Below are positions 1-64,000 of a stretch of DNA of 64,000 nucleotides, piece after piece. Numbering within the stretch: the stretch's first letter is position 1; every line of letters starts with the position of its first letter. This DNA is from Orobanche coerulescens (taxonomy: Eukaryota; Streptophyta; Magnoliopsida; Lamiales; Orobanchaceae), in NCBI GenBank assembly GCA_033398695.1, contig CM065803.1, positions 100,614,001 to 100,678,000 on the forward strand. Direction: 5' to 3'. Position numbers and translations under genes: made by a program. The notes beneath the pieces are model-generated. The model saw only the letters and a program-made list of their open reading frames with translations. It had not been told where the DNA came from and searched no databases.

Positions 1-867
1 GCTACATGAACAACCAGGTTTAGAATTCTAACGGGACGGGGGGGAAATTGTCGTTAATCATCATTTCTACCATATGGTGTTAATCGACGAACATGTAATA
101 GGTTGAGCTTTCGGGTGTGGTCGTTCGAGCCGTTGTATTATCAAGGGAGTAACTCTCGTCGGATTTGAGGCACGTGAATCTTGCTCGAACCTTACGTCTT
201 GAAATTTCAGAATATTGCATGTGTTACTATCTCTGGAATGGTGCTCATCTTGTTTATCTTGTCCGGAGTATTCCTGAGTAGATACTTCCGTGACCCTTGA
301 CTGCGGCCTTGGGAGTTTATATGTTGATATATATTGCGGAACTGTGTTGCGGGATAAAACCTGAATGGTACCCACGTTCGGAGTATTCCTATGTAGATAC
401 TTCCGTGACCCTTGGTTGCGACCTTGGGAGTTTATGTGCTGATAAAAGAAACGTCGTTGAATATTCGGTGATAACCTTGTTCTCTAAATTTATCTGATTC
501 TATCGATGAAATTGGTTCGATCTGTGTGACCTAAGTTGACTGACACGATACGTCGTGTCAGGCAAATTTGTTGAATATGTGCAGGACATTCCCGAAGGTT
601 CCGGTCAGGCTTGAGCAGTGTTGGGAAGAAGGCCTGTTAATTTCTTAAACTAAATTTGAATAATCCACGTTGTGTAATAACCGTATGAACGGACATTATT
701 CCCTTTTGTATTTCGCTTTGTACGAATACTTTCATTAGAATATTTCCGCAAACTACTCGTTGAATAAATTGTTTTAAAACCGCTTTTAAAAAAAAAAAAC
801 TCGCCTTGTGGGTCCCACACAGGATTCACGACACTGTGGCGTCACGGTTTATTTTGGTGGCGTTACA
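1..867 (+). repeat. Gypsy-1 5' LTR, 3' part (cut by window edge)
   Basis: This stretch matches 7141-7970 almost base for base, so it is the 3' part of the 5' long terminal repeat of a Ty3/Gypsy element. It ends in GCGTTACA at 867 and is followed at once by a primer-binding site. Inside are two copies of a roughly 60-bp unit (about 262-322 and 379-438), a perfect 9-bp inverted repeat (540-548 with 553-561) and a possible 3' splice site (AG at 583-584). Relative to the 3' LTR it has about 46 extra bases near 230-275. Short open frames here are not genes. Confidence 0.93.
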
Positions 868-872
868 GAACA

Positions 873-884
873 TGGTATCGGAGC
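873..884 (+). other. Gypsy-1 primer-binding site (tRNA-iMet)
   Basis: TGGTATCGGAGC lies five bases after the 5' LTR end. It is complementary to the 3' end of plant initiator tRNA-Met (usual TGGTATCAGAGC) with one difference. This is where minus-strand DNA synthesis would be primed, and it fixes the LTR boundary and the plus orientation. Confidence 0.88.
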
Positions 885-1091
885 TGAAAACTCACGTGGA
901 AAGTTTTATCAAAATATTTTGAAAACGTTTTACCTTCAAAAGTCCAACACTCCTGGCGACCGTAACTCCTCGAGGAATGTCGAGGTAAAATACACGTAAA
1001 CTCTTGAGAATCAGGTATAATGTTTGAATTCAGTAAGAACTCAGAGAATGTTTGTACTAAACTAACCTTCTAGATCGAACAGTCATCACTA

Positions 1092-2195
1092 ATGGCACGT
1101 CGTGGAGCTATAAGGAACGCAAACGATGCACAGGGTTCCGCTATGAATCAGCAGGAAGACAGGAACACCAGTGAAACTAATCCAACCGGAAATCAGCCAC
1201 CGCCCGTTAATCAGAACGAACAGGAGGTGGAAAACCAGAACAACAGGGGATTGGATCCAGCCTTCGTTCATACCCTCGCCCAGTCCATTGCTATAGGAAT
1301 CGCTCAGGTCAATTGGGCAGAACGGGTACCAGTCATTAACATAGAAGAGAACACCGGGAAGGACTGTTGGCTGGGAGAGATGCTGAAGGCCAGACCGCCA
1401 TTATTCAACGGATCAGGGGATAAGCATGTGGACGATTGGATCTCCGATATGGAGACTGCCTTCGAGGTGATCGGTTGCCTAGTGAACCGAAAAGTACCGC
1501 TTGGTATCAACCAGCTCCGTGACACCGCAGCCCGATGGTGGAGGACCTATAAGCTAGAGGACAGAGTAGTCAGATGGACCGAGTTTTCCAAACTATTGAG
1601 GGACGAGTACTGCCCTGGGTCAGCTCAGACTGCTCGAGCATGGAGTTTCTTCAGTGCAGGACCTCAGAACTTACCAGTACTAGAAATCATTCGAGCTTAC
1701 AGGACCGAACTAAGCTATGTCGCACAGATGGTTCCATCCGAAGATCAACGAATTTGCCACCTTGCTCAACGGTTGCCGGAAGATGTTCAACGTTACGCGG
1801 CTGGGTTTCACTGCACCACTCTGAGGGCATATGAGGAGGTAGTCACAGCATACGCCGGTACGGTTGTCAGTTCGGATACCGGGCATAACCAAAAGAAGCA
1901 GAAGACATCTAATCAGTCTGGGAGCACCAGCAGAATGAACTAGGGAATTGGGTTCTCCTCTAAATCAGCAACTTCATCCCAACAGAAAGGAGCATCTAAC
2001 GGGCCCTCTCGCTGGAGCTGTTTCAATTGTGGCATAGCGGGGCATACCATGAGTTAGTGTCGTAAGGCGTCTACAAAGTGTTTTTCATGCGGAAGGGGTG
2101 GGCACATGTCTCGCTACTGTTCATGGATCAAACCTACACCAAATTCAGCTCCTCAGAGTCAGCAAGGCTCGGTATAGACATCCAGAGCATCCGCC
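1092..2195 (+). pseudogene. gag: Gypsy-1 gag (nucleocapsid polyprotein), broken
   Basis: The frame opens at ATG 1092 and encodes 283 residues before TAG at 1941. The same frame continues through TAG at 2055 and 2175 into protease, so this was one gag-pol frame. The retrotransposon gag core is recognisable: residues WWRTYKLEDRVVRWTEF, then YCPGSAQTARAW. Two CCHC zinc knuckles follow the first stop, at about 2019-2060 (CFNCGIAGH) and 2079-2120 (CFSCGRGGHMSRYC). The 2055 stop falls inside the first knuckle. Gag packages element RNA into cytoplasmic particles. Three in-frame stops make it nonfunctional. Confidence 0.88.
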
Positions 2196-4102
2196 ATGTC
2201 CGATTATCGATCCCCACCTTACCAAACTCCTCCATACGGTGCCGGGAGAGGACGTTGGTACGGGGGAGGCACTGCACCCTACTCGGTAACACTGCCATCC
2301 CGCGTGTTCGAACTGAGAGCTACTGATGACGAGACTGCACCTGCTGTCTCAGGTACACTTCTTATTAAGTCCCAGCCTGTTCATGTACTGTTGGATACAG
2401 GAGCGACCCATTCGTTTATATCCTTGGAATGTGTTAACCATTTGAATCTTCCTTGTATACCTTGTGAATCTTTTACTGTTAAGCTACTCGAGGGTAGTAA
2501 GGTGCGGGGTAATTTGGAAGTTCGAAACTGCCCGATCCGCATCGATAATCAGGGCTGGACAGCAAATCTCATGGTTTTTCCACTCCAGAACGAAGACGTT
2601 ATTTTGGGTATGGACTGGATGACATTGCACAGGATGGTATTAGACACCTATCACCTGACAGTTTCCACTACCACTCATGACGGTGCCACTCACATAATCA
2701 GAGGCCGAGAACACTTTAGTACTAAGGGGTCCCTCAGTATCCTTACAGCAGGAGTATCTTGTGACGATCGGGGAACATATTATTGGTGTTATATTCTTCA
2801 GCAGGACACATCACATCTGTCGGTTGCTAATATTTCCACGGTGAGCGAATTTCCGGACGTTTTTCCCGATGAATTACCATGGTTGCCGCCACAACGGGAG
2901 GTCGATCTCTCGATTGAACTTGAGCCAGGAACGACGCCTATCTCCAAAGCACCATACAGGATGGCACCAGTCGAGATGAAGGAATTGAAGTTACAACTCG
3001 AAGAATTGCTGAGGAAGGGGATCATTCGTCCGAGCACTTCGCCATGGGGTGTGCCGGTCCTTTTTGTAATGAAAAAGGACAACTCCCTGTGCCTGTGTAT
3101 CGATTACAGAGAACTAAATAAAGTCATTATTAAGAACCGTTACCCACTTCCGAGGATTAATATTTACTGGATCAACTACAGGGAGCGACTGTGTTTTTAA
3201 AGATCGATTTACGTTTTGGATATCACCAATTGAGAATTCGAGAGGAGGATATTCCCAAGACCACATTTCGATCAAGATACGGACACTACGAGTACATGGT
3301 GGTGTCGTTTGGCTTGACTAATGCCCCAGCCGTTTTTATGGAATTGATGAACAAGATAGAATTTCTCGATAAGTGTGTGGTAGTCTTTTTTGACGACATT
3401 TTGATCTATTCCCGGAGCCGACAGGAGCATGAGGAACACTTGAGGCAGGTGTTGAGTGTTTTGAGGCAACACCAACTTTATGCTAAACTTTCTAAATGTG
3501 AGTTCTGGATGCCGGAGGTCACCTTTTTGGGACATGTAATTTCAGCAGAAGGCGTTAAGGTAGACCCCCAGAAGATCGAGACAGTTATGAGTTGGGAGCC
3601 ACCAAGAAACGTCAAGGAGGTGAGGAGTTTTCAGGTATTGGCAGGATATTATCGACGGTTTGTCAAGGCTTTTTCTTGTATTGCTCATCCATTGACGAAT
3701 CTACTAAGGAAAAGTACCAAGTTTGTCTGGACAACAGATTGTCAAGAGAGCTTCAACGAACTGAAGAGGAGGCTGACTACTGCTCCAGTACTGGTACTGC
3801 CGCAGGGCACGGAAGGATTCGTAATATGCACTGATGCGTCTAAGCATGGACTTGGATGTGTATTCATGCAAAATGACAGAGTTATTGCATACGCCTCTCG
3901 ACAACTTAAACCATATGAGGTGAACTATCCAACGCACGACTTGGAACTGGCTGCGGTGGTCCACGCCCTTAAGATTTGGAGACACTACCTTTATGGGGTT
4001 ACCTGTAAGATTTTTACGGACCACAAGAGTTTAAAATATATTTTCACCCAGAGAGAGTTAAACATGAGGCAGACGCGTTGGCTGGAGCTAATCAAGGATT
4101 AA
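2196..4102 (+). pseudogene. pol: Gypsy-1 protease, reverse transcriptase and RNase H, broken
   Basis: Two overlapping frames (2196-3200 and 3191-4102) are one enzyme region separated by a 1-nt frameshift near 3165-3171. The aspartic protease motif is [13 protein letters not shown] (DTG). RT begins at about [14 protein letters not shown]. The catalytic YxDD box reads [11 protein letters not shown], so the usual Ile is Phe but both Asp are kept. RNase H follows with [13 protein letters not shown] and DHKSLKYIF. The frame ends at TAA 4100-4102, just before the connection domain (SYHPGKANV). This is a typical chromovirus order. Old and inactive, given the frameshift and stops. Confidence 0.9.
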
Positions 4103-5711
4103 GATGTGGAGATTTCATATCACCCTGGAAAGGCCAACGTCAATGAGTCAGAAAACTACACAGGAGATGACACTATCCGGTTTAACGGTACAATCAGAAT
4201 TGTAGAAAGATCTAAGGAGAAATGGCATAGAAGTATGGATACAACACCGCCAGGGACAGTTGTGCCCAATTAACATTCATTCATCCTTTCTAGACGAGAT
4301 ACGCCTAGCACAAATGGAAGACCCGGAACTTCGTGCGATCGACGCAAGGGCCGAATGGGGGATTATTTCAGACTACAGGATATAAGGGAACTTGGTGAGG
4401 TTTAAGAACAGGATTTGTATTCCACCGAATGATGAGCTTAAAAAAACTATACTCAAGGAAGCTCATTCTACTCTCTATTCGGTACATCCCGGGGCGAGCA
4501 AAATGTATAAGGACCTGCGGAAGAGCTTCTGGTGGAAGAACATGAAGCAGGAGGTAGCGAGGTTCGTTGCTCGATGTATGACATGTCAATAGGTGAAAAT
4601 TGAACACCACAGGCCGGCCGGAATCAAGCAGCCCTTACCCATTCCGGAATGGAAATAGGAGAGCATATCAATGGACTTTGTCACCAAGTAACCAGTGACG
4701 GCGGGAGGAAAAGACACGATATGGGTCATTGTAGACCGACTGATGAAGTCGGCACATTTCATTTCAATTCAGGAGACCACCAAAACAGAGCAGCTGGCCA
4801 CCATCTTTATCCGGGAAATCGTGAGACTACATGGCGTTCCCTCGAGAATCATATCAGATAGAGACACTAGGTACGTGTCCCGCTTCTGGAAGGTTGTCCA
4901 CAAGGCTATGGGTACTCAGCTACATTTCAGCACGACCTATCACACTCAAACAGATGGACAGACAGAACATACTATACAGACCCTGGAGGATATATTAAGA
5001 GCATGTGTACTCGATTGGGGTAAGGATTGGGCCACACACCTCTGTTTGGCGGAATTTCCATACAACAACAGCTGGCATGCAAGCATAGACATGGCACTCT
5101 TCGAGGCCTTGTACGGTAAGAGGTGCAAGTCTCCCCTATGTTAGGATGATGCGTCCGATGTCGTCGTTACTGAGTTGGATCTGATCCAAGAATCTATTAA
5201 GAAGATTTCCATTGTTCGAAAACACATGTTGGCAGCTCAGAGCCGCCAAAAGTCATATGCTATGGACCGCCAGCGACCGTTGGAATTTATGGTCGGGGAC
5301 CACATTTGGGTCAAAGTATCGCCGATGCGGGGTGTTCGACGCTTCGGCCAGAAAGGTAAATTGAGCCCGAGATTTATTGGCCCGTTTGAAATACTAGACC
5401 GAGTTGGTAAACTCGCTTATCGACTAGCGTTGCCATCATCATTAGACGGAGTGCATAACGTCTTCCACGTTTCCCAACTGAGGAAGTACGTGTACGACCC
5501 AAGCCACAAGATTAATTTCGAGGAGGTAGATATTTCTAATAATGCTACCTTTAGAGAAGTCCCAACCGCGATTTTGCATCGACGCGTAAAGACACTAAGG
5601 AATAAGGCCATACCTCTTGTAAAAGTTCAATGGTCACACCATGGCATGGAAGAAGCGAGTTGGGAGATCGAGACGAGCATGAGGAAGAATCATCCCGAGT
5701 TATTTTCTTAG
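4103..5711 (+). pseudogene. pol: Gypsy-1 integrase with chromodomain, broken
   Basis: The HHCC zinc domain is at 4392-4592 (HPGASKMYKDL, then CMTCQ). The core keeps its acidic residues in VIVDRLMKSAHF, IISDRDTRYVSRFW and DGQTEHTIQTLED. The last open block (5175-5711) has the GPFEILDRVGKLAYRL box and ends in a chromodomain (ILHRRVKTLRNK, VKVQWSHHGMEEASWE), which marks a Tekay/Del-type chromovirus. In-frame stops are at 4590, 4656, 4689 and 5142. Those at 4590 (Gln context) and 5142 (Trp context) fit C-to-T or G-to-A transitions. The piece between RNase H and the zinc domain is badly degraded. Integrase would insert the cDNA; this copy cannot. Confidence 0.88.
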
Positions 5712-5730
5712 TTTCGGGATGAAACTATTT

Positions 5731-5745
5731 TTAAGGGGGGTGGTA
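5731..5745 (+). other. Gypsy-1 polypurine tract
   Basis: A purine-rich run (TTAAGGGGGGTGGTA) immediately precedes the 3' LTR, the place of the plus-strand primer. It fixes the left edge of the 3' LTR at 5746. Confidence 0.75.
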
Positions 5746-6085
5746 TGTAATACCACCAGTATTACATGCTGTTTCACGTTGAGCGATCGTTTCTATTTCT
5801 ACTATTTAATAAATAAATGTACTCCATCGCGATAAACGTATTTTTGAATGATATGTTCGTACTGTATTATCATGAATAAAGCTTGTCCACACCTGTTATT
5901 CTTGTAATGTGATTGTGTGATGGTTGATGATTTGTCGGTGACATACCTTGATGTCGTTGGGCAATTATCGGTGCGAATATGATGGTGGCCAATGTCTTGT
6001 TCCCCGAGAAATTACTCGACGAGATTGAGAGGGAGTTGCGTTATAAGGAATTAATGTGATAATAACTTAGTGAACAAACTGAACC

Positions 6086-6365
6086 TTACGTACGTTAAAG
6101 ATTATACCTTACGTACGTAATGCAGTCTTTGGTCTACGGATAAGGAATCTTCGTCGGATGGTACGCATTTTCAGGCCAACTTTCGGAGCGATAACGATAG
6201 GCAAGTCAACGGGTGCTACGTACGTTAGCCGACTTTCGTTACGTACGTAACGATGTGTGTGATTTAGTCTAGTTAGTTCTGAGTTTTCCTTACGTACGTT
6301 AAGATTTCTACATAACGTACGTAACAGGGCTTACGTACGTAAAACTTCAGGCCTAACGTACGTAA
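6086..6365 (+). promoter_or_regulatory. Array of eight ACGTACGT palindromes in Gypsy-1 U3
   Basis: Eight copies of (T)TACGTACGTAA or close variants start at 6086, 6109, 6216, 6238, 6290, 6313, 6331 and 6354. Most are perfect palindromes. Spacing is irregular (about 20 to 107 bp), so this is not a simple satellite. The position upstream of the presumed transcription start suggests protein-binding sites. ACGT-core sites are typical of plant bZIP factors, but which factor binds is not known from sequence. Confidence 0.8.
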
Positions 6366-6595
6366 AGCCATTCTGAATTTAGAAAAGGACACCCGCCCTT
6401 TCATTTCTACCGACCCAAAAATCACCCCTTGCTCTTGTATACTATCCTCTACCTTTCCTAAATCAATTTTAGCTTCCCTAATCAAGTGCTATCCTATTGG
6501 AGTGAGTTGATCAAGCTCCAGAGAAGGTTTTGAAGGCGCTACCCTCTCGTTCTTCGTCATCCTTCGTCGTTCTTCATCGTCTCTTGTCAATTAAG

Positions 6596-7692
6596 GTAAG
6601 TTTATCGAATCTTGAACTCATTTTAGTGTTGTTATACGAGTCATACTAAATTTCGGATGCCTTGGGTAGTTTAGAACTTTCAATAATGATCGGACCGGTG
6701 AAAAACTATCACAATTGTTAATCGATGCCTATCAAGCTAGTAATTGGAATGGATGATGGTAGTACACGTAGTTGGATGGAAAAACTCATAATCGAATTTG
6801 TTATTCACCAACACCTTAGAATCATCTTGTTGAAGATTGCAATTATAATCCTATTACCATATTGTAAAACCCGTTGATAATTCCTTGATGAGCTAACTAA
6901 CGATTATCAAATCGGATAGGTATTCAAACATGTTAGGATTTCGGAGAATTAGTGCTTAATCGTTCTATTCTAGAAATTCAAATTGAAGTTAGTGATGTAA
7001 TTACGGTGGCCATTAGCCATAATCACAACGTAGGAATGTTGTATTAGAACATTGATCAACGAGATGATAAATTGTAAAATGGCGAACCGAGGAATTTAGT
7101 AATATGCTTTGTGGTAAAAAACAGAGAATATCGATCTCGGTAACATGAACAACCAGGTTTAGAATCCTAACGGGATGGGGGGAAATTTTCGTTAATCATC
7201 GTTGCTACCATAAGGTATTAATCGACGAACATGTAATAGGTTGAGCTTTCGGGTGTGATCGTTCGAGCCGTTGTGTTATCAAGGGAGTAACTCTCGTCTG
7301 ATTTGAGGGAAGTGAATCTTGCTCGGACCTTACATCTTGAAATTTCAAAATATTGCATGTGTTACTATTTGTGGAGTATTCCTGAGTAGATACTTCCGTG
7401 ACCCTTGGTTGCGGCCTTGGGAGTTTATATGTTGATATATCTTGGGGAACTGTGTTGCGGGATAAAACCTGAATGGTACCCACGTCCGGAGGATTCCTTT
7501 GTAGATACTTCAGTGACCCTTGATTGCGACCTTGGGAGTTTATGTGCTGATAAAAGAAACGACGTTGAATATTCGGTGATAACCTTGTTCTCTGAATTTA
7601 TCTGATTCTATCGATGAAATTGGTTCGATTTGTCTGACCTAGGTTGACTGACACGATACGTCGTGTCAGGCAAATTTGTTGAATATGTGCAG
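6596..7692 (+). other. Putative leader intron in Gypsy-1 LTR
   Basis: A textbook donor (AAG|GTAAGT, GT at 6596-6597) and a candidate acceptor (GTGCAG|GACATT, AG at 7691-7692) bracket this stretch. A perfect 9-bp-stem hairpin lies about 20 bases before the acceptor. The same donor, tandem repeat, hairpin and acceptor order recurs in the other chromovirus LTRs here. Splicing is inferred only. Confidence 0.45.
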
Positions 7693-7970
7693 GACATTCC
7701 CAAAGGTTCCGGTCAGGCTTGAGCAGTGTTGGGAAGAAGGCCTGTTAATTTTTTAAACTAAATTTGAATAATTCACGTTGTGTAAGAACCGTATGAACGG
7801 ACATTATTCCCTTTTGTATTTCGGTTTGTACGAATGCTTTCATTAGAATATTTCCGCAAACTACTCGTTGAATAAATTGTTTTAAAACCCCTTTAAAAAA
7901 AACTCACCTTGTGGGTCCCACACGGGATTCACGGCACTGTGGCGTCCCGGTTTATTTTGGGGGCGTTACA

Positions 7971-8650
7971 GCAGCTTACCTAGGAGCTTTGAGAAGTTTC
8001 GCCTAAACTACAATATGAATCGTAGGGACTATACCTTGGCGGAATTGCTGACAGAGCTTCAAGCTGTGGAAGGTCTCTTCAGGCAAGGGTATCAAGTTCT
8101 TGCGGCTACTTGTGTTTCGACTTCTAAACCCAAATGGGGGGAAAAGGAGAAACAAGTGGGCCAGAAGCAAGTGGAAACTCTCAAGACAAAGAGCAAAGAT
8201 CCTCATACTGAGGCGAATAAAAAGCCAAAGGAAAAATGCTACAAGTGCGGTCAGAAAGGACATTTCAAAGCTACTGCCCTGCTCTTAAAAAAGATGTCTC
8301 GTGCATTAGTAGTCAAACATGTTTGGCAGCTTGTTCTTCCACTTCGTGGATAGTTGATTCAGGCTCCACTGATCATGTTTGCTTTGACTCGCATGGTTTT
8401 CAGGTAACCAAGCATCTTAGTGCAGGTGAGATCACCATTAACAGGGGTGATTATTCCAGGCTTATGGCTGTTGTAGTGGGAGTCGTGCAATTGAAGACTA
8501 GTGATAAATTATTAGTCCTTAATAATGTATTATGGGTGCCAGATTTTAGAATGAATTTAATTTCAGTTTCTAAATTGAGTTGTGATGGTTATTTAATTTC
8601 TTTTGATGATGATGCTATTATTAGAAGAAAAGTTCAAAGGTATCTATACT
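7971..8650 (+). pseudogene. Copia-0 gag C-terminus and protease, broken
   Basis: The element is entered in mid-gag because Gypsy-1 occupies its upstream part. The first frame (to 8353) holds a lysine-rich tract and a CCHC knuckle start (CYKCGQKGHFK) whose last Cys is lost through a frameshift near 8265. The second frame restores the context (SYCPAL) and carries the aspartic protease motif WIVDSGSTDHVC, followed by LNNVLWVPDFRMNLISVSKL, typical of Ty1/Copia. The methionines at 8015 and 8236 are internal, not real starts. Nonfunctional. Confidence 0.85.
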
Positions 8651-9726
8651 GATGGATTGTATGTCAATAATACTGCACAAACTCCCATATATAAACATAA
8701 ATCGCTTAATTCTTTGTCCAAACCTAAAAAGAGAAAAGAACCTTCAAGCATAAACCAAAATATCTGTGGCATCTACGGTGAGGTCATGTAAACCTTAGAA
8801 GAATTCAAAAGATTGGTAGATGATGGCTCATTGGACGACCTCCAAGTTGAGTCATTTCCAATTTGTGAATCGTGTCTGACCAAAAGGGTTTTTAGAACCA
8901 AGGGAAACCGTGCTCAGAACGTGTTAAAATTGGTTCATACGGATGTATGTGGTCCAATGAACATCCGGGCTAGATGTAGTTTCTAATAATTCATAACGTT
9001 TATAGATGATTATTCGAGATATGGATATATCTATTTGATTCGACGAAAGTCTGAAGCCTTTGATAAGTTCAGAGATTTCAAGGCTCAAACGGAGAAGCGT
9101 CATGGAAAGAGTAGCAAGGCACTACGATCTGATAGTGGTGGCGAATACCTTAGTGGAGAGTTTTTGGATTTCTTGGCAAATGAGGGGATTTCGTCCCAGT
9201 TCACTTCGCCGAGAACTCCACAACATAATGGTGTTGCTTAGAGAAGGAATATAAATCTTTTAGAAATGGTTAGGTCAATGATGAGTTATTCATATTTACC
9301 TATTTTGTTCTGGAGGTACGCCTTGGAAACATCGGCGTACATTCTAAACCTGGTTCCTTCAAAATCAGTTCCAAAAACACCAACAGAAGTGCGGAGTGGG
9401 CGAAATCCCAGTCTAGGACATTCTCGGATTTGAGGTACTCCAGCACTTGTGCTGAATAAGGAAGCTAATGAGTTGGCTTCTCGTACAGAGGTACGAGTGG
9501 TTGTAGGATACCCTAAGGGAACGGAGAGTGGCTTGTTCTATAGTCCCCAGGGTCAGAAGGTCATTGTTAGAACCAATACCCGATTCCTTGAAGAGGATTA
9601 CATGATTAGTCACAAGCCCATGAGTGAAATAATTCTGTAAGAGTTGAGGGACGAGACTACGTCTATACCAATTGTACAAGCACCAATTAACACTGCACCA
9701 CGTATTAATTTTGAAACTTTTACACC
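8651..9726 (+). pseudogene. Copia-0 integrase, broken
   Basis: Copia-type integrase remains in several frames: the zinc-domain end (PICESCLTKR, near 8866), the first catalytic Asp context (VHTDVCGPM, near 8937), and the core at 9035-9241 (RSDSGGEYLSGEFLDF, then TPQHNGVA). The codon that should encode the catalytic Glu in the usual NGVAERRN box is a TAG at 9239-9241, so the DDE triad itself is hit. Later pieces (9449-9640, GYPKGTESGLFYSP) are the conserved C-terminal box. More stops and frameshifts follow. Confidence 0.83.
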
Positions 9727-9736
9727 AACTTAGGAT

Positions 9737-11377
9737 TTGCCTTATCGTAGAGGGAGGGTTGTTCATCAACCGGACCAATTCATAGGCATGGGACAATCTT
9801 CGGACTCAATCCCAGGCAAAGATGAAACAGATCCCTGGACTTATAAGGAGACCATCCAAGATATAGATGCTGACTCCTGGCAAGTAGTAATGGAATCAGA
9901 ACTGGGATATATGGATTCTAATCAAGTGTGGAAACTAGTAGAACTACCTGATGGGGTACAAGCCATTGGGAGTAAGTCAGTCTACAAGCGAATGAAATGA
10001 GGTGACAAGAAGGTTGAAACCTTCAAAGCGAGGCTTTTAGCGAAAAGTTACACACAGAAAGAGGGTATTGATTATGATGAAACCTTTCCGCTGGTAGCCA
10101 TGCTTAAGTCAATCCAGATTCTTTTAGCTATAGCTGCGCATTTGAATCTGGAGATTTGGCAAATAGATGTCAAGACTGCAGTCTTGAATGGAAGTCTAGA
10201 CAAGGAAATCTACATGCGCCAACCGTAGGGATTCATTGCTGAAGGAGAAGAGGACTTAGTGTGCAAGCATCTAGATGTTGGAACACTCGATTTGACGAGG
10301 CACTCCAATCATATGGATTCATCCAATGTCCGAGTGAGAGTTGTGTGTATAATAAATGCGATGGAAATGTGTTGATGTTTCTTATACTATAAGTAAATGA
10401 TATCCTTCTGATGGGAAACAATGCGAGGGAGTTGTCGGACGTACGAGTATGGTTATCTAAGCAGTTCGATATGAAGAATTTGGGAGAAGTAGGACACATC
10501 CTTGGAATCAGGATCTTTCGTGAACGGAAGAAAAAGGATGTTGTTCCTATCTCAGGCATCCTATATTGATACAGTGCTAAAGCAGTTTAGCATGGAGAAT
10601 TTCAAGGAAGGTTTTCTACTTTATAGATATGGAATTCAACTATCTAAGGATATGTATCTCAAGACACAAAAAGAGATAGATGACATGAAGCTGGTCCATT
10701 ATGCGTCACTTGTGGGAAGCCTCATGTATGCTATGCTTTGCACTATGCCAGATATCTATCATGTTGTAGGCATGGTTGCTAGATATCAGTCGAACCTAGG
10801 ATTAGGACATTGGATTGCTGTCAAGCACATACTCAAGTACCTGATAAGCACTAGGGAGTATATGCTAGTATATCAATCAGGTAACCTATGTCCAGTGGGT
10901 TATACTGACTCAGATTTTTCATCAGACAAAAAGAAAAGTCCAAGTCTACTTCAGGTTATGTGTTTAGTTTGGGAGATGGAGCCATTAGTTGGAGGAGTGT
11001 GAAGCAAAAATACATCTCGGACTCTACCATGGAAGCCGAGTATGTGGCAGCCTCTTAGGCAGCCAAAGAGGCGGTATGGCTCAAGCACTTCCTGCAGGAC
11101 TTGGATGTGATTCCCGATTTGCCAAAGGGTATTACACTTTATTGTGATAATATCAGTGCAGTCGCAAATTCGAGGGAACCACGAGCCCGCAAGGCAAGTA
11201 AACATATCAACCGCAAGAACCACATCATATGACATCATAAAGAAAGGAGATGTAGTTGTAGCCAGGGTTACATCAGAAGATAATCTTGCTGATCCTTTCC
11301 CAAAAGGCCTACCTTCAAAAGGTTTTGAAAGGTATGGGGAAGAAATAGGATTACGGTGTATGACAGCATTGTTTTGA
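9737..11377 (+). pseudogene. Copia-0 reverse transcriptase and RNase H, broken
   Basis: The RT N-terminus is at 9737-10000 (WKLVELPDGVQAIGSKSVYKR), then AKSYTQKEGIDYDETF and WQIDVKTAVLNGSLDKEIYM. The YVDD active-site box is destroyed: the Tyr codon is TAA (10390-10392) and the first Asp is Asn (AAT, 10396-10398). A deletion removes the usual VCKLxxSIYGLKQASR block near 10265. RNase H is in 10502-11002 and beyond (VHYASLVGSLMYAMLCT, GYTDSDF, then ADPFPKGLPSKGFERY near 11290). It is the most decayed polyprotein in the window. Confidence 0.87.
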
Positions 11378-11440
11378 GTATAAATGGGAGAAACAAGAGA
11401 CTATAATAGAGTAGTATACTTAAAAGCATGCTTTGAGTAT

Positions 11441-11451
11441 AAGTAGGAGAT
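11441..11451 (+). other. Copia-0 polypurine tract
   Basis: AAGTAGGAGAT directly precedes the 3' LTR start TGTTACGG, matching the usual Copia polypurine tract position. Confidence 0.7.
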
Positions 11452-13330
11452 TGTTACGGTTGTATACTGCAAAGCATACTTTATGTTTGTATTACCTTAT
11501 TTCCCTATAACTACCTATTAGAATATTAATTACATTTAATCACATATTTTGCATATTTATTCACGTTATGGTTATGCAAATATCTTGTCTAATTATTTTA
11601 TTTTATAGATAATATGGTGTGTTTGTATCACATGGAAGATCACATTGTCGGTGCATTATAAAATAATATAATAGTTCACAACCTATATAATTCTAGACAA
11701 ATTATGCAAAAGGTTGTAATGCATGCTTGAGATTAGTTGGTCTTGACTATTAGCATGCATTAGCGTATTTGCATACGTTGAACTAGATCGAAATGAGATA
11801 GTGTCTTCTGTATTGATTGTAAGAAGAACGTAAATCTCGAATAATTATTATTTCTTAATTCTAGGTATATAATATTTAATTATGTATTTGTAATATTTAT
11901 TGCTTTGATTTACCGTGGGTGAGAGTCACAATGATTGATTCAATAAGCTTTGTATATTGGGAAATAATATTATTTATATGGAGATTAATATTATAACTAG
12001 AAATCGTGTCCCTATCCGTCGTGCTGATCATGTTCCTTGAGGCACTCGGAAGGACTATTATATTAAACCCTGCAGATGAAATTAATTTTTCGATATAATA
12101 ATAAAAGTTGAGTGGTTATACTCTTGTAAAAGAAATTAATTAATTAAAGTTGTCAGTAGCTTAAATTAATTAATGGACATGTGATATCTTAAACACAGGA
12201 AATAATTAATTTAAAGATGAGCCAAATTTCGTAATTTGGGATTTAAGTAGGAAGTGCAATATTAACTATTTAGTGGACTTAGTTGATATTAAATAGACTC
12301 AATATATTAGGAAATACCTAATATGGAAATTTGAGGTCTATTAGGAGTCCTTTCCCTAATCCTCCTTAAGATCCTTAGAGTAACCCATAACACCTATAAA
12401 AGGGATAAATGGTTTCGGCCGAATTGTATGTGTAATAGTGTAATATCCGCCATTTTCTTAATATAATATTATTATTTATAATAATATTAATTCATTATAA
12501 AATCCATCATCATATTTAATAAATGCATTCTCATTTAATTTAGTTCTCATTACATTTCATTTATCACCGAGTGGGTAATTGTTGTACAATTATTTTTAAT
12601 TCACGTACAAGTCAATTCATTTAATCTCGTTTAGTGAATCATACATATTTTTACGATATCTCATAGATTATAAGCCTGAGTCAATTTCATCAATTTAATT
12701 TAAGAAGCATTTAATATTAGTCATTGTTATTAATATTGTTATAATTATTAAAGGTATTATTATTATTAATAATAATACATTATAATGAGAGCAGTATTAA
12801 TATTAATAGTTTTAATATTATTATTAGATATCAATATCAATTATTTAAAATCCAATTGGAATTCTTTTCTTTAACCCAATAGGCCCAACAGATTATACCT
12901 TTCATATACTCATATGGCTACCCTATACCTAATCTAGGAGTATAAATACACAATTCTGCAGTACAAAATAAAATGCGCAAAAATACACAGTATTGTATTC
13001 TTGAGGTCCAGCTGCCAATTTCTCCAGCAACCCCTTCTCTAGTATCATATAGGTCAAACCCCATCTCTCGGCATTCAAAGAAGAAGAACAGAAAAGGAAT
13101 TTTTACAATACAAGAATAAGAAAGAAAACATATCCAATCGATTTCTACCGATCTCTATTCAAATCTTGTGAAGGTAACCCGATCTCAATCCTAATGAGAT
13201 TCACTCACTGTGTTTATACATCTATTACTGTACCATGACCGTGAACACTCACTGTCGGATTTATTTTTCTGTTCTTCACCACTGTTTCTATGTACTACAA
13301 TATATTTAATTTATTAAAAATCTGGTAACA
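11452..13330 (+). repeat. Copia-0 3' LTR
   Basis: Begins TGTTACGG and ends TGGTAACA, giving a perfect 6-bp terminal inverted repeat (TGTTAC/GTAACA), 1879 bp. It follows RNase H and a polypurine tract. It is very AT-rich with long AATAATATTA stretches. TATA-like boxes are at 12395-12401 (CTATAAAAGG context) and 12941-12950. None of the TAGCG or ACGTACGT palindromes found in other LTRs occurs here. The 5' LTR is outside the window, so the end at 13330 rests on the inverted repeat alone. Confidence 0.78.
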
Positions 13331-13928
13331 CCAAACTTAAAACTGAAATCGAAGCTTTCAGCCCGGGCTTAGCCCGAACTCAGTACCTTCAAACTCGATT
13401 TCAGCCACCAAACGAACTCACCTAAAATAGGAATCTACCATCTCGGAACTAGGCGAGCTACTGGAAATCGCCGCCGGAGCCGGAATCTAGAAACTCGTGA
13501 CCTGAACATATACCCAATCGAAATCAGAAACCAAACCCAAATCAGAAACCCTATACATCATCCCGAATCGAGCCCGAAACCCTTCAGCCCCTTTCAAACC
13601 CGAAAATCCAAAGTTTAAGCCCGACCTTACTCGAACCCGAATTAGGAATCCGAGATCAGAGTCGGAGCCCTCACCTTGATTCCGACATCTCCTTTATTTT
13701 TCAACTCCTTCGTTTTATCTCCCCCTTTTTGTATGCTTTCTTTTTCTTTTCGACTTTTTCGATTTTTCTCATTTTTATCAATTCATCTCCTTCTCCCCCT
13801 TTTTGTCTTCATCAAAAAGTGTAAAGATATAGAGTATATCAAATGAAATATAAATATGCATGATACAAATGAATATGCATTAATAAAAGTATAAACTCCC
13901 CCTGAAAGTATTATCTCCCCTAAAAAAA
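13331..13928 (-). other. 3' untranslated part of Copia-G or captured flank
   Basis: No open frame is supported. On the minus strand the stretch after the Copia-G gag stop has AGGGGGAGT (near 13904) and two AAAAAGGGGGAGA tracts (near 13795 and 13725). Such purine tracts are usual after the gag region of some Copia elements. Below about 13690 the sequence becomes less AT-rich with many CCCGAA/TTCGGG pairs and a possible donor AAG|GTGAGG (minus). That part could be a captured gene piece or old flank. No 3' LTR of Copia-G is visible before 13330. Confidence 0.45.
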
Positions 13929-14487
13929 TTAAGTTTTGGGGATCCAACCTATAGTTGGTTTTTGTTTCGAAACGTAGACGATGTTTGGAATAATTGTTCC
14001 TTTAGGAACCAAAATCTTTTTCATTTTTATCGTCTGGCGTGGGCTTTTACAGTTAGAAATATGATGCCCATTTTTCAAACATTTTTCACATCGGGGTATT
14101 TTGAAATTAATGGATTCATTTTTCGAATGTGGTTTGAATCCTAACCCCTCTTTATTTAGAGTATATTTTTGAACACATAACATTTGTTCAAATTTATCAT
14201 TGCCGCACGAGAATTTCTTTGTCAAAATTTTTAGTTCATCTTGAACTTTTAAAAGATCATTTTTTAAGATATTCTCATTTTCAATGCATTTCGAATGATC
14301 GATTTCAATAAATTTCCCTTTTTCAAGTATTTTGAAATTTTCAATTTCCAAAGTTTTATATTTACACTTGAGGGATTTAATTTTATTTAAAGCATTTTGA
14401 TAATCCGTATGTAATAACTCGAATGCTTGAAAGAGTTCGTCGTAGGAGTTACTTACTTAACATTCGACGTCGCTGTCGTCGAATGAA
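13929..14487 (-). pseudogene. Copia-G gag, C-terminal part
   Basis: This is the downstream half of a gag gene split by Copia-1. On the minus strand it encodes SYDELFQAFELLHTDY, a lysine/glutamate-rich coiled-coil-like stretch, and a second CCHC knuckle (CEKCLKNGHHISNC). It ends in GWIPKT and a stop at 13929, where a protease would normally begin. A stop at about 14456-14458 lies shortly after the insertion point. Joined across the CTCCG duplication, its frame continues that of 24289-24582. No protease, integrase or RT follows, so the element is gag-only or pol-deleted. Confidence 0.8.
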
Positions 14488-14492
14488 CTCCG
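14488..14492. repeat. Copia-1 target-site duplication, left
   Basis: CTCCG directly left of Copia-1, identical to CTCCG at 24284-24288. It proves a single integration event inside the Copia-G gag. Confidence 0.95.
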
Positions 14493-16445
14493 TGTTGGGA
14501 TTCGGTGCCTTAAACAAAGGCCCAGCGGAAGTGGTAAAATGAAAATTAATTCGATCCGAATCCCTACGAGGATCGATCGAGCTACGCATATACGAATATA
14601 AAATAAACAAAGGAAGATTCGATATCATACCCTTGTCGTCCGTTGATTATATGGATTTCCTTCTCTTGAGCTATTCCCCAAACGATCCAAAATGCTCCAA
14701 GCCCTTGGATGATCTAACGCCGAAAAACCGCGTCTCTACTTGTCACGCGTCGGAGAAACGAACGGAATGACAACACTCGATTAACCTCTAAGGTTACGGC
14801 TAGAATCAAGTGATGAAACTTTAATTATAACACTCTAAGTGTTTTAATTTATATCTCTCAATATATCTTTAATTTTCTCCAAGAACAATTAAGATGATAT
14901 GAAGAAGATGATGAAGACAATTGAGAAAATGGTTTCTCTCTCTCTCTCTCTCTATCTCACTCTCATGTAGGAATGTGTAGGTTGAAATGAAAGAGTCTTC
15001 ATCCCTCTTATTCAACTCCCCACTACTAGCAACAACTCATGCATGTGGGAATCTAACCCCACCTCCACAATTATCATTCATTAAAGAATGGAGACATAAG
15101 TCCAAAAGGAAGGTGGCTAGAAATGGGGGGGCGGCCCATGGAGAAACAGATGAGTTTGGTTCATTTCGAACTCCCGAGAGTCCAAACAGATAAATTCCAA
15201 TTTCGTCCCGATGTATTTGTATAGTTTAATTAATCCAGTTAATTTCATCATATCAAATACAAAATAATATAATTAATTTCTCCAAGAAATAATTATATAT
15301 ATGAATTAAATTAATCACCCAATAATTTATTTAATTCATTAGGCCGTAAATCAATTTATCCAATAAATCGATTTAAACATCCAATGTTCCAAAATTAGAT
15401 ATCCAATATCTAATATTCATAATGAGAGAATTAGCTTTATTCATTCCGTCGTCAATCCTATTGCGCGACTCGAGGTCCGTCTCGACAAAGAATGGGAGGA
15501 ACCAAAGAGTAGTAGCACCACCTAGCCACTGGCGGCCTACACTGCACTTAACCGAGAACGAATGATTGGGATCATTCAAGAACCATTCTGTCGTGAATAC
15601 CAGTATACGTATAAACCCTTCTTTCAAATGTCCCGATCAAGTTATAGAGTCACGATCAGTCAAACCCTATATGTACTTGACGCAATGCATGCGTTAATGC
15701 AAATCGAGATCATCGAGCTGTCGTGTATCTAATACAACTAGCTCCAATGCTTTGGCCAAAGACTTATGATATCATCTCCCGATAACCGCATAGGACATAT
15801 AACCCGCTCACTAACAGGAGAAAGAATTCTATCTTGGTATTCAGTAGGACCTGCTACTTGCCCGTCAAGATGCACGTCGAGGTTGACCCCCGCCTTCCAG
15901 TTTATAGGGTCGAACTACTCTAATGAAAATCTTGACGTCACAAGCACATCCCTACTAAATCCTCAAGTCGAAGGTTCACGAATACCTATCACAACCTTTC
16001 GATTCCGTCATTGACTGTCCCGGAGTGAAATCCGTGTGACGAATCGAGGGTGAGTCGGTTCGAGTATACTAATCCAATTAGCATACCTATAACGTGTGCT
16101 CCCACTTACCATTAGTGTTCTAGAGGCATTCTCCATGTCAAAGAACACGTCATACAAGTCTTCACATAAACTTAACGCCCAGTCAAGTTTCATCGACTTG
16201 CGAACGATTAAGTATTTGAGCTATAACCTTTCCAGTGCCGACCCCCTTATCCAATAAGGAGTGGAACGTTTTGCTCTCAAATATACGGACTAGTTTCTAT
16301 ATGTTTATTTACGAGTTAGGAATACCAGTAACTACCAGTAAATAAAGAAACATTCATTTGCCTTATATAAATGGTTTACATAATTACAAGTACAATGCCC
16401 TCACTCAACAACCTCTGGGTGGCATTCGAGGGCATACTCCTAACA
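14493..16445 (-). repeat. Copia-1 3' LTR
   Basis: Reads TGTTGGGATT...CTCCTAACA on the plus strand, 1953 bp; the element runs on the minus strand. It matches 22259-24283 and the Copia-2 LTRs. A TATA-like TTATATAAGG lies at 16361-16370 (minus sense), about 80 bases from the LTR start, so U3 seems short. A CT microsatellite sits near 14936-14955. The recurring 61-82 codon frames in these LTRs are shared only because the LTRs are copies. Confidence 0.94.
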
Positions 16446-16460
16446 ATCTCCCACTTGCAC
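16446..16460 (-). other. Copia-1 polypurine tract
   Basis: On the minus strand GTGCAAGTGGGAGAT abuts the 3' LTR. The same tract occurs in Copia-2 at about 50599-50613. Confidence 0.8.
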
Positions 16461-17941
16461 TCAATACCACACATGATGGTATCTAATACCCATGTTCTCC
16501 AGATGACGCTCCAAGCTAGTCTGAGAAAGTGGATTGGTCAGTGGATCGGCGACGTTGTCGGCCGAGTCTACTCTGTGAAGCACAATGTATCCCTTGCGAA
16601 CAAATTCTCTTACGAGATGATACTTCCTCTCAATATGTTTGGTGCTGTTGTGAAACCTCGGCTCCTTGGCCTGCGCTACAGCTCCATCGTTGTCGCAGTA
16701 CATCGGAACAGGTAGCTCATCACATGGTATCATTTTAAGTTCTCCCAGAAACTTCTTAATCCAGAACCCTTCCTTGGAAGCCTCCGAGGCTGCTTGATAC
16801 TCAGCCTGACAGGTGGAATCAGCAGTTGCGCTTTTCTTGGCGCTACGCCAAGATACTGCTCCTCCATTAAGAGTAAATATGTAGCCAGAAGTAGACATTG
16901 AGTGGTCCGTCAGTCCTTGGAAGTCCGAATCAGTGTATCCCACCACATCCAATTCTCCACCGCCATACATAGGAACCATATCTCTAGTTCTTCTCAAGTA
17001 CTTAAGAACATTCTTTACAGCAGTCCAATGTTCCCTACCTGGGTTTGCCTGAAACCTACTCACCACGCTTACAGCATGCGCGATGTCAGGTCTTGTACAC
17101 AACATAGCATACATAAGGCTACCCACGGCCGAAGCATATGGTATATTACTCATTTCCTTTCGTTGTTCCTCATTTTGAGGATACATCTTCAAGGTGAGTT
17201 TTATTCCATGTCGCATCGGTATGAACCCTCTTTTAGAATCATCCATCTTAAATCGCTTTAAGATTTTATCTATATAGAGGGCTTGGGAAAGACCTATTGT
17301 TCTCTTCGCTCTATCCCGGTAGAGTCGAATACCAAGAATATAGGTAGCTTCTCCCAAGTCTTTCATGGAGAAATTACTCAAAGCCAAGCTTTCACGTAAC
17401 CGAGCATTCCCACATCATTTCCTATTAGTATAATGTCATCTACATATAGTACTAAGAATGCGATCTTGCTCCCACTAACCCTCTTGTATACACAAGGTTC
17501 CTCTTCATTTTGCACGAAGTCAAACTCTTTGATCGCCTCGTCAAAACGAAGGTTCCAACTACGCGACGCTTGCTTCAGTCCATAAATGGAACGCTGAAGC
17601 TTGCACACTTTCTGAATATCGACTTCGGACACAAAGCCTTTAGGCTGCTCCATATAGATTTCCTCCTCGAGGAATCCATTAAGGAAAGCCGTCTTTACGT
17701 CCATTTTCCATATCTCATAATCATGGTAGGCAGCTATAGCAAGCATCATGCGAATAGACTTGATCATGGCTACGGGCGAGAAGGTATCGTGGTAATCGAT
17801 CCCTTCCTTCTGGGTATAACCCTTTGCCACAAGCCTGGCCTTATAGGCGTCAACCTTGCTATCACCATCGGTCTTTCTCTTATAGATCCACTTGTTCGCA
17901 ATAGGCACTATGCCCTTGGGGCGGTCTACTAGAGTCCAGAC
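16461..17941 (-). pseudogene. Copia-1 reverse transcriptase and RNase H, nearly open
   Basis: Two frames (17908-17378 and 17387-16461) cover the region. RT shows WIYKRKTDGDSKVDAYKAR, MDVKTAFLNGFLEEEIYMEQ, SIYGLKQASRSW and an intact YVDD box (LVLYVDDIILIGND). A frameshift near 17380-17395 separates it from RNase H (IPYASAVGSLMYAMLCT, GYTDSDFQGL, AEYQAASEA, YCDNDGAVA, KHIERKYH). A TAG at 17942-17944, where Copia-2 has CAG, cuts it from integrase (CAG to TAG). RT copies RNA to DNA and RNase H removes the RNA. Functional residues are intact but the frame is not. Confidence 0.9.
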
Positions 17942-17944
17942 CTA

Positions 17945-19065
17945 ATTGACATGCATCAAGTCTATTTCAGCTTCCATAGCTTCACGACATTTCGCGGAGT
18001 CTACATCCACCATCGCTTGGTCATAGGTCGTCGGGTCGGTCTCTTGGCTATCACTTGGAACCTCATGGAGACCTAGCTCCTCCAAGTGCACAAGCCCATA
18101 CCTCTCAGGTAAATGAGACACCCTACTAGATCTACGAGGTGGTTGTACTTGTGTTTCAGAAGGTTCGGTTCCAGTTTCTTGCACAGGTATCTCCCGAGGA
18201 GTTTCATTGTATTCTTCTAAAGAAAAACTTCTACCTGCTCCGTCTTCCTGAATGAACTCATCTTCCAGGAAGTGTGCTTGTAAAGAAACAACGATCTTTC
18301 GATCTTCGGGCATGTAGAATAGATATCCCATCGTCCCAGATGGAAATCCAATGAAACGTCCCTTTGCGGACCTAGCTTCCAACTTCTCCACCTTAGTCTT
18401 CTTGACATAAGCGGGACATCCCCACATCCTAATGTGATTAAGACTTGGTTTCCTGCCCTCCCACATCTCATGTGGAGTTTTAGGAACAGATTTGGAAGGA
18501 CATCTGTTCAAGATATACGTGGCAGTCAGGAGTGCATACCCCCACAGGTAAATTGGTAAGTCAGTGTAGCCCAGCATGGAACGGACCATGTTTAACAAGG
18601 TCCGGTTCCTTCTTTCTGACACACCATTTAACTGAGGAGTACCTGGAGGTGTTAGTTGTGAAACTATTCCATGTTCCTCAAGGAACTCGTCAAACTCCAT
18701 ACTCATATACTCGCCACCTCGGTCCGACCGAAGTGCTTTGATATGATTACCAGTTTGTTTCTCGACTAGGGCCTTGAATTCTTGGAATTTCTCAAAAGCC
18801 TCGGATTAATGTTTCATTAAGTATACATAATCATACCTAGTATGATCATCTGTAAACGTAATTAAATATTGATATCCGTCACGTGCTGCTTCCAAAGAAC
18901 CACAAACGTCAGTATGGATTAATCCCAGTTTATCAGCGGCTCTTTCAAAAGTCCCTGTGAAGGGGGACTTAGTCATTTTACCTTTAAGGCAAGATTCACA
19001 AGTAGGAAAGGGATCGATCCCAATGGACCCATAAGTCCATCCTTTTCCATCTTGTAAACCTTGGT
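17945..19065 (-). pseudogene. Copia-1 integrase, broken
   Basis: The core frame is 18706-17942: TPPGTPQLNGVSERRNRTLL (catalytic Glu kept), ILNRCPSKSVPKTPHEMW, the C-terminal GCPAYVKK and FLEDEFIQE boxes, then an acidic linker to RT. Upstream, the zinc domain (CESCLKGKM in Copia-2) and first Asp context (IHTDVCG) are at about 18780-19060, broken by a TAA where Copia-2 reads KHKSEAFEKF (near 18806) and by frameshifts near 19010-19065. The Met at 18706 is internal. Confidence 0.86.
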
Positions 19066-19590
19066 CTAACCAACATGACCAAGTCTAAGATGCCATTTCA
19101 AAACTTGATTGGTTTCATCCCTACCACGTTTTCTAGTCATAGTATTCACAACTACTTTGTTGCTGAGATTTAGATGATACAATCCATTTAACAATGTAGC
19201 AGTACCCACTAGTTTATTTCTGAAATAAATTTTGCAGGAACCATCACCAATGAAAAATGAAAAACCTTTTCGGTCCATGACCGGAATGGATACAATGTTT
19301 TTGTGCCCCTTGGGCAAAACAAGTACATCTTCTAAAGTCAAAACAAAGCCGGATTCTAAACCCAAAAGAAGTGATCCTATGTCGGTCGCATCGACACTAT
19401 GCCCGCTTCCGACTGTGATAATAACTTCTCCAACTCCAAGCTTCCTACTTTGTTCCAGATCCTGATTCACGGTACAAATATGAGAACTAGCACCGTAATC
19501 CAAAGATCCAGAAGTAGAAAATACAAGAGCGTAACAATTTGTTTCCAAAACTAAAAGTTCTCGCACCAAGTGCCATGAAGAATCGGACAT
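19066..19590 (-). pseudogene. Copia-1 protease, mutated active site
   Basis: A 174-codon frame covers protease and the start of integrase (KWHLRLGHVG). The retropepsin motif, WILDSGASSHIC in Copia-2, reads SLDYGASSHIC here. The catalytic DSG is DYG, with Asp kept and Ser replaced by Tyr, and the residues before it are altered. Downstream VLVLPKGHKNIVSIPVMDRKG is well conserved with Copia-2. A stop after HVG at 19066 ends the frame. Confidence 0.85.
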
Positions 19591-19610
19591 TCTCTAGCCC
19601 AAAGGCCGGC

Positions 19611-20384
19611 TCACCGCACTTGAGACAAGCATCCTTCTTCTTCTTGTTCTTCGAACCATCGGGCCTTGCCCTTACCCTTAAGGTCCTTTGCTTGTGGTCC
19701 AGTCCGCTTCTTGGTCTTTTTCTTCTTATTCTTAGACTTCCGAAGTCCAGAAGAAATCACAAGGGCCGACTCCTTCATCCGCGGAGTCTTCATCTGAGAT
19801 TGAGCGGTCACAAGTTTGTTCATTAGCCCAGCTAAATTACATGCAATCTCATTGCAGTTGAAGTTCATAACAAACTGTGAGAAGGAATCAGTGAGAGACT
19901 GTAGGATAAGGTCGGTTTGGAGAGAAGTATCCATTTTAAAATCAAGAGCCTCCAATCTCTCGATCATGGATATCATTTTGAGGACGTGTTCCCAACCCTT
20001 CTCACCTTCCTTCACCCTTGCACCGAACAGTTGCTTGGATATCTCATATCTAGCAGTTCTGCTGTGCTCACCATAAAGTTCGGTTAAGTGAGATAGAATC
20101 TGCCTAGCAAAAGTCATTTTCTCATGAGCTCTCTGAAGCTCATTAGACATGGAAGCCATCATATAAGCACGGACTTTCACGTCATCCTTAACCCACTTTT
20201 CGTGGTTTTCAATTTCTTCCTGATTGGCTCGGGTCCGCACAGGAGGCGCGGGAATGTCCGTCTCCAAGACGTATCCCAGTGCCTCTATACTGAGGACAAT
20301 CATCAGATTGCGGAGCCAATCCACAAAGTTAGGTCCCATTAAGGTGTTCTTTTCGAGTAGAATTGCGAGTGGATTCATTGTCAT
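19611..20384 (-). pseudogene. Copia-1 gag, truncated by frameshift
   Basis: The frame starts at ATG 20384 (MTMNPLAILLEKN), the same start as in Copia-2, and runs 257 codons. It is a Copia gag of the UBN2 type: DWLRNLMIVLSIEALGYVLE, then MISMIERLEALDFKMD and a basic KSKNKKKKTKK tract. It loses frame just before the CCHC knuckle; Copia-2 has CLKCGELGHWARDC, and here the knuckle bases (about 19580-19625) carry several small indels. Gag would form the particle in the cytoplasm. Confidence 0.88.
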
Positions 20385-22245
20385 ATTGAGAGTTATGTCT
20401 GCATTAAGTATAACAGATTAATTAGTGACTTGTTATATTATGATCTGAGTATAGAATTAAGGTCTTTTCTATTCTTGTTACCCAGCTCCCACTATTTTAT
20501 CAGAACAACACACTCCCATGTGAAATCCGGAAGTATCATCGCTCTACTTCATAGTGGTGATCGAGTTCTTTATAAATCTTAATAGAGGGCAACCGAACAG
20601 GTTTCTAGTCTATTAATTTTCATAAAGTGGTGTCCAACACCAACCCATCTAATGAATGATTCGATCTTCTTTTTCCCCTTATTCACTCCCCTCAACCTAT
20701 ACGGTTTCTATGGTTTGTGAACAAGTTAAGTTTATACCATCGACGCAAATCAGTTTCACAATTGAATGTTATCCGGCAACCTATCAGGTTTCTAGGGATA
20801 AAATTTGCTCCAACCGAAGGCATCCAATGCGCTCCCGGTAATTTATCCGTCCTCCCCGAACGACTACCCCGATAACTCGGAAGCATAACACATCCGGTTT
20901 GGATTTCAATTTCCCGAAAGCTCGATGGAGGGAAGGAAAACCTTGAAACCTTATAAACTTAATAATTTGTTGTGGGAGAATTTTCGCGATTAATGTTACA
21001 CTTTGCACTTTAATCATTTTAGCGCGTTTGTTGCATTCATACAATATGTAACAACCATTCACAACCTAGTTGCTACCAACATGTGGTTCATGGACCGTTC
21101 CTAGAAAACAAAAACTCCGTAATCTAATTACAAGTCTTCGTCTTGAATCTTCGTCTTCTCGAAACGGATCTTCCTCCGGTCTTCGTCATTACATATAAAT
21201 TTTACATTGAAAAATTGCATCCTAGATACAAATATTTCTAGTAAAATAAATAGGCTCAAAACGGCCTTTACAACCCAATCGAATAAAACGAACGATTCAA
21301 ACTAAGTCCATGAACCACATCCCCTTTCAAAAGCATTCATCCAATAAATACTCAATAAATGGATAGCGAGAAGATTACATATGATCCAATCAATAATCAA
21401 CAATAAATATAATTGATCCAATCAATTCAACAATAATCGACAATTTAATTTTCGTCCGTAGTGTACCCTTAAAATATTTTCTTTGAATTTTCCTTCATCA
21501 AAAATTCTAAATTAATGATTTTAATACAGGAAAATTCAATAATCGAGAATATACTGAAAAATGAGACCCAAGGTTCGACACTGAAACCGCCAAAGAAGAC
21601 TGTGCACTCGACCGGCAGCCTACAGGCCACGCCCGGCTCCAGACAGGAAAGGGGGCCCCGACCATGCCCGGCAGGATACAGCACTACCCGGCCGGATACA
21701 GCAAGTGCTCGGCAGGATACAGCAAGCGCTCGGCCGGATCCAGCGAGCACTCGGCTCGAAACAGCAAGTGTCCGTGGATCCAAATGAGCACTCGACTGAC
21801 ATAAAGAACACGCCGGCAGACTCGGCTCGAGCACAAAGAAGTGTCCGGCCGGATCCAGCCGAGCACTCGACTGACATAAAGAACACGCCCGGCAGACTCG
21901 ACTCGATACATGCAAGCGTCCGGCCGGATCCAATGAGCACTGCCTGACATAAAGAAGCGTCCCGCCATGGGCGGGACGTGCTCGCCATACTCGGCGGTGT
22001 ATGGAAAATCATCCAATGATTCGACATACTGCTTTCGGCGATTTCTAAAATCTCGTTATTCCTGATTTGAATATTATTAATATAAATCATATTTCCAAGA
22101 AAAACCTGATTTATACCATAACATAAAATCACGGAAAAAACAACACTACGACGAACAATAAAATATCTACGATTATCAAAGTGATTCTAAATCACAAAAT
22201 AAGCATTCCAAATGCTAAATATCGTATATATGATCGCAAGAACTC
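20385..22245 (-). other. Copia-1 leader between PBS and gag
   Basis: About 1.86 kb without a supported gene. The gag-proximal 1.1 kb closely matches the Copia-2 leader. The PBS-proximal part differs: 21590-21975 is a GC-rich tandem-like cassette, absent from Copia-2. Short open frames here are compositional. Confidence 0.75.
21590..21975 (-). repeat. GC-rich tandem repeat cassette in Copia-1 leader
   Basis: Imperfect units rich in GGCCGGATCCAGC, GAGCACTCG and ACTGACATAAAGAACACGC recur several times; two longer units span about 21760-21945. The cassette stands out from AT-rich surroundings and has no counterpart in the Copia-2 leader, which holds a different GC-rich block (55730-55965). Confidence 0.75.
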
Positions 22246-22257
22246 TCTCCGATACCA
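22246..22257 (-). other. Copia-1 primer-binding site (tRNA-iMet)
   Basis: On the minus strand TGGTATCGGAGA starts one base after the 5' LTR end. It matches the initiator tRNA-Met primer site with two differences from the usual form. Confidence 0.82.
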
Positions 22258-22258
22258 C

Positions 22259-22695
22259 TGTTGGGATTCGGTGCCTTAAACGAAGGCCCCGCGGAAGCGG
22301 TAAAATGAAAATTAATTCGATCTGAATCCCTACGAGGATCGATCGAGCTACGCATATACGAATATAAAATAAACAAAGGAAGATTCGATATCATACCCTT
22401 GTCGTCCGTTGATTATATGGATTTCCTTCTCTTGAGCTATTCCCCAAACGATCCAAAATGCTCCAAGCCCTTGGATGATCCAACGCTGAAAAACCGTGTC
22501 TCTACTTGTCACGCGTCGGAGAAACGAACGGAATGACAACACTCGATTAAACTCTAAGGTTACGGCTAAAATCAAGTGATGAAACTTTAATTATAACACT
22601 CTAAGTGTTTTAATTTATATCTCTCAATATATCTTTAATTTTCTCCAAGAACAATTAAGATGATATGAAGAAGATGATGAAGACAATTGAGAAAA

Positions 22696-22790
<95 letters not shown>

Positions 22791-24283
22791 TCTCACGTAG
22801 GAATGTGTAGGTTGAAATGAAAGATGTCTTCATCCCTCTTATTCAACTCCCCACTACTAGCAACAACTCATGCATGTGGAAATCTAACCCCACCTCCACA
22901 ATTATCATTCATTAAAGGATGGAGACATAAGTCCAAAAGGAAGGTGGCTAGAAATGGGGGGGGGGGGGGGGGGCGGCCCATGGAGAAACGGATGAGTTTG
23001 GTTCGTTTCGGACTCCCGAGAGTCCAAACAGATAAATTCCAATTCCGTCCCGATGTATTTGTATAGTTTAATTAATCCAATTAATTTCATCATATCAAAT
23101 ACAAAATAATATAATTAATTTCTCCAAGAAATAATTATATATATGAATTAAATTAATCACCCAGTAATTTATTTAATTCATTAGGCCGTAAATCAATTTA
23201 TCCAATAAATCGATTTAAACATCAAATGTTCCAAAATTAGATATCCAATATCTAATAGTCATAATGAGAGAATTAGCTTTATTCATTCCGTCGTCAATCC
23301 TATTGCGCGACTTACAGTCCGTCTCGATCAAAGAATGGGAGGAACCAAAGAGTAGTAGCACCACCTAGCCGGCTGGCCTACACTGCACTCAACCGAGAAT
23401 GAATGATTGGGATCATTCAAGAACCATTCTGTCGTGAATACCAGTATACGTATAAACCCTTCTTTCAAATGTCCCGATCAAGTTATAGAGTCACGATCAG
23501 TCAAACCCTATCTGTACTTGATGCTATGCATGCGTTAATGCAAATCGAGATCATCGAGCTGTCGTGTATCTAATACAACTAGCTCCAATGCTTTGGCCAA
23601 AGACTTATGATCTCATCTCCCAATAACCGCATAGGACATATAACCCGCTCACTAACGGGAGAAAGAATTCTATCTTGGTATTCGCAGACTGCTACTTGCC
23701 CGTCAAGATGCACGTCGAGGTTGACCCCCGCCTTCCAGTTTACAGGGTCGAACTACTCTAATGAAAATCTTGACGTCACAAGCACATCCCTACTAAATCC
23801 TCAAGTCGAAGGTTCATGAATACCTATCACAACATTTCGATTCTTTCATTGACTGTCCCGGAGTGAAATCCGTGTGATGAATCGAGGGTGAGTCGCTTCG
23901 AGTATACTAATCCAATTAGCATACCTATAACGTGTGCTCCCACTAACCATTAGTGTTCGACAGGCACTCTCCATGTCAAAGAACACGTCATACAAGTCTT
24001 CACATAAACTTAACGCCCAGTCAAGTTTCATCGACTTGCGAACGATTAAGTATTTGAGTTATAACCTTTCCAGTGCCGACCCCCTTATCCAATAAGGAGT
24101 GGAACGTTTTGCTCTCAAATATACGGACTAGTTTCTATATGTTTATTTATGAGTTAGGAATGCCAGTAACTACCAGTAAATAAAGAAACATTCATTTGCC
24201 TTATATAAATGGTTTACATAATTCCAAGTACAATGCCCTCACTCAACAACCTCTGAGTGGCATTCGAGGGCATACTCCTAACA
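22259..24283 (-). repeat. Copia-1 5' LTR
   Basis: Pairs with 14493-16445 (same ends TGTTGGG...CCTAACA), 2025 bp. The length difference comes largely from a long (CT)n(AT)n microsatellite at 22701-22786 and a G run at about 22957-22973. Both short-repeat runs are shorter in the 3' LTR, which suggests slippage after insertion. Confidence 0.94.
22701..22786. repeat. (CT)n(AT)n compound microsatellite
   Basis: A CT run is followed by a long AT run inside the Copia-1 5' LTR. The 3' LTR has only a short CT run at the same place (about 14936-14955), so the tract expanded or contracted after insertion. Confidence 0.95.
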
Positions 24284-24288
24284 CTCCG
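24284..24288. repeat. Copia-1 target-site duplication, right
   Basis: CTCCG, identical to 14488-14492. The Copia-G gag reading frame resumes directly after it. Confidence 0.95.
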
Positions 24289-25261
24289 GGCCATGAGCGC
24301 GAGATTATTTTGGTCAAGAAAATCTTCATCGGGATATTCGTCGCTCCATGTTGCGATTAAAACCTCCTTGGGTTTTACACGACAGTTCTTTGCAAAGTGG
24401 CCTGGTTTACCACATAGTCGACAAGTGTTGTCGAACTTCTTAGGTTCGCCCGCTTGAATGTCCTTCTTCCTCCGGTTTAATAAGTGTTGGAACTTATTAA
24501 TATTCTTGGCATAATATGCCATTTCTTCATCACTTTCGTCCACCGGGATTTCTTCTTTCTTTTTCGTCATCTTAGCCTTCATGGCTAACGATCTTTCCTT
24601 CAGTTTTGGTTTGGCATTCCGAGACTTTAGAATTATCTCATAGTTGATGAGAGAACCGACGAGAGCACTAAAATCAAGATTTTTAAATCTTTAGATTCCA
24701 TTATTGCCGTAACCATACCGTCCCATTATCGAGGTAGTGATCGGAGAATTTTCTTTACTTTCTCACTACTCGAAAGTGGTTTTCCAAAACATGCTAATCC
24801 ATTGGTGTTGACCGAAAATCGGTCAAGCATAATTGAGATGGATTCGTCGTCCTTCATTTGGAATAATTCATAATCGTGAAGGAGCATGTTTATCTTCGTC
24901 TCTTTGACTTGAGACGTACCTTCGTGTGTTACCTCAAGCATTTTCCAGATTTCTTTGGCAGTATCACACGATGATATCCGGTTGTGTTCTTCCGGATTTA
25001 AAGCACAGTATAATAATTGCGTCACTTTGCAATTATAATGGTCGTTTTTCCAATCCGCATTGTCATACTCTTCAAAAGTTTGAGAGTTCTGTTTGAGTTC
25101 GTCGGAATTTTGGGACCAAGGCATATCACCTTCCATAATTCGATATCGTAAGATCGGATGAAAATAGACATTTTCTTCTTCCAAGTCATGAAATTCGATC
25201 CATCAAAAAATGGTAATCGGTTGAAAGCAAGGCCTTCGACTGGAGCCATTTGAAACGCCAT
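24284..25261 (-). pseudogene. Copia-G gag, N-terminal part
   Basis: Starts at about 25261 (MAFQMAPVEGLAFNRLPFF, then GSNFMTWKKKM) and is a UBN2-type Copia gag: YDIELWKVI, CALNPEEHNRI, AKEIWKMLEVTHEGTSQVKE, MLLHDYELFQMKDDESI. A frameshift near 25100 and a stop at 24726 interrupt it. Further on are the linker KEEIPVDESDEEMAYYAKN, a CCHC knuckle CRLCGKPGHFAKNC and the acidic DEYPDEDFLDQNNLALMARS, where Copia-1 is inserted. The gene continues at 14487-13929. About 510 codons in all, longer than the Copia-1 gag and with two knuckles. Confidence 0.83.
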
Positions 25262-25304
25262 TTTGGATCTTCTCCTCGGATGTTAAGCCGCATATTGGAG
25301 TACC

Positions 25305-25316
25305 GCTCCGATACCA
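25305..25316 (-). other. Copia-G primer-binding site (tRNA-iMet)
   Basis: Minus-strand TGGTATCGGAGC, two bases inside the 5' LTR end at 25319. It confirms the minus orientation and the LTR boundary. Confidence 0.85.
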
Positions 25317-25318
25317 AT

Positions 25319-26540
25319 TGTTGGGTACCAAATCGGATATTTGCGCCGTTTTGTGCGGAAGCGTAAATAAATTGTGGAAAATAAATGACACAAGGATTTA
25401 TAGAGGTTCAGCTATTAACGAAGCCTACGTCCTCTCTCGATGTATCTTTTTCTTAGGATTAAGATCAAAACCTCTACGCCTCTCTTCTATCGGTCGAGGG
25501 ATTACCGTTACAAGCTCGTCTTCTATCGGTCCGAGTAAAACCATTTTTCCTTCTCTATTGGATAAGGAATCAACCACTCTAGCTTTCTATTGGTACTAGA
25601 TAAACCTCACTAAGATAGCGATTGCGATTCTAACAATGCCGGATACTTGATCCTAATAACACCGAATCCAATCGTATCTTTTCTTTTACCTCTCGTGTAT
25701 AATGTTGAATGTATAAACACTCAAACTAACAATATAAGCTCAATATTACAACAACAATGTAAGTATATGAATATAAGATCAATGTCTTGAATGCTTGGAG
25801 TTGTTGTACTCAAACAATACCATAGGAATGGTATTTATAGGCATTTTCCACAAACTAGCCGTTGCTGGCTGTTTTGACTTGCTAGCGTGCGCTAGCCTTT
25901 CTCTATTAGCTTGCGCTAGTATCATTAGCGTGCCTATAGCGTGCGTTAGACTGTGCCCAGTTTCAGTCCAGTAGCTTCGTTTCTTCTTTAGCGTACATTA
26001 TGCCTTCTGCCTTACGTACGTAACTCTCTTGTATTAGCGTGCGTTAATATTACAATGTAGCGTGCGCTAATCCAATATATCCATTGCATGGATTGTCAAA
26101 GTATCCATTTGATATGCTGACTTTGACCTGCTTTTCCCAACGTTCTGATTGACTAGAATTCAAACTGATATTTAGTGTGCGCTAAATATCATTCCTTGCG
26201 TGCGCTAGAACTAACATCATTGCATGCATCATTCTGAGTTTGAATATCTTCACAACGGTAACAAGACTTCGATAGCGTGCGTTAATGATAACGTGTAGCG
26301 TGCGCTATCTCATCAGCTGACTTCCCTTCAGGTAACTTCGAACTTGGCTGATATGCAGATTACTCCTCATTAGCGTGCGCTAACATATATGTCTTAGCGT
26401 GCGCTAGACATGCACTTTGATCAGATTTTTGCGTCTTCGTCTGCTTCGCTGTTTTGCTTCGCCTCGATGTTGTTTTGTTGTTTAGAAACTTTAATCATCA
26501 AAACATAAATTAAATAATGTGTGGAATAAATATTCCAACA
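25319..26540 (-). repeat. Copia-G 5' LTR
   Basis: Plus strand reads TGTTGGGTACC...ATATTCCAACA, with a perfect 6-bp terminal inverted repeat TGTTGG/CCAACA, 1222 bp. In sense (minus) order it has a motif array (26407-25878), a TATA box CCTATAAATAC (25831-25841), then the R-U5 region, then the primer site. No matching 3' LTR was found on the other side of the gag; the far end seems lost. Confidence 0.85.
25878..26407 (-). promoter_or_regulatory. Array of about 13 TAGCGTGCGCTA motifs in Copia-G U3
   Basis: About thirteen copies of TTAGCGTGCGCTAA or variants (plus-strand view), for example near 25880, 25937, 26035, 26058, 26172, 26195, 26272, 26296, 26369 and 26395. One ACGTACGT type (TTACGTACGTAA) lies at about 26012. 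The array lies directly upstream of the TATA box in the element's sense. Every asymmetric copy has TG at its centre on the plus strand, that is CA in the sense strand. Confidence 0.82.
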
Positions 26541-28096
26541 AAAACCACAAAACTCAATCCAGTCAATATCTAAAACAAGATTCCGTAATTCGATAATCAT
26601 ACCAATAATCAATTTAACATGATATCAATACTTATAACATTCTAAACTCGAATTCAACTTCTACAAATTAACAAGGTTACTCCTTGTTAATATTCATCAA
26701 ATTCATGGCAAAACAGTACCATGATTATCAACAATCCGAAATATCTAAGCGGTTCAACACAATGCACAATTATACCCCAACCTTAATCATAATCCTCCAA
26801 ACTCATGTCATAATTCGTATTTCACCGAGAACATACGAAAATTACAAATTCAATCATCATAATCTTAGTTTCTAGATATCAAATCCATTTTTATATCCAA
26901 AACCATTAACATATGATCACATATTCATCTTTGACATGATATAGATACACCAAGAACCCCAAGAACACCAATAATCCATAACCACGTTCATAAGCATCAA
27001 AACAACATCATCCAAGATGTGTTCTAACATTTTAACTATTATCTTAACTTATAATCCAACAAATATCAACTTAATATCGTCTTCTTCAACACATACCTCA
27101 TGAAAACTCAAGAATCCTAACCGTACCTCCATAATCCAATACAATATGAAGTAGTCATCAATCAACAATCTCTAAACTGAAAATGAAAAGAGGGATTAAC
27201 CAACATACCTCTTTAAATAAGAACAACAACCTTTAACAATCACAAGAATCATCATAAACTCCAAGTATCAAGTCTCCAATCTAAGCCGTGATGTTCCCCA
27301 TCAAGTTAGAAGAACCAAGAATCAATCTGGGAGTGAAAAAGGACGAAAATGGAAGAACAGTACGTCAAAATAATGAAGGAATGGGTGTTCTCATATTTAT
27401 AAACCCAGACTAATCGTATGCAAAATTCATCATTTGACGTACGCAACACCGCCTTACATATGCTACCCGACCTCGATAGTATACGCAACACCAGTCCAAA
27501 GACTACTGCCTCTTCATTACAATGACTTACATACTCAAAGCCCATGCTATATCATATATAACTCGGCATTGACTTGCTACAACAATTGATATAGATCTCA
27601 ATTATGTACGAATCATCTATCAAACTTATGTACATAACATACTATTAACGTACGCAATCCCACAACATTAACCTACGTAATGCGTAGTCCAGAGGCTACG
27701 GCTTTTGGCGTCAGGTATCTTTATGTACGCAATGATCTTCTGATAGCATACATAAACAACAAACACTTAACGTCTGTAGTGCCCATCCATAGCGCATGTT
27801 AACTCTTTGTTGGCTCATTTGTCCACACCCATGCCGAAAGTGCCCGAGTTCCACCTACCGAAAGCAACAACAAATTTGACATGCTAAGAAGCTGGCAAGA
27901 TTCTTAGTCTTATGTACGTAGGTTACCTGCTTAACCTACATAAGCTTCACCATGTTAACATATGCAAGGTCACATCCTTTACGTACGTAACTAAGGGGAA
28001 ATAAGCTGTAACACTTAGCGACATTCCAATTGTCCTTGTCAGTCGTCTCAACATAGTGGATATGTACACGTTCTAATAATATTCCCATATGATATA
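26541..28096 (-). repeat. Antisense chromovirus LTR-like 5' half (block A)
   Basis: No coding frame is supported. In minus-strand order it shows degenerate palindromes with TACGTACGTAA-like cores (27990-27425, for example TTTACGTACGTAAC near 27980), a TATA box (TTTATAAATATG, 27394-27403) and a donor AG|GTATGTTG (GT at 27208-27207). This is the first half of the LTR architecture seen in Gypsy-3 and Gypsy-5. Its 3' half is missing, cut at 26540 by Copia-G. The identity is inferred from layout rather than close alignment. Confidence 0.55.
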
Positions 28097-29329
28097 TGTA
28101 ACACCCCCAGATCCATCTGGGAATATTACAGCGCCGTGGGGCCCAAAAAGGAACCCATCAGGCTAAAAGACATTTTTACAAACATTACAAATACGCCTAT
28201 GCGGCGATGACGGTAATATCCTTTTTAGAAATATTCAAAGACTCTATGAAATCCATTAATCAATACTGTCTTAAAATCTCATTTGAAAGTACAAGGCTGA
28301 AATGCCAAAACTCATCAATCTAAAAGTATACGTTAAGCCATCGCTTACACATACCGACAAAATAGTTTAGAAGATGATTTTCCAAAATGAACCCAAGTTC
28401 GCAAAATACTAGCAAGCCATTTTAAAACACACTTGCAACGGATATAACAAATAATTAAAAATACTTTTGCAGCGTATAATAACTAATCAATGTACTCGAT
28501 TCACAAACACACGCCATAGCCAGTATCCTCCGGGAAGCTCATCTCTTCATGACCTCTACAAGCTCGATATCCCAAGAACCTAAAAATAAAGCCCACGACA
28601 GGGTCAGCCATAATATTCAACAATGATAACGATCACATCACGTCAATAATTACATACCAATGAAGATGCTAAGTAAGAATACTACCAATGTAATCTTACC
28701 GTCATAACCTTACCAATTCATGATAATCCTCATCAAAGTAATCCTCACCATATTCCACATCTCGTATTCTTAAAAACATACTGAATCGTACACAAACATT
28801 TGTACTGTATCCCAGACAATACCCAAGATTCTCAAAATATCATCATAACTCACTGATACGAAATATACCAACACTAACCAATTCGATCCATCGGATAACA
28901 TCATCAAATATCAACACGATAATCGATTGTCCATCCAAAGACAAGAACTAAGAAGGAAATACGGAACATACCTCAAGATACGCAATGCCATGATGAATCA
29001 TGTCAATCTAATCCGAGATCAGATCAATACAACATACGGACATGGTCCTACAAAAGGCTTACAAATACATACTCACATGCAACATCAATATGCTCACAAC
29101 AATAACAACAACGTATTTTGTGGTAATCCACCGATCCAGCGCACATAGCATAAATTCCCACGATGATCCTATTAGATCACGTTGTGGATAACCCACAATA
29201 TACATATGCACAACTACAACACATGGGTAATCCAACGATCCAGCGAACACAGCATAGATTCCCATGATGATCCCGTCGGACCAACACATGGTGGAAAACC
29301 CATCCAACGATCCAGTGCACACAGCTATA
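28097..29329 (-). repeat. Antisense chromovirus LTR 3' half (block B)
   Basis: Starts TGTAACACCCCCAGATCC and continues ATTACAGCGCCGTGGGGC, close to the Gypsy-5 LTR at 57877, so this is the U5 end of a related LTR on the minus strand. It holds a hairpin region (28591-28610), an acceptor TTTTTAG|GTTC (AG at 28581-28580) and about three imperfect copies of a CGATCCAGCGNACA unit (29125-29320). That unit matches the tandem repeat of Gypsy-3. The LTR is cut at 29330. No primer site or coding region is attached. Confidence 0.7.
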
Positions 29330-29590
29330 TGTTGGTGTAAAATCGGAATATGCGCTGTTTATTGGAACATTTTGTTCCATACATGCTATAATAATGTTTT
29401 GATGATTTAAGTTGATGAACAAAACAAAACAACAAAGAGACGAAGCAAAGCATCGAAGAAGACGAAGTCACAAAAAGGTGTTCTGAACATGTATAATGTA
29501 TGCAACAGAATGATCATAACGTACGTAAAATGCCAAGCCGAACGTACGTAATGTAGAATTGATAACGTACCTAATGCGAAGGTTCTGAGT
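29330..29590 (+). repeat. Chimeric Copia-G-type LTR scrap
   Basis: The first 31 bases (29330-29360) resemble the antisense LTR edge at 25319 (TGTTGG...AAATCGG...GCGC). The rest (from about 29357) resembles the sense LTR start: TTGGAACATTTTGTTCCA, GTTTTGATGATT, then AACAAAACAAC and GAAGACGAAG. Three AACGTACGTAA-type motifs follow at 29516-29575. So two LTR edges lie head to head. It has no coding content. Confidence 0.6.
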
Positions 29591-30149
29591 TCAAGCAAGA
29601 TGAACGTTGGAGATGAAATACACATGTATACACATTGTTGATTTCGATTGATATTGTGTTATTGAATGAATTGTATTTCATTCAAGGTTGTTCGAGTACT
29701 TGTGTTTATCGGAGGACGTCATTCGTTGTTCGTGGAAGGATTTCATCGCCTTCGGTTGAGGCAAGTTTTATACTTGTACTAGTCAATGAGATTAATGCTA
29801 TCATATATGTGTATGAATGTGTTGTATCATTCCGAGACTTAGTCTCTTCATGAGTTCATTGATATTAAGGGATTGTTCGATACGATACTGTTCGGCAATT
29901 ATGCCGAATGTTTTTTTTATTGTTCATTAATGGCCGGTTCAAGGCATTGAGGTACTCGTTGTTAATGTTATTGTCGATAGTCGGTTCGCGGTATCGATGT
30001 ATCGATTGTTGTTGTTAATATTGATGTCGATCTAGGACATTATTGTAATCATTGTTATTAATGTTGGCGTCCTATCATTCATGTTGTATTGGCGGATTGA
30101 AGGCATTGTCGTATTCGTTCTCATCTTCGTCGTCGGTAGCCGATTAAAG

Positions 30150-30545
30150 GTGCCGAGGCATTCATTGTATCATTGTTATCGATTGGCCGTTCTAAGGCAA
30201 TCGAGGTGCTCAATCATTCATTGTATCATTGTTATCGATCGGCCGTTCTAAGGCAATCGAGGATTTCAATCATTCAGTGTATCATTGTTATCGATTGGCC
30301 GTTCTAAGGCAATGGAGGTACTCAATCATTCATTGTATCATTGTTATCGATTGGCCGTTCTAATGCAATCGAGGTGCTCAATTATTCATTTTATCATTGT
30401 TATCGATTGGCTGTTCTAAGGCAATCGAGGTACTCAATCATTCGTTGTATCATTGTTATCGATTGGCCGTTCTAAGGAAATCGAGTTATGAAATCATCCG
30501 CTGCATCATTGTTATCGGTTGGCCATTCTAAGGCAATCGAGGTAT
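30150..30545 (+). repeat. 60-bp minisatellite, about 7 copies
   Basis: Units read GGCCGTTCTAAGGCAATCGA then GGTGCTCAATCATTCATTGT then ATCATTGTTATCGATT, repeated with small changes about seven times. The tandem pattern resembles repeats found inside the other chromovirus LTRs in the same relative place. Confidence 0.9.
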
Positions 30546-30675
30546 TCAATTGGGACTGTCGAGGATAGTTCCCATCCGTGAGTTACTATCGTCATGTTGG
30601 CCGACTCAAGGCAGCACACTATCATTTCTGTGAATTCGGTAATCTTTGAATCGTTGCCGTTTGTGGTTAATTGTG

Positions 30676-30680
30676 TTTTG
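30676..30680. repeat. Gypsy-3 target-site duplication, left
   Basis: TTTTG, identical to TTTTG at 40415-40419 just after the 3' LTR. Confidence 0.93.
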
Positions 30681-30830
30681 TGTAATACCCGAGATTTCTG
30701 CTATGTATTTGGAACGTTTGATATTGTAATTATTGCTTTTTGATCCGAGTATTATTCTCCGTATTTCATAATCTGGTATTGTTGAGCGCATGATTTCATG
30801 AATGTGATTTAAATTGTGATTCTGCGCATG

Positions 30831-31139
30831 TAGCGCACGCTATCGACTAAGTGTAGCGTACGCTAACTTGGATCCATAGCGCACGCTGTGAAGGAACCTT
30901 AGCGCACGCTATACGTGGTCAATATGATTGAGACGTGTTGGTAGGTGAGATCAGGCCGGGGATCTTGGTCGAATTGCGTCGGGATGAACCTGGACGGCTT
31001 TCGGGAAAAAGCCAAGTCAACGCGTTAGCGCACGCTACTCATATGAGGATAGCGCACGCTAAAGGCTGAGTACAGTGAAATCAGTAATGTTTCAAATAGC
31101 CGTTAGCGCACGCTATGAGTATGGACTAGCGCGCGCTAA
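30831..31139 (+). promoter_or_regulatory. Upstream motif array in Gypsy-3 U3
   Basis: Eight copies of TTAGCGCACGCTAA or variants, at about 30831, 30854, 30877, 30899, 31025, 31050, 31103 and 31126. Most have a CA centre; one has TA (perfect palindrome) and one CG. The last copy ends 11 bases before the TATA box. A second cluster of about seven lies at 31858-32075, inside the putative intron. Confidence 0.85.
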
Positions 31140-31150
31140 TAACCATTTTC

Positions 31151-31159
31151 TATATATAG
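31151..31159 (+). promoter_or_regulatory. Gypsy-3 LTR TATA box
   Basis: TATATATAG follows the motif array directly and precedes a CAACATCC context where transcription could start. The position fits a plant LTR promoter. The 3' LTR has the same box near 38478. Confidence 0.65.
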
Positions 31160-31358
31160 GACAACATCCTTTTGCATATTTTCAGACTATTCACTCCCCC
31201 ATCAGAATTCTTGAACTTAGAAAGTCACTCTCTTCATCCTAAACACTTCTTGCAGGCATCCTAACTCGTGTTGAAGATTGTAGAGCATTGGGGATTGGTG
31301 TTCAAGCCTTCGGCGTTGGATTGCTTCGAATTTGCTCCTTGTTCATCACTACTTTGAG

Positions 31359-32790
31359 GTAGATGATTCTTCACTAATATTAGTAGTATTCTGAAGGACG
31401 TTTTTGATGATGTTTTGGGATTTACCTAGTCAGTTAGATTCATAAGTAGTCGAACATCATGTGTTAGAAGGATATTTTCGATGTTTCGGTACTTATTCAT
31501 CGTATAAACCATTGAACCTCTTAGTGTTTGAACTCGTAGCATATTCTGAAGCTTCAAATCGATTTGTAACCCGAATATGGAGATTTTCAAAGTTCTTATG
31601 CCTTTACATAAAGGAATCATACATTTTGGGACATATAACGGATTGAACTTAGGATATTCCTTGAAGATCAATGATGAATTATGGTGTTGTGATGATTATA
31701 CGTAACCTTGTATCTCGTAGTCGTTTAATCCGTATAGAACTTTCACAAACCTTATGAGCATGATATGCATGGGGATGACATGTATTATCACCATAGAATA
31801 CATGAGTTCATCACCAGTAGATCGAGTTTTCTGCCAGTAGTAATCTGCCATGCACGGTTAGCGCACGCTAACATACGTAAGTTAACGTGCGCTATTGGGA
31901 ATAAGTTAACACATGCTACGTTTGGTACATAAAGTACGTTTTGTTATCAATCGAGTCAGTCGGATGATCAGAGAGAACTGTCAGTCCATGGCTAGCGTAC
32001 GCTAGACTTAGACGATAGCGTACGCTAACAGGCGGGCTTAGCACACGTTACGTAGAGTACGTAGCGTACGCTAAGTGGTTCAGGCAGATTACATATTTAG
32101 AGATTTTGGCCATATACCAGATTGATAGGCAATCGTTCGACTTGAGATGAATTCTATATCATTTCTTTTGTTAAGGTTCGAGCTTGCTACGATTGGTCGA
32201 AGGAGGCGGCCTTCGAGTGTGTTGAGATCATTGAAGTGTTTCATTCTTGCCATCTTCGAGGCAAGTATCGTTATGTGTTAATATTGGTATTTTTGAGCAT
32301 GCCTGTGGTTTATTCATGTTGATGAACATGAGATTTATTTCGTTGAATTGTCATGATATTCGTTATCTAGTGTTTGTATGTTCATGTTGATGGGCATAGC
32401 AATTTGGCATATATGTATGCATGAGTTGTGTTTGTGTATGTTGTGCGATCTATGCTGAGGGCGCTGGATCGGATGTCCACCTCGTGTTGGTCCGACGGGA
32501 TCATCTTGGGATCTAGGCTGAGGGCGCTGGATCATTGGACGGGTTATTTCCACCTCGTGTTGGTCCGACGGGATCATCTTGGGATCTATGCTAAGGGCGC
32601 TAGATCATTGGAATACCCTTGCTGTGTTAATGGAATCTTGTGGATTCGCATTATCGGATTCCGGTAGCGGAAGTCCGTGTGGTGTATCTTGTTATGTATT
32701 GTTGATGCATATTTGATTCGTTTAAATGATACTTGTACTAGCATCGTTTTGCTAACCCCTTCGGGGGTGGACATTTGTTTTGATGTTCAG
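31359..32790 (+). other. Putative leader intron in Gypsy-3 LTR
   Basis: Donor TTTGAG|GTAGATG and acceptor GATGTTCAG|GTAGCC bracket 1432 nt that contain the second motif cluster, the tandem repeat and a hairpin 22 bases before the acceptor. In the 3' LTR the acceptor AG reads GG (near 40110), which would not matter for a transcript made from the 5' LTR. Splicing is inferred only. Confidence 0.5.
32448..32620 (+). repeat. Tandem repeat in Gypsy-3 LTR
   Basis: About two and a half units of GGGATCTATGCTGAGGGCGC then TGGATC and CCACCTCGTGTTGGTCCGAC then GGGATCATC. The 3' LTR has the same at 39767-39935, and block B (29125-29320) carries related units in reverse. Confidence 0.88.
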
Positions 32791-33098
32791 GTAGCCGAGG
32801 AGCAGGGAAACAGCCACAGTACTGATGTGACGATGAAGGGGTTCAGTGATCTTTGTTGTTGTTGGTGATTTGTCTTTCTTGGTTTGATTTCAGTACTCGA
32901 GTACGCGTGTCTTATTAATATCATTTCGATATGGTTGTATTAATTACTCGTTGAACCAGTTGGACCGGTTTTGTAAACTTGAATTTCCGTGGTATTGATG
33001 TCTTATATTTATATTTCTTTTATTTAGCCTTGTAAATCCTTACTTAAAGGGTTTACGTCGCTGTAATTATTCCGAATATCTCGGGGTGTTACAGAATA

Positions 33099-33110
33099 TG
33101 GTATCGGAGC
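33099..33110 (+). other. Gypsy-3 primer-binding site (tRNA-iMet)
   Basis: TGGTATCGGAGC, five bases after the 5' LTR end, same as in Gypsy-1. Confidence 0.9.
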
Positions 33111-33338
33111 TAAGATTTATGGATATCTTGGCAGTCGGGTTTTAAGTTGGGTCTGTTTACGTTATTGATTTACGAGTCGTTCGTAACATCACTGTTCAGC
33201 CAAAAGTCGTCATGTGGACCGTGGTTGTAAGTCTCCTAATCTCTTGTACTACCGTTTTACTTAATTCTGTTTTGTGAGTATTAACGGGCTTTATTTTTGA
33301 AAATTTTGTCTTGGATATTGAGAAGTTGTGTCTTGAGT

Positions 33339-33972
33339 ATGTTGAGAGGAGGTCGTGGACGCGGACGTGGTCGTTGACACGGACGTGGAAATATGAAACA
33401 GGAGGATTCCGCAACTACCCCAGAATTATCGGCTAGTAGAACCGATTCCCATTCTGGAGGGCAGCACGGATCGGCGAATAACGACGCAAATCCTAACATA
33501 CCGGGAGTGCTTCAACAGGTGGTGGCTCAAATAAACCATTTCGCTCAGGTAGTTTATCGCATGCAGACAGCGATGGGACAGCAGCACCACGAGGATAACC
33601 GGGGAGACATATGGCTTGCTGAGGTGGTCAAATTGCACCCACCAAAGTTTGACGTATCTGCTGAGGCACTTACTTGGGATCATTGGCTAAAGGAGTTAGA
33701 GAAAATATTCGCGGGTATTAACTGTCCCGAGGACCGGAAGGTTCCCATTGCCCAGTATTTTCTGACTGGGGAGGCCTTTGACTGGTGGGAAGCTATTCGA
33801 CCCGAGGATCATAATGCGGATTGGACGTAATTCAAACTAATGATGGAAGCACAGTATTGTCCTCGTCCAGATAGAGAGGCAAAAATCCGAGAGTTTTTCT
33901 CACCACAGAGTTCTAAGAAATCAGAATGACATAATCAAAACTTTTAATCATCAGCTGACGTGTGTCCGACAC
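33339..33972 (+). pseudogene. gag: Gypsy-3 gag N-terminal part, broken
   Basis: The likely start is ATG 33339, giving an Arg/Gly-rich head (MLRGGRGRGRGR) followed at once by TGA at 33375. The same frame runs on to TAA 33828 (DHNADWT, stop) and holds the gag core: PPKFDVSAEALTWDHWLKEL, CPEDRKVPIAQYFLTGEAF, WWEAIRPEDHN. After TAA it continues [18 protein letters not shown], then a frameshift near 33898-33912 moves gag into the frame of the next block. Two stops and one shift, so inactive. Confidence 0.85.
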
Positions 33973-36663
33973 TTGGTCAGAACGGAGGCAGAAAAGATTT
34001 TTCATTTCGATATGCGAATGAAGCCGGAGATTCAGCAGTACATGTCCGGATTCGAGTGTACTACGTTGCGACAGTATCAAGACAAAGCGCTGGCCTACGA
34101 CATGAAAGAGGCGGCGGTGGAGAAATCAGTGGAGGCAAAGAAGCAGAAAGTGACCGGCAGCTTCTCAGAAAACAAGAGTGGTGGGCCCCGCAAGGGCCAG
34201 TCTTCCTTTTATTTGGCTAGGAAACATCCACATCCTTCTAGAGGTGGAAAGAAGTTCTGGACTACATCAGAAGTTTCAGACGCATCAAAGAAATGCTACA
34301 ATTGTGGTCAAGTAGGGCATATTCGACGTGATTGCCCCGCATCTTCTGTGACTTGTTACGAGTGTGGGCAAGAAGGGCACCGTGTGGCTTTCTGTGGAGT
34401 TGCTACTAGATCTTTTGGTACTCGCACTCTAGCACCAGTTCCAAGGGAGATAAGTGTGAACGAGACGCAGCAGAGTGGATTTCAGCAGCAAAATATTGGG
34501 AAGAGAGAGACATCCAGTGCTGGGTCCGTTCCTCCGCGCCTGTACGAGATGAGGAAATCTGACGATCAGAATACTGCTGTTGCATCAGGTACGATTCAGA
34601 TCCTTTTGCAACCAGTTAGTGTCTTATTCGATTCCGGAGCTACACATTCTTTCATATCATTGAACTGTGTTAATCGTTTAAAAATCGCGTGCTTATTTGA
34701 TTGTGAACCATATGTTGTGGGTTTGCCGAGTGGAGAGAGAATTGTGGGAACCCTAGAGGCTAGAGATTTTCCAGTGTCTATAGGAGGGAGAGATTGGCTA
34801 TCGAATCTTATTGTAGTTGACATCTACGGTGACGATTTAATTCTCGGAGACGATTGGCTCAACCATTATGGAGTTATTCTGAATTACCGAGAGAGAGTCA
34901 TTTCTATCATTGCTGATGACGGATCTGAACACTTATTCCGAGGATGGAGACCGGGAAGCTCGGGAAAATTGATCAAAGCAATGAAAGCCGTGAAATTATT
35001 GAAGCAGGGATGTCATGGACTTTGGTGCTATGCCATGAGGAAAGAGGAAGAAGTAGAGCTCTCGTCGATTTCAGTTGTGAATGAGTTCTCAGATGTATTT
35101 CCTGACGAACTACCTGGGTTACCTCCGCAGAGAGAAGTGGAGTTCACTATCGAATTAGAGCCTGGAGCAGCTCCTATTTCCAGAGCACCATACCGCATGG
35201 CGCCAACCGAGATGTATGAACTCAAGAAGCAACTGGAGGAATTGTTACAGAAGGGTTATATTCAACCTAGCGTTTCTCCTTGGGGAGCGCCCGTTCTCTT
35301 TGTCCGGGAGAAATACGGATCCCTCCGACTGTATATTGATTACAGGGAGCTCAACAAGATGACGATCAAGAATAAGTATCCTATACCTCGGATCGACGAC
35401 TTGTTTGGTCAACTGCAAGGGGCAAGGGTATTCTCGAAGATTGACTTGCGATCAGGATACCATCAGTTGAGAATTAAGGAATCGGATATACCGAAATCTA
35501 CTTTCAGATCCCGGTACGGGCATTATGAATTTGTAGTGATTCCATTTGGACTTACCAATGCTCCTGCGGTATTTATGCAATTGATGAATCGGGTATTCTT
35601 AGAATACTTGGATAAATTCGTGGTCGTCTTTATCGATGACATCTTGATCTATTCGAAAGACACGAAGGAGCATGCCGAGCATTTGCGTGTAGTTTTCAGC
35701 ACCTTGAGGAAGGAGCAACTGTATGCAAAGCTTTCGAAATGTGAGTTCTGGCTTAAAGAAGTAACCTTCCTTGGGCATGTGATATCAGCGGATGGAGTTC
35801 AGGTGGACCCGAAGAAAGTCGAAGCAATCTTGGAATGGGAAGCTCCTAATAACGTAAAAGAAGTCCGGAGTTTCCTAGGACTTGCTGGATATTATCGTCG
35901 TTTTGTAGAAGGATTTTCTAAAATTGCTCGTCCGCTCACTCAGTTGTTACAGAAAACTCAAAAGTTCACGTGGGATGAGAAATGCCAGGTTGGTTTTGAT
36001 GAACTTAAGAAGAGACTAACGACAGCACCTATATTAGCGTTACCAGATGGAACTGATGGATTCATGGTATACAGCGATGCTTCAAATCAGGGTCTGGGAT
36101 GTGTGTTGATGCAAAAAGATAAGGTGATTGCCTATGCTTCTCGGCAGTTGAAACCGTACGAGGTTAATTACCCGACTCATGATCTGGAGGTAGCAGTTGT
36201 AGTCTATGCATTGAAAATTTGGAGACATTATTTGTACGACACTCATTGTCAGATCTTTACAGATCATAAGAGCCTCAAGTACATTTTCAGTCAGAAAGAA
36301 TTAAACATGAGGCAGATAAGGTGGCTGGAATTGATCAAGGATTACGACTTGGAGATTCTCTATCATCTGGGTAAAGCAAACGTAGTAGCCGATGCATTGA
36401 GCCGTAAACCTGTTTCTCTTCGAGTGTTGGAAGCACTTACATCCCAAACCAGCATTCAACGGGAACTGATTCGCGAAGAGATTGAAGTATGGGCACCAGG
36501 AATCCAAGGGCAACTATATGTGATAGAACTGACTTTATCACTAGTCGAGGAGATTAAATCTAAGCAGTTGAACGATTCTCTGATCCTTCGGTTAAGTGAC
36601 GAAGTAAAGAAAGGAAAAGCCCCAGGATTCGTGATAAAAGATGATGGAGTTCTGAGATTTTAG
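33973..36663 (+). CDS. pol: Gypsy-3 gag end, protease, RT and RNase H (open frame)
   Basis: One 896-codon frame, the longest in the window. The frame is open upstream to about 33901, so the start given is not a biological one. By residue: gag core end 1-60, CCHC knuckles 108-121 ([14 protein letters not shown]) and 128-141 ([14 protein letters not shown]), protease with FDSGATHSF at about 219-227, RT about 415-600 with the YxDD box FIDD at 553-556, and RNase H from about 695 ([12 protein letters not shown]) through DHKSLKYIF. It then has the connection [16 protein letters not shown]. All catalytic residues I can check are present. It ends at TAG 36661, beyond which integrase continues in frame. 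The TAG replaces what is CAG in Gypsy-5 (FQGRLCVP). Confidence 0.92.
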
Positions 36664-37971
36664 AGTCGACTTTGCGTTCCCGATAATGAGGAATTGAGAC
36701 GGACAATTCTGAAGGAAGCTCACAGTGCGCCCTATTCTATTCACCCCGGCAGCAGTAAAATGTATAAGGATCTTAAACAAAACTTCTGGTGGGGGAATAT
36801 GAAGAAGGACGTAGCAGAGTACGTTTCAAAGTGTTTGACGTGTCAGCAGGTTAAGATTGAACATCAGCGACCTGCCGAAATGTTAAAGCCACTTCCGATC
36901 CCTGAATGGAAGTGGGAGGATATCTCGATGGATTTCATCACCAATATGCCAAGAACCAAGATCGGACTGAACATGATTTGGGTTGTAGTTGATCGACTAA
37001 CCAAGTCGGCTCACTTCCTAGGAATTAAAGATACTTGGGGACCCGAGAAATTGGCGCGAGTATTTATTGCAGAGATAGTCAGATTGCATGGGACGCCGAA
37101 GACCATTATTTCTGATCGAGATGGTGGCTTCGTGTCGCACTTCTGGAAAGCAGTTCATAGGGCTTTGGGGACTGAGCTCAACTTTAGCACAGCTTATCAT
37201 CCCCAAACGGACGGTCAGTCCGAAAGGACTATTCAAACAGTAGAAGACATGCTTAGAGCTTGTGCGTTGGATTGGTCAACTGATTGGGAAGTTCACTTGC
37301 CATTGATTGAATTCACCTATAACAATAGTTGGCATGCTTCTATTAAGATGGCACCATTTGAAGCTTTGTACGGGAGAAGATGCCGATCACCCTTGTGTTG
37401 GGATGATTCCTCGGACTTGATCGGGACGGAACCAGAATTGATAGTTCAGACTCAAGAGAAGATAGCTTTGATTCGAGAAAGACTGTTGACTGCCCAGAGT
37501 CGACAGAAGTCTTATGCAGACGTACGTCGTCGCCCTCTAGAGTTCGACATTGGGGACCACGTACTATTGAAGGTGTCTCCTACACGAGGAATTTTCCGTT
37601 TTGGGAGGAAAGGCAAGCTAAGTCCAATATATATCGGACCATTCGAGATCCTCGAGAGAGTTGGATATTTAGCATACAGGTTGGCCTTACCGCCATCGCT
37701 GAGTCACGTTCACAATGTGTTTCACGTATCCCAATTACGGAAGTATGTACCAGATCCCAGTCATATCATTGAGTTTAATGAGATCGAGATAGCTAATGAT
37801 GGCACCTTCGAAGAGAGACCAATCAAGATACTTGAGAGTCGGATCAAACAATTGAGAAATAAACCGATACCCTTGGTTAAAGTACAATGGTCACGGCACG
37901 GAGTTGAAGAGGCCACTTGGGAAACGGAGGACAGTATGAAGACTAGATATCCAGAGTTGTTTTCATCTTAA
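36664..37971 (+). CDS. pol: Gypsy-3 integrase with chromodomain (open after one stop)
   Basis: Open and in frame with the upstream block after the TAG at 36661-36663. It has the zinc domain ([23 protein letters not shown]) and the core acidic residues in [25 protein letters not shown] and SERTIQTVEDML. The GRRCRSPLCWDD and GPFEILERVGYLAYRL boxes follow, then a C-terminal chromodomain (ESRIKQLRNKPIPLVKVQW, EEATWETEDSM). Chromodomains steer chromovirus integration to certain chromatin marks. The ATG at 36694 is internal; separate translation is not implied. Ends TAA 37971, 35 bases before the LTR. Confidence 0.92.
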   Translation, partial: SRLCVPDNEELRRTILKEAHSAPYSIHPGSSKMYKDLKQNFWWGNMKKDVAEYVSKCLTCQQVKIEHQRPAEMLKPLPIPEWKWEDISMDFITNMPRTKIGLNMIWVVVDRLTKSAHFLGIKDTWGPEKLARVFIAEIVRLHGTPKTIISDRDGGFVSHFWKAVHRALGTELNFSTAYHPQTDGQSERTIQTVEDMLRACALDWSTDWEVHLPLIEFTYNNSWHASIKMAPFEALYGRRCRSPLCWDDSSDLIGTEPELIVQTQEKIALIRERLLTAQSRQKSYADVRRRPLEFDIGDHVLLKVSPTRGIFRFGRKGKLSPIYIGPFEILERVGYLAYRLALPPSLSHVHNVFHVSQLRKYVPDPSHIIEFNEIEIANDGTFEERPIKILESRIKQLRNKPIPLVKVQWSRHGVEEATWETEDSMKTRYPELFSS

Positions 37972-37989
37972 GTTTCGGGACGAAACTTC

Positions 37990-38006
37990 TTTTTAGGGAG
38001 GAAGGA
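37990..38006 (+). other. Gypsy-3 polypurine tract
   Basis: A purine run TTTTTAGGGAGGAAGGA lies directly before the 3' LTR start at 38007. Confidence 0.78.
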
Positions 38007-40414
38007 TGTAATACCCGATATTTCTGCTATGTACTTGGAACTTTTGATATTGTAATTATTGATTTTTGATCTGAGTATTATTCTCCGTATTTCATAATCC
38101 GGTATTGTTGAGCGCATGATTTCATGAATGTGATTTAAATTGTGATTCTGCGCATGTAGCGCACGCTATCGACTAAGTGTAGCGTACGCTAACTTGGATC
38201 CATAGCGCACGCTGTGAAGGAACCTTAGCGCACGCTATATGTGGTCAATATGATTGAGACGTGTTGGTAGGTGAGATCAGGCCGGGGATCTTGGTCGGAT
38301 TATGTCGGGATGAACCTGGACGGCTTTCGGGAAAAAGCCAAGTCAACGCGTTAGCGCACGCTACTCATATGAGGATAGCGCACGCTAAAGGCTGAGTACA
38401 GTGAAATCACTAACGTTTCAAATAGCCGTTAGCGCACGCTATGAGTATGGACTAGCGCATGCTAATAACCATTTTCTATATATAGGACAGCATCCTTTTG
38501 CATATTTTCAGACTTTTCACTCCCCCATCCGAATTCTTGAACTTAGAAAGTCACTCTCTTCATCCTAAACACTTCTTGCCGGCATCCTAGCTCGTGTTGA
38601 AGATTGTAGATCATTGGGGATTGGTGTTCAAGCCTTCGGCGTTGGATTGCTTCGAATTTCCTCCTTGTTCTTCACTACTTTGAGGTAGGTGATTCTTCAC
38701 CAATATTAGTAGTATTCTGAAGGACGTTTTTGATCATGTTTTGGGATTTACCTAGTCAGTTAGATTCATAAGTAGTCGAACATCATGTGTTAGAAGGATA
38801 TTTTCGATGTTTCGGTACTTATTCATCGTATAAACCATTGAACCTCTTAGTGTTTGAACTCCTAGCATATTCTGAAGCTTCAAACCGATTTGTAACCAGT
38901 ATATGGAGATTTTCAAAGTTCTTATGCCTTTACATAAAGGAATCATACGTTTTGGGACATATAACGGATTGAACTTAGGATATTCCTTGAAGATCAAAGA
39001 TGAATTATGGTGTTGGGATGATTATACGTAACCGTGTATCTCGTAGTCATTTAATCCGTATAAAACTTTCACAAACCTTATGAGCATGATATGCACGGGG
39101 ATGACATGTATTATCACCATAGAATTCATGAGTTCATCACTAGTAGATCGAGTTTTCTGCCAGTAGTAATCTGCCATGCACGGTTAGCGCACGCTAACAT
39201 ACGTAAGTTAACGTGCGCTATCGGGAATAAGTTAACGCACGCTACGTTTGGTACGTAACGTACGTTATGTTATCGCCGAGTCCGGGCCGATCGAGAGAAT
39301 CTGTCACCCATGGCTAGCGACGCTAGACTTAGACGATAGCAGCGACGCTATCAGTAGCTTAGCGCACGTTACGTAGAGTACGTAGCGTACGCTAAGTGGT
39401 TCAGGCAGATTGCATATTTAGAGCTTTTGGCCGTAGACCGGATTGATAGGCAATCGTTCGACTTGAGATGAATTCTATATCATTTCTTTTGTTAAGGTTC
39501 GAGCTCGCTACGATTGATCGAAGGAGGCGGCCTTCGAGTGTGTTGAGATCATTGAAGTGTTTCGTTCTTACCATCTTCGAGGCAAGTATCGTAATGTGTT
39601 AATATTGGTATTTTTGAGCATGCATGTGGTTTATTCATGTTGATGAACATGAGATTTATTTCGTTGAATTATCATGATATTCGTTATCTAGTGTTTGTAC
39701 GTTCATGTTGATCGACATAGCGATTCGGCATATATGTATGCATGAGTTGTGTTTGTGTATGTTGTGCGATCTATGCTGAGGGCGCTGGATCGGATGTCCA
39801 CCTCGTGTTGGTCCGACGCGATCATCTTGGGATCTAGGCTAAGGGCGCTGGATCATTGGACGGGTTATTTCCACCTCGTGTTGGTCCGACGGGATCATCT
39901 TGGGATCTATGCTGAGGGCGCTGGATCATTGGAATACCCTTGTTGTGTTAATGGAATCTTGTGGATTCGCATTATCGGATTCCGGTAGCGGAAGTCCGTG
40001 TGGTGTTTCTTGTTATGTATTGTTGATGTATGTTTGATTCGTTTAAATGATTCTTGTACTAGCATCATTTTAATAACCCCTTCGGGGGTGGACATTTGTT
40101 TTGATGTTCGGGTAGCCGAGGAGCAGGGAAACAGCCACAGTACCGATGTGACGACGAAGGGGTTCAATGATGTTTGTTGTTGTTGGTGATTTGTCTTTCT
40201 TGGTTTGATTTCAGTACTCGAGTACGCGTGTCTTATTAATATCATTTCGATATGGTTGTATTAATTACTCGTTGAACCAGTTGGACCGGTTTTGTAAACT
40301 TGAATTTCCGTGGTATTGATGTCTTATATTTACATTTCTTTTATTTAGCCTTGTAAATCCTTACTTAAAGGGTTTACGGCGCTGTAATTATTCTGAATAT
40401 CTCGGGGTGTTACA
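38007..40414 (+). repeat. Gypsy-3 3' LTR
   Basis: TGTAATACCC...GGGGTGTTACA, 2408 bp, the partner of 30681-33093. Motif arrays are at about 38157-38463 and 39184-39395. The segment 39258-39360 differs much more from the 5' LTR than the rest, with single-base losses at the centre of two palindromes. It is followed by TTTTG. Confidence 0.95.
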
Positions 40415-40419
40415 TTTTG
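40415..40419. repeat. Gypsy-3 target-site duplication, right
   Basis: TTTTG, identical to 30676-30680, so Gypsy-3 is a single intact insertion. Confidence 0.93.
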
Positions 40420-40429
40420 GAGGCTAGTC

Positions 40430-40772
40430 TTGGCTAGTGCTCGTTGGGTAAGCTTGGGGCTTGAACCTTCGCAGTTGGTTTCCCAACACCTACAAATCAG
40501 TAGGTCACAGTCACGGTTATGATCTCATTATGGGTAAGTCTGGGGATTGAACATTCGCGGTTAGTTTCCCAACACCTACAACTCAGTAGGTCACGGTCAT
40601 GTTATGATCTCATTATGGGTAAGTCTTGGACTTGAACCTTCGCGATTGGTTTCCCAGCACCTGCAATTCAGCAGGTCACGGTCACTGGGTGATCTCATTA
40701 TGGGTAAGCTTGGGACTTGAACCTTCGCGGTTGGTTTCCCAACACCTACAACTCAGTAGGTCACGGTCATGC
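40430..40772 (+). repeat. 86-bp tandem repeat in Gypsy-4 LTR, about 4 copies
   Basis: Units run from ATCTCATTATGGGTAAGCTT through GAACCTTCGCGGTTGGTTTC to CAACTCAGTAGGTCACGGTC. Another copy sits at about 45284-45365 on the far side of the CACTA element. That element therefore split the array after it formed. Confidence 0.92.
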
Positions 40773-40775
40773 TTA
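40773..40775. repeat. CACTA target-site duplication, left
   Basis: TTA, repeated at 45281-45283. Three-base duplications are the rule for CACTA elements. Other repeat units read CATGTTATGATCTC here, which confirms the empty site. Confidence 0.9.
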
Positions 40776-41359
40776 CACTGGTAGGAAAAACATCAAAGAC
40801 TTCGGTACATCTCACTTCGATAATGTATATTAGCGAAGTAAAAACAAACAACAACTTCGCTTTTCAATTTACTGAAGTAAACAACACACATAGACTTCAG
40901 TAAATGATACCAAACAAAAAGACAGGAGCTAGTTAGAAATTTTAAGTTCAAAAGACTTCACTAATTTTATAATTACTGAAGTAAAAAATGTTTAATTTTA
41001 TTTTTGACGCAATATTTTTACAAGTGAAATGTATACTTAACCTCAATTTTTTTCAGACTCCAAAAAACCCTCGCCTTTTTCACCCGCTCAATTATTTCCA
41101 CTATTATTTCGTCCCCAAAATTTTTTCCCACTCCATTTCTTTTTCACAGATCCATCGATAAAAACCTGCTACCGCTTGTAGTCGCCGGCCCACGCCTCGT
41201 CCAACCCTTAAAGGAGCATTCTCTCAATTCTTCCCTTGCGATAGCCGCTTTCTCATCGTGTCGCCCTCATATCATTCATTGGGCGGCGGATTTTCCCCTT
41301 TTTCTTTAGCCAATCTTCATCTATATTCCCTATTCTCGTGATTTTATCATAGAGTTTGT

Positions 41360-42674
41360 TTGAACAATTGTTGTTCGAAATTTCATTACCTTCCTTTCGA
41401 TAGTTTTAATCGGATTTATGACCCAGTTCCTCTTTTGCCTTGGTGGTGCTCCGCCCCAGTTGACCACTTCTCCGTCTTCTATGGCGGGTATAAAAGGTAT
41501 CACGGCGGACAAGAGGACCATTTCCAGAGGTGCTGCATCTTCCGCCATATCAGAAAATTCTCAATCGGGTCTCTCCAAAGGTATTGTAGCCCGTCTTTCT
41601 TTTCTTTATCTGGCACAAATCAGGCGTGTGCCCTTGGGGCGGTTGTATACCAGAATAGGGCTGACGGTGGGCCTTCTATTTGCAGAGAGGGTGACCCTTT
41701 TCCCCCTTTGGTTGATGTTATTGGTTGTGCTTCAATGCCTGATGCTGCTAAAACTTGCTCTTCGGTCGCACGCATAGTGTCCGAGGAAAGTCCTCAAAAA
41801 TACTTCATCACGTCGGGAAGGCCAGGCCGTTGCTTGCTTGCCATTCCATAGTCACCCGATTGTATATAACCCAAGCCAAGAACCTGCTGCTATTGATTCC
41901 TTTGATTTCTATTTCTTACTGTTTATGTTTATTTTATCTTTTAATTTATACGAAGAGTGCATTATTTATTTATTTTTATCTCCTTTTCAAGATGCCAGAA
42001 AATCTATTTTTGCAGTTCCTTCATGGTCATCATCACCTGTGACCAAAATTGACAACAATCCTGCATGAATCCCATCTGATAAATAAGTATCATTGAGAAT
42101 ATGATATTCCCTGCAGTTACATCCAGAAGTTCCAATATTTCTTACTGATATTAATAGAAGTTTATTTGCCTAATTACTGGAAATTTTGATCTTAGATCGT
42201 TCTTTCTGGCCCTTCCAAATCTTCACTTTTCAGTAGGTGTAACTATCAAATATTTTATGACAATTTCTTCATAACGGACCTAAAGCTTGTTATATTTCAT
42301 CATTCATCTGTACTCTGCTGTTGTCTTTTTTACTCTCAATTAATTGTGTAAAGCAGAAAAGCATAGAGACACATAAGAGAAGAATAGATTGTAAACTCAC
42401 AGGAATGAGTCTCTCATATAGCATAGAGACACATTCAATGCCTGATGCTGCTAAAACTTACTCTTCGGTCGCACGCATAGGTTCGCTTGGTGGTATATAT
42501 ATGTCATATGTAACTTGGCGGTGTCTGCTTTATTATAGGGATGTGCTTGAGAATCTGGTCAAGACTTATCGTATGCATCTAAATGGTGAATCAATTAAGA
42601 CCAGCACAATCTTCTGCCTGCATGAATTGATGCTTGAGCTGAATGAATTCAAAAAATGCTTTGCTAAAAACTAG
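41360..42674 (+). pseudogene. CACTA interior: captured gene-like segments (unidentified)
   Basis: Base composition rises to gene-like at 41150-41860, with open stretches in more than one frame (41360-41851, 41418-41777). A 45-bp block (ATGCCTGATGCTGCTAAAAC onward) at 41733-41777 recurs at 42436-42480 with one change. The short AGCATAGAGACACAT also occurs twice (about 42361 and 42421). A second open stretch (42321-42674) includes VLENLVKTYRMHLNGESI and CLHELMLELNEFKKCF. Looks like rearranged exon pieces. I do not recognise the protein. Confidence 0.5.
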
Positions 42675-43422
42675 GAAAAGTTCTTATGTTGGTCATTGTT
42701 TTCATCTGTCTTAGATTATGCATGCAGGCGGCGCTTTGATTTTAAAAATGTGTGTAGTTTTGAAAATGGGTGCAGTGCTCCTTCAGATGATGATCAAGCC
42801 TTTTTTGATGACAATGATCTATAGCAGGTGCAATTCTGTTTCCATTTCCCAATATTTTTTTATCTGTTATTTTTTTTCTTCTTCATAACCAACTACAGTA
42901 TGACATTGAATGTGTAATGTTGCCTTTGATTTTAAAATAGATCATTTTCTTTTTTTCCCCAAAAAAATAAAACTAAACATAAGTGGCTCGATTAAGTAAT
43001 AATTCCTCTTTTCACTGTTGAGGAGCTGTCATGGTTTTATATCTCTAAGGTCTAGGTCTTAATATGAAGTAGTTCTCTCTGGATTTCAATACTTGAAATA
43101 TTTTGTGTAATCACATGAACATGAATATCGTCAATGATGCATTTCGTAAATAGAAAGAATTTTTAGGGTTTCACAACGTTATTATTACATTGAATTCTAT
43201 GATGCGCGGCTGACCACCAAAAAGGAATAGATTGTGGCTCTGCAACAAAAGGTTGGAATGTTAATATTTTTACACTTTCTGGAACTCTGATATAATTAAT
43301 ACTTCTTTATGGAACATCTTTTGTTTGACTTGGCAGTATTGCAACATGTCTAAATTATAGTAGTACTTTTGTTGTCATTGGGGCTTTATTTGTTCTGATC
43401 ATATTTGTTTTGTGTGTACTCT

Positions 43423-43453
<31 letters not shown>

Positions 43454-43497
43454 GAAATATGTATAATTAAGTAGTAATGCATTAATCATTTACATAG

Positions 43498-44460
43498 GAT
43501 GGAAGCATTGATAATGGTTTATATGAAGACCCAATTTGTAAACCTTGTGAGCATCCCAACCGGCTGATTCATGTGATGACGAGGGAAGACAAAGATGAAA
43601 CAATTTGCATTGAAGAGGTGGATGTCATCATTTCTGACTTTGGTAAGGCGTGCAATCGACATTTGATACGTTTCATTTTTAGTCTCTTAAATGACAAAGG
43701 GACATGTTTACAGTTTCGCTGTCTTGCTTATCCTGGCGGCAAGATTTCTATTGACACCCTGGAGATTGTAGATGATTAGAAATTTAAGGATGTTGTTGTA
43801 GGTGAAGGGATTGATACAAACTTGTTGGATGATGAGGAGATCAGTCATATTTTGGATCTCGACCTCAAGGATCGTCCCTTGAGGACTCCCCGCTCTGTAA
43901 AGATTTTCTCCGAGTCAATGTTTGCAACTCAACTTTCTCTCATTTTGGTTTTATTTGCTTATAATATAAGGTAGGGGCTCTGAATACATATTTAATTTCC
44001 CGATTGAATTAAATGCATGAACTGACAATTTGACATCTCTTGGGCATGGTGCTAAAAATCATTGCTCTTCGCTGTCGCCTCTCATTTGATTGGACTTTAT
44101 ATTCCATGTGACTGTAATGTAGTCTTTGCTTGGCACTGATGCTATTCTCACTCTCATTGGATTGTTCTGGAATGCAGACTCGTCCAACTGTATTAAACAT
44201 TTTCAAGATGGTAAATTTAGCTGGCAAAGATGGCATTATTTCGGATTTTTCTCCTGGTGTATTTGTGCAGGTCTAGTGAATCCCTTAAATTAATTGTTTT
44301 TGTGGAGAACTGAAAAATAAAAAACATAAAGATTTAATTGTTTTCAACTTTAAATTATCTCATACTTGTTGTCAATTATGCATTACAGGGATTGCTCGTC
44401 TATGGCAGACAAGGTCGTGAAATATTTAGAAGGAACCTGGATCCAAGTATCTGCAGAGAG
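43498..44460 (+). pseudogene. CACTA interior: three likely exons of an unidentified host gene
   Basis: Exon A, 43498-43969: preceded by TTTACATAG, open for 94 codons (DGSIDNGLYEDPICKPCEHP at its start), then one TAG at 43777, then open again (GEGIDTNLLDDEEISHILDL) to a donor AAG|GTAGGG. Exon B, 44178-44270: preceded by GAATGCAG, 31 codons (TRPTVLNIFKMVNLAGKDGI, ISDFSPGVFVQ), followed by GTCTAG. Exon C, 44389-44460: preceded by CATTACAG, 24 codons (GLLVYGRQGREIFRRNLDPS), followed by GTGGGC. B and C are whole-codon exons in one frame. I cannot name the family. Confidence 0.55.
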
Positions 44461-45280
44461 GTGGGCCCAATTTTTCTTTCTGTGGGAATTCTAAACTAGT
44501 TCTGGCCGTTTTGGAATCATTTAATTTTTGTAAGTGACCGTAGGTGCGGTTTCTTGAAATTGTGATTGACATTAAATCTTTCGACATGCAGAGATTATAC
44601 CTTCAGTCGAGCATCTCCTGGCAGGCGTGGAAATACAGTTTTATTCAAGAATTTGGATCTGTCTTCTTCAACTAGTATGATCGTCTGATGAAAAGCAATG
44701 ATGTGCTGAAGAGAGACTTGGTCGTTTCGAAGTATATGATTTTTTAATCCTTTTTGTCCTATTTTTGGTGTTCATGATGAAATAGATAGAATCTTATTAC
44801 ACATTCTTTGTCTTTGTTATGATATGTATCTGGTTTTGAATTAGTTGGAACGCATGCTATTTTTTAGATGGGATGATATGAAATTGTTGGTTCTTATATT
44901 ATTGAGCTCGTGGTTGATGGTTAGTTATAGGTGAATGTAGATTTTGACAATGAATTTTAAATTGAAATGTGAAATACCGATATATATTACTGCAGAAAAT
45001 ACTAATATATATTATACGATAACTGAAGTAAAAAGTTCTTTTTTTACTACGTCAATTATAAAATAACCGAAGTTAAAGGCATTCTTTTACTTCACTTACC
45101 TCCACATTCGGATCATAATTAGAAAAAAAACCGAGATAGACTTCGGTTATTAGGATATTAGACTTTGCATAAAAAGCGAAGTCTAAAGTATACCTTTTAC
45201 TACACGAACGTAGACTTCGGTAATTATAACATTTTTACTTCAGATATTATTCGAAGTCTTTAACGTTTATTCTTATAGTG

Positions 45281-45283
45281 TTA
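45281..45283. repeat. CACTA target-site duplication, right
   Basis: TTA, matching 40773-40775. Confidence 0.9.
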
Positions 45284-46195
45284 TGATCGCATTATGGGCA
45301 AGTTTGGGGCTTGAACCTTCGCGGTTGGCTTCCCAACACCTACAATTCAGTAGGTCACGACCATTGAATGGTATCATTGTGATACGGCTTCGTGCCGTGG
45401 CTTCGGCCCTCATTGATACAGCTTCGGGCAGTTTTGGCTTCAGGTGATTGTGATATTTGATAGCTTTGGCTGAGTGGCTTTCAGGCCTTTGTGATATCTT
45501 GATAATTTCATTAGAGCTTTCGGGCATTGTGATTCATAATTAATTCAGTTCTGGTTTGGTTCATATTCGTGTAATTCATTGTGGTGTTCTATAATTATGA
45601 TTCTCCGTTGGGCATTTATGTTCTAACCTGTTAAACAGGTATTAATAGTATGCCGTGGGCATAGTGTTTTGCGAATGCTCGGTTCTTACGTTGGTTTGTG
45701 AGCATCTCATATTATTATTATCATTGTACCGTTTCATTCTGCCTTTGGATGCATATCATGTTATACATGTATTTGATGTTCATTATCTGGATGACTGACC
45801 CCGTGGGGGCGGAACATGTTTTCATGTTTTAGGTGCTTGCGAGGAGAGAGTTGAGACACATGGGCATGACGATGGCGACGAGGCATTCGAGCGATACTAG
45901 TCCGAGTTGTTCATGTTTGTAAGTCAGTTGGAGTGTCCTCCAGTTTGTCAGTCATTGTCATTATGTATTACCCGAGCAGATGCTCGTGGATGTTGTTGTA
46001 TTTTTATTTTTGGCCATGTAGGCCCATCGTTGTCGTTGAAATTCCTTATCAGAATATTGTGTCGGATATCATAGTAGGGACTGTGATCTCCCTTGTTGGT
46101 TAATTTTATTGTATTTCAGTCGTGTTCGCCTAGTGGATCTCTGGGTGTGGGGTCCACGGCACTGTAATAACCCAATGGGATTTGGGGGTGTTACA
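45284..46195 (+). repeat. Gypsy-4 5' LTR, 3' part
   Basis: Continues the 86-bp repeat interrupted by CACTA. It then carries a CCCC-GT-GGGG hairpin (about 45798-45809), an acceptor ATGTTTTAG|GTGC (AG at 45831-45832) and an end GGGGGTGTTACA at 46195. A primer site follows, so this is the downstream end of a 5' LTR. Confidence 0.82.
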
Positions 46196-46200
46196 GATGA

Positions 46201-46212
46201 TGGTATCGGAGC
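46201..46212 (+). other. Gypsy-4 primer-binding site (tRNA-iMet)
   Basis: TGGTATCGGAGC, five bases after the LTR end at 46195, as in Gypsy-1 and Gypsy-3. Confidence 0.9.
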
Positions 46213-46916
46213 TTTGGGTTGTGACATACCCTGTTATGTGAGTTATGTGGCTCTACCGACGCGATAGTAGTGGGACTGTCAGGTTATGATAATCTGGACA
46301 GTCGGGTTTTGTGAGTCGTGATATTTGTGCGACTGCATGAGTCATTCATTCATCGAGACATCGTCAGTTGAGACTAGTATCGCGAGACCTCGAAGCTTCG
46401 TATGACCTATGTAAGGACTCGATTCTCTTTATGTTCATACATTCATTATGTCATTAATTATACATGCTTTGTTGAAATCTATATGTGATATTAGTGTTAT
46501 GATTGATTCATGACTAATTGTTTTGGAGCACGTGTGACCTGTGTAAGCGTTAAGGATCAACTCATTCATCAGTTAATAATCATCAATCATCATTTTTGAT
46601 CTTGTCGATCATTTTAATTCATTAATCACTCAGTGAATCTCATTGCTCAGTTGTTGATCTTGTGGATCGAACTATCAATCTTGTTAACGTATTCAAGATA
46701 ATCATTTCATGAATTTCATCAGATAATCATGTCACCTCACTTGATCGTTCATGCGATATTATCATATTCCGGCGTCATGTCGCCAATCATTTTATTGCAT
46801 TATTAATGCATTCATTGTGTTAAAGCGTGTATGCTCATTGTTATCATTCCGTCACGTAATCATAATGCGATCTTCACGTGGGATCTATAATTATCATGTG
46901 ACTTTCCTGCTTCAGT
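46213..46916 (+). other. Gypsy-4 leader
   Basis: About 700 bases between primer site and gag, without a supported frame. Rich in TCATT and ATCAT words. Nothing else recognised. Confidence 0.6.
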
Positions 46917-48164
46917 ATGGATAGAGCTGTCAGGGGATGCATGGGAAGTGGCCGCGGTGCGGGTCGAAACCCAGGATCTCGTCTGCATGCCCGCGCGAAC
47001 ACAAGGGATAACATTGGTCCAATAGTTAGTGATGCTACTCATTCACTGTCAGATAATCATTCACTGTCAGGGAGTCATACCCGAGAAGCAGCTCAATCGG
47101 AAGGTGTTCGGGTGGACCCATTCATATGCATGCAGGGCATGATGGCCCAGATGACTCAGATGACGCGGATGATGGAGACCATGCAGACCTCGATGGTTTA
47201 TGGCCCACTGCAACATGGATTTCAGGTGCCGTTTCATGGACAGACTCGAGGAGTGAGTCAGATTATTGGTGATATCTCTCGGCATAGGCCGCCTACCTTT
47301 GAGGGTTCGTCGGAACCAGCTGATATTGTTCATTGGCTTGAGCATTTTGATAAACTTTTTGACATGGTTCAGTGTCCGGAAGAGAGTAAGGTTTCAGTAG
47401 CGGCTTACTATTTGAGTAAGGGCGCTTATTCGTGGTGGCTTTCTGTGAAACCCACCAGTCGCGATTGTGTTTGGAGTGAGTTCAAGGCTCTCATGTTAGA
47501 GAGGTATTATCCGGCTCCACTTTGTGAAGCCAAGTTATTAGAGGTTTTAAACCCCGAACCCGTCGAGGACTAGGGTCTTATTGTCATTACTGAGAAGTTT
47601 CAGGGACTCCATCAGTTTGCTTCGTCTGTTATCCGTACTGAGGCGGATAAGATCAAATATTTTAGAAAGAGGCTAAATCTGCAGTTGAGGATGCAGTTGT
47701 TCAATCACAATTGTAATTCGCTTAGTGAGGTTATCGAGAAGGCTCTTGGAGCAGAGCTTTTGATTAGGGAGCTTGTTCGGAAGCACCCTTCAGTTTCTTC
47801 CGGTGGGAGGACTAGGATGCCGGTTCGTTCTGAGGGACATCGGTCTCCGACGTCCAAGAGGTCGTTTTCTAGTCATCTTCATGCTGAGAAAGCATCTTCA
47901 TCTCAGACGATGAGTTCGACTGTTGTTTGCTTTAATTGTGATAGAATAGGAGATCGCAGTACCCGGTGCTCGATGCAGGCCGTTGTTTGTTTTCTGTTTG
48001 GAAGGCAGGGACACCTTCAGAAATACTGCAGGAGTTCTAGTGCCAGTATATCTCGAGAGGGCTCACAAACCTCGAGAGATTTTGTCACTCCAGCCTGTGC
48101 ATCATCCAAGGGGTCCTATCAGGCTTCGAGAGCCCGAGGTAAGGACATTCATCACCGGTTTTGA
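46917..48164 (+). pseudogene. gag: Gypsy-4 gag, one stop and two damaged zinc knuckles
   Basis: ATG 46917 opens a Gly/Arg-rich head, then a Met/Thr-rich tract (MMAQMTQMTRMMETMQ). The gag core follows (RHRPPTFEGSSEPADIVHWL, SKVSVAAYYLSKGAYSWW, WSEFKALMLERYYP). One TAG at 47571 interrupts it; the same frame resumes (EKFQGLHQFASSVIRTEADK) and runs to 48164. Both knuckles have lost a ligand: CFNCDRIGDRSTRC has Asp for His, and CFLFGRQGHLQKYC has Phe for the second Cys. No protease frame follows before Copia-2 cuts in at 48607. Confidence 0.83.
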
Positions 48165-48606
48165 GCAAGTTAATTCTTGCTCGGTAATAGGATAATCATT
48201 TATTTCATTTGTCATTTATTCATTCATATAATTCATTCATCATATATCAATCATGTTGAGACTTATAATTATCAAACTAATCATTCACTTCACGGGGAAC
48301 AATGGTTCCAATTATTTCATTTGAGCTATCACTCATTACGTTATCATTTCACCCCGGTGAGTCATTCTTGATCCTTGTTGGATTTCGATTCATTATCATT
48401 CATTGTGATCATTCTTGTTCTTGTGACCTCCCGGGATCATAGTGCGCAATGAGTTCAGATTTGGGTCTCCTTAAATCGATGAGATCCAGGAGATCGATTA
48501 TCTGGAGGATATCGGTGTTGGGTACATTTGAGATGTAGACTTAATTTTTGTATTTTCCTTTCTCTGTTTTCAGATTAATGTGTAACTTAATCCGTAATAA
48601 TGTATC
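48165..48606 (+). other. Gypsy-4 internal sequence after gag, no gene seen
   Basis: AT-rich with many TCATT and ATTCATT words. No protease or RT motif in any frame. The element is then interrupted by Copia-2. The remainder would lie beyond the window, so I cannot say whether pol exists. Confidence 0.55.
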
Positions 48607-50598
48607 TTTTGGGATTCAGTGCCTAAAACCAAGGCCCAGCGGAAGCGGTAAAACGAAAATTAATTCGATCCGAATCCCTAAAAGGATCGATCGATCTACG
48701 TATATACGAATATCAAAAAACGAATTCACAAGAGATATAGAAACTTACCCTTGTAGTCCGTTGATTAGATGGATAACCTTCTCTTGAGCTATTCCCCAAG
48801 CTCTTGAATGATCCAACGCCGAAAGCACTGCGTCTCTACTTGCCACGCGCCGGAGAAACAACCGGAACGACGATCACCTTGCTATCCTCCGAGGATATGG
48901 CTAGAGCTAAGTGATGAAGCTATATATGTAAAGATTACTACACTCTAAGTGTTTTAATCTTACTCTCTCTATATGATTTTCTCTCAATTTTTTTCCAAGA
49001 AAAATGAAGAAGAAGTGAATGAAGAAGATGAAGATAATTGAGAAAATGGTTTTTCTCTCTCTCTCTCTCAATCTCACGTAGGAAGGCTTCCAAAAGTTGA
49101 GTGATTGAGATCAAAGTCCTCTTCCCCTTCTTATTCAACCCACATAAAATCAAAACATATCACATGTGAGATTCCCCCATATAATATATATGATGCTTGT
49201 CCCCTCAACACATGAGATTCCAAAACCATGATGGGGACAAGTCAATACACACACATGATTATAAGTGGGGGGGGGGGGGGGGCCATGCTAGAAAACGGAC
49301 GAGTTCGGTTCGTTTCGGACTTCCGAGAGTCCAAACTGATAAACACCCATTCCGTTCCGATGTATTTGTGTCGTTTAATTAATCCAATTAATTAAACATA
49401 TCAAATACAAAATAACATAATTAATTTCTCCATGAAATAATTATATTCATGAATTAAATTAATCACCCAGTAATATATTTAATTCATTTGGCCATAAATT
49501 AATTTATCCAATAAATCAATTTAGACATCCAATGTCCCAAATTAGATATCCAATATCTAATATTCATAAGGAGAGAATTAGATTTATTCATTCCGTCATC
49601 AATCCTATTACGCGACTCGGTAGGTCCGTCTCAGTCAGCAATGGGAGGAACCAAAGAGTAGTAGCACCACCTAGCCAGCCTGGTGGCCTACACTGTACCC
49701 CGATTGAGAACGAATGATTTGGGATCATTCAAGAACCATTATGTCGTGAATACCAGTATACGTATAAACCCTTCTTTCAAATGTCCCGATCAAGTTATAG
49801 GGTCACGGTCAGTCAAACCCTATCTGTACTTGACGCTATGCATGCGTTAATGCAAATCGAGATCATCGAGCTGTCGTGTATCTAATACAACTAGCTCCAA
49901 TGCTTTGGCCAAAGACTTATGATCTCATCTGCCAATAACCGCATAGGACATATAACCCGCTCACTAACGGGCGAAAGAATTCTATCTTGGTATTCAGTAG
50001 GACCTGCTACTTGCCCGTCAAGATGCACGTCGAGGTTGACCCCCACCTTCCGATTTACAGGGTCGAACTACTCTAATGAAAATCTTGACGTCACAAGCAC
50101 ATCCCTACTAAATCCTCAAGTCGGAGGTTCACGAATACCTATCACAACCTTTCGATTCCGTCATTGACTGTCCCGGAGTGAAATTCGTGTGACGAATCGA
50201 GGGTGAGTCGGTTCGAGTATACTAATCCAACTAGCATACCTATAACGTGTGCTCCCACTAACCATTAGTGTTCGACATGCACTCTCCATGTCAAAGAACA
50301 CGTCATACAAGTCTTCACATAAACTTAACGCCCAGTCAAGTTTCATAGACTTACGAACGATTAAGTATTTGAGCTATAACCTTTCCAGTGCCGACCCCCT
50401 TATCCAATAAGGAGTGGAACGTTTTGCTCTCAAATACATGGACTAGTTTCTATATGTTTATTTACGAGTTAGGAATTCCAGTAACTTCCAGTAAATAAAG
50501 AAACATTCATTTGCCTTATATAAATGGTTTACATAATTACAAGTACAATGCCGTCACTCAACAACCTCTGAGTGGCATTCGAGGGCATACTCCTAACA
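48607..50598 (-). repeat. Copia-2 3' LTR
   Basis: Aligns with the Copia-1 LTRs and with 56220-57876, ending ACTCCTAACA at 50598. The first bases are TTTTGGGATTC rather than TGTTGGGATTC, so the terminal TG is mutated to TT. A G run of about 17 lies at 49267-49282. The presumed target duplication GTATC (48602-48606) cannot be checked because the other end is outside the window. Confidence 0.9.
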
Positions 50599-50613
50599 AT
50601 CTCCCACTTGCAC

Positions 50614-52338
50614 TCAATGCCACACACTATGGTATCTTATACCCATGTTCTCCAGATGACGCTCCAAGCTAGTCTGAGAAAGTGGCTTGGTCAGTGGATC
50701 GGCGATGTTGTCGGCCGAGTCTACTCTGTGCAGCACAATGTATCCCTTGCGAACAAATTCTCTTACGAGATGATACTTCCTCTCAATATGTTTGGTGCTG
50801 TTGTGAAACCTCGGCTCCTTGGCCTGCGCTACAGCTCCGTCGTTGTCGCAGTACAGCGGAACAGGCAGCTCAACACATGGTATCATTTGAAGTTCTTCTA
50901 GAAACTTCTTAATCCAGAACCCTTCCTTAGAAGCCTCCGAGGCTGCTTGATACTCAGCCTGACAGGTGGAATCAGCAGTCGCACTTTGCTTGGCACTACA
51001 CCAAGATATTGCTCCTCCATTAAGAGTAAATATGTAGCCATAAGTGGACATTGAGTCATCCTTCAGTCCTTGGAAGTCCGAATCAGTGAATCCCACCTCA
51101 TCCAATTCTCCACCGCCATACATAAGAACCATATCTCTAGTTCTTCTCAAGTACTTGAGAACGTTCTTTACAGGAGTCCAATGTTCCCTACTTGGGTTTG
51201 CCTGAAACCTACTCACCACGCTTACAGCATGCGCAATGTCAGGTCTTGTACACAACATAGCATACATAAGGCTACCCACGACCGAAGCATATGGTATATT
51301 ACTCATTTCCTTGCGTTGTTCCTCACTTTGAGGACACATCTTCAAGGTGAGTTTTATTCCATGTTGCATCGGTAGGAACCCTCTTTTAGAATCATCCATC
51401 TTAAATCGCTTTAAGATCTTATCTATATAGAGGGCTTGGGAAAGGCCTATTGTTCTCTTCGCTCTATCCCGGTAGAGCTGAATACCAAGAATATAGGTTG
51501 CTTCTCCCAAGTCTTTCATGGTGAAATTACTCGAAAGCCAAGCTTTCACAGAACTGAGCATTCCCACATCATTTCCTATTAGTAGAATGTCATCTACATA
51601 TAGTACTAAGAATGCGATTTTGCTCCCACTAACCCTCTTGTATACACAAGGTTCCTCTTCATTTTGCACGAAATCAAACTCTTTGATTGCCTCGTCAAAA
51701 CGAAGGTTCCAACTACGCGATGCTTGCTTCAGTCCATAAATGGAACGCTGAAGCTTGCACACTTTCTGAATATCGACTTCGGACACAAAGCCTTTAGGCT
51801 GCTCCATATAGATTTCCTCCTCGAGGAATCCATTAAGGAAAGCCGTCTTTACGTCCATTTGCCATATCTCATAATCGTGGTAGGCAGCTATAGCAAGCAT
51901 CATGCGAATAGACTTGATCATGGCTACGGGCGAGAAGGTATCGTGGTAATCGATCCCTTCCTTCTGGGTATAACCCTTTGCCACAAGCCTGGCCTTATAG
52001 GCGTCAACCTTGCCATCACCATCAGTCTTTCTCTTGTAGATCCTCTTGTTCCCAATAGGCACTATGCCCTTGGGGCGGTCTACTAGAGTCCAGACCTGAT
52101 TGACATGCATCGAGTCTATCTCAGCTTCCATAGCTTCACGCCATTTCGCGGAGTCTACATCCACCATCGCTTGGTCATAGGTCGTCGGGTCGGTCTCTTG
52201 GCTATCACTTGGAACCTCATGGAGACCCAGCTCCTCCAAGTGCACAAGCCCATACCTCTCAGGTAAATGAGACACCCTACTAGACCTACGAGGTGGTTGT
52301 ACTTGTGTTTCAGAAGGTTCGGTTCCAGTTTCTTGCAC
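50614..52338 (-). CDS. Copia-2 reverse transcriptase and RNase H (open frame)
   Basis: 574 codons open; the frame is open upstream to the stop at 52453, so the Met at 52338 is internal. RT: QVWTLVDRPKGIVPIGN, DVKTAFLNGFLEEEIYMEQ, SIYGLKQASRSW, and an intact YVDD box (LVLYVDDILLIGND). RNase H: IPYASVVGSLMYAMLCT, GFTDSDFQGL, AEYQAASEA, YCDNDGAVA, KHIERKYHLVREF, ADPLTKPLSQTSLERHL. It is the best preserved Copia enzyme region here and needs no repair over its length, but it lacks an intact upstream polyprotein. A polypurine tract follows at 50599-50613. Confidence 0.92.
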   Translation of the reverse strand: MQETGTEPSETQVQPPRRSSRVSHLPERYGLVHLEELGLHEVPSDSQETDPTTYDQAMVDVDSAKWREAMEAEIDSMHVNQVWTLVDRPKGIVPIGNKRIYKRKTDGDGKVDAYKARLVAKGYTQKEGIDYHDTFSPVAMIKSIRMMLAIAAYHDYEIWQMDVKTAFLNGFLEEEIYMEQPKGFVSEVDIQKVCKLQRSIYGLKQASRSWNLRFDEAIKEFDFVQNEEEPCVYKRVSGSKIAFLVLYVDDILLIGNDVGMLSSVKAWLSSNFTMKDLGEATYILGIQLYRDRAKRTIGLSQALYIDKILKRFKMDDSKRGFLPMQHGIKLTLKMCPQSEEQRKEMSNIPYASVVGSLMYAMLCTRPDIAHAVSVVSRFQANPSREHWTPVKNVLKYLRRTRDMVLMYGGGELDEVGFTDSDFQGLKDDSMSTYGYIFTLNGGAISWCSAKQSATADSTCQAEYQAASEASKEGFWIKKFLEELQMIPCVELPVPLYCDNDGAVAQAKEPRFHNSTKHIERKYHLVREFVRKGYIVLHRVDSADNIADPLTKPLSQTSLERHLENMGIRYHSVWH

Positions 52339-52452
52339 AGGTGTCTCCTGAGGAGTTTCATTATATTCTTCTAAAGAAATACTTCTACCTACTCCGCCTT
52401 CCTGAATGAACTCATCTTCCAGGAAGTGTGCTTGTAAAGCAACAATGATCCT

Positions 52453-53363
52453 TCAATCTTCGGGCATGTAGAATAGATATCCCATCGTCCCAGACGGGAA
52501 TCTAATGAAACGTCCCTTCGCAGACCTAGCTTCCAACTTTTCCACCTTAGTCTTCTTGACATAGGCGGGACATCCCCAAATCTTAATATGATTAAGACTT
52601 GGTTTCCTTCCCTCCCACATCTCATGTGGAGTTTTAGGAACGGATTTGGAAGGACATATGTTCAAGATATATGCGGCAGTCAGGAGTGCATACCCCCACA
52701 GGTAAATCGGAAAGTCAGTATAGCCCAGCATGGAACGGACCATGTTCAACAGGGTCCGATTCCTTCTTTCTGACACACCATTTAACTGAGGAGTACCTGG
52801 AGGTGTTAGTTGTGAAACTATTCCATGTTCCTTAAGGAACTCGTCAAACTCCGTACTCATATACTCGCCACCTCGGTCCGACCGAAGTGCTTTGATAAGA
52901 TTACCAATTTATTTCTCGACTAGGGCCTTGAATTCCTGGAATTTCTCAAAGGCCTCGGATTTATGTTTCATTAAGTATACATAACCATACCTAGTATGAT
53001 CATCTGTAAACGTAATGAAATATTGATATCCGTCACGTGCTGCTTCCAAAGCACCACAAACGTCAGTGTGGATTAATCCCAGTTTATCAGCGGCTCTTAC
53101 AAAAGTCCCTGTGAAGGGGGACTTAGTCATTTTGCCTTTAAGGCAAGATTCACAAGTAGGAAATGGATCCGATCCCAATGGACCCATAAGTCCATCCTTT
53201 TCCATCTTGTAAACCTTGGTGTGACCAACATGACCAAGTCTTAGATGCCATTTCAAAACTTGATTGGTTTCATCCCTACCACGTTTTCTAGTCATAGTAT
53301 TCACAACTACTTTGTTACTGAGATTTAGATGATACAATCCATTTAACAATGTAGCAGTACCCA
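52453..53363 (-). pseudogene. Copia-2 integrase, two in-frame stops
   Basis: Blocks 53364-52909 and 52860-52453 hold the zinc domain (HLRLGHVGHTKVYKM, CESCLKGKMTKSPF), IHTDVCGALEAARDGYQYF, the core GTPQLNGVSERRNRTLL with its catalytic Glu, and GRFIRFPSGTMGYLFYMPED. Stops are TAA at 52909 (after FKALVEK; Copia-1 reads CAA here) and TGA at 52453 (Copia-1 reads CGA here). Both fit C-to-T transitions. Otherwise conserved with Copia-1. Confidence 0.88.
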
Positions 53364-54542
53364 CTAGTTTATTTCTAAAATAAATTTTGCAGGAACCATC
53401 ACCAATGAAAAATGAAAACCTTTTCGGTCCATGACCGGAATGGATACAATGTTTTTGTGCCCCTTGGGCAAAACAAGTACATCTTCTAAAGTCAAAACAA
53501 AGCCGGATTCTAAACCCAAAAGAAGTGATCCTATGTCGGTCTCCTCGACACTATGCCCGCTTCCGACTGTGATCATAACTTCTCCATCTCCAAGCTTCCT
53601 ACTTTATTCCAGATCCTGATTTACGGTACAAATATGAGAACTAGCACCAGAATCCAGTATCCAGGAAGTAGAAAATACAGTAGCAGAACAATTTGTTTCC
53701 AAAACTAAAAGTTCTGTACCTGAAGTGCCATGAAGAATCGGACAGTCTCTAGCCCAGTGGCCCAGCTCACCGCACTTGAGACAAGCATCCTTCTTCTTCT
53801 TGTTCTTTAGAACCATCGGGGCCTTGCCCTTACCCTTAACGTCCTTAGCTTGTGGTCCAGTCCGCTTCTTGGTCTTTTTATTCTTATTCTTAGACCTCCG
53901 AGGTCCAGAAGAAATCACAAGAGCAGACTCCTTCATCCGCGGAGTCTTCATCTGAGACTGAGCGGTCACAAGTTTGTTCATTAGCCCAGCTAAATTACAT
54001 GCAATCTCATTGCAGTTGAAGTTCATAACAAACTGTGAGAAGGAATCAGGGAGAGACTGTAGGATAAGGTCAGTTTGGAGAGAAGTATCTATTTTAAAAT
54101 CAAGAGCCTCCAATCTCTCGATCATGGATATCATTTTGAGGATGTGTTCCCCAACTTTATCACCTTCCTTAATCCTTGCACCGAACAGTTGCTTGGATAT
54201 CTCATATCTAGCAGTTCTGCTGTGCTCATCATAAAGTTCGGTTAAGTGAGATAGAATCTGCCTAGCAGAAGTCATTTTATCATGAGCTCTCTGAAGCTCA
54301 TTAGACATAGAAGCCATCATGTAAGCACGGACTTTCACGTCATCCTTAACCCACTTTTCGTGGTTTTCAATCTCTTCCTGATTGGCTCGAGTCCGCACAG
54401 GAGGCGCTGGAATGTCCGTCTCTAAGACGTATCCCAGTGCCTCTATACTGAGGACAATCATCAGATTGCGGAGCCAATCCACAAAGTTAGGTCCTATTAA
54501 GGTGTTCTTTTCGAGTAGAATTGCGAGTGGATTCATTGTCAT
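53364..54542 (-). pseudogene. Copia-2 gag and protease, nearly open
   Basis: The preferred start is ATG 54542 (MTMNPLAILLEKN), matching Copia-1. An in-frame ATG at 54593 would add 17 residues without a counterpart there. UBN2-type gag, a basic KNKNKKTKKRTG tract, an intact CCHC knuckle (CLKCGELGHWARDC) and an intact retropepsin motif (WILDSGASSHIC). A TAA at 53604 (NQDLE, stop), where Copia-1 has CAA, and a one-base deletion near 53418 (FSFFIGDG of Copia-1 lost) break it. Confidence 0.9.
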
Positions 54543-54593
54543 ATTGAGATTTGTCTGCATTAAGTATAACAGATTAATTAGTGACTGATTCAA

Positions 54594-56206
54594 TTATATT
54601 CTGAGTATAGAATTAAGGTCTTTTCTATTCTTGTTACCCAGCTCCCACTATTTTATCGGAATAACACACTCCCATGTGAAATCCGGAAGTATCGTCGCTC
54701 TACTTCATAGTGGTGATTGAGTTCTTTATAAATCTTAATAGAGGGCAACCGAACAGGTTTCTAGTCTATTAATTTTCATAAAGTGATGTCCAACACCAAC
54801 CCATCTAATGGATTATTCGATCTTTCCCCTTGTTCACTCCCCTCAACCTATACGGTTTCTATGGTTCGTGAACAAGTTAAGTTTATACCATCGACGCAAA
54901 TCAGTTTCACAATTGAATCTTATCCGGTAACCTATCAGGTATCTAGGGATAAAATTTGCTCCAACCGAAGGCATCCAATGCGCTCCCGGTAATTTATCCA
55001 TCCTCCCCGAACGACTACCCCAATAACTCGGAAGTATAGCACATCCGGTTTGGATTTCAATTTCCCGAAAACTCGATGGAAGGAAGGAAAACCTTGAAAC
55101 CTTATAAACTTAATAATTTATCGTGGGAGAATTTTCGTGATTAGCATTACACTTTGCACATTAATCGTTTAAGTGCATTTGTGGCATTCATACAATATGA
55201 AACAACCATTCACAACCTAGTTGCTACCAACATATGGTTCATGGACCGTTCCTAGAAAACAAAAACTACGTAATCTAATTACAAGTCTTCATCTTGAATC
55301 TTCGTCTTCTTGAAACGGATCTTCCTTCGATCTTCGTCATTACATATAAATTTTACATTGAAAATTGCATCCTAGATACAAATATTTCTAGTAAAATAAA
55401 TAGGCTCAAAACGGCCTTTACAACCCAATCGAATAAAACGAACGATTCAAAACTAAGTCCACGAACCACATCCCCATTCAAAAAGCATTTATCCAATAAA
55501 TACTATATAAATGGAAAGCGTAGAGATACATTGATCCAATCAACAATACGAACCGATCCAATCGATTCACACAATTTATAATATGATAACGTTCAAAATA
55601 ATTCGGTCGACCATAAATATTCCAATTAATCAAATTTCCCTTATAAAATGAAATACCATAAATCATTTTAATCATATTAAATCCAATTTAACATGAGGGA
55701 GATTAATTTTCATGAATACATGAAAAAATCGAGCCGGGGCAAAAATGGCCTGCCATGGCCGAGTCACCATCGGCAGCATGCCAGCAGACAGGCCTGGCAT
55801 GGCCGAGTCACGCTCGGCAGCTGCCGGCCGCCCACACGGCCGCGGCCCCTGGAGCTGGGCCGCGGCACGGTCTGATGGCTGCCCTGGCCGGCTGCAGCCA
55901 CAGGCCGCGGCCCCGAGCCTGGGCCGCGGCCCCTGCTCCCGGACCCCTCCCGGACCTTCCAACGGCATTTCGGGGCTAGTTTTTCGACCGGATATCCAAT
56001 ATCTATATTCTCCAACATTCATATCTTCAATATAAATCATATTTCCAAGAAATTAAGATTTATATTTAGACATAAACTTACGAAAAATATAACTACAACG
56101 AACGTAAAATCATATACCACGATTATGACTAAAATGATTCCAAATTATTCACCATCTAATCGAGCATTCCAAATGCTAATATTGTATATACGATCGCAAG
56201 ACCTAT
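54594..56206 (-). other. Copia-2 leader between PBS and gag
   Basis: The gag-proximal part (to about 55500) matches the Copia-1 leader well. The part nearer the primer site diverges and contains a GC-rich block at 55730-55965. No gene is supported. Several short overlapping open frames there reflect the GC content. Confidence 0.72.
55730..55965 (-). repeat. GC-rich cassette in Copia-2 leader
   Basis: Very rich in GGCCGCGGCCCC, GGCCATGCC and GAGTCACC words, with a repeated unit CATGGCCGAGTCAC (about 55755 and 55798). It is unlike the cassette in Copia-1 and unlike the AT-rich sequence on both sides. Origin unknown. Confidence 0.75.
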
Positions 56207-56218
56207 GCTCCGATACCA
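56207..56218 (-). other. Copia-2 primer-binding site (tRNA-iMet)
   Basis: Minus-strand TGGTATCGGAGC, one base from the 5' LTR edge at 56220. Confidence 0.88.
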
Positions 56219-56219
56219 C

Positions 56220-57876
56220 TGTTGGGATTCGGTGCCTAAAACGAAGGCCCAGCGGAAGCGGTAAAACGAAAATTAATTCGATCCGAATCCCTACGAGGAT
56301 CGATCGAGCTACGTATATACGAATATCAAAAGACGAATTCACAAGAGATATAGAAACTTACCCTTGTAGTCCGTTGATTAGATGGATAACCTTCTCTTGA
56401 GCTATTCCCCAAGCTCTTGAACGATCCAACGCCGAAAGCACCGCATCTCTACTTGCCACGCGCCGGAGAAACAACCGGAACGACGATCACCTTGCTATCC
56501 TCCGAGGATACGGCTAGAGCTAAGTGATGAAGCTATATATTTAAAGATTACTACACTCTAAGTGTTTTAATCTTACTCTCTCTATATGATTTTCTCTCAA
56601 TTTTTCTCCAAGAAAAATGAAGAAGAAGTGAATGAAGAAGATTAAGATAATTGAGAAAATGGTTTTTCTTTCTCTCTCTCAATCTCACGTAGGAAGGCTT
56701 CCAAAAGTTGAGTGATTGAGATCAAAGTCCTCTTCCCCTTCTTATTCAACCCACATAAAATCAAAACATATCACATGTGAGATTCCCCCATATAATGTAT
56801 ATGATGCTTGTCCCCTCAACACATGAGATTCCAAAACCATGATGGGGACAAGTCAATACACACACATGGTTATAAGTGGGGGGGCGGCCCATGCTAGAAA
56901 ACGGACGAGTTCGGTTCGTTTCGGACTCCCGAGAGTCCAAACTGATAAACACCCATTCCGTTCTGATGTATTTGTGTCGTTTAATTAATCCAATTAATTA
57001 AACATATGAAATACAAAATAACATAATTAATTTCTCCAAGAAATAATTATATTCATGAATTAAATTAATCACCCAGTAATATATTTAATTCATTAGGCCG
57101 TAAATTAATTTATCCAATAAATCAATTTAGACATCCAATGTCCCAAATTAGATATCCAATATCTAATATTCATAATGAAAGAATTAGCTTTATCCATTCC
57201 GTCGTCAATCCTATTGCGCGACTCGGTTGGTCCATCTCAGTCAGCAATGGGAGGAACCAAAGAGTAGTAGCACCACCTAGCCAGCCTGGTGGCCTACACT
57301 GTACCCCGACTGAGAGTGAATGATTTGGGATCATTCAAGAACCATTCTGTCGTGAATACCAGTATACGTATAAACCCTTCTTTCAAATATCCCGATCAAG
57401 TTATAGGGTCACAGTCAGTCAAACCCTATTTGTACTTGACGCTATGCATGCGTTAATACAAATCGAGATCATCGAGCTGTCGTGTATCTAATACAACTAG
57501 CTCCAATGCTTTGGCCAAAGACTTATGATCTCATCTGCCAATAACCGCATAGGACATATAACCCGCTCACTAACGGGAGAAAGAATTCTATCTTGGTATT
57601 CAGTAGGACCTGCTACTTGCCCGTCAAGATGCACGTCGAGGTTGACCCCCGCCTTCCGGTTTACAGGGTCGAACTACTCTAATGAAAATCTTGACGTCAC
57701 AAGCACATCCCTACTAAATCCTCAAGTCAAAGGTTCACGAATACCTATCACAACCTTTCGATTCCGTCATTGACTGTCCCGGAGTGAAATCCGTGTGACG
57801 AATCGAGGGTGAGTCGGTTCGAGTATACTAATCCAATTAGCATACCTATAACGTGTGCTCCCACTAACCATTAGTG
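56220..57876 (-). repeat. Copia-2 5' LTR, cut by Gypsy-5
   Basis: TGTTGGGATTCGGTGCC onward matches 48607-50260. It stops after CCATTAGTG at 57876, where Gypsy-5 begins. The other LTRs continue with TTCGACATGC or similar. The remaining few hundred bases should resume beyond Gypsy-5, outside the window. The last five bases, TAGTG (57872-57876), are the expected Gypsy-5 target site. Confidence 0.92.
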
Positions 57877-58252
57877 TGTAACACCCCCAAGTTATTCAGG
57901 GTATATTACAGCGTCGTGAGCCCCACCGTGGGACCCACAAGGCTAAACATATGCGGAACTATCAAACTTGACCGAGAAGGTCTACATACAATGGAAAGAA
58001 AGACACTACAAATGGTATTCAAAAACCATAACCAATGAAACCATATACATCACTACACAAATCAATACCTCGGCAACACAGGCCGGAACATCAAAGAAAC
58101 TGAAATACAATACTCGAGTATTTAAAATCCATTCCAGTACAACAACGCTGAATGGAGGAAACTAAAAGAGATAACCGGAGACAAGACACAGTATCACACT
58201 TGCCCATCATTTTCATGCCGACCTGATACCTGCCTGTCCGATCTCCTGGAAC

Positions 58253-59014
58253 CTGAAATACATAAAAAGTATTTCCCCCATAAAGGGGTTAGCCGTCGAA
58301 TAGCTAGTGCAAGTATATCAAGTATGAAATACAATACTCCTCGACAATAAAGTAAATGTAACCGTCAATTCATCAATTCAAGACTAGTATTCCGGAATAA
58401 CTAAATCTCATAGCATCGCAACAATACATATATGAATACCGTGGAACCGCACCAGAGGCTACGGAACCCTCAGAGGACCCGTCGGTCCGTCCCGGAGTGG
58501 TTAATTCATATTATCCATGGAATCGCACTGAGGCTACGAAACCCTCGGAGGACGTCGGTCCGTCCCGGAGTGGATATAAATAAGCATGCCATTAATATTT
58601 CATACTTTCAAAGTCGAGAACGCACATTCATAAATATATACTTGCCTTTGAGACATCGACAATTCGAACGGAAAAAGGTATGAGTTCGGTAGGTCCAAGA
58701 ACGAGCTTCCGGCACCTAAACGATTCGCAAGGAATATGATAATCAATTATCCATATTCAAATTACACGAAGAAACCCCCGAAACCCGTCTACGATCCATA
58801 AGGATATACGGATAATCAACTAGAGGTTGGAAAAACGTCCAAAATCTCACAAGTCCGAAAACGGCACAATCCAAACCATAAAACCGTAGGAAAAGCATGC
58901 ATACGGTATATATACATCATAATCTCGAAGTTCTCAAGCTTCAAAACGGGTAAATCGGACGAATCTACGAAAAAACCCAAAATTCCCAAAAGGTAGGGTT
59001 CTAAGGATTTTTAC
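58253..59014 (-). other. Putative leader intron in Gypsy-5 LTR
   Basis: Donor AAG|GTAAAAATCC and acceptor TATTTCAG|GTTCC enclose 762 nt holding the tandem repeat and the hairpin about 20 bases before the acceptor. Splicing is inferred from consensus and from the shared layout. Confidence 0.5.
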
Positions 59015-59207
59015 CTTGATTCGGACGCTAGGAGGAATTAGATGTTGAGAAATCCTTGTTCTCCAACCAAATATATTGTTGTTAGAAGGAAGATCGCTTC
59101 CAAACGCCTAAGATCGCCTCTCCCTAGTGATTCCCGTCGAAAAGGAGTGAAGTAGGTGAGAAATGACGAAATGGTAGTCAACTGTCATATTTATATCTGC
59201 CCAGTCT

Positions 59208-59795
59208 AGCGCACGCTACGCCTCCTTCATTAGCGTGCGCTAGCGAAGTTACCGGGTAGTCCAGTGGCTTCTGCCATAAGATGTTAGCGCGCGCTACGAA
59301 ACATCCTTTGCGTGCGCTAACTGCTGCCCTGCCAAAATCTCAGCTTACTGCCTGGGTCCGCTAGCGTGCGTTAATACTAAGCACTAGCGTGCATTACACC
59401 ACACATATAGCGTGCGCTAGCCGTTGCCTAGCGTGCGCTACCTGCTAGTCCAGAAAGTCTGGAACTCCACTGCTTCTACTGACCAAAACATTAGCGTGCG
59501 CTACCATTATGCCTTAGCGTGCGCTACGTAATAGTCCAGAAACCTGACAAACTCACTGCCCCTGCCGACCCGGCCATTAGCGTGCGCTACGGACGGATGT
59601 TAGCGTGCGCTACTATCCATGGATAGCGCGCGCTAACAAAATCCTAGCGTGCGTTAATCCGCCAGTCCAGAGAGCAGTCCGAAGTACTGGTTCTGACCTG
59701 ACTGATCCTCTTAGCGCGTGCTACGGCTCAGAGCTAGCGTGCGCTAATCAAGCAGAATTAGCGTGCGTTAGCCTAGGCCTAGAGTGCGCTATATC
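59208..59795 (-). promoter_or_regulatory. Array of about 18 TAGCGTGCGCTA motifs in Gypsy-5 U3
   Basis: The densest array in the window, for example near 59209, 59230, 59284, 59361, 59407, 59429, 59491, 59514, 59578, 59600, 59622, 59644, 59711, 59733 and 59759 (plus strand). Nearly all asymmetric copies have TG at the centre on plus, that is CA in element sense. The array ends just upstream of the TATA box in sense. Confidence 0.85.
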
Positions 59796-59955
59796 TCTGG
59801 CACAGAACATTTCCGCAAAGTCTAAACGACATGATCAAGAACCAAACGAGATACGAAACTCAATAACAATATCAACAACATCTCCAAGCATTTACAGAGC
59901 GACAAAATAAGGAGGACGACAGAGTCAAACAGTCAATAAAAGTACGGGTATTACA

Positions 59956-59980
59956 TTCTCCCCCTCTAAAAAGAAGTTTC
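59956..59980 (-). other. Gypsy-5 polypurine tract
   Basis: On the minus strand CTTTTTAGAGGGGGAGAA abuts the 3' LTR. Just upstream is the conserved GGGACGAAACTTC also seen before the Gypsy-3 LTR. Confidence 0.8.
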
Positions 59981-59990
59981 GTCCCAAAAC

Positions 59991-61654
59991 TTAAGAAATA
60001 AATAGTTCGGGGTATTCCACCCGCATCTTCTCTTCCGTCTCCCAAGTTGCCTCCTCGACTCCATGTCTCGACCATTGCACTTTAACCAGTGGAATGGTCT
60101 TATGCCGAAGTTGTTTCTCGCGACGCTTAAGGATCTTCACGGGTCTCTCCGGAAAGGTAATATCCTCGGCTACGTCAATCTCACTGTAGTCGATGATGTG
60201 GCTCGGATCCAGTACGTACTTTCTCAACTGAGATACATGAAAAACACTATGGACGTGGCTCAAAGCTGGAGGCAACGCCAAGCGATAGGCTAAATCTCCA
60301 ACTCTGTCCAAAATCTCGAAAGGTCCGATATACCTCGGACTAAGTTTTCCCTTTTTCCCGAAGCGGAAAACTCCACGGGTCGGCGACACCTTGAGTAAGA
60401 CATGATCCCCCACTTCGAACTCTAAGGGTCGACGACGAGTATCAGCATAAGATTTCTTACGACTCTGGGCAGCCAGTAATCGGTCCCTGATAATAGAAAT
60501 CTTTTCTTTGGTCTCCATCAACATATCCGGCTCCGTCCCAACTAGCTCAGAAGCCTCGTCCCAACATAAGGGCGACCTACACCGCCTACCATAAAGTGCC
60601 TCGAAGGGTGCCATTTTGATCGACGCATGCCAACTATTATTGTAAGCAAACTCGATCAACGGCAAGTGAAGCTCCCAATCATTACTCCAGTCTAAGGCAC
60701 AAGCCCGTAACATATCTTCAAATGTCTGAATCGTCCTCTCTGTTTGTCCGTCCGACTGAGGGTGAAAAGAAGTGCTCAATCTCAACTCAGTACCCAAAGC
60801 CTGATGAACGGCCTGCCAAAAGTGCGATACGAAACGGCCGTCTCGATCAGAAACAATGGTCTTGGGGGCACCGTGTAATCTCACGATCTCAGCAATAAAG
60901 GTTCGAGCTACCTATCCGGTCCCCAAGTATCCTTAATACCCAAGAAGTGTGCAGACTTGGTCAGCCGATCGACAATTACCCAAATCATATTCATTCCGGC
61001 CCGAGTTCTCGGCATGCCAGCGATGAAATCCATAGAAATGTCTTCCCACTTCCACTCGGGAATGGGAAGCGGTTTCAACAACCCCGCTGGTCATTGATGT
61101 TCGATCTTGACTTGTTGACACGTCAAGCACCGTAGTACAAACTCCGTAACATCCTTCTTCATGTTATTCCACCAAAAATTACGCTTCAAATCTTTGTACA
61201 TCTTACTCGTCCCGGGGTGGATTGAGTAAGGCGTAGCATGCGCTTCCCGGAGAATTTTCTGCCTCAACTCTAAATCGTTCGGAACACAAAGCCTGCCCTG
61301 AAATATCAGAATACTATCCTCGTGAACCATAAAGCCAGGAGCTTTTCCTTTAATTACATCTTCCTTCAGTTGAGAAATCATCGGGTCACTCCACTGTTTC
61401 CCTTTGATGTCATCAACTAAAGACGAAGTAATTTCGAGAGTACACAGCTGTCCCTGTACTCGTTGAAGCCAAACTTCTATCCCTTGCTCAATTAAGTCCT
61501 GACGAATTTTCGTCTGAGATGTAAGAACCTCGAGCATTTGAAGAGACGTCGATTTGCGGCTCAAAGCATCCGCAACGACATTGGCTTTCCCGGGGTGGTA
61601 AAGAATTTCCAAATCATAATCCTTTATCAACTCTAACCAACGTCTCTGTCTCAT
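59991..61654 (-). pseudogene. pol: Gypsy-5 integrase with chromodomain, two lesions
   Basis: Begins in the connection domain ([16 protein letters not shown]) and the zinc domain ([23 protein letters not shown]). A TGA at 61091 follows KIEHQ, where CGA would be expected. A one-base loss near 60913 shifts frame. The rest (60884-59991, 297 codons) has IVSDRDGRFVSHFW, the catalytic Glu in TERTIQTFEDML, GRRCRSPLCWDEAS, GPFEILDRVGDLAYRL and the chromodomain (REKQLRHKTIPLVKVQW, EEATWETEEKM). Few changes, so this looks like a fairly recent insertion. Confidence 0.9.
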
Positions 61655-61683
61655 ATTCAGTTCTTTCTGACTGAAAATATATT

Positions 61684-63666
61684 TCAGGCTCTTGTGATCT
61701 GTATAAATCCGGCACGATGAACCATACAGATAATGCCGCCAAATCTTGAGTGCGAAGACAATTGCGCCAACTCTAAATCGTGAGTAGGATAATTCATCTC
61801 ATAAGGCTTTAATTGTCGAGACGCAAAAGCTATCGTCTTATCATGCTGCATGAGCACACAGCCCAGGCCTTGACCCGAAGCGTCACTATAGACTGCAAAG
61901 CCCTCGCTACCATGTGGTAAGGTTAAAATCGGCGCTGAAGTCAAACGTTTCTTCAGTTTATCGAAGCTCTGTTGTCTCTCATCCGTCCAAACAAACTTTT
62001 CGGTCTTCTGGAGTAATTTCGTAAGCGGCCGAGCGAGTTTCGAGAACCCCTCGACAAACCGACGGTAATACCCAGCAAGGCCTAAAAAGCTACGAACTTC
62101 CTTAACATTTTTAGGCGGTGCCCAATCTAGCACTGCCTCTATCTTCTGCGGGTCTACACGAACTCCTTCGGCCGAAATCACATGGCCGAGAAACATAACT
62201 TCTTCCAACCAAAACTCACATTTCGAGAATTTCGCATAGAGATGCTCAGTTCTCAAAATGTCTAATATCAAACGCAAGTGTCGGGCATGTTCCTCCTTAT
62301 CTCGAGAATAGATCAAGATGTCGTCAATAAAGATGACCACACACCTCTCGAGGTACTCGATGAATATTTTATTCATTAACTGCATAAAAACTGCCGGCGC
62401 ATTAGTCAACCCAAAAGGCATAACTACAAATTCATAATGTCCATATCTCGTCCGAAACGCCGTCTTCGGAACGTCGGACTCCCTAACCCTGAGTTGATAA
62501 TACCCGGATCTTAAATCAATCTTCGAGAAAACCGCAGCTCCTTGCAATTGATCAAATAAATCGTCTATACGAGGTAGAGGGTACTTGTTCTTGATGGTTA
62601 CTTTGTTCAGCTCGCGGTAGTCGATGCACAAACGTAGTGAACCATCCTTCTTTCTCACGAAAAGAACAGGCGCGCCCCAAGGCGAAGCGCTCGGTCTGAT
62701 GTACCCTTTTTCCAGAAGTTCTCCCAATTGATTCTTCAATTCTTGCATCTCGGAAGGTGCCATCCGGTAAGGTGCTTTAGAAATCGGAGCCGCATCTGGC
62801 TCCAAGTCCACAGTAAATTCTATCTCTCGATCTGGCGGTAATCCCGGGAGGTCATTCGGAAAAACATCGGGGTACTCACTAACAACCGGAATCGAAGATA
62901 AATCGATTTCATTTCCTTCCGTTTTCAAGGCATAACACCAATAGCCCGCACAACCTTTATTCAAAAGTTTTACGGCCTTCATGGCACTGATAAGTAACTT
63001 GGATTGGCCTGACTTACGCCCCAAAAATGAGTACTCAGATCCGTCTTTAGTCATCATGGTGATAACCTTGGTACGGTAGTTCATAATCGCTTGATGACTA
63101 TCAAGCCAATCCTCGCCGAGGATCACGTCCTCGCCTTCCATATCAATTACAATCAAATTCGATAACCAATCCACACCGGATATAGTCACCGGAAAATCTC
63201 TAATCTCCCGGTTCCCCACAATTCTATCCCCGCTAGGCAGTCTCACGATGAAGGGATCGCAAGCAGTCAGACAAGTTATATTCAAACGACGTACACACTC
63301 CAAAGAAATAAAAGAATGTGTAGCACCCGAATCAAAAAGTACACGGACTGGATGAGATAGGATATGAATGGTACCTGAAGCCACCGCCGCGTCGGGTTCG
63401 TCTGCGCGACGCATCTCATAAACTCGCGGTTGCACCGAACCGACACTAGAGTTTCCCCCTCCGGCATTCTGACCCCGTCCCCGGCCCCTGCCGAAATTCT
63501 GCTGAGGTTGACCAGCTGGGGCAGAAGCCCGAGTGTCCAAAGTCTGATTCGGCTCGTAACAATAAGCCGCTCTATGTCCCATCTGTCCGCACGTGTGACA
63601 CTTCAATGGAGGAAAGTGGCATTCCAAATTAATGTGGCCTGAACGGCCACAATTATAGCAAGTCAC
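61684..63666 (-). pseudogene. pol: Gypsy-5 zinc knuckles, protease, RT and RNase H, one frameshift
   Basis: 660 codons. Two CCHC knuckles ([28 protein letters not shown]), protease [13 protein letters not shown] with the YxDD box ([12 protein letters not shown]), and RNase H start [17 protein letters not shown]. The frame is lost inside RNase H after YPTHDLELA (about 61770); the expected KIWRHYLY and DHKSLKYIF continue in the frame of the next block. The GTG start listed at 63666 is internal, as gag is open just upstream. All catalytic residues I can check are intact. Confidence 0.91.
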
Positions 63667-64000
63667 CGCGCGATTAGTGGTACCCGAAGTAGGACGGTAA
63701 CCCCTCTTTCCTTTATTAGAACGTGACGGCTGTCCGGTACGCTTAGTCGCTTGTGACTTCGAAAGTTGCCACTCTTAGAGTTAGAAAAATTCCCGCTACT
63801 TTCGCTTCTTCGATTCTTCCACGGTATCATTGTCGGGGCTCAACATATCATGGGCTAAAGCTCGTCCCGATACTCTTTCAAAGGTGGTACAAGCAAATCC
63901 GCCATGTACCGTAAGTCCAGCTTCATCCGCATATCAAAATAACGGATCTTATCACGTTCGTTACGCACTTGATCCTTCACGTGGATCAATTGTTGGTTGT
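63667..64000 (-). pseudogene. gag: Gypsy-5 gag C-terminal part, broken, runs off the window
   Basis: On the minus strand this holds degraded gag: RNERDKIRYFDMRMKLDL, LAHDMLSPDNDTVEESKKRK and a basic linker ([18 protein letters not shown]) joining the knuckles. Stops and frameshifts lie between about 63740 and 63900. The N-terminus, primer site and 5' LTR are outside the window. Confidence 0.75.

Follow-up and report, generated by a model that had tools for sequence, protein, structure and literature searches.

The as-1 element is used in common by unrelated plant invaders, in viral and T-DNA promoters, and its step is shorter than 23 bp; the spacing of its two palindromes was reportedly the subject of work by Krawczyk in 2002. 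As described in part of PMC9360754, some TGA factors bind tandem as-1 sites as two dimers, the spacing affects recognition, affinity and activation, and the A-box TACGTA is among the other sites occupied by TGA factors. In the cited passages of PMC5735166, VANC21 binds a 9-bp motif that is dense and in one orientation in non-coding VANDAL21 sequence and is not associated with motifs that occur elsewhere at low density. The type of motif differs among related copies, and AT9TSD1, an element not related to VANDAL, is acted on by VANC6 as well. Among Brassicaceae COPIA elements, COPIA37, ONSEN, TERESTRA and ROMANIAT5 have clustered heat-responsive elements in their LTRs that were gained more than once, and those of TERESTRA differ in position between species (PMC5059998, in the part cited here).

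The window, by which we mean the whole 64-kb stretch of DNA analysed, contains arrays of a 12-bp palindrome. These resemble as-1 in being tandem palindromic sites at a set spacing, a distance of exactly 23 bp accounting for 27 of the 56 steps, but they differ from it in the 23-bp step itself, in having 8–18 copies, in lying in LTR retrotransposons, and in showing the TGACG core in just 1 of 63 copies (TGACGTACGCAA, at 27435 in block A). The A-box is contained in the letter form of the Gypsy-1 array. With the VANC arrays of Arabidopsis VANDAL elements they have in common a short dense motif in non-coding mobile-element DNA, variant letter types, and, were one protein to bind them, an unrelated element that is also targeted. 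VANDALs differ in being DNA transposons with motifs of 9 and 8 bases, which the passages cited do not call palindromes, which often stand in tandem repeats and which an element-encoded protein binds. None of these is seen here, as regards the protein among the 20 of 33 ORFs scanned with Pfam; the spacers are near random, and the only tandem repeat is an 86-bp unit in Gypsy-5, present in 2.2 copies. The likeness to the heat-responsive COPIA elements would be that of a trans-factor site gained by several retrotransposon families, and the difference is that the latter have a small number of sites per LTR, of the nGAAn type recognised by heat-shock factor, which the cited part of that paper places in COPIA families only and without a 23-bp grammar. 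Among the papers listed by literature searches for the motif letters, whose reach left out most subscription journals, none was seen to describe the motif in a retrotransposon.

The arrays and their carriers

Motif copies were scored as matches out of 12 to TARCGYRCGYTA over the window, both Gypsy-3 LTRs included, against a background of 20 dinucleotide shuffles. There are 46 perfect 12-mers, compared with 0 in the 20 shuffles; matches of at least 11/12 number 65 (shuffle mean 0.75) and those of at least 10/12 number 91 (shuffle mean 10.8). Of these 91, 79 are within 3409 bp of arrays, and the 12 outside them, every one of which scores 10, are about as many as expected by chance. The palindrome arrays are real, far above chance, and stand where the sequence-only reading had placed them. 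They are carried by the LTRs of three related Gypsy elements, one Copia element and two LTR fragments (Table 1), with copies of at least 10/12 numbering 8 in Gypsy-1, 13 in Copia-G, 5 in block A, 3 in the LTR scrap, 8 + 9 in the Gypsy-3 5′ LTR and 18 in Gypsy-5. When overlapping calls are merged, the second Gypsy-3 array falls from 9 to 8, and the resulting 63-copy set comprises, in the same order, 8, 13, 5, 3, 8 + 8 and 18.

Arrays had been said to be absent from the LTRs of the other Copia elements. The Copia-1 and Copia-2 LTRs indeed score 0 each on separate scoring, and the Copia-0 LTRs are covered just by the window-wide count, in which no match of at least 11/12 lies beyond the arrays. 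The array-bearing elements had also been called unrelated, and this stands only in part. Gypsy-1, Gypsy-3 and Gypsy-5 are close relatives, with 70–78% amino-acid identity over the RT/RNase H pieces compared (70–74% for Gypsy-1 against the other two), and form a single Gypsy lineage, apparently chromovirus-like; Copia-G belongs by its gag to the other superfamily. The sharing spans superfamilies because of Copia-G only. Strong Pfam matches to RVT_1 and SH3_Tf2-1 are found in Gypsy-3 and Gypsy-5, and the chromodomain scores are weak, under the curated cut-off in both (PF00385 E 4e-4 in Gypsy-3, Chromo E 1e-3 in Gypsy-5). The Gypsy-1 LTR repeat is 91% identical between 4-868 and 7143-7971. Copia-G has the Ty1/Copia arrangement of a copia-type gag after the LTR and a PBS-like site, its class being taken from gag with no RT identified, and it has its LTR start in common with the scrap.

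Outside the window, the exact doublet occurs in viral contigs in 1 stretch only, in a GC-rich contig that is prokaryotic to the eye; no relative of a Gypsy-3 RT piece was confirmed in viral contigs, and Gypsy-3 31000-33093 had no match among plasmids. The window itself has no tRNA genes.

Table 1. Elements, LTRs and palindrome arrays, by position in the window
Feature	Position	Strand	Remarks
Gypsy-1 5′ LTR	to 868	+	cut off by window edge
Gypsy-1 3′ LTR	5746..7970	+	TGTAATACC...GGCGTTACA, ends read from sequence
Gypsy-1 palindrome array	6086..6365	+	8 copies, form TTACGTACGTAA/TTA
Copia-G gag pieces	24217..25202	-	Retrotran_gag_2 PF14223 E 3.7e-24; zf-CCHC
Copia-G PBS-like TGGTATCGGAGC	about 25316	-	directly after LTR end, then copia gag
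Copia-G 5′ LTR	25319..26540	-	TGTTGG...CCCAACA, read by eye
Copia-G palindrome array	25883..26406	-	13 copies, sense form TARCGCACGCTA
Block A	27435..27990	-	decayed array; apparent LTR fragment; 5 copies at least 10/12, 13 copies at least 9/12
LTR scrap, Copia-G family	29494..29574	+	four slots at 23-bp steps, form TAACGTACGTAA
Gypsy-3 5′ LTR	30681..33093	+	2413 bp
Gypsy-3 array a	30831..31138	+	8 copies, chiefly TAGCGCACGCTA
Gypsy-3 array b	31859..32073	+	8 copies; 9 counting one overlapping weak call
Gypsy-3 pol, two open frames	33844..37968	+	zf-CCHC, RVP_2, RVT_1, RT_RNaseH, Integrase_H2C2, SH3_Tf2-1, chromodomain below its cut-off (Pfam)
Gypsy-3 3′ LTR	38007..40414	+	both arrays repeated at 38157-38464 and 39185-39394
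Gypsy-5 3′ LTR	57877..59955	-	TGTAATACCCG...GTGTTACA
Gypsy-5 palindrome array	59207..59791	-	18 copies, sense form TARCGCACGCTA
Gypsy-5 pol frames	within 59991-63774	-	Pfam

Array grammar and letter forms

The spacing of the copies had been read as irregular, but it has a main step of 23 bp. The 27 exact start-to-start steps compare with a mean of 1.3 and a maximum of 8 in 5000 random placements, and 34/56 adjacent steps are of 22–24 bp, though 22/56 are outside that range. Each of the seven arrays counted has steps of exactly 23 bp (Gypsy-1 4, Copia-G 5, block A 1, scrap 2, Gypsy-3 4 + 4, Gypsy-5 7), and they are seen with both letter forms; the steps along the Gypsy-1 array, for example, are 23, 107, 23, 51, 23, 18 and 23. 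Plain autocorrelation ranks lag 23 first in just block A and Gypsy-3 array a; it is in the top three without being first in Gypsy-1, Gypsy-3 array b and Gypsy-5, and is weak in Copia-G (z 1.6), where lag 24 is strongest. Block A keeps the 23-bp periodicity, its pair count and its lag-23 identity each being reached by 0 of 1000 shuffles. Although the longer gaps (54, 63, 126, 189 etc.) seem to be multiples of 10.5 bp, no helical phasing is claimed here, as the Rayleigh p of 0.006 obtained with repeated gaps counted each time loses significance when each gap length is counted once (0.07, or 0.06 by jitter) or the period is left free between 10 and 11 (0.19), and the best period over 5–20 is 11.35, not 10.5.

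Identity among the 11-bp spacers (26 of them, block A left out) is 0.284 within elements and 0.275 between them, slightly yet measurably above the 0.253 of shuffled spacers (null sd 0.007). When the motifs are masked, the only significant alignment among the six U3/LTR pieces pairs Copia-G with the scrap, which is of the same family, and three other matches are weak (E 0.15, 0.23 and 0.23). Because the 23-bp step goes with near-random spacers and masked U3s of different families do not align, the array grammar is 12-N11-12 with the spacer letters largely free. The intervening sequence is unrelated, as had been noted, apart from the Gypsy-5 86-bp repeat, which contains doublets, and the LTR start that Copia-G shares with the scrap. 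The masked alignments support the earlier proposal of a U3 cis-element common to Gypsy and Copia, and end-to-end inheritance of one block was rejected on them; a satellite or tandem-repeat nature was likewise rejected, the Gypsy-5 unit being the only repeat. Between the 5′ and 3′ LTRs of Gypsy-3, whose 3′ arrays retain 8 + 7 copies of at least 10/12, differences affect 7/190 motif sites and 84/2214 of the rest, so that both decay equally fast and comparison of the two LTRs gives no sign of purifying selection on this inserted copy. CpG retention gives no general argument for the arrays either, the motif-masked surroundings being depleted of CpG only in Copia-G (o/e 0.53), Gypsy-5 (0.56), block A (0.78) and the short scrap (0), and not in Gypsy-1 or Gypsy-3 (1.11, 1.09 and 1.30).

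The sense consensus is TARCGCACGCTA, with TWACGTACGTWA as a variant form. Only 32/63 copies are symmetric at positions 1–5/8–12. Position 3 (G/A) co-varies with position 10 (C/T), with 34 G-C and 15 A-T copies against 11 A-C and 3 G-T (Fisher p 3e-5, the copies not being independent), which is the pattern that the reading of two similar half-sites would produce. The sense strand has a central CA in 34 copies and TG in 2 in Copia-G, Gypsy-3 and Gypsy-5; the sole asymmetric copy of block A is TG (0 CA, 1 TG), and Gypsy-1 and the scrap have a TA centre that is uninformative on orientation. Where slots can be aligned between Copia-G and the scrap, the slot is kept and the letter form differs (TAGCGCACGCTA in the former, TAATGTATGCAA and TAACGTACGTAA in the latter); the first scrap slot (29494) is decayed to TAATGTATGCAA, and the other 3 copies score at least 10/12.

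An ACGT core of the kind bound by bZIP factors had been suggested, and this fails for the dominant form, ACGT being absent from 44/63 copies. The 19 copies that have it are concentrated in Gypsy-1 (8/8), block A (4/5) and the scrap (3/3), compared with 1/13 in Copia-G, 0/8 and 3/8 in the two Gypsy-3 arrays, and 0/18 in Gypsy-5. The brassinosteroid-response core CGCACG is present in 30/63 copies and in 0 of those in Gypsy-1, block A and the scrap, and the NAC-type core CGTR/YACG in 55/63, but the latter is nearly implied by the consensus. Naming a factor from known cores was accordingly rejected.

Promoter position and a proposed mechanism

Of the five arrays tested (Gypsy-1, Copia-G, block A, the first Gypsy-3 array and Gypsy-5), four have a TATAWA box after them, which agrees with the earlier placement of arrays just upstream of a TATA box. 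The sequence TATAAATA lies 43 bp downstream of the array in Copia-G (25832-25839), 33 bp in block A and 11 bp in Gypsy-5, and TATATA lies 12 bp downstream of Gypsy-3 array a (about 31151); none is found after the Gypsy-1 array up to 6600. Gypsy-3 array b lies on the downstream side of the first TATA box, at a distance of about 700 bp. Between the palindrome groups of both Gypsy-3 LTRs is an exact copy of the Tto1 stress-responsive 13-mer TGGTAGGTGAGAT, which is listed as SRENTTTO1 in a table of PMC9003456. This is a motif other than the palindrome and only backs the view of the Gypsy-3 U3 as a regulated promoter.

From the observed motif, 23-bp step, near-random spacers, pre-TATA position and occurrence in one Copia and one Gypsy lineage, we infer protein binding, cooperativity, activation and a host origin of the protein, and we give about an even chance to the idea that the arrays are U3 enhancer-type docking platforms, cooperatively bound by adjacent dimers of one trans-acting protein, in the manner of TGA factors on as-1 and with a layout resembling that of the VANC arrays. 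Each 12-bp palindrome would bind one dimer, and contact between dimers would favour a 23-bp start-to-start distance (about 2.2 helical turns) and put little constraint on which letters fill the 11-bp spacer. Trains of bound dimers, mostly two to four, directly upstream of the TATA box would then increase the element's transcription. Most probably the binder would be either a transcription factor of the host or a domesticated factor of transposase type, and Copia-G and the Gypsy lineage may have gained the element separately, or exchanged it with complete spacer turnover afterwards.

Other explanations and what the arrays may mean

It is distinctly unlikely, in our view, that the arrays instead bind a VANC-like protein made by a mobile element, which removes LTR DNA methylation and is used in trans by several families. 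The design resembles that of VANC in its density, two letter forms at aligned slots, CpG-rich motif and, to judge by the central CA of three families, mostly single sense orientation, but in Gypsy-1, Gypsy-3 and Gypsy-5 the 34–35 bp that separate pol from the 3′ LTR contain no additional ORF, and among the 20 of 33 ORFs of at least 150 aa that were scanned with Pfam, 12 have retroelement domains only and 8 have no match, the elements being partial. Moreover, VANC motifs are often in tandem repeats, and the spacers here are unrelated.

Less probable still is that a single array crossed from one superfamily to the other through template switching or gene conversion and that its spacers diverged later. 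The step, main letter form and main sense orientation are alike in Copia-G, Gypsy-3 and Gypsy-5, and exchange at the RNA level would preserve orientation. However, motif-masked pairs of different families have no significant residual similarity, and motif copies inside one LTR have unrelated spacers too. Such a transfer would account for the origin of the arrays and not for survival of the step and palindrome, and it is compatible with the docking platforms favoured above.

That the arrays are silencing targets, recognised by a host protein or small RNAs that nucleate heterochromatin, seems very unlikely. The arrays are dense in CpG (o/e 2.15 in Gypsy-1, 2.88 in the short scrap and 1.06–1.78 in the others), and 5 of the 7 motif differences between the Gypsy-3 LTRs are CpG-type transitions. 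But a harmful target should be lost, not multiplied to 8–18 copies at a preferred spacing in several families, and small-RNA targeting requires neither a fixed step nor free spacers.

An RNA-level role, in which neighbouring palindromes pair into U3 transcript hairpins for packaging, 3′ end formation or stability, is highly improbable. Copies are mostly in one sense orientation and any two could pair, but hairpins do not explain the exact step of 23, because spacers of 11 nt are no optimum for the predicted energy of an ideal doublet, the mean being -12.0 with 5 nt, -12.4 with 11 nt and -14.8 with 20 nt; in addition, the arrays are upstream of the TATA box in four of the five tested, and no Rfam family matches the window at gathering score. 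Least probable of all is functionless multiplication of a 23-bp tandem repeat by slippage, for although the Gypsy-5 repeat does include doublets, spacers within one LTR are about as unlike as those between elements while the 12-mers are near-identical, and neutral decay would hit motif and spacer alike, as it has between the Gypsy-3 LTRs.

Returning to cooperative binding by a single protein, we put forward as a tentative and rather unlikely extension that one trans-acting protein reading a 12-N11-12 paired-palindrome code serves retrotransposons of both superfamilies in this genome as a shared hub for anti-silencing or activation, and that the families jointly follow its specificity as this changes, a reading suggested by the two letter forms at aligned Copia slots. 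If the grammar holds genome-wide, it would open a direct way into how retrotransposons that are unrelated fall under a single regulator: the doublet would be a ready bait for finding the binding protein, and because aligned slots differ in letter form, co-evolution of mobile element and regulator could be tested. If true, the array recognition known from VANDAL DNA transposons would extend to LTR retrotransposons, or a host factor with a two-dimer code would be revealed.

Host elements and descent of the arrays

The domains and layout suggest that the window holds nested LTR retrotransposons of plant type (features in the table below). In particular, the array of Copia-G sits in a Copia LTR, as its LTR ends, its PBS-like TGGTATCGGAGC and a gag carrying the copia-type domain PF14223 demonstrate, and these rule it out as a Gypsy fragment. 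RT/RNase H pieces of Gypsy-1, -3 and -5 share 70-78% amino-acid identity and the latter two have a chromodomain match, albeit below the cut-off; judged from these sequences, the three are a single chromovirus-like lineage. Thus, the "several unrelated" carriers of the sequence-only reading reduce to one such lineage, one Copia family (Copia-G and an LTR scrap) and block A, a decayed, unclassified array that looks like an LTR fragment. All of the evidence comes from a single window of 64 kb, and the independent element families in it number two or three.

Coordinates of the array-bearing LTRs and neighboring repeats (LTR borders taken from repeats and termini)
Feature	Position	Strand	Remarks
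Gypsy-1 3' LTR	5746-7970		carries array; 5' LTR cut by window edge
Copia-G 5' LTR	25319-26540	minus	ends TGTTGG...CCAACA
Block A	27435-27990	minus	decayed array
Scrap	29494-29574	plus	LTR fragment, Copia-G family
56-bp tandem repeat	30159-30550		seven copies; adjoins Gypsy-3 5' LTR externally
Gypsy-3 LTRs	30681-33093, 38007-40414		~2.4 kb each; two arrays in each; repeats and termini
Gypsy-3 array a	30831-31138		5' LTR
Gypsy-3 array b	31859-32073, 39185-39394		both LTRs
85-bp tandem repeat	40445-40769		3.8 copies; past Gypsy-3 3' LTR
Further copy of 85-bp repeat	45280-45381		~4.6 kb off
Gypsy-5 3' LTR	57877-59955	minus	carries array

No relatives of Gypsy-3 were found in searches of viral contigs (RT piece, none confirmed) and plasmids (31000-33093). 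Work on LTR elements of sunflower and Arabidopsis (PMC12844716) mentions an extra ORF in active sunflower Tekay elements; the 34-35 bp between pol and 3' LTR here leave no space for one. Among the 20 ORFs scanned elsewhere, 12 gave only retroelement domains and eight gave no Pfam hit.

Pairwise comparison of six U3/LTR pieces with the motif masked gave one significant match, between Copia-G and the scrap (79% across roughly 125 bp from the LTR start, E 3e-23), and three weak ones (E 0.15-0.23). This contradicts a common block inherited across families. When the motif is left unmasked the Copia-G/scrap alignment extends into the first two motif slots, which hold TAGCGCACGCTA both times in Copia-G and TAATGTATGCAA followed by TAACGTACGTAA in the scrap. 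The aligned slots were likely retained while their letter form switched; their homology is likely rather than proven, because the motif itself aids the alignment.

Enrichment, spacing and symmetry of the palindrome

Each window position was scored against the 12-bp palindrome TARCGYRCGYTA, with 20 dinucleotide shuffles as background and both Gypsy-3 LTRs counted. There are 46 perfect copies in the window and none in the shuffles, so the motif is indeed commoner than in shuffled sequence; matches of at least 11/12 number 65 (shuffle mean 0.75) and those of at least 10/12 number 91 (mean 10.8). Nine array regions totaling 3409 bp hold 79 of these 91, and the remaining 12 all score exactly 10. 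Shuffling region by region gives concordant enrichment.

The spacing, previously called irregular, is not: among 56 adjacent pairs in seven arrays (second Gypsy-3 LTR excluded) the start-to-start step is exactly 23 bp in 27 and 22-24 bp in 34, while 5000 random placements with the same copy numbers and lengths gave a mean of 1.3 exact 23s (maximum 8) and never more than nine of any single spacing. Most copies belong to trains of two, three or four, and a few stand alone. The letters of the 26 spacers of 11 bp compared (block A excluded) are near random, with identities of 0.284 within and 0.275 between elements vs 0.253 (sd 0.007) when shuffled; the small excess above the shuffle spread may stem from composition by position. 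By autocorrelation, which requires no motif definition, 23 bp is still the strongest lag among the decayed copies of block A, where its identity and pair number were each matched by 0 of 1000 shuffles. It is also the top lag in Gypsy-3 array a and ranks second or third in Gypsy-1, Gypsy-5 and Gypsy-3 array b. In Copia-G the strongest lag is 24 and the signal at 23 is weak; lag 23 is not elevated in the LTRs of Copia-1 and Copia-2 or in two pol stretches.

In the 63 copies scored, positions 3 and 10 co-vary (34 G-C, 15 A-T, 11 A-C and 3 G-T), which fits two like half-sites, the copies not being independent; positions 1-5 and 8-12 are symmetric in only 32. The central dinucleotide on the sense strand is CA in 34 copies and TG in two, the others being TA or CG. 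CA:TG is 11:0 in Copia-G, 9:1 in Gypsy-3 and 14:1 in Gypsy-5, every copy in Gypsy-1 and the scrap has a TA center, and the block A centers are TA four times and TG once; with three families as its basis, this orientation bias is suggestive only.

Likenesses occur outside the window. A GC-rich contig of the viral collection (L001, 12696-12730) has TAGCGTGCGCTA and TAGCGCACGCTA at a 23-bp distance, placed by eye in an intergenic operator and probably a coincidence. The TAGCGTGCGCTA form, found at 25883 and other window positions, also appears in the sequence that PMC2921154 prints for the part of the Epstein-Barr virus Q promoter bound by EBNA1, which we take as a chance likeness.

Position in the LTR and decay

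A TATA box follows the array by 11-43 bp in Copia-G, Gypsy-3 (array a), Gypsy-5 and block A, as had been noted from the sequence; in the fifth array examined, that of Gypsy-1, none follows up to 6600. Gypsy-3 array b, whose letter forms are more varied, begins some 700 bp past the first TATA box and may be a second promoter or downstream enhancer. The stress-responsive element TGGTAGGTGAGAT of tobacco Tto1 has an exact 13-bp match between palindrome groups in both Gypsy-3 LTRs (30939-30951 and 38265-38277; mean 0.00 in 100 shuffles). Of the 12 AGTCCAG copies in the window (both strands), six fall inside arrays: one in Copia-G (25965), one in block A (27686) and four in Gypsy-5 (59258, 59447, 59533 and 59664). 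It is possibly a second shared motif, though the independent cases are too few for a claim.

Between the Gypsy-3 LTRs, 7 of 190 sites have diverged within the motifs and 84 of 2214 elsewhere; this similar divergence indicates that inserted copies decay neutrally, and motif conservation presumably stems from the replicating source lineage. Outside the motifs, three arrays are poor in CpG (observed/expected 0.53 in Copia-G, 0.56 in Gypsy-5 and 0.78 in block A), but those of Gypsy-1 and Gypsy-3 are not (1.09-1.30); the short scrap has no CpG there. The ratio is 0.94 for the whole window and 1.0-1.3 across nine LTR stretches measured, values that are high for old methylated plant repeats.

Candidate binder

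The palindrome suggests that a protein dimer would bind each copy, and the preference for a 23-bp step, combined with spacers of free letter content, suggests that neighboring dimers would touch each other. TGA factors on as-1 are a plant precedent, described in PMC9360754 as two dimers on tandem sites with spacing dependence.

The second-ranked explanation, after a U3 enhancer platform, is an anti-silencing platform like that of the VANC proteins. The precedent is the dense, oriented motif arrays within mobile elements that PMC5735166 describes for VANC; according to a later paper on that system (PMC10398659), the targeted repeats grow, shrink and evolve in synchrony. We consider this reading unlikely. 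Binding of bZIP factors at ACGT, proposed earlier, fails as a general explanation because 44 of the 63 copies lack ACGT. A NAC-type core is present in 55 of the 63, although the consensus all but entails one.

The U3 enhancer platform is favored by the dimer and step reasoning together with the TGA and VANC precedents and that of heat-responsive elements, in which several COPIA families acquired sites for one factor (as reported in PMC5059998). There is about an even chance that the arrays would serve in this way, with one trans-acting factor that the families share binding to them.
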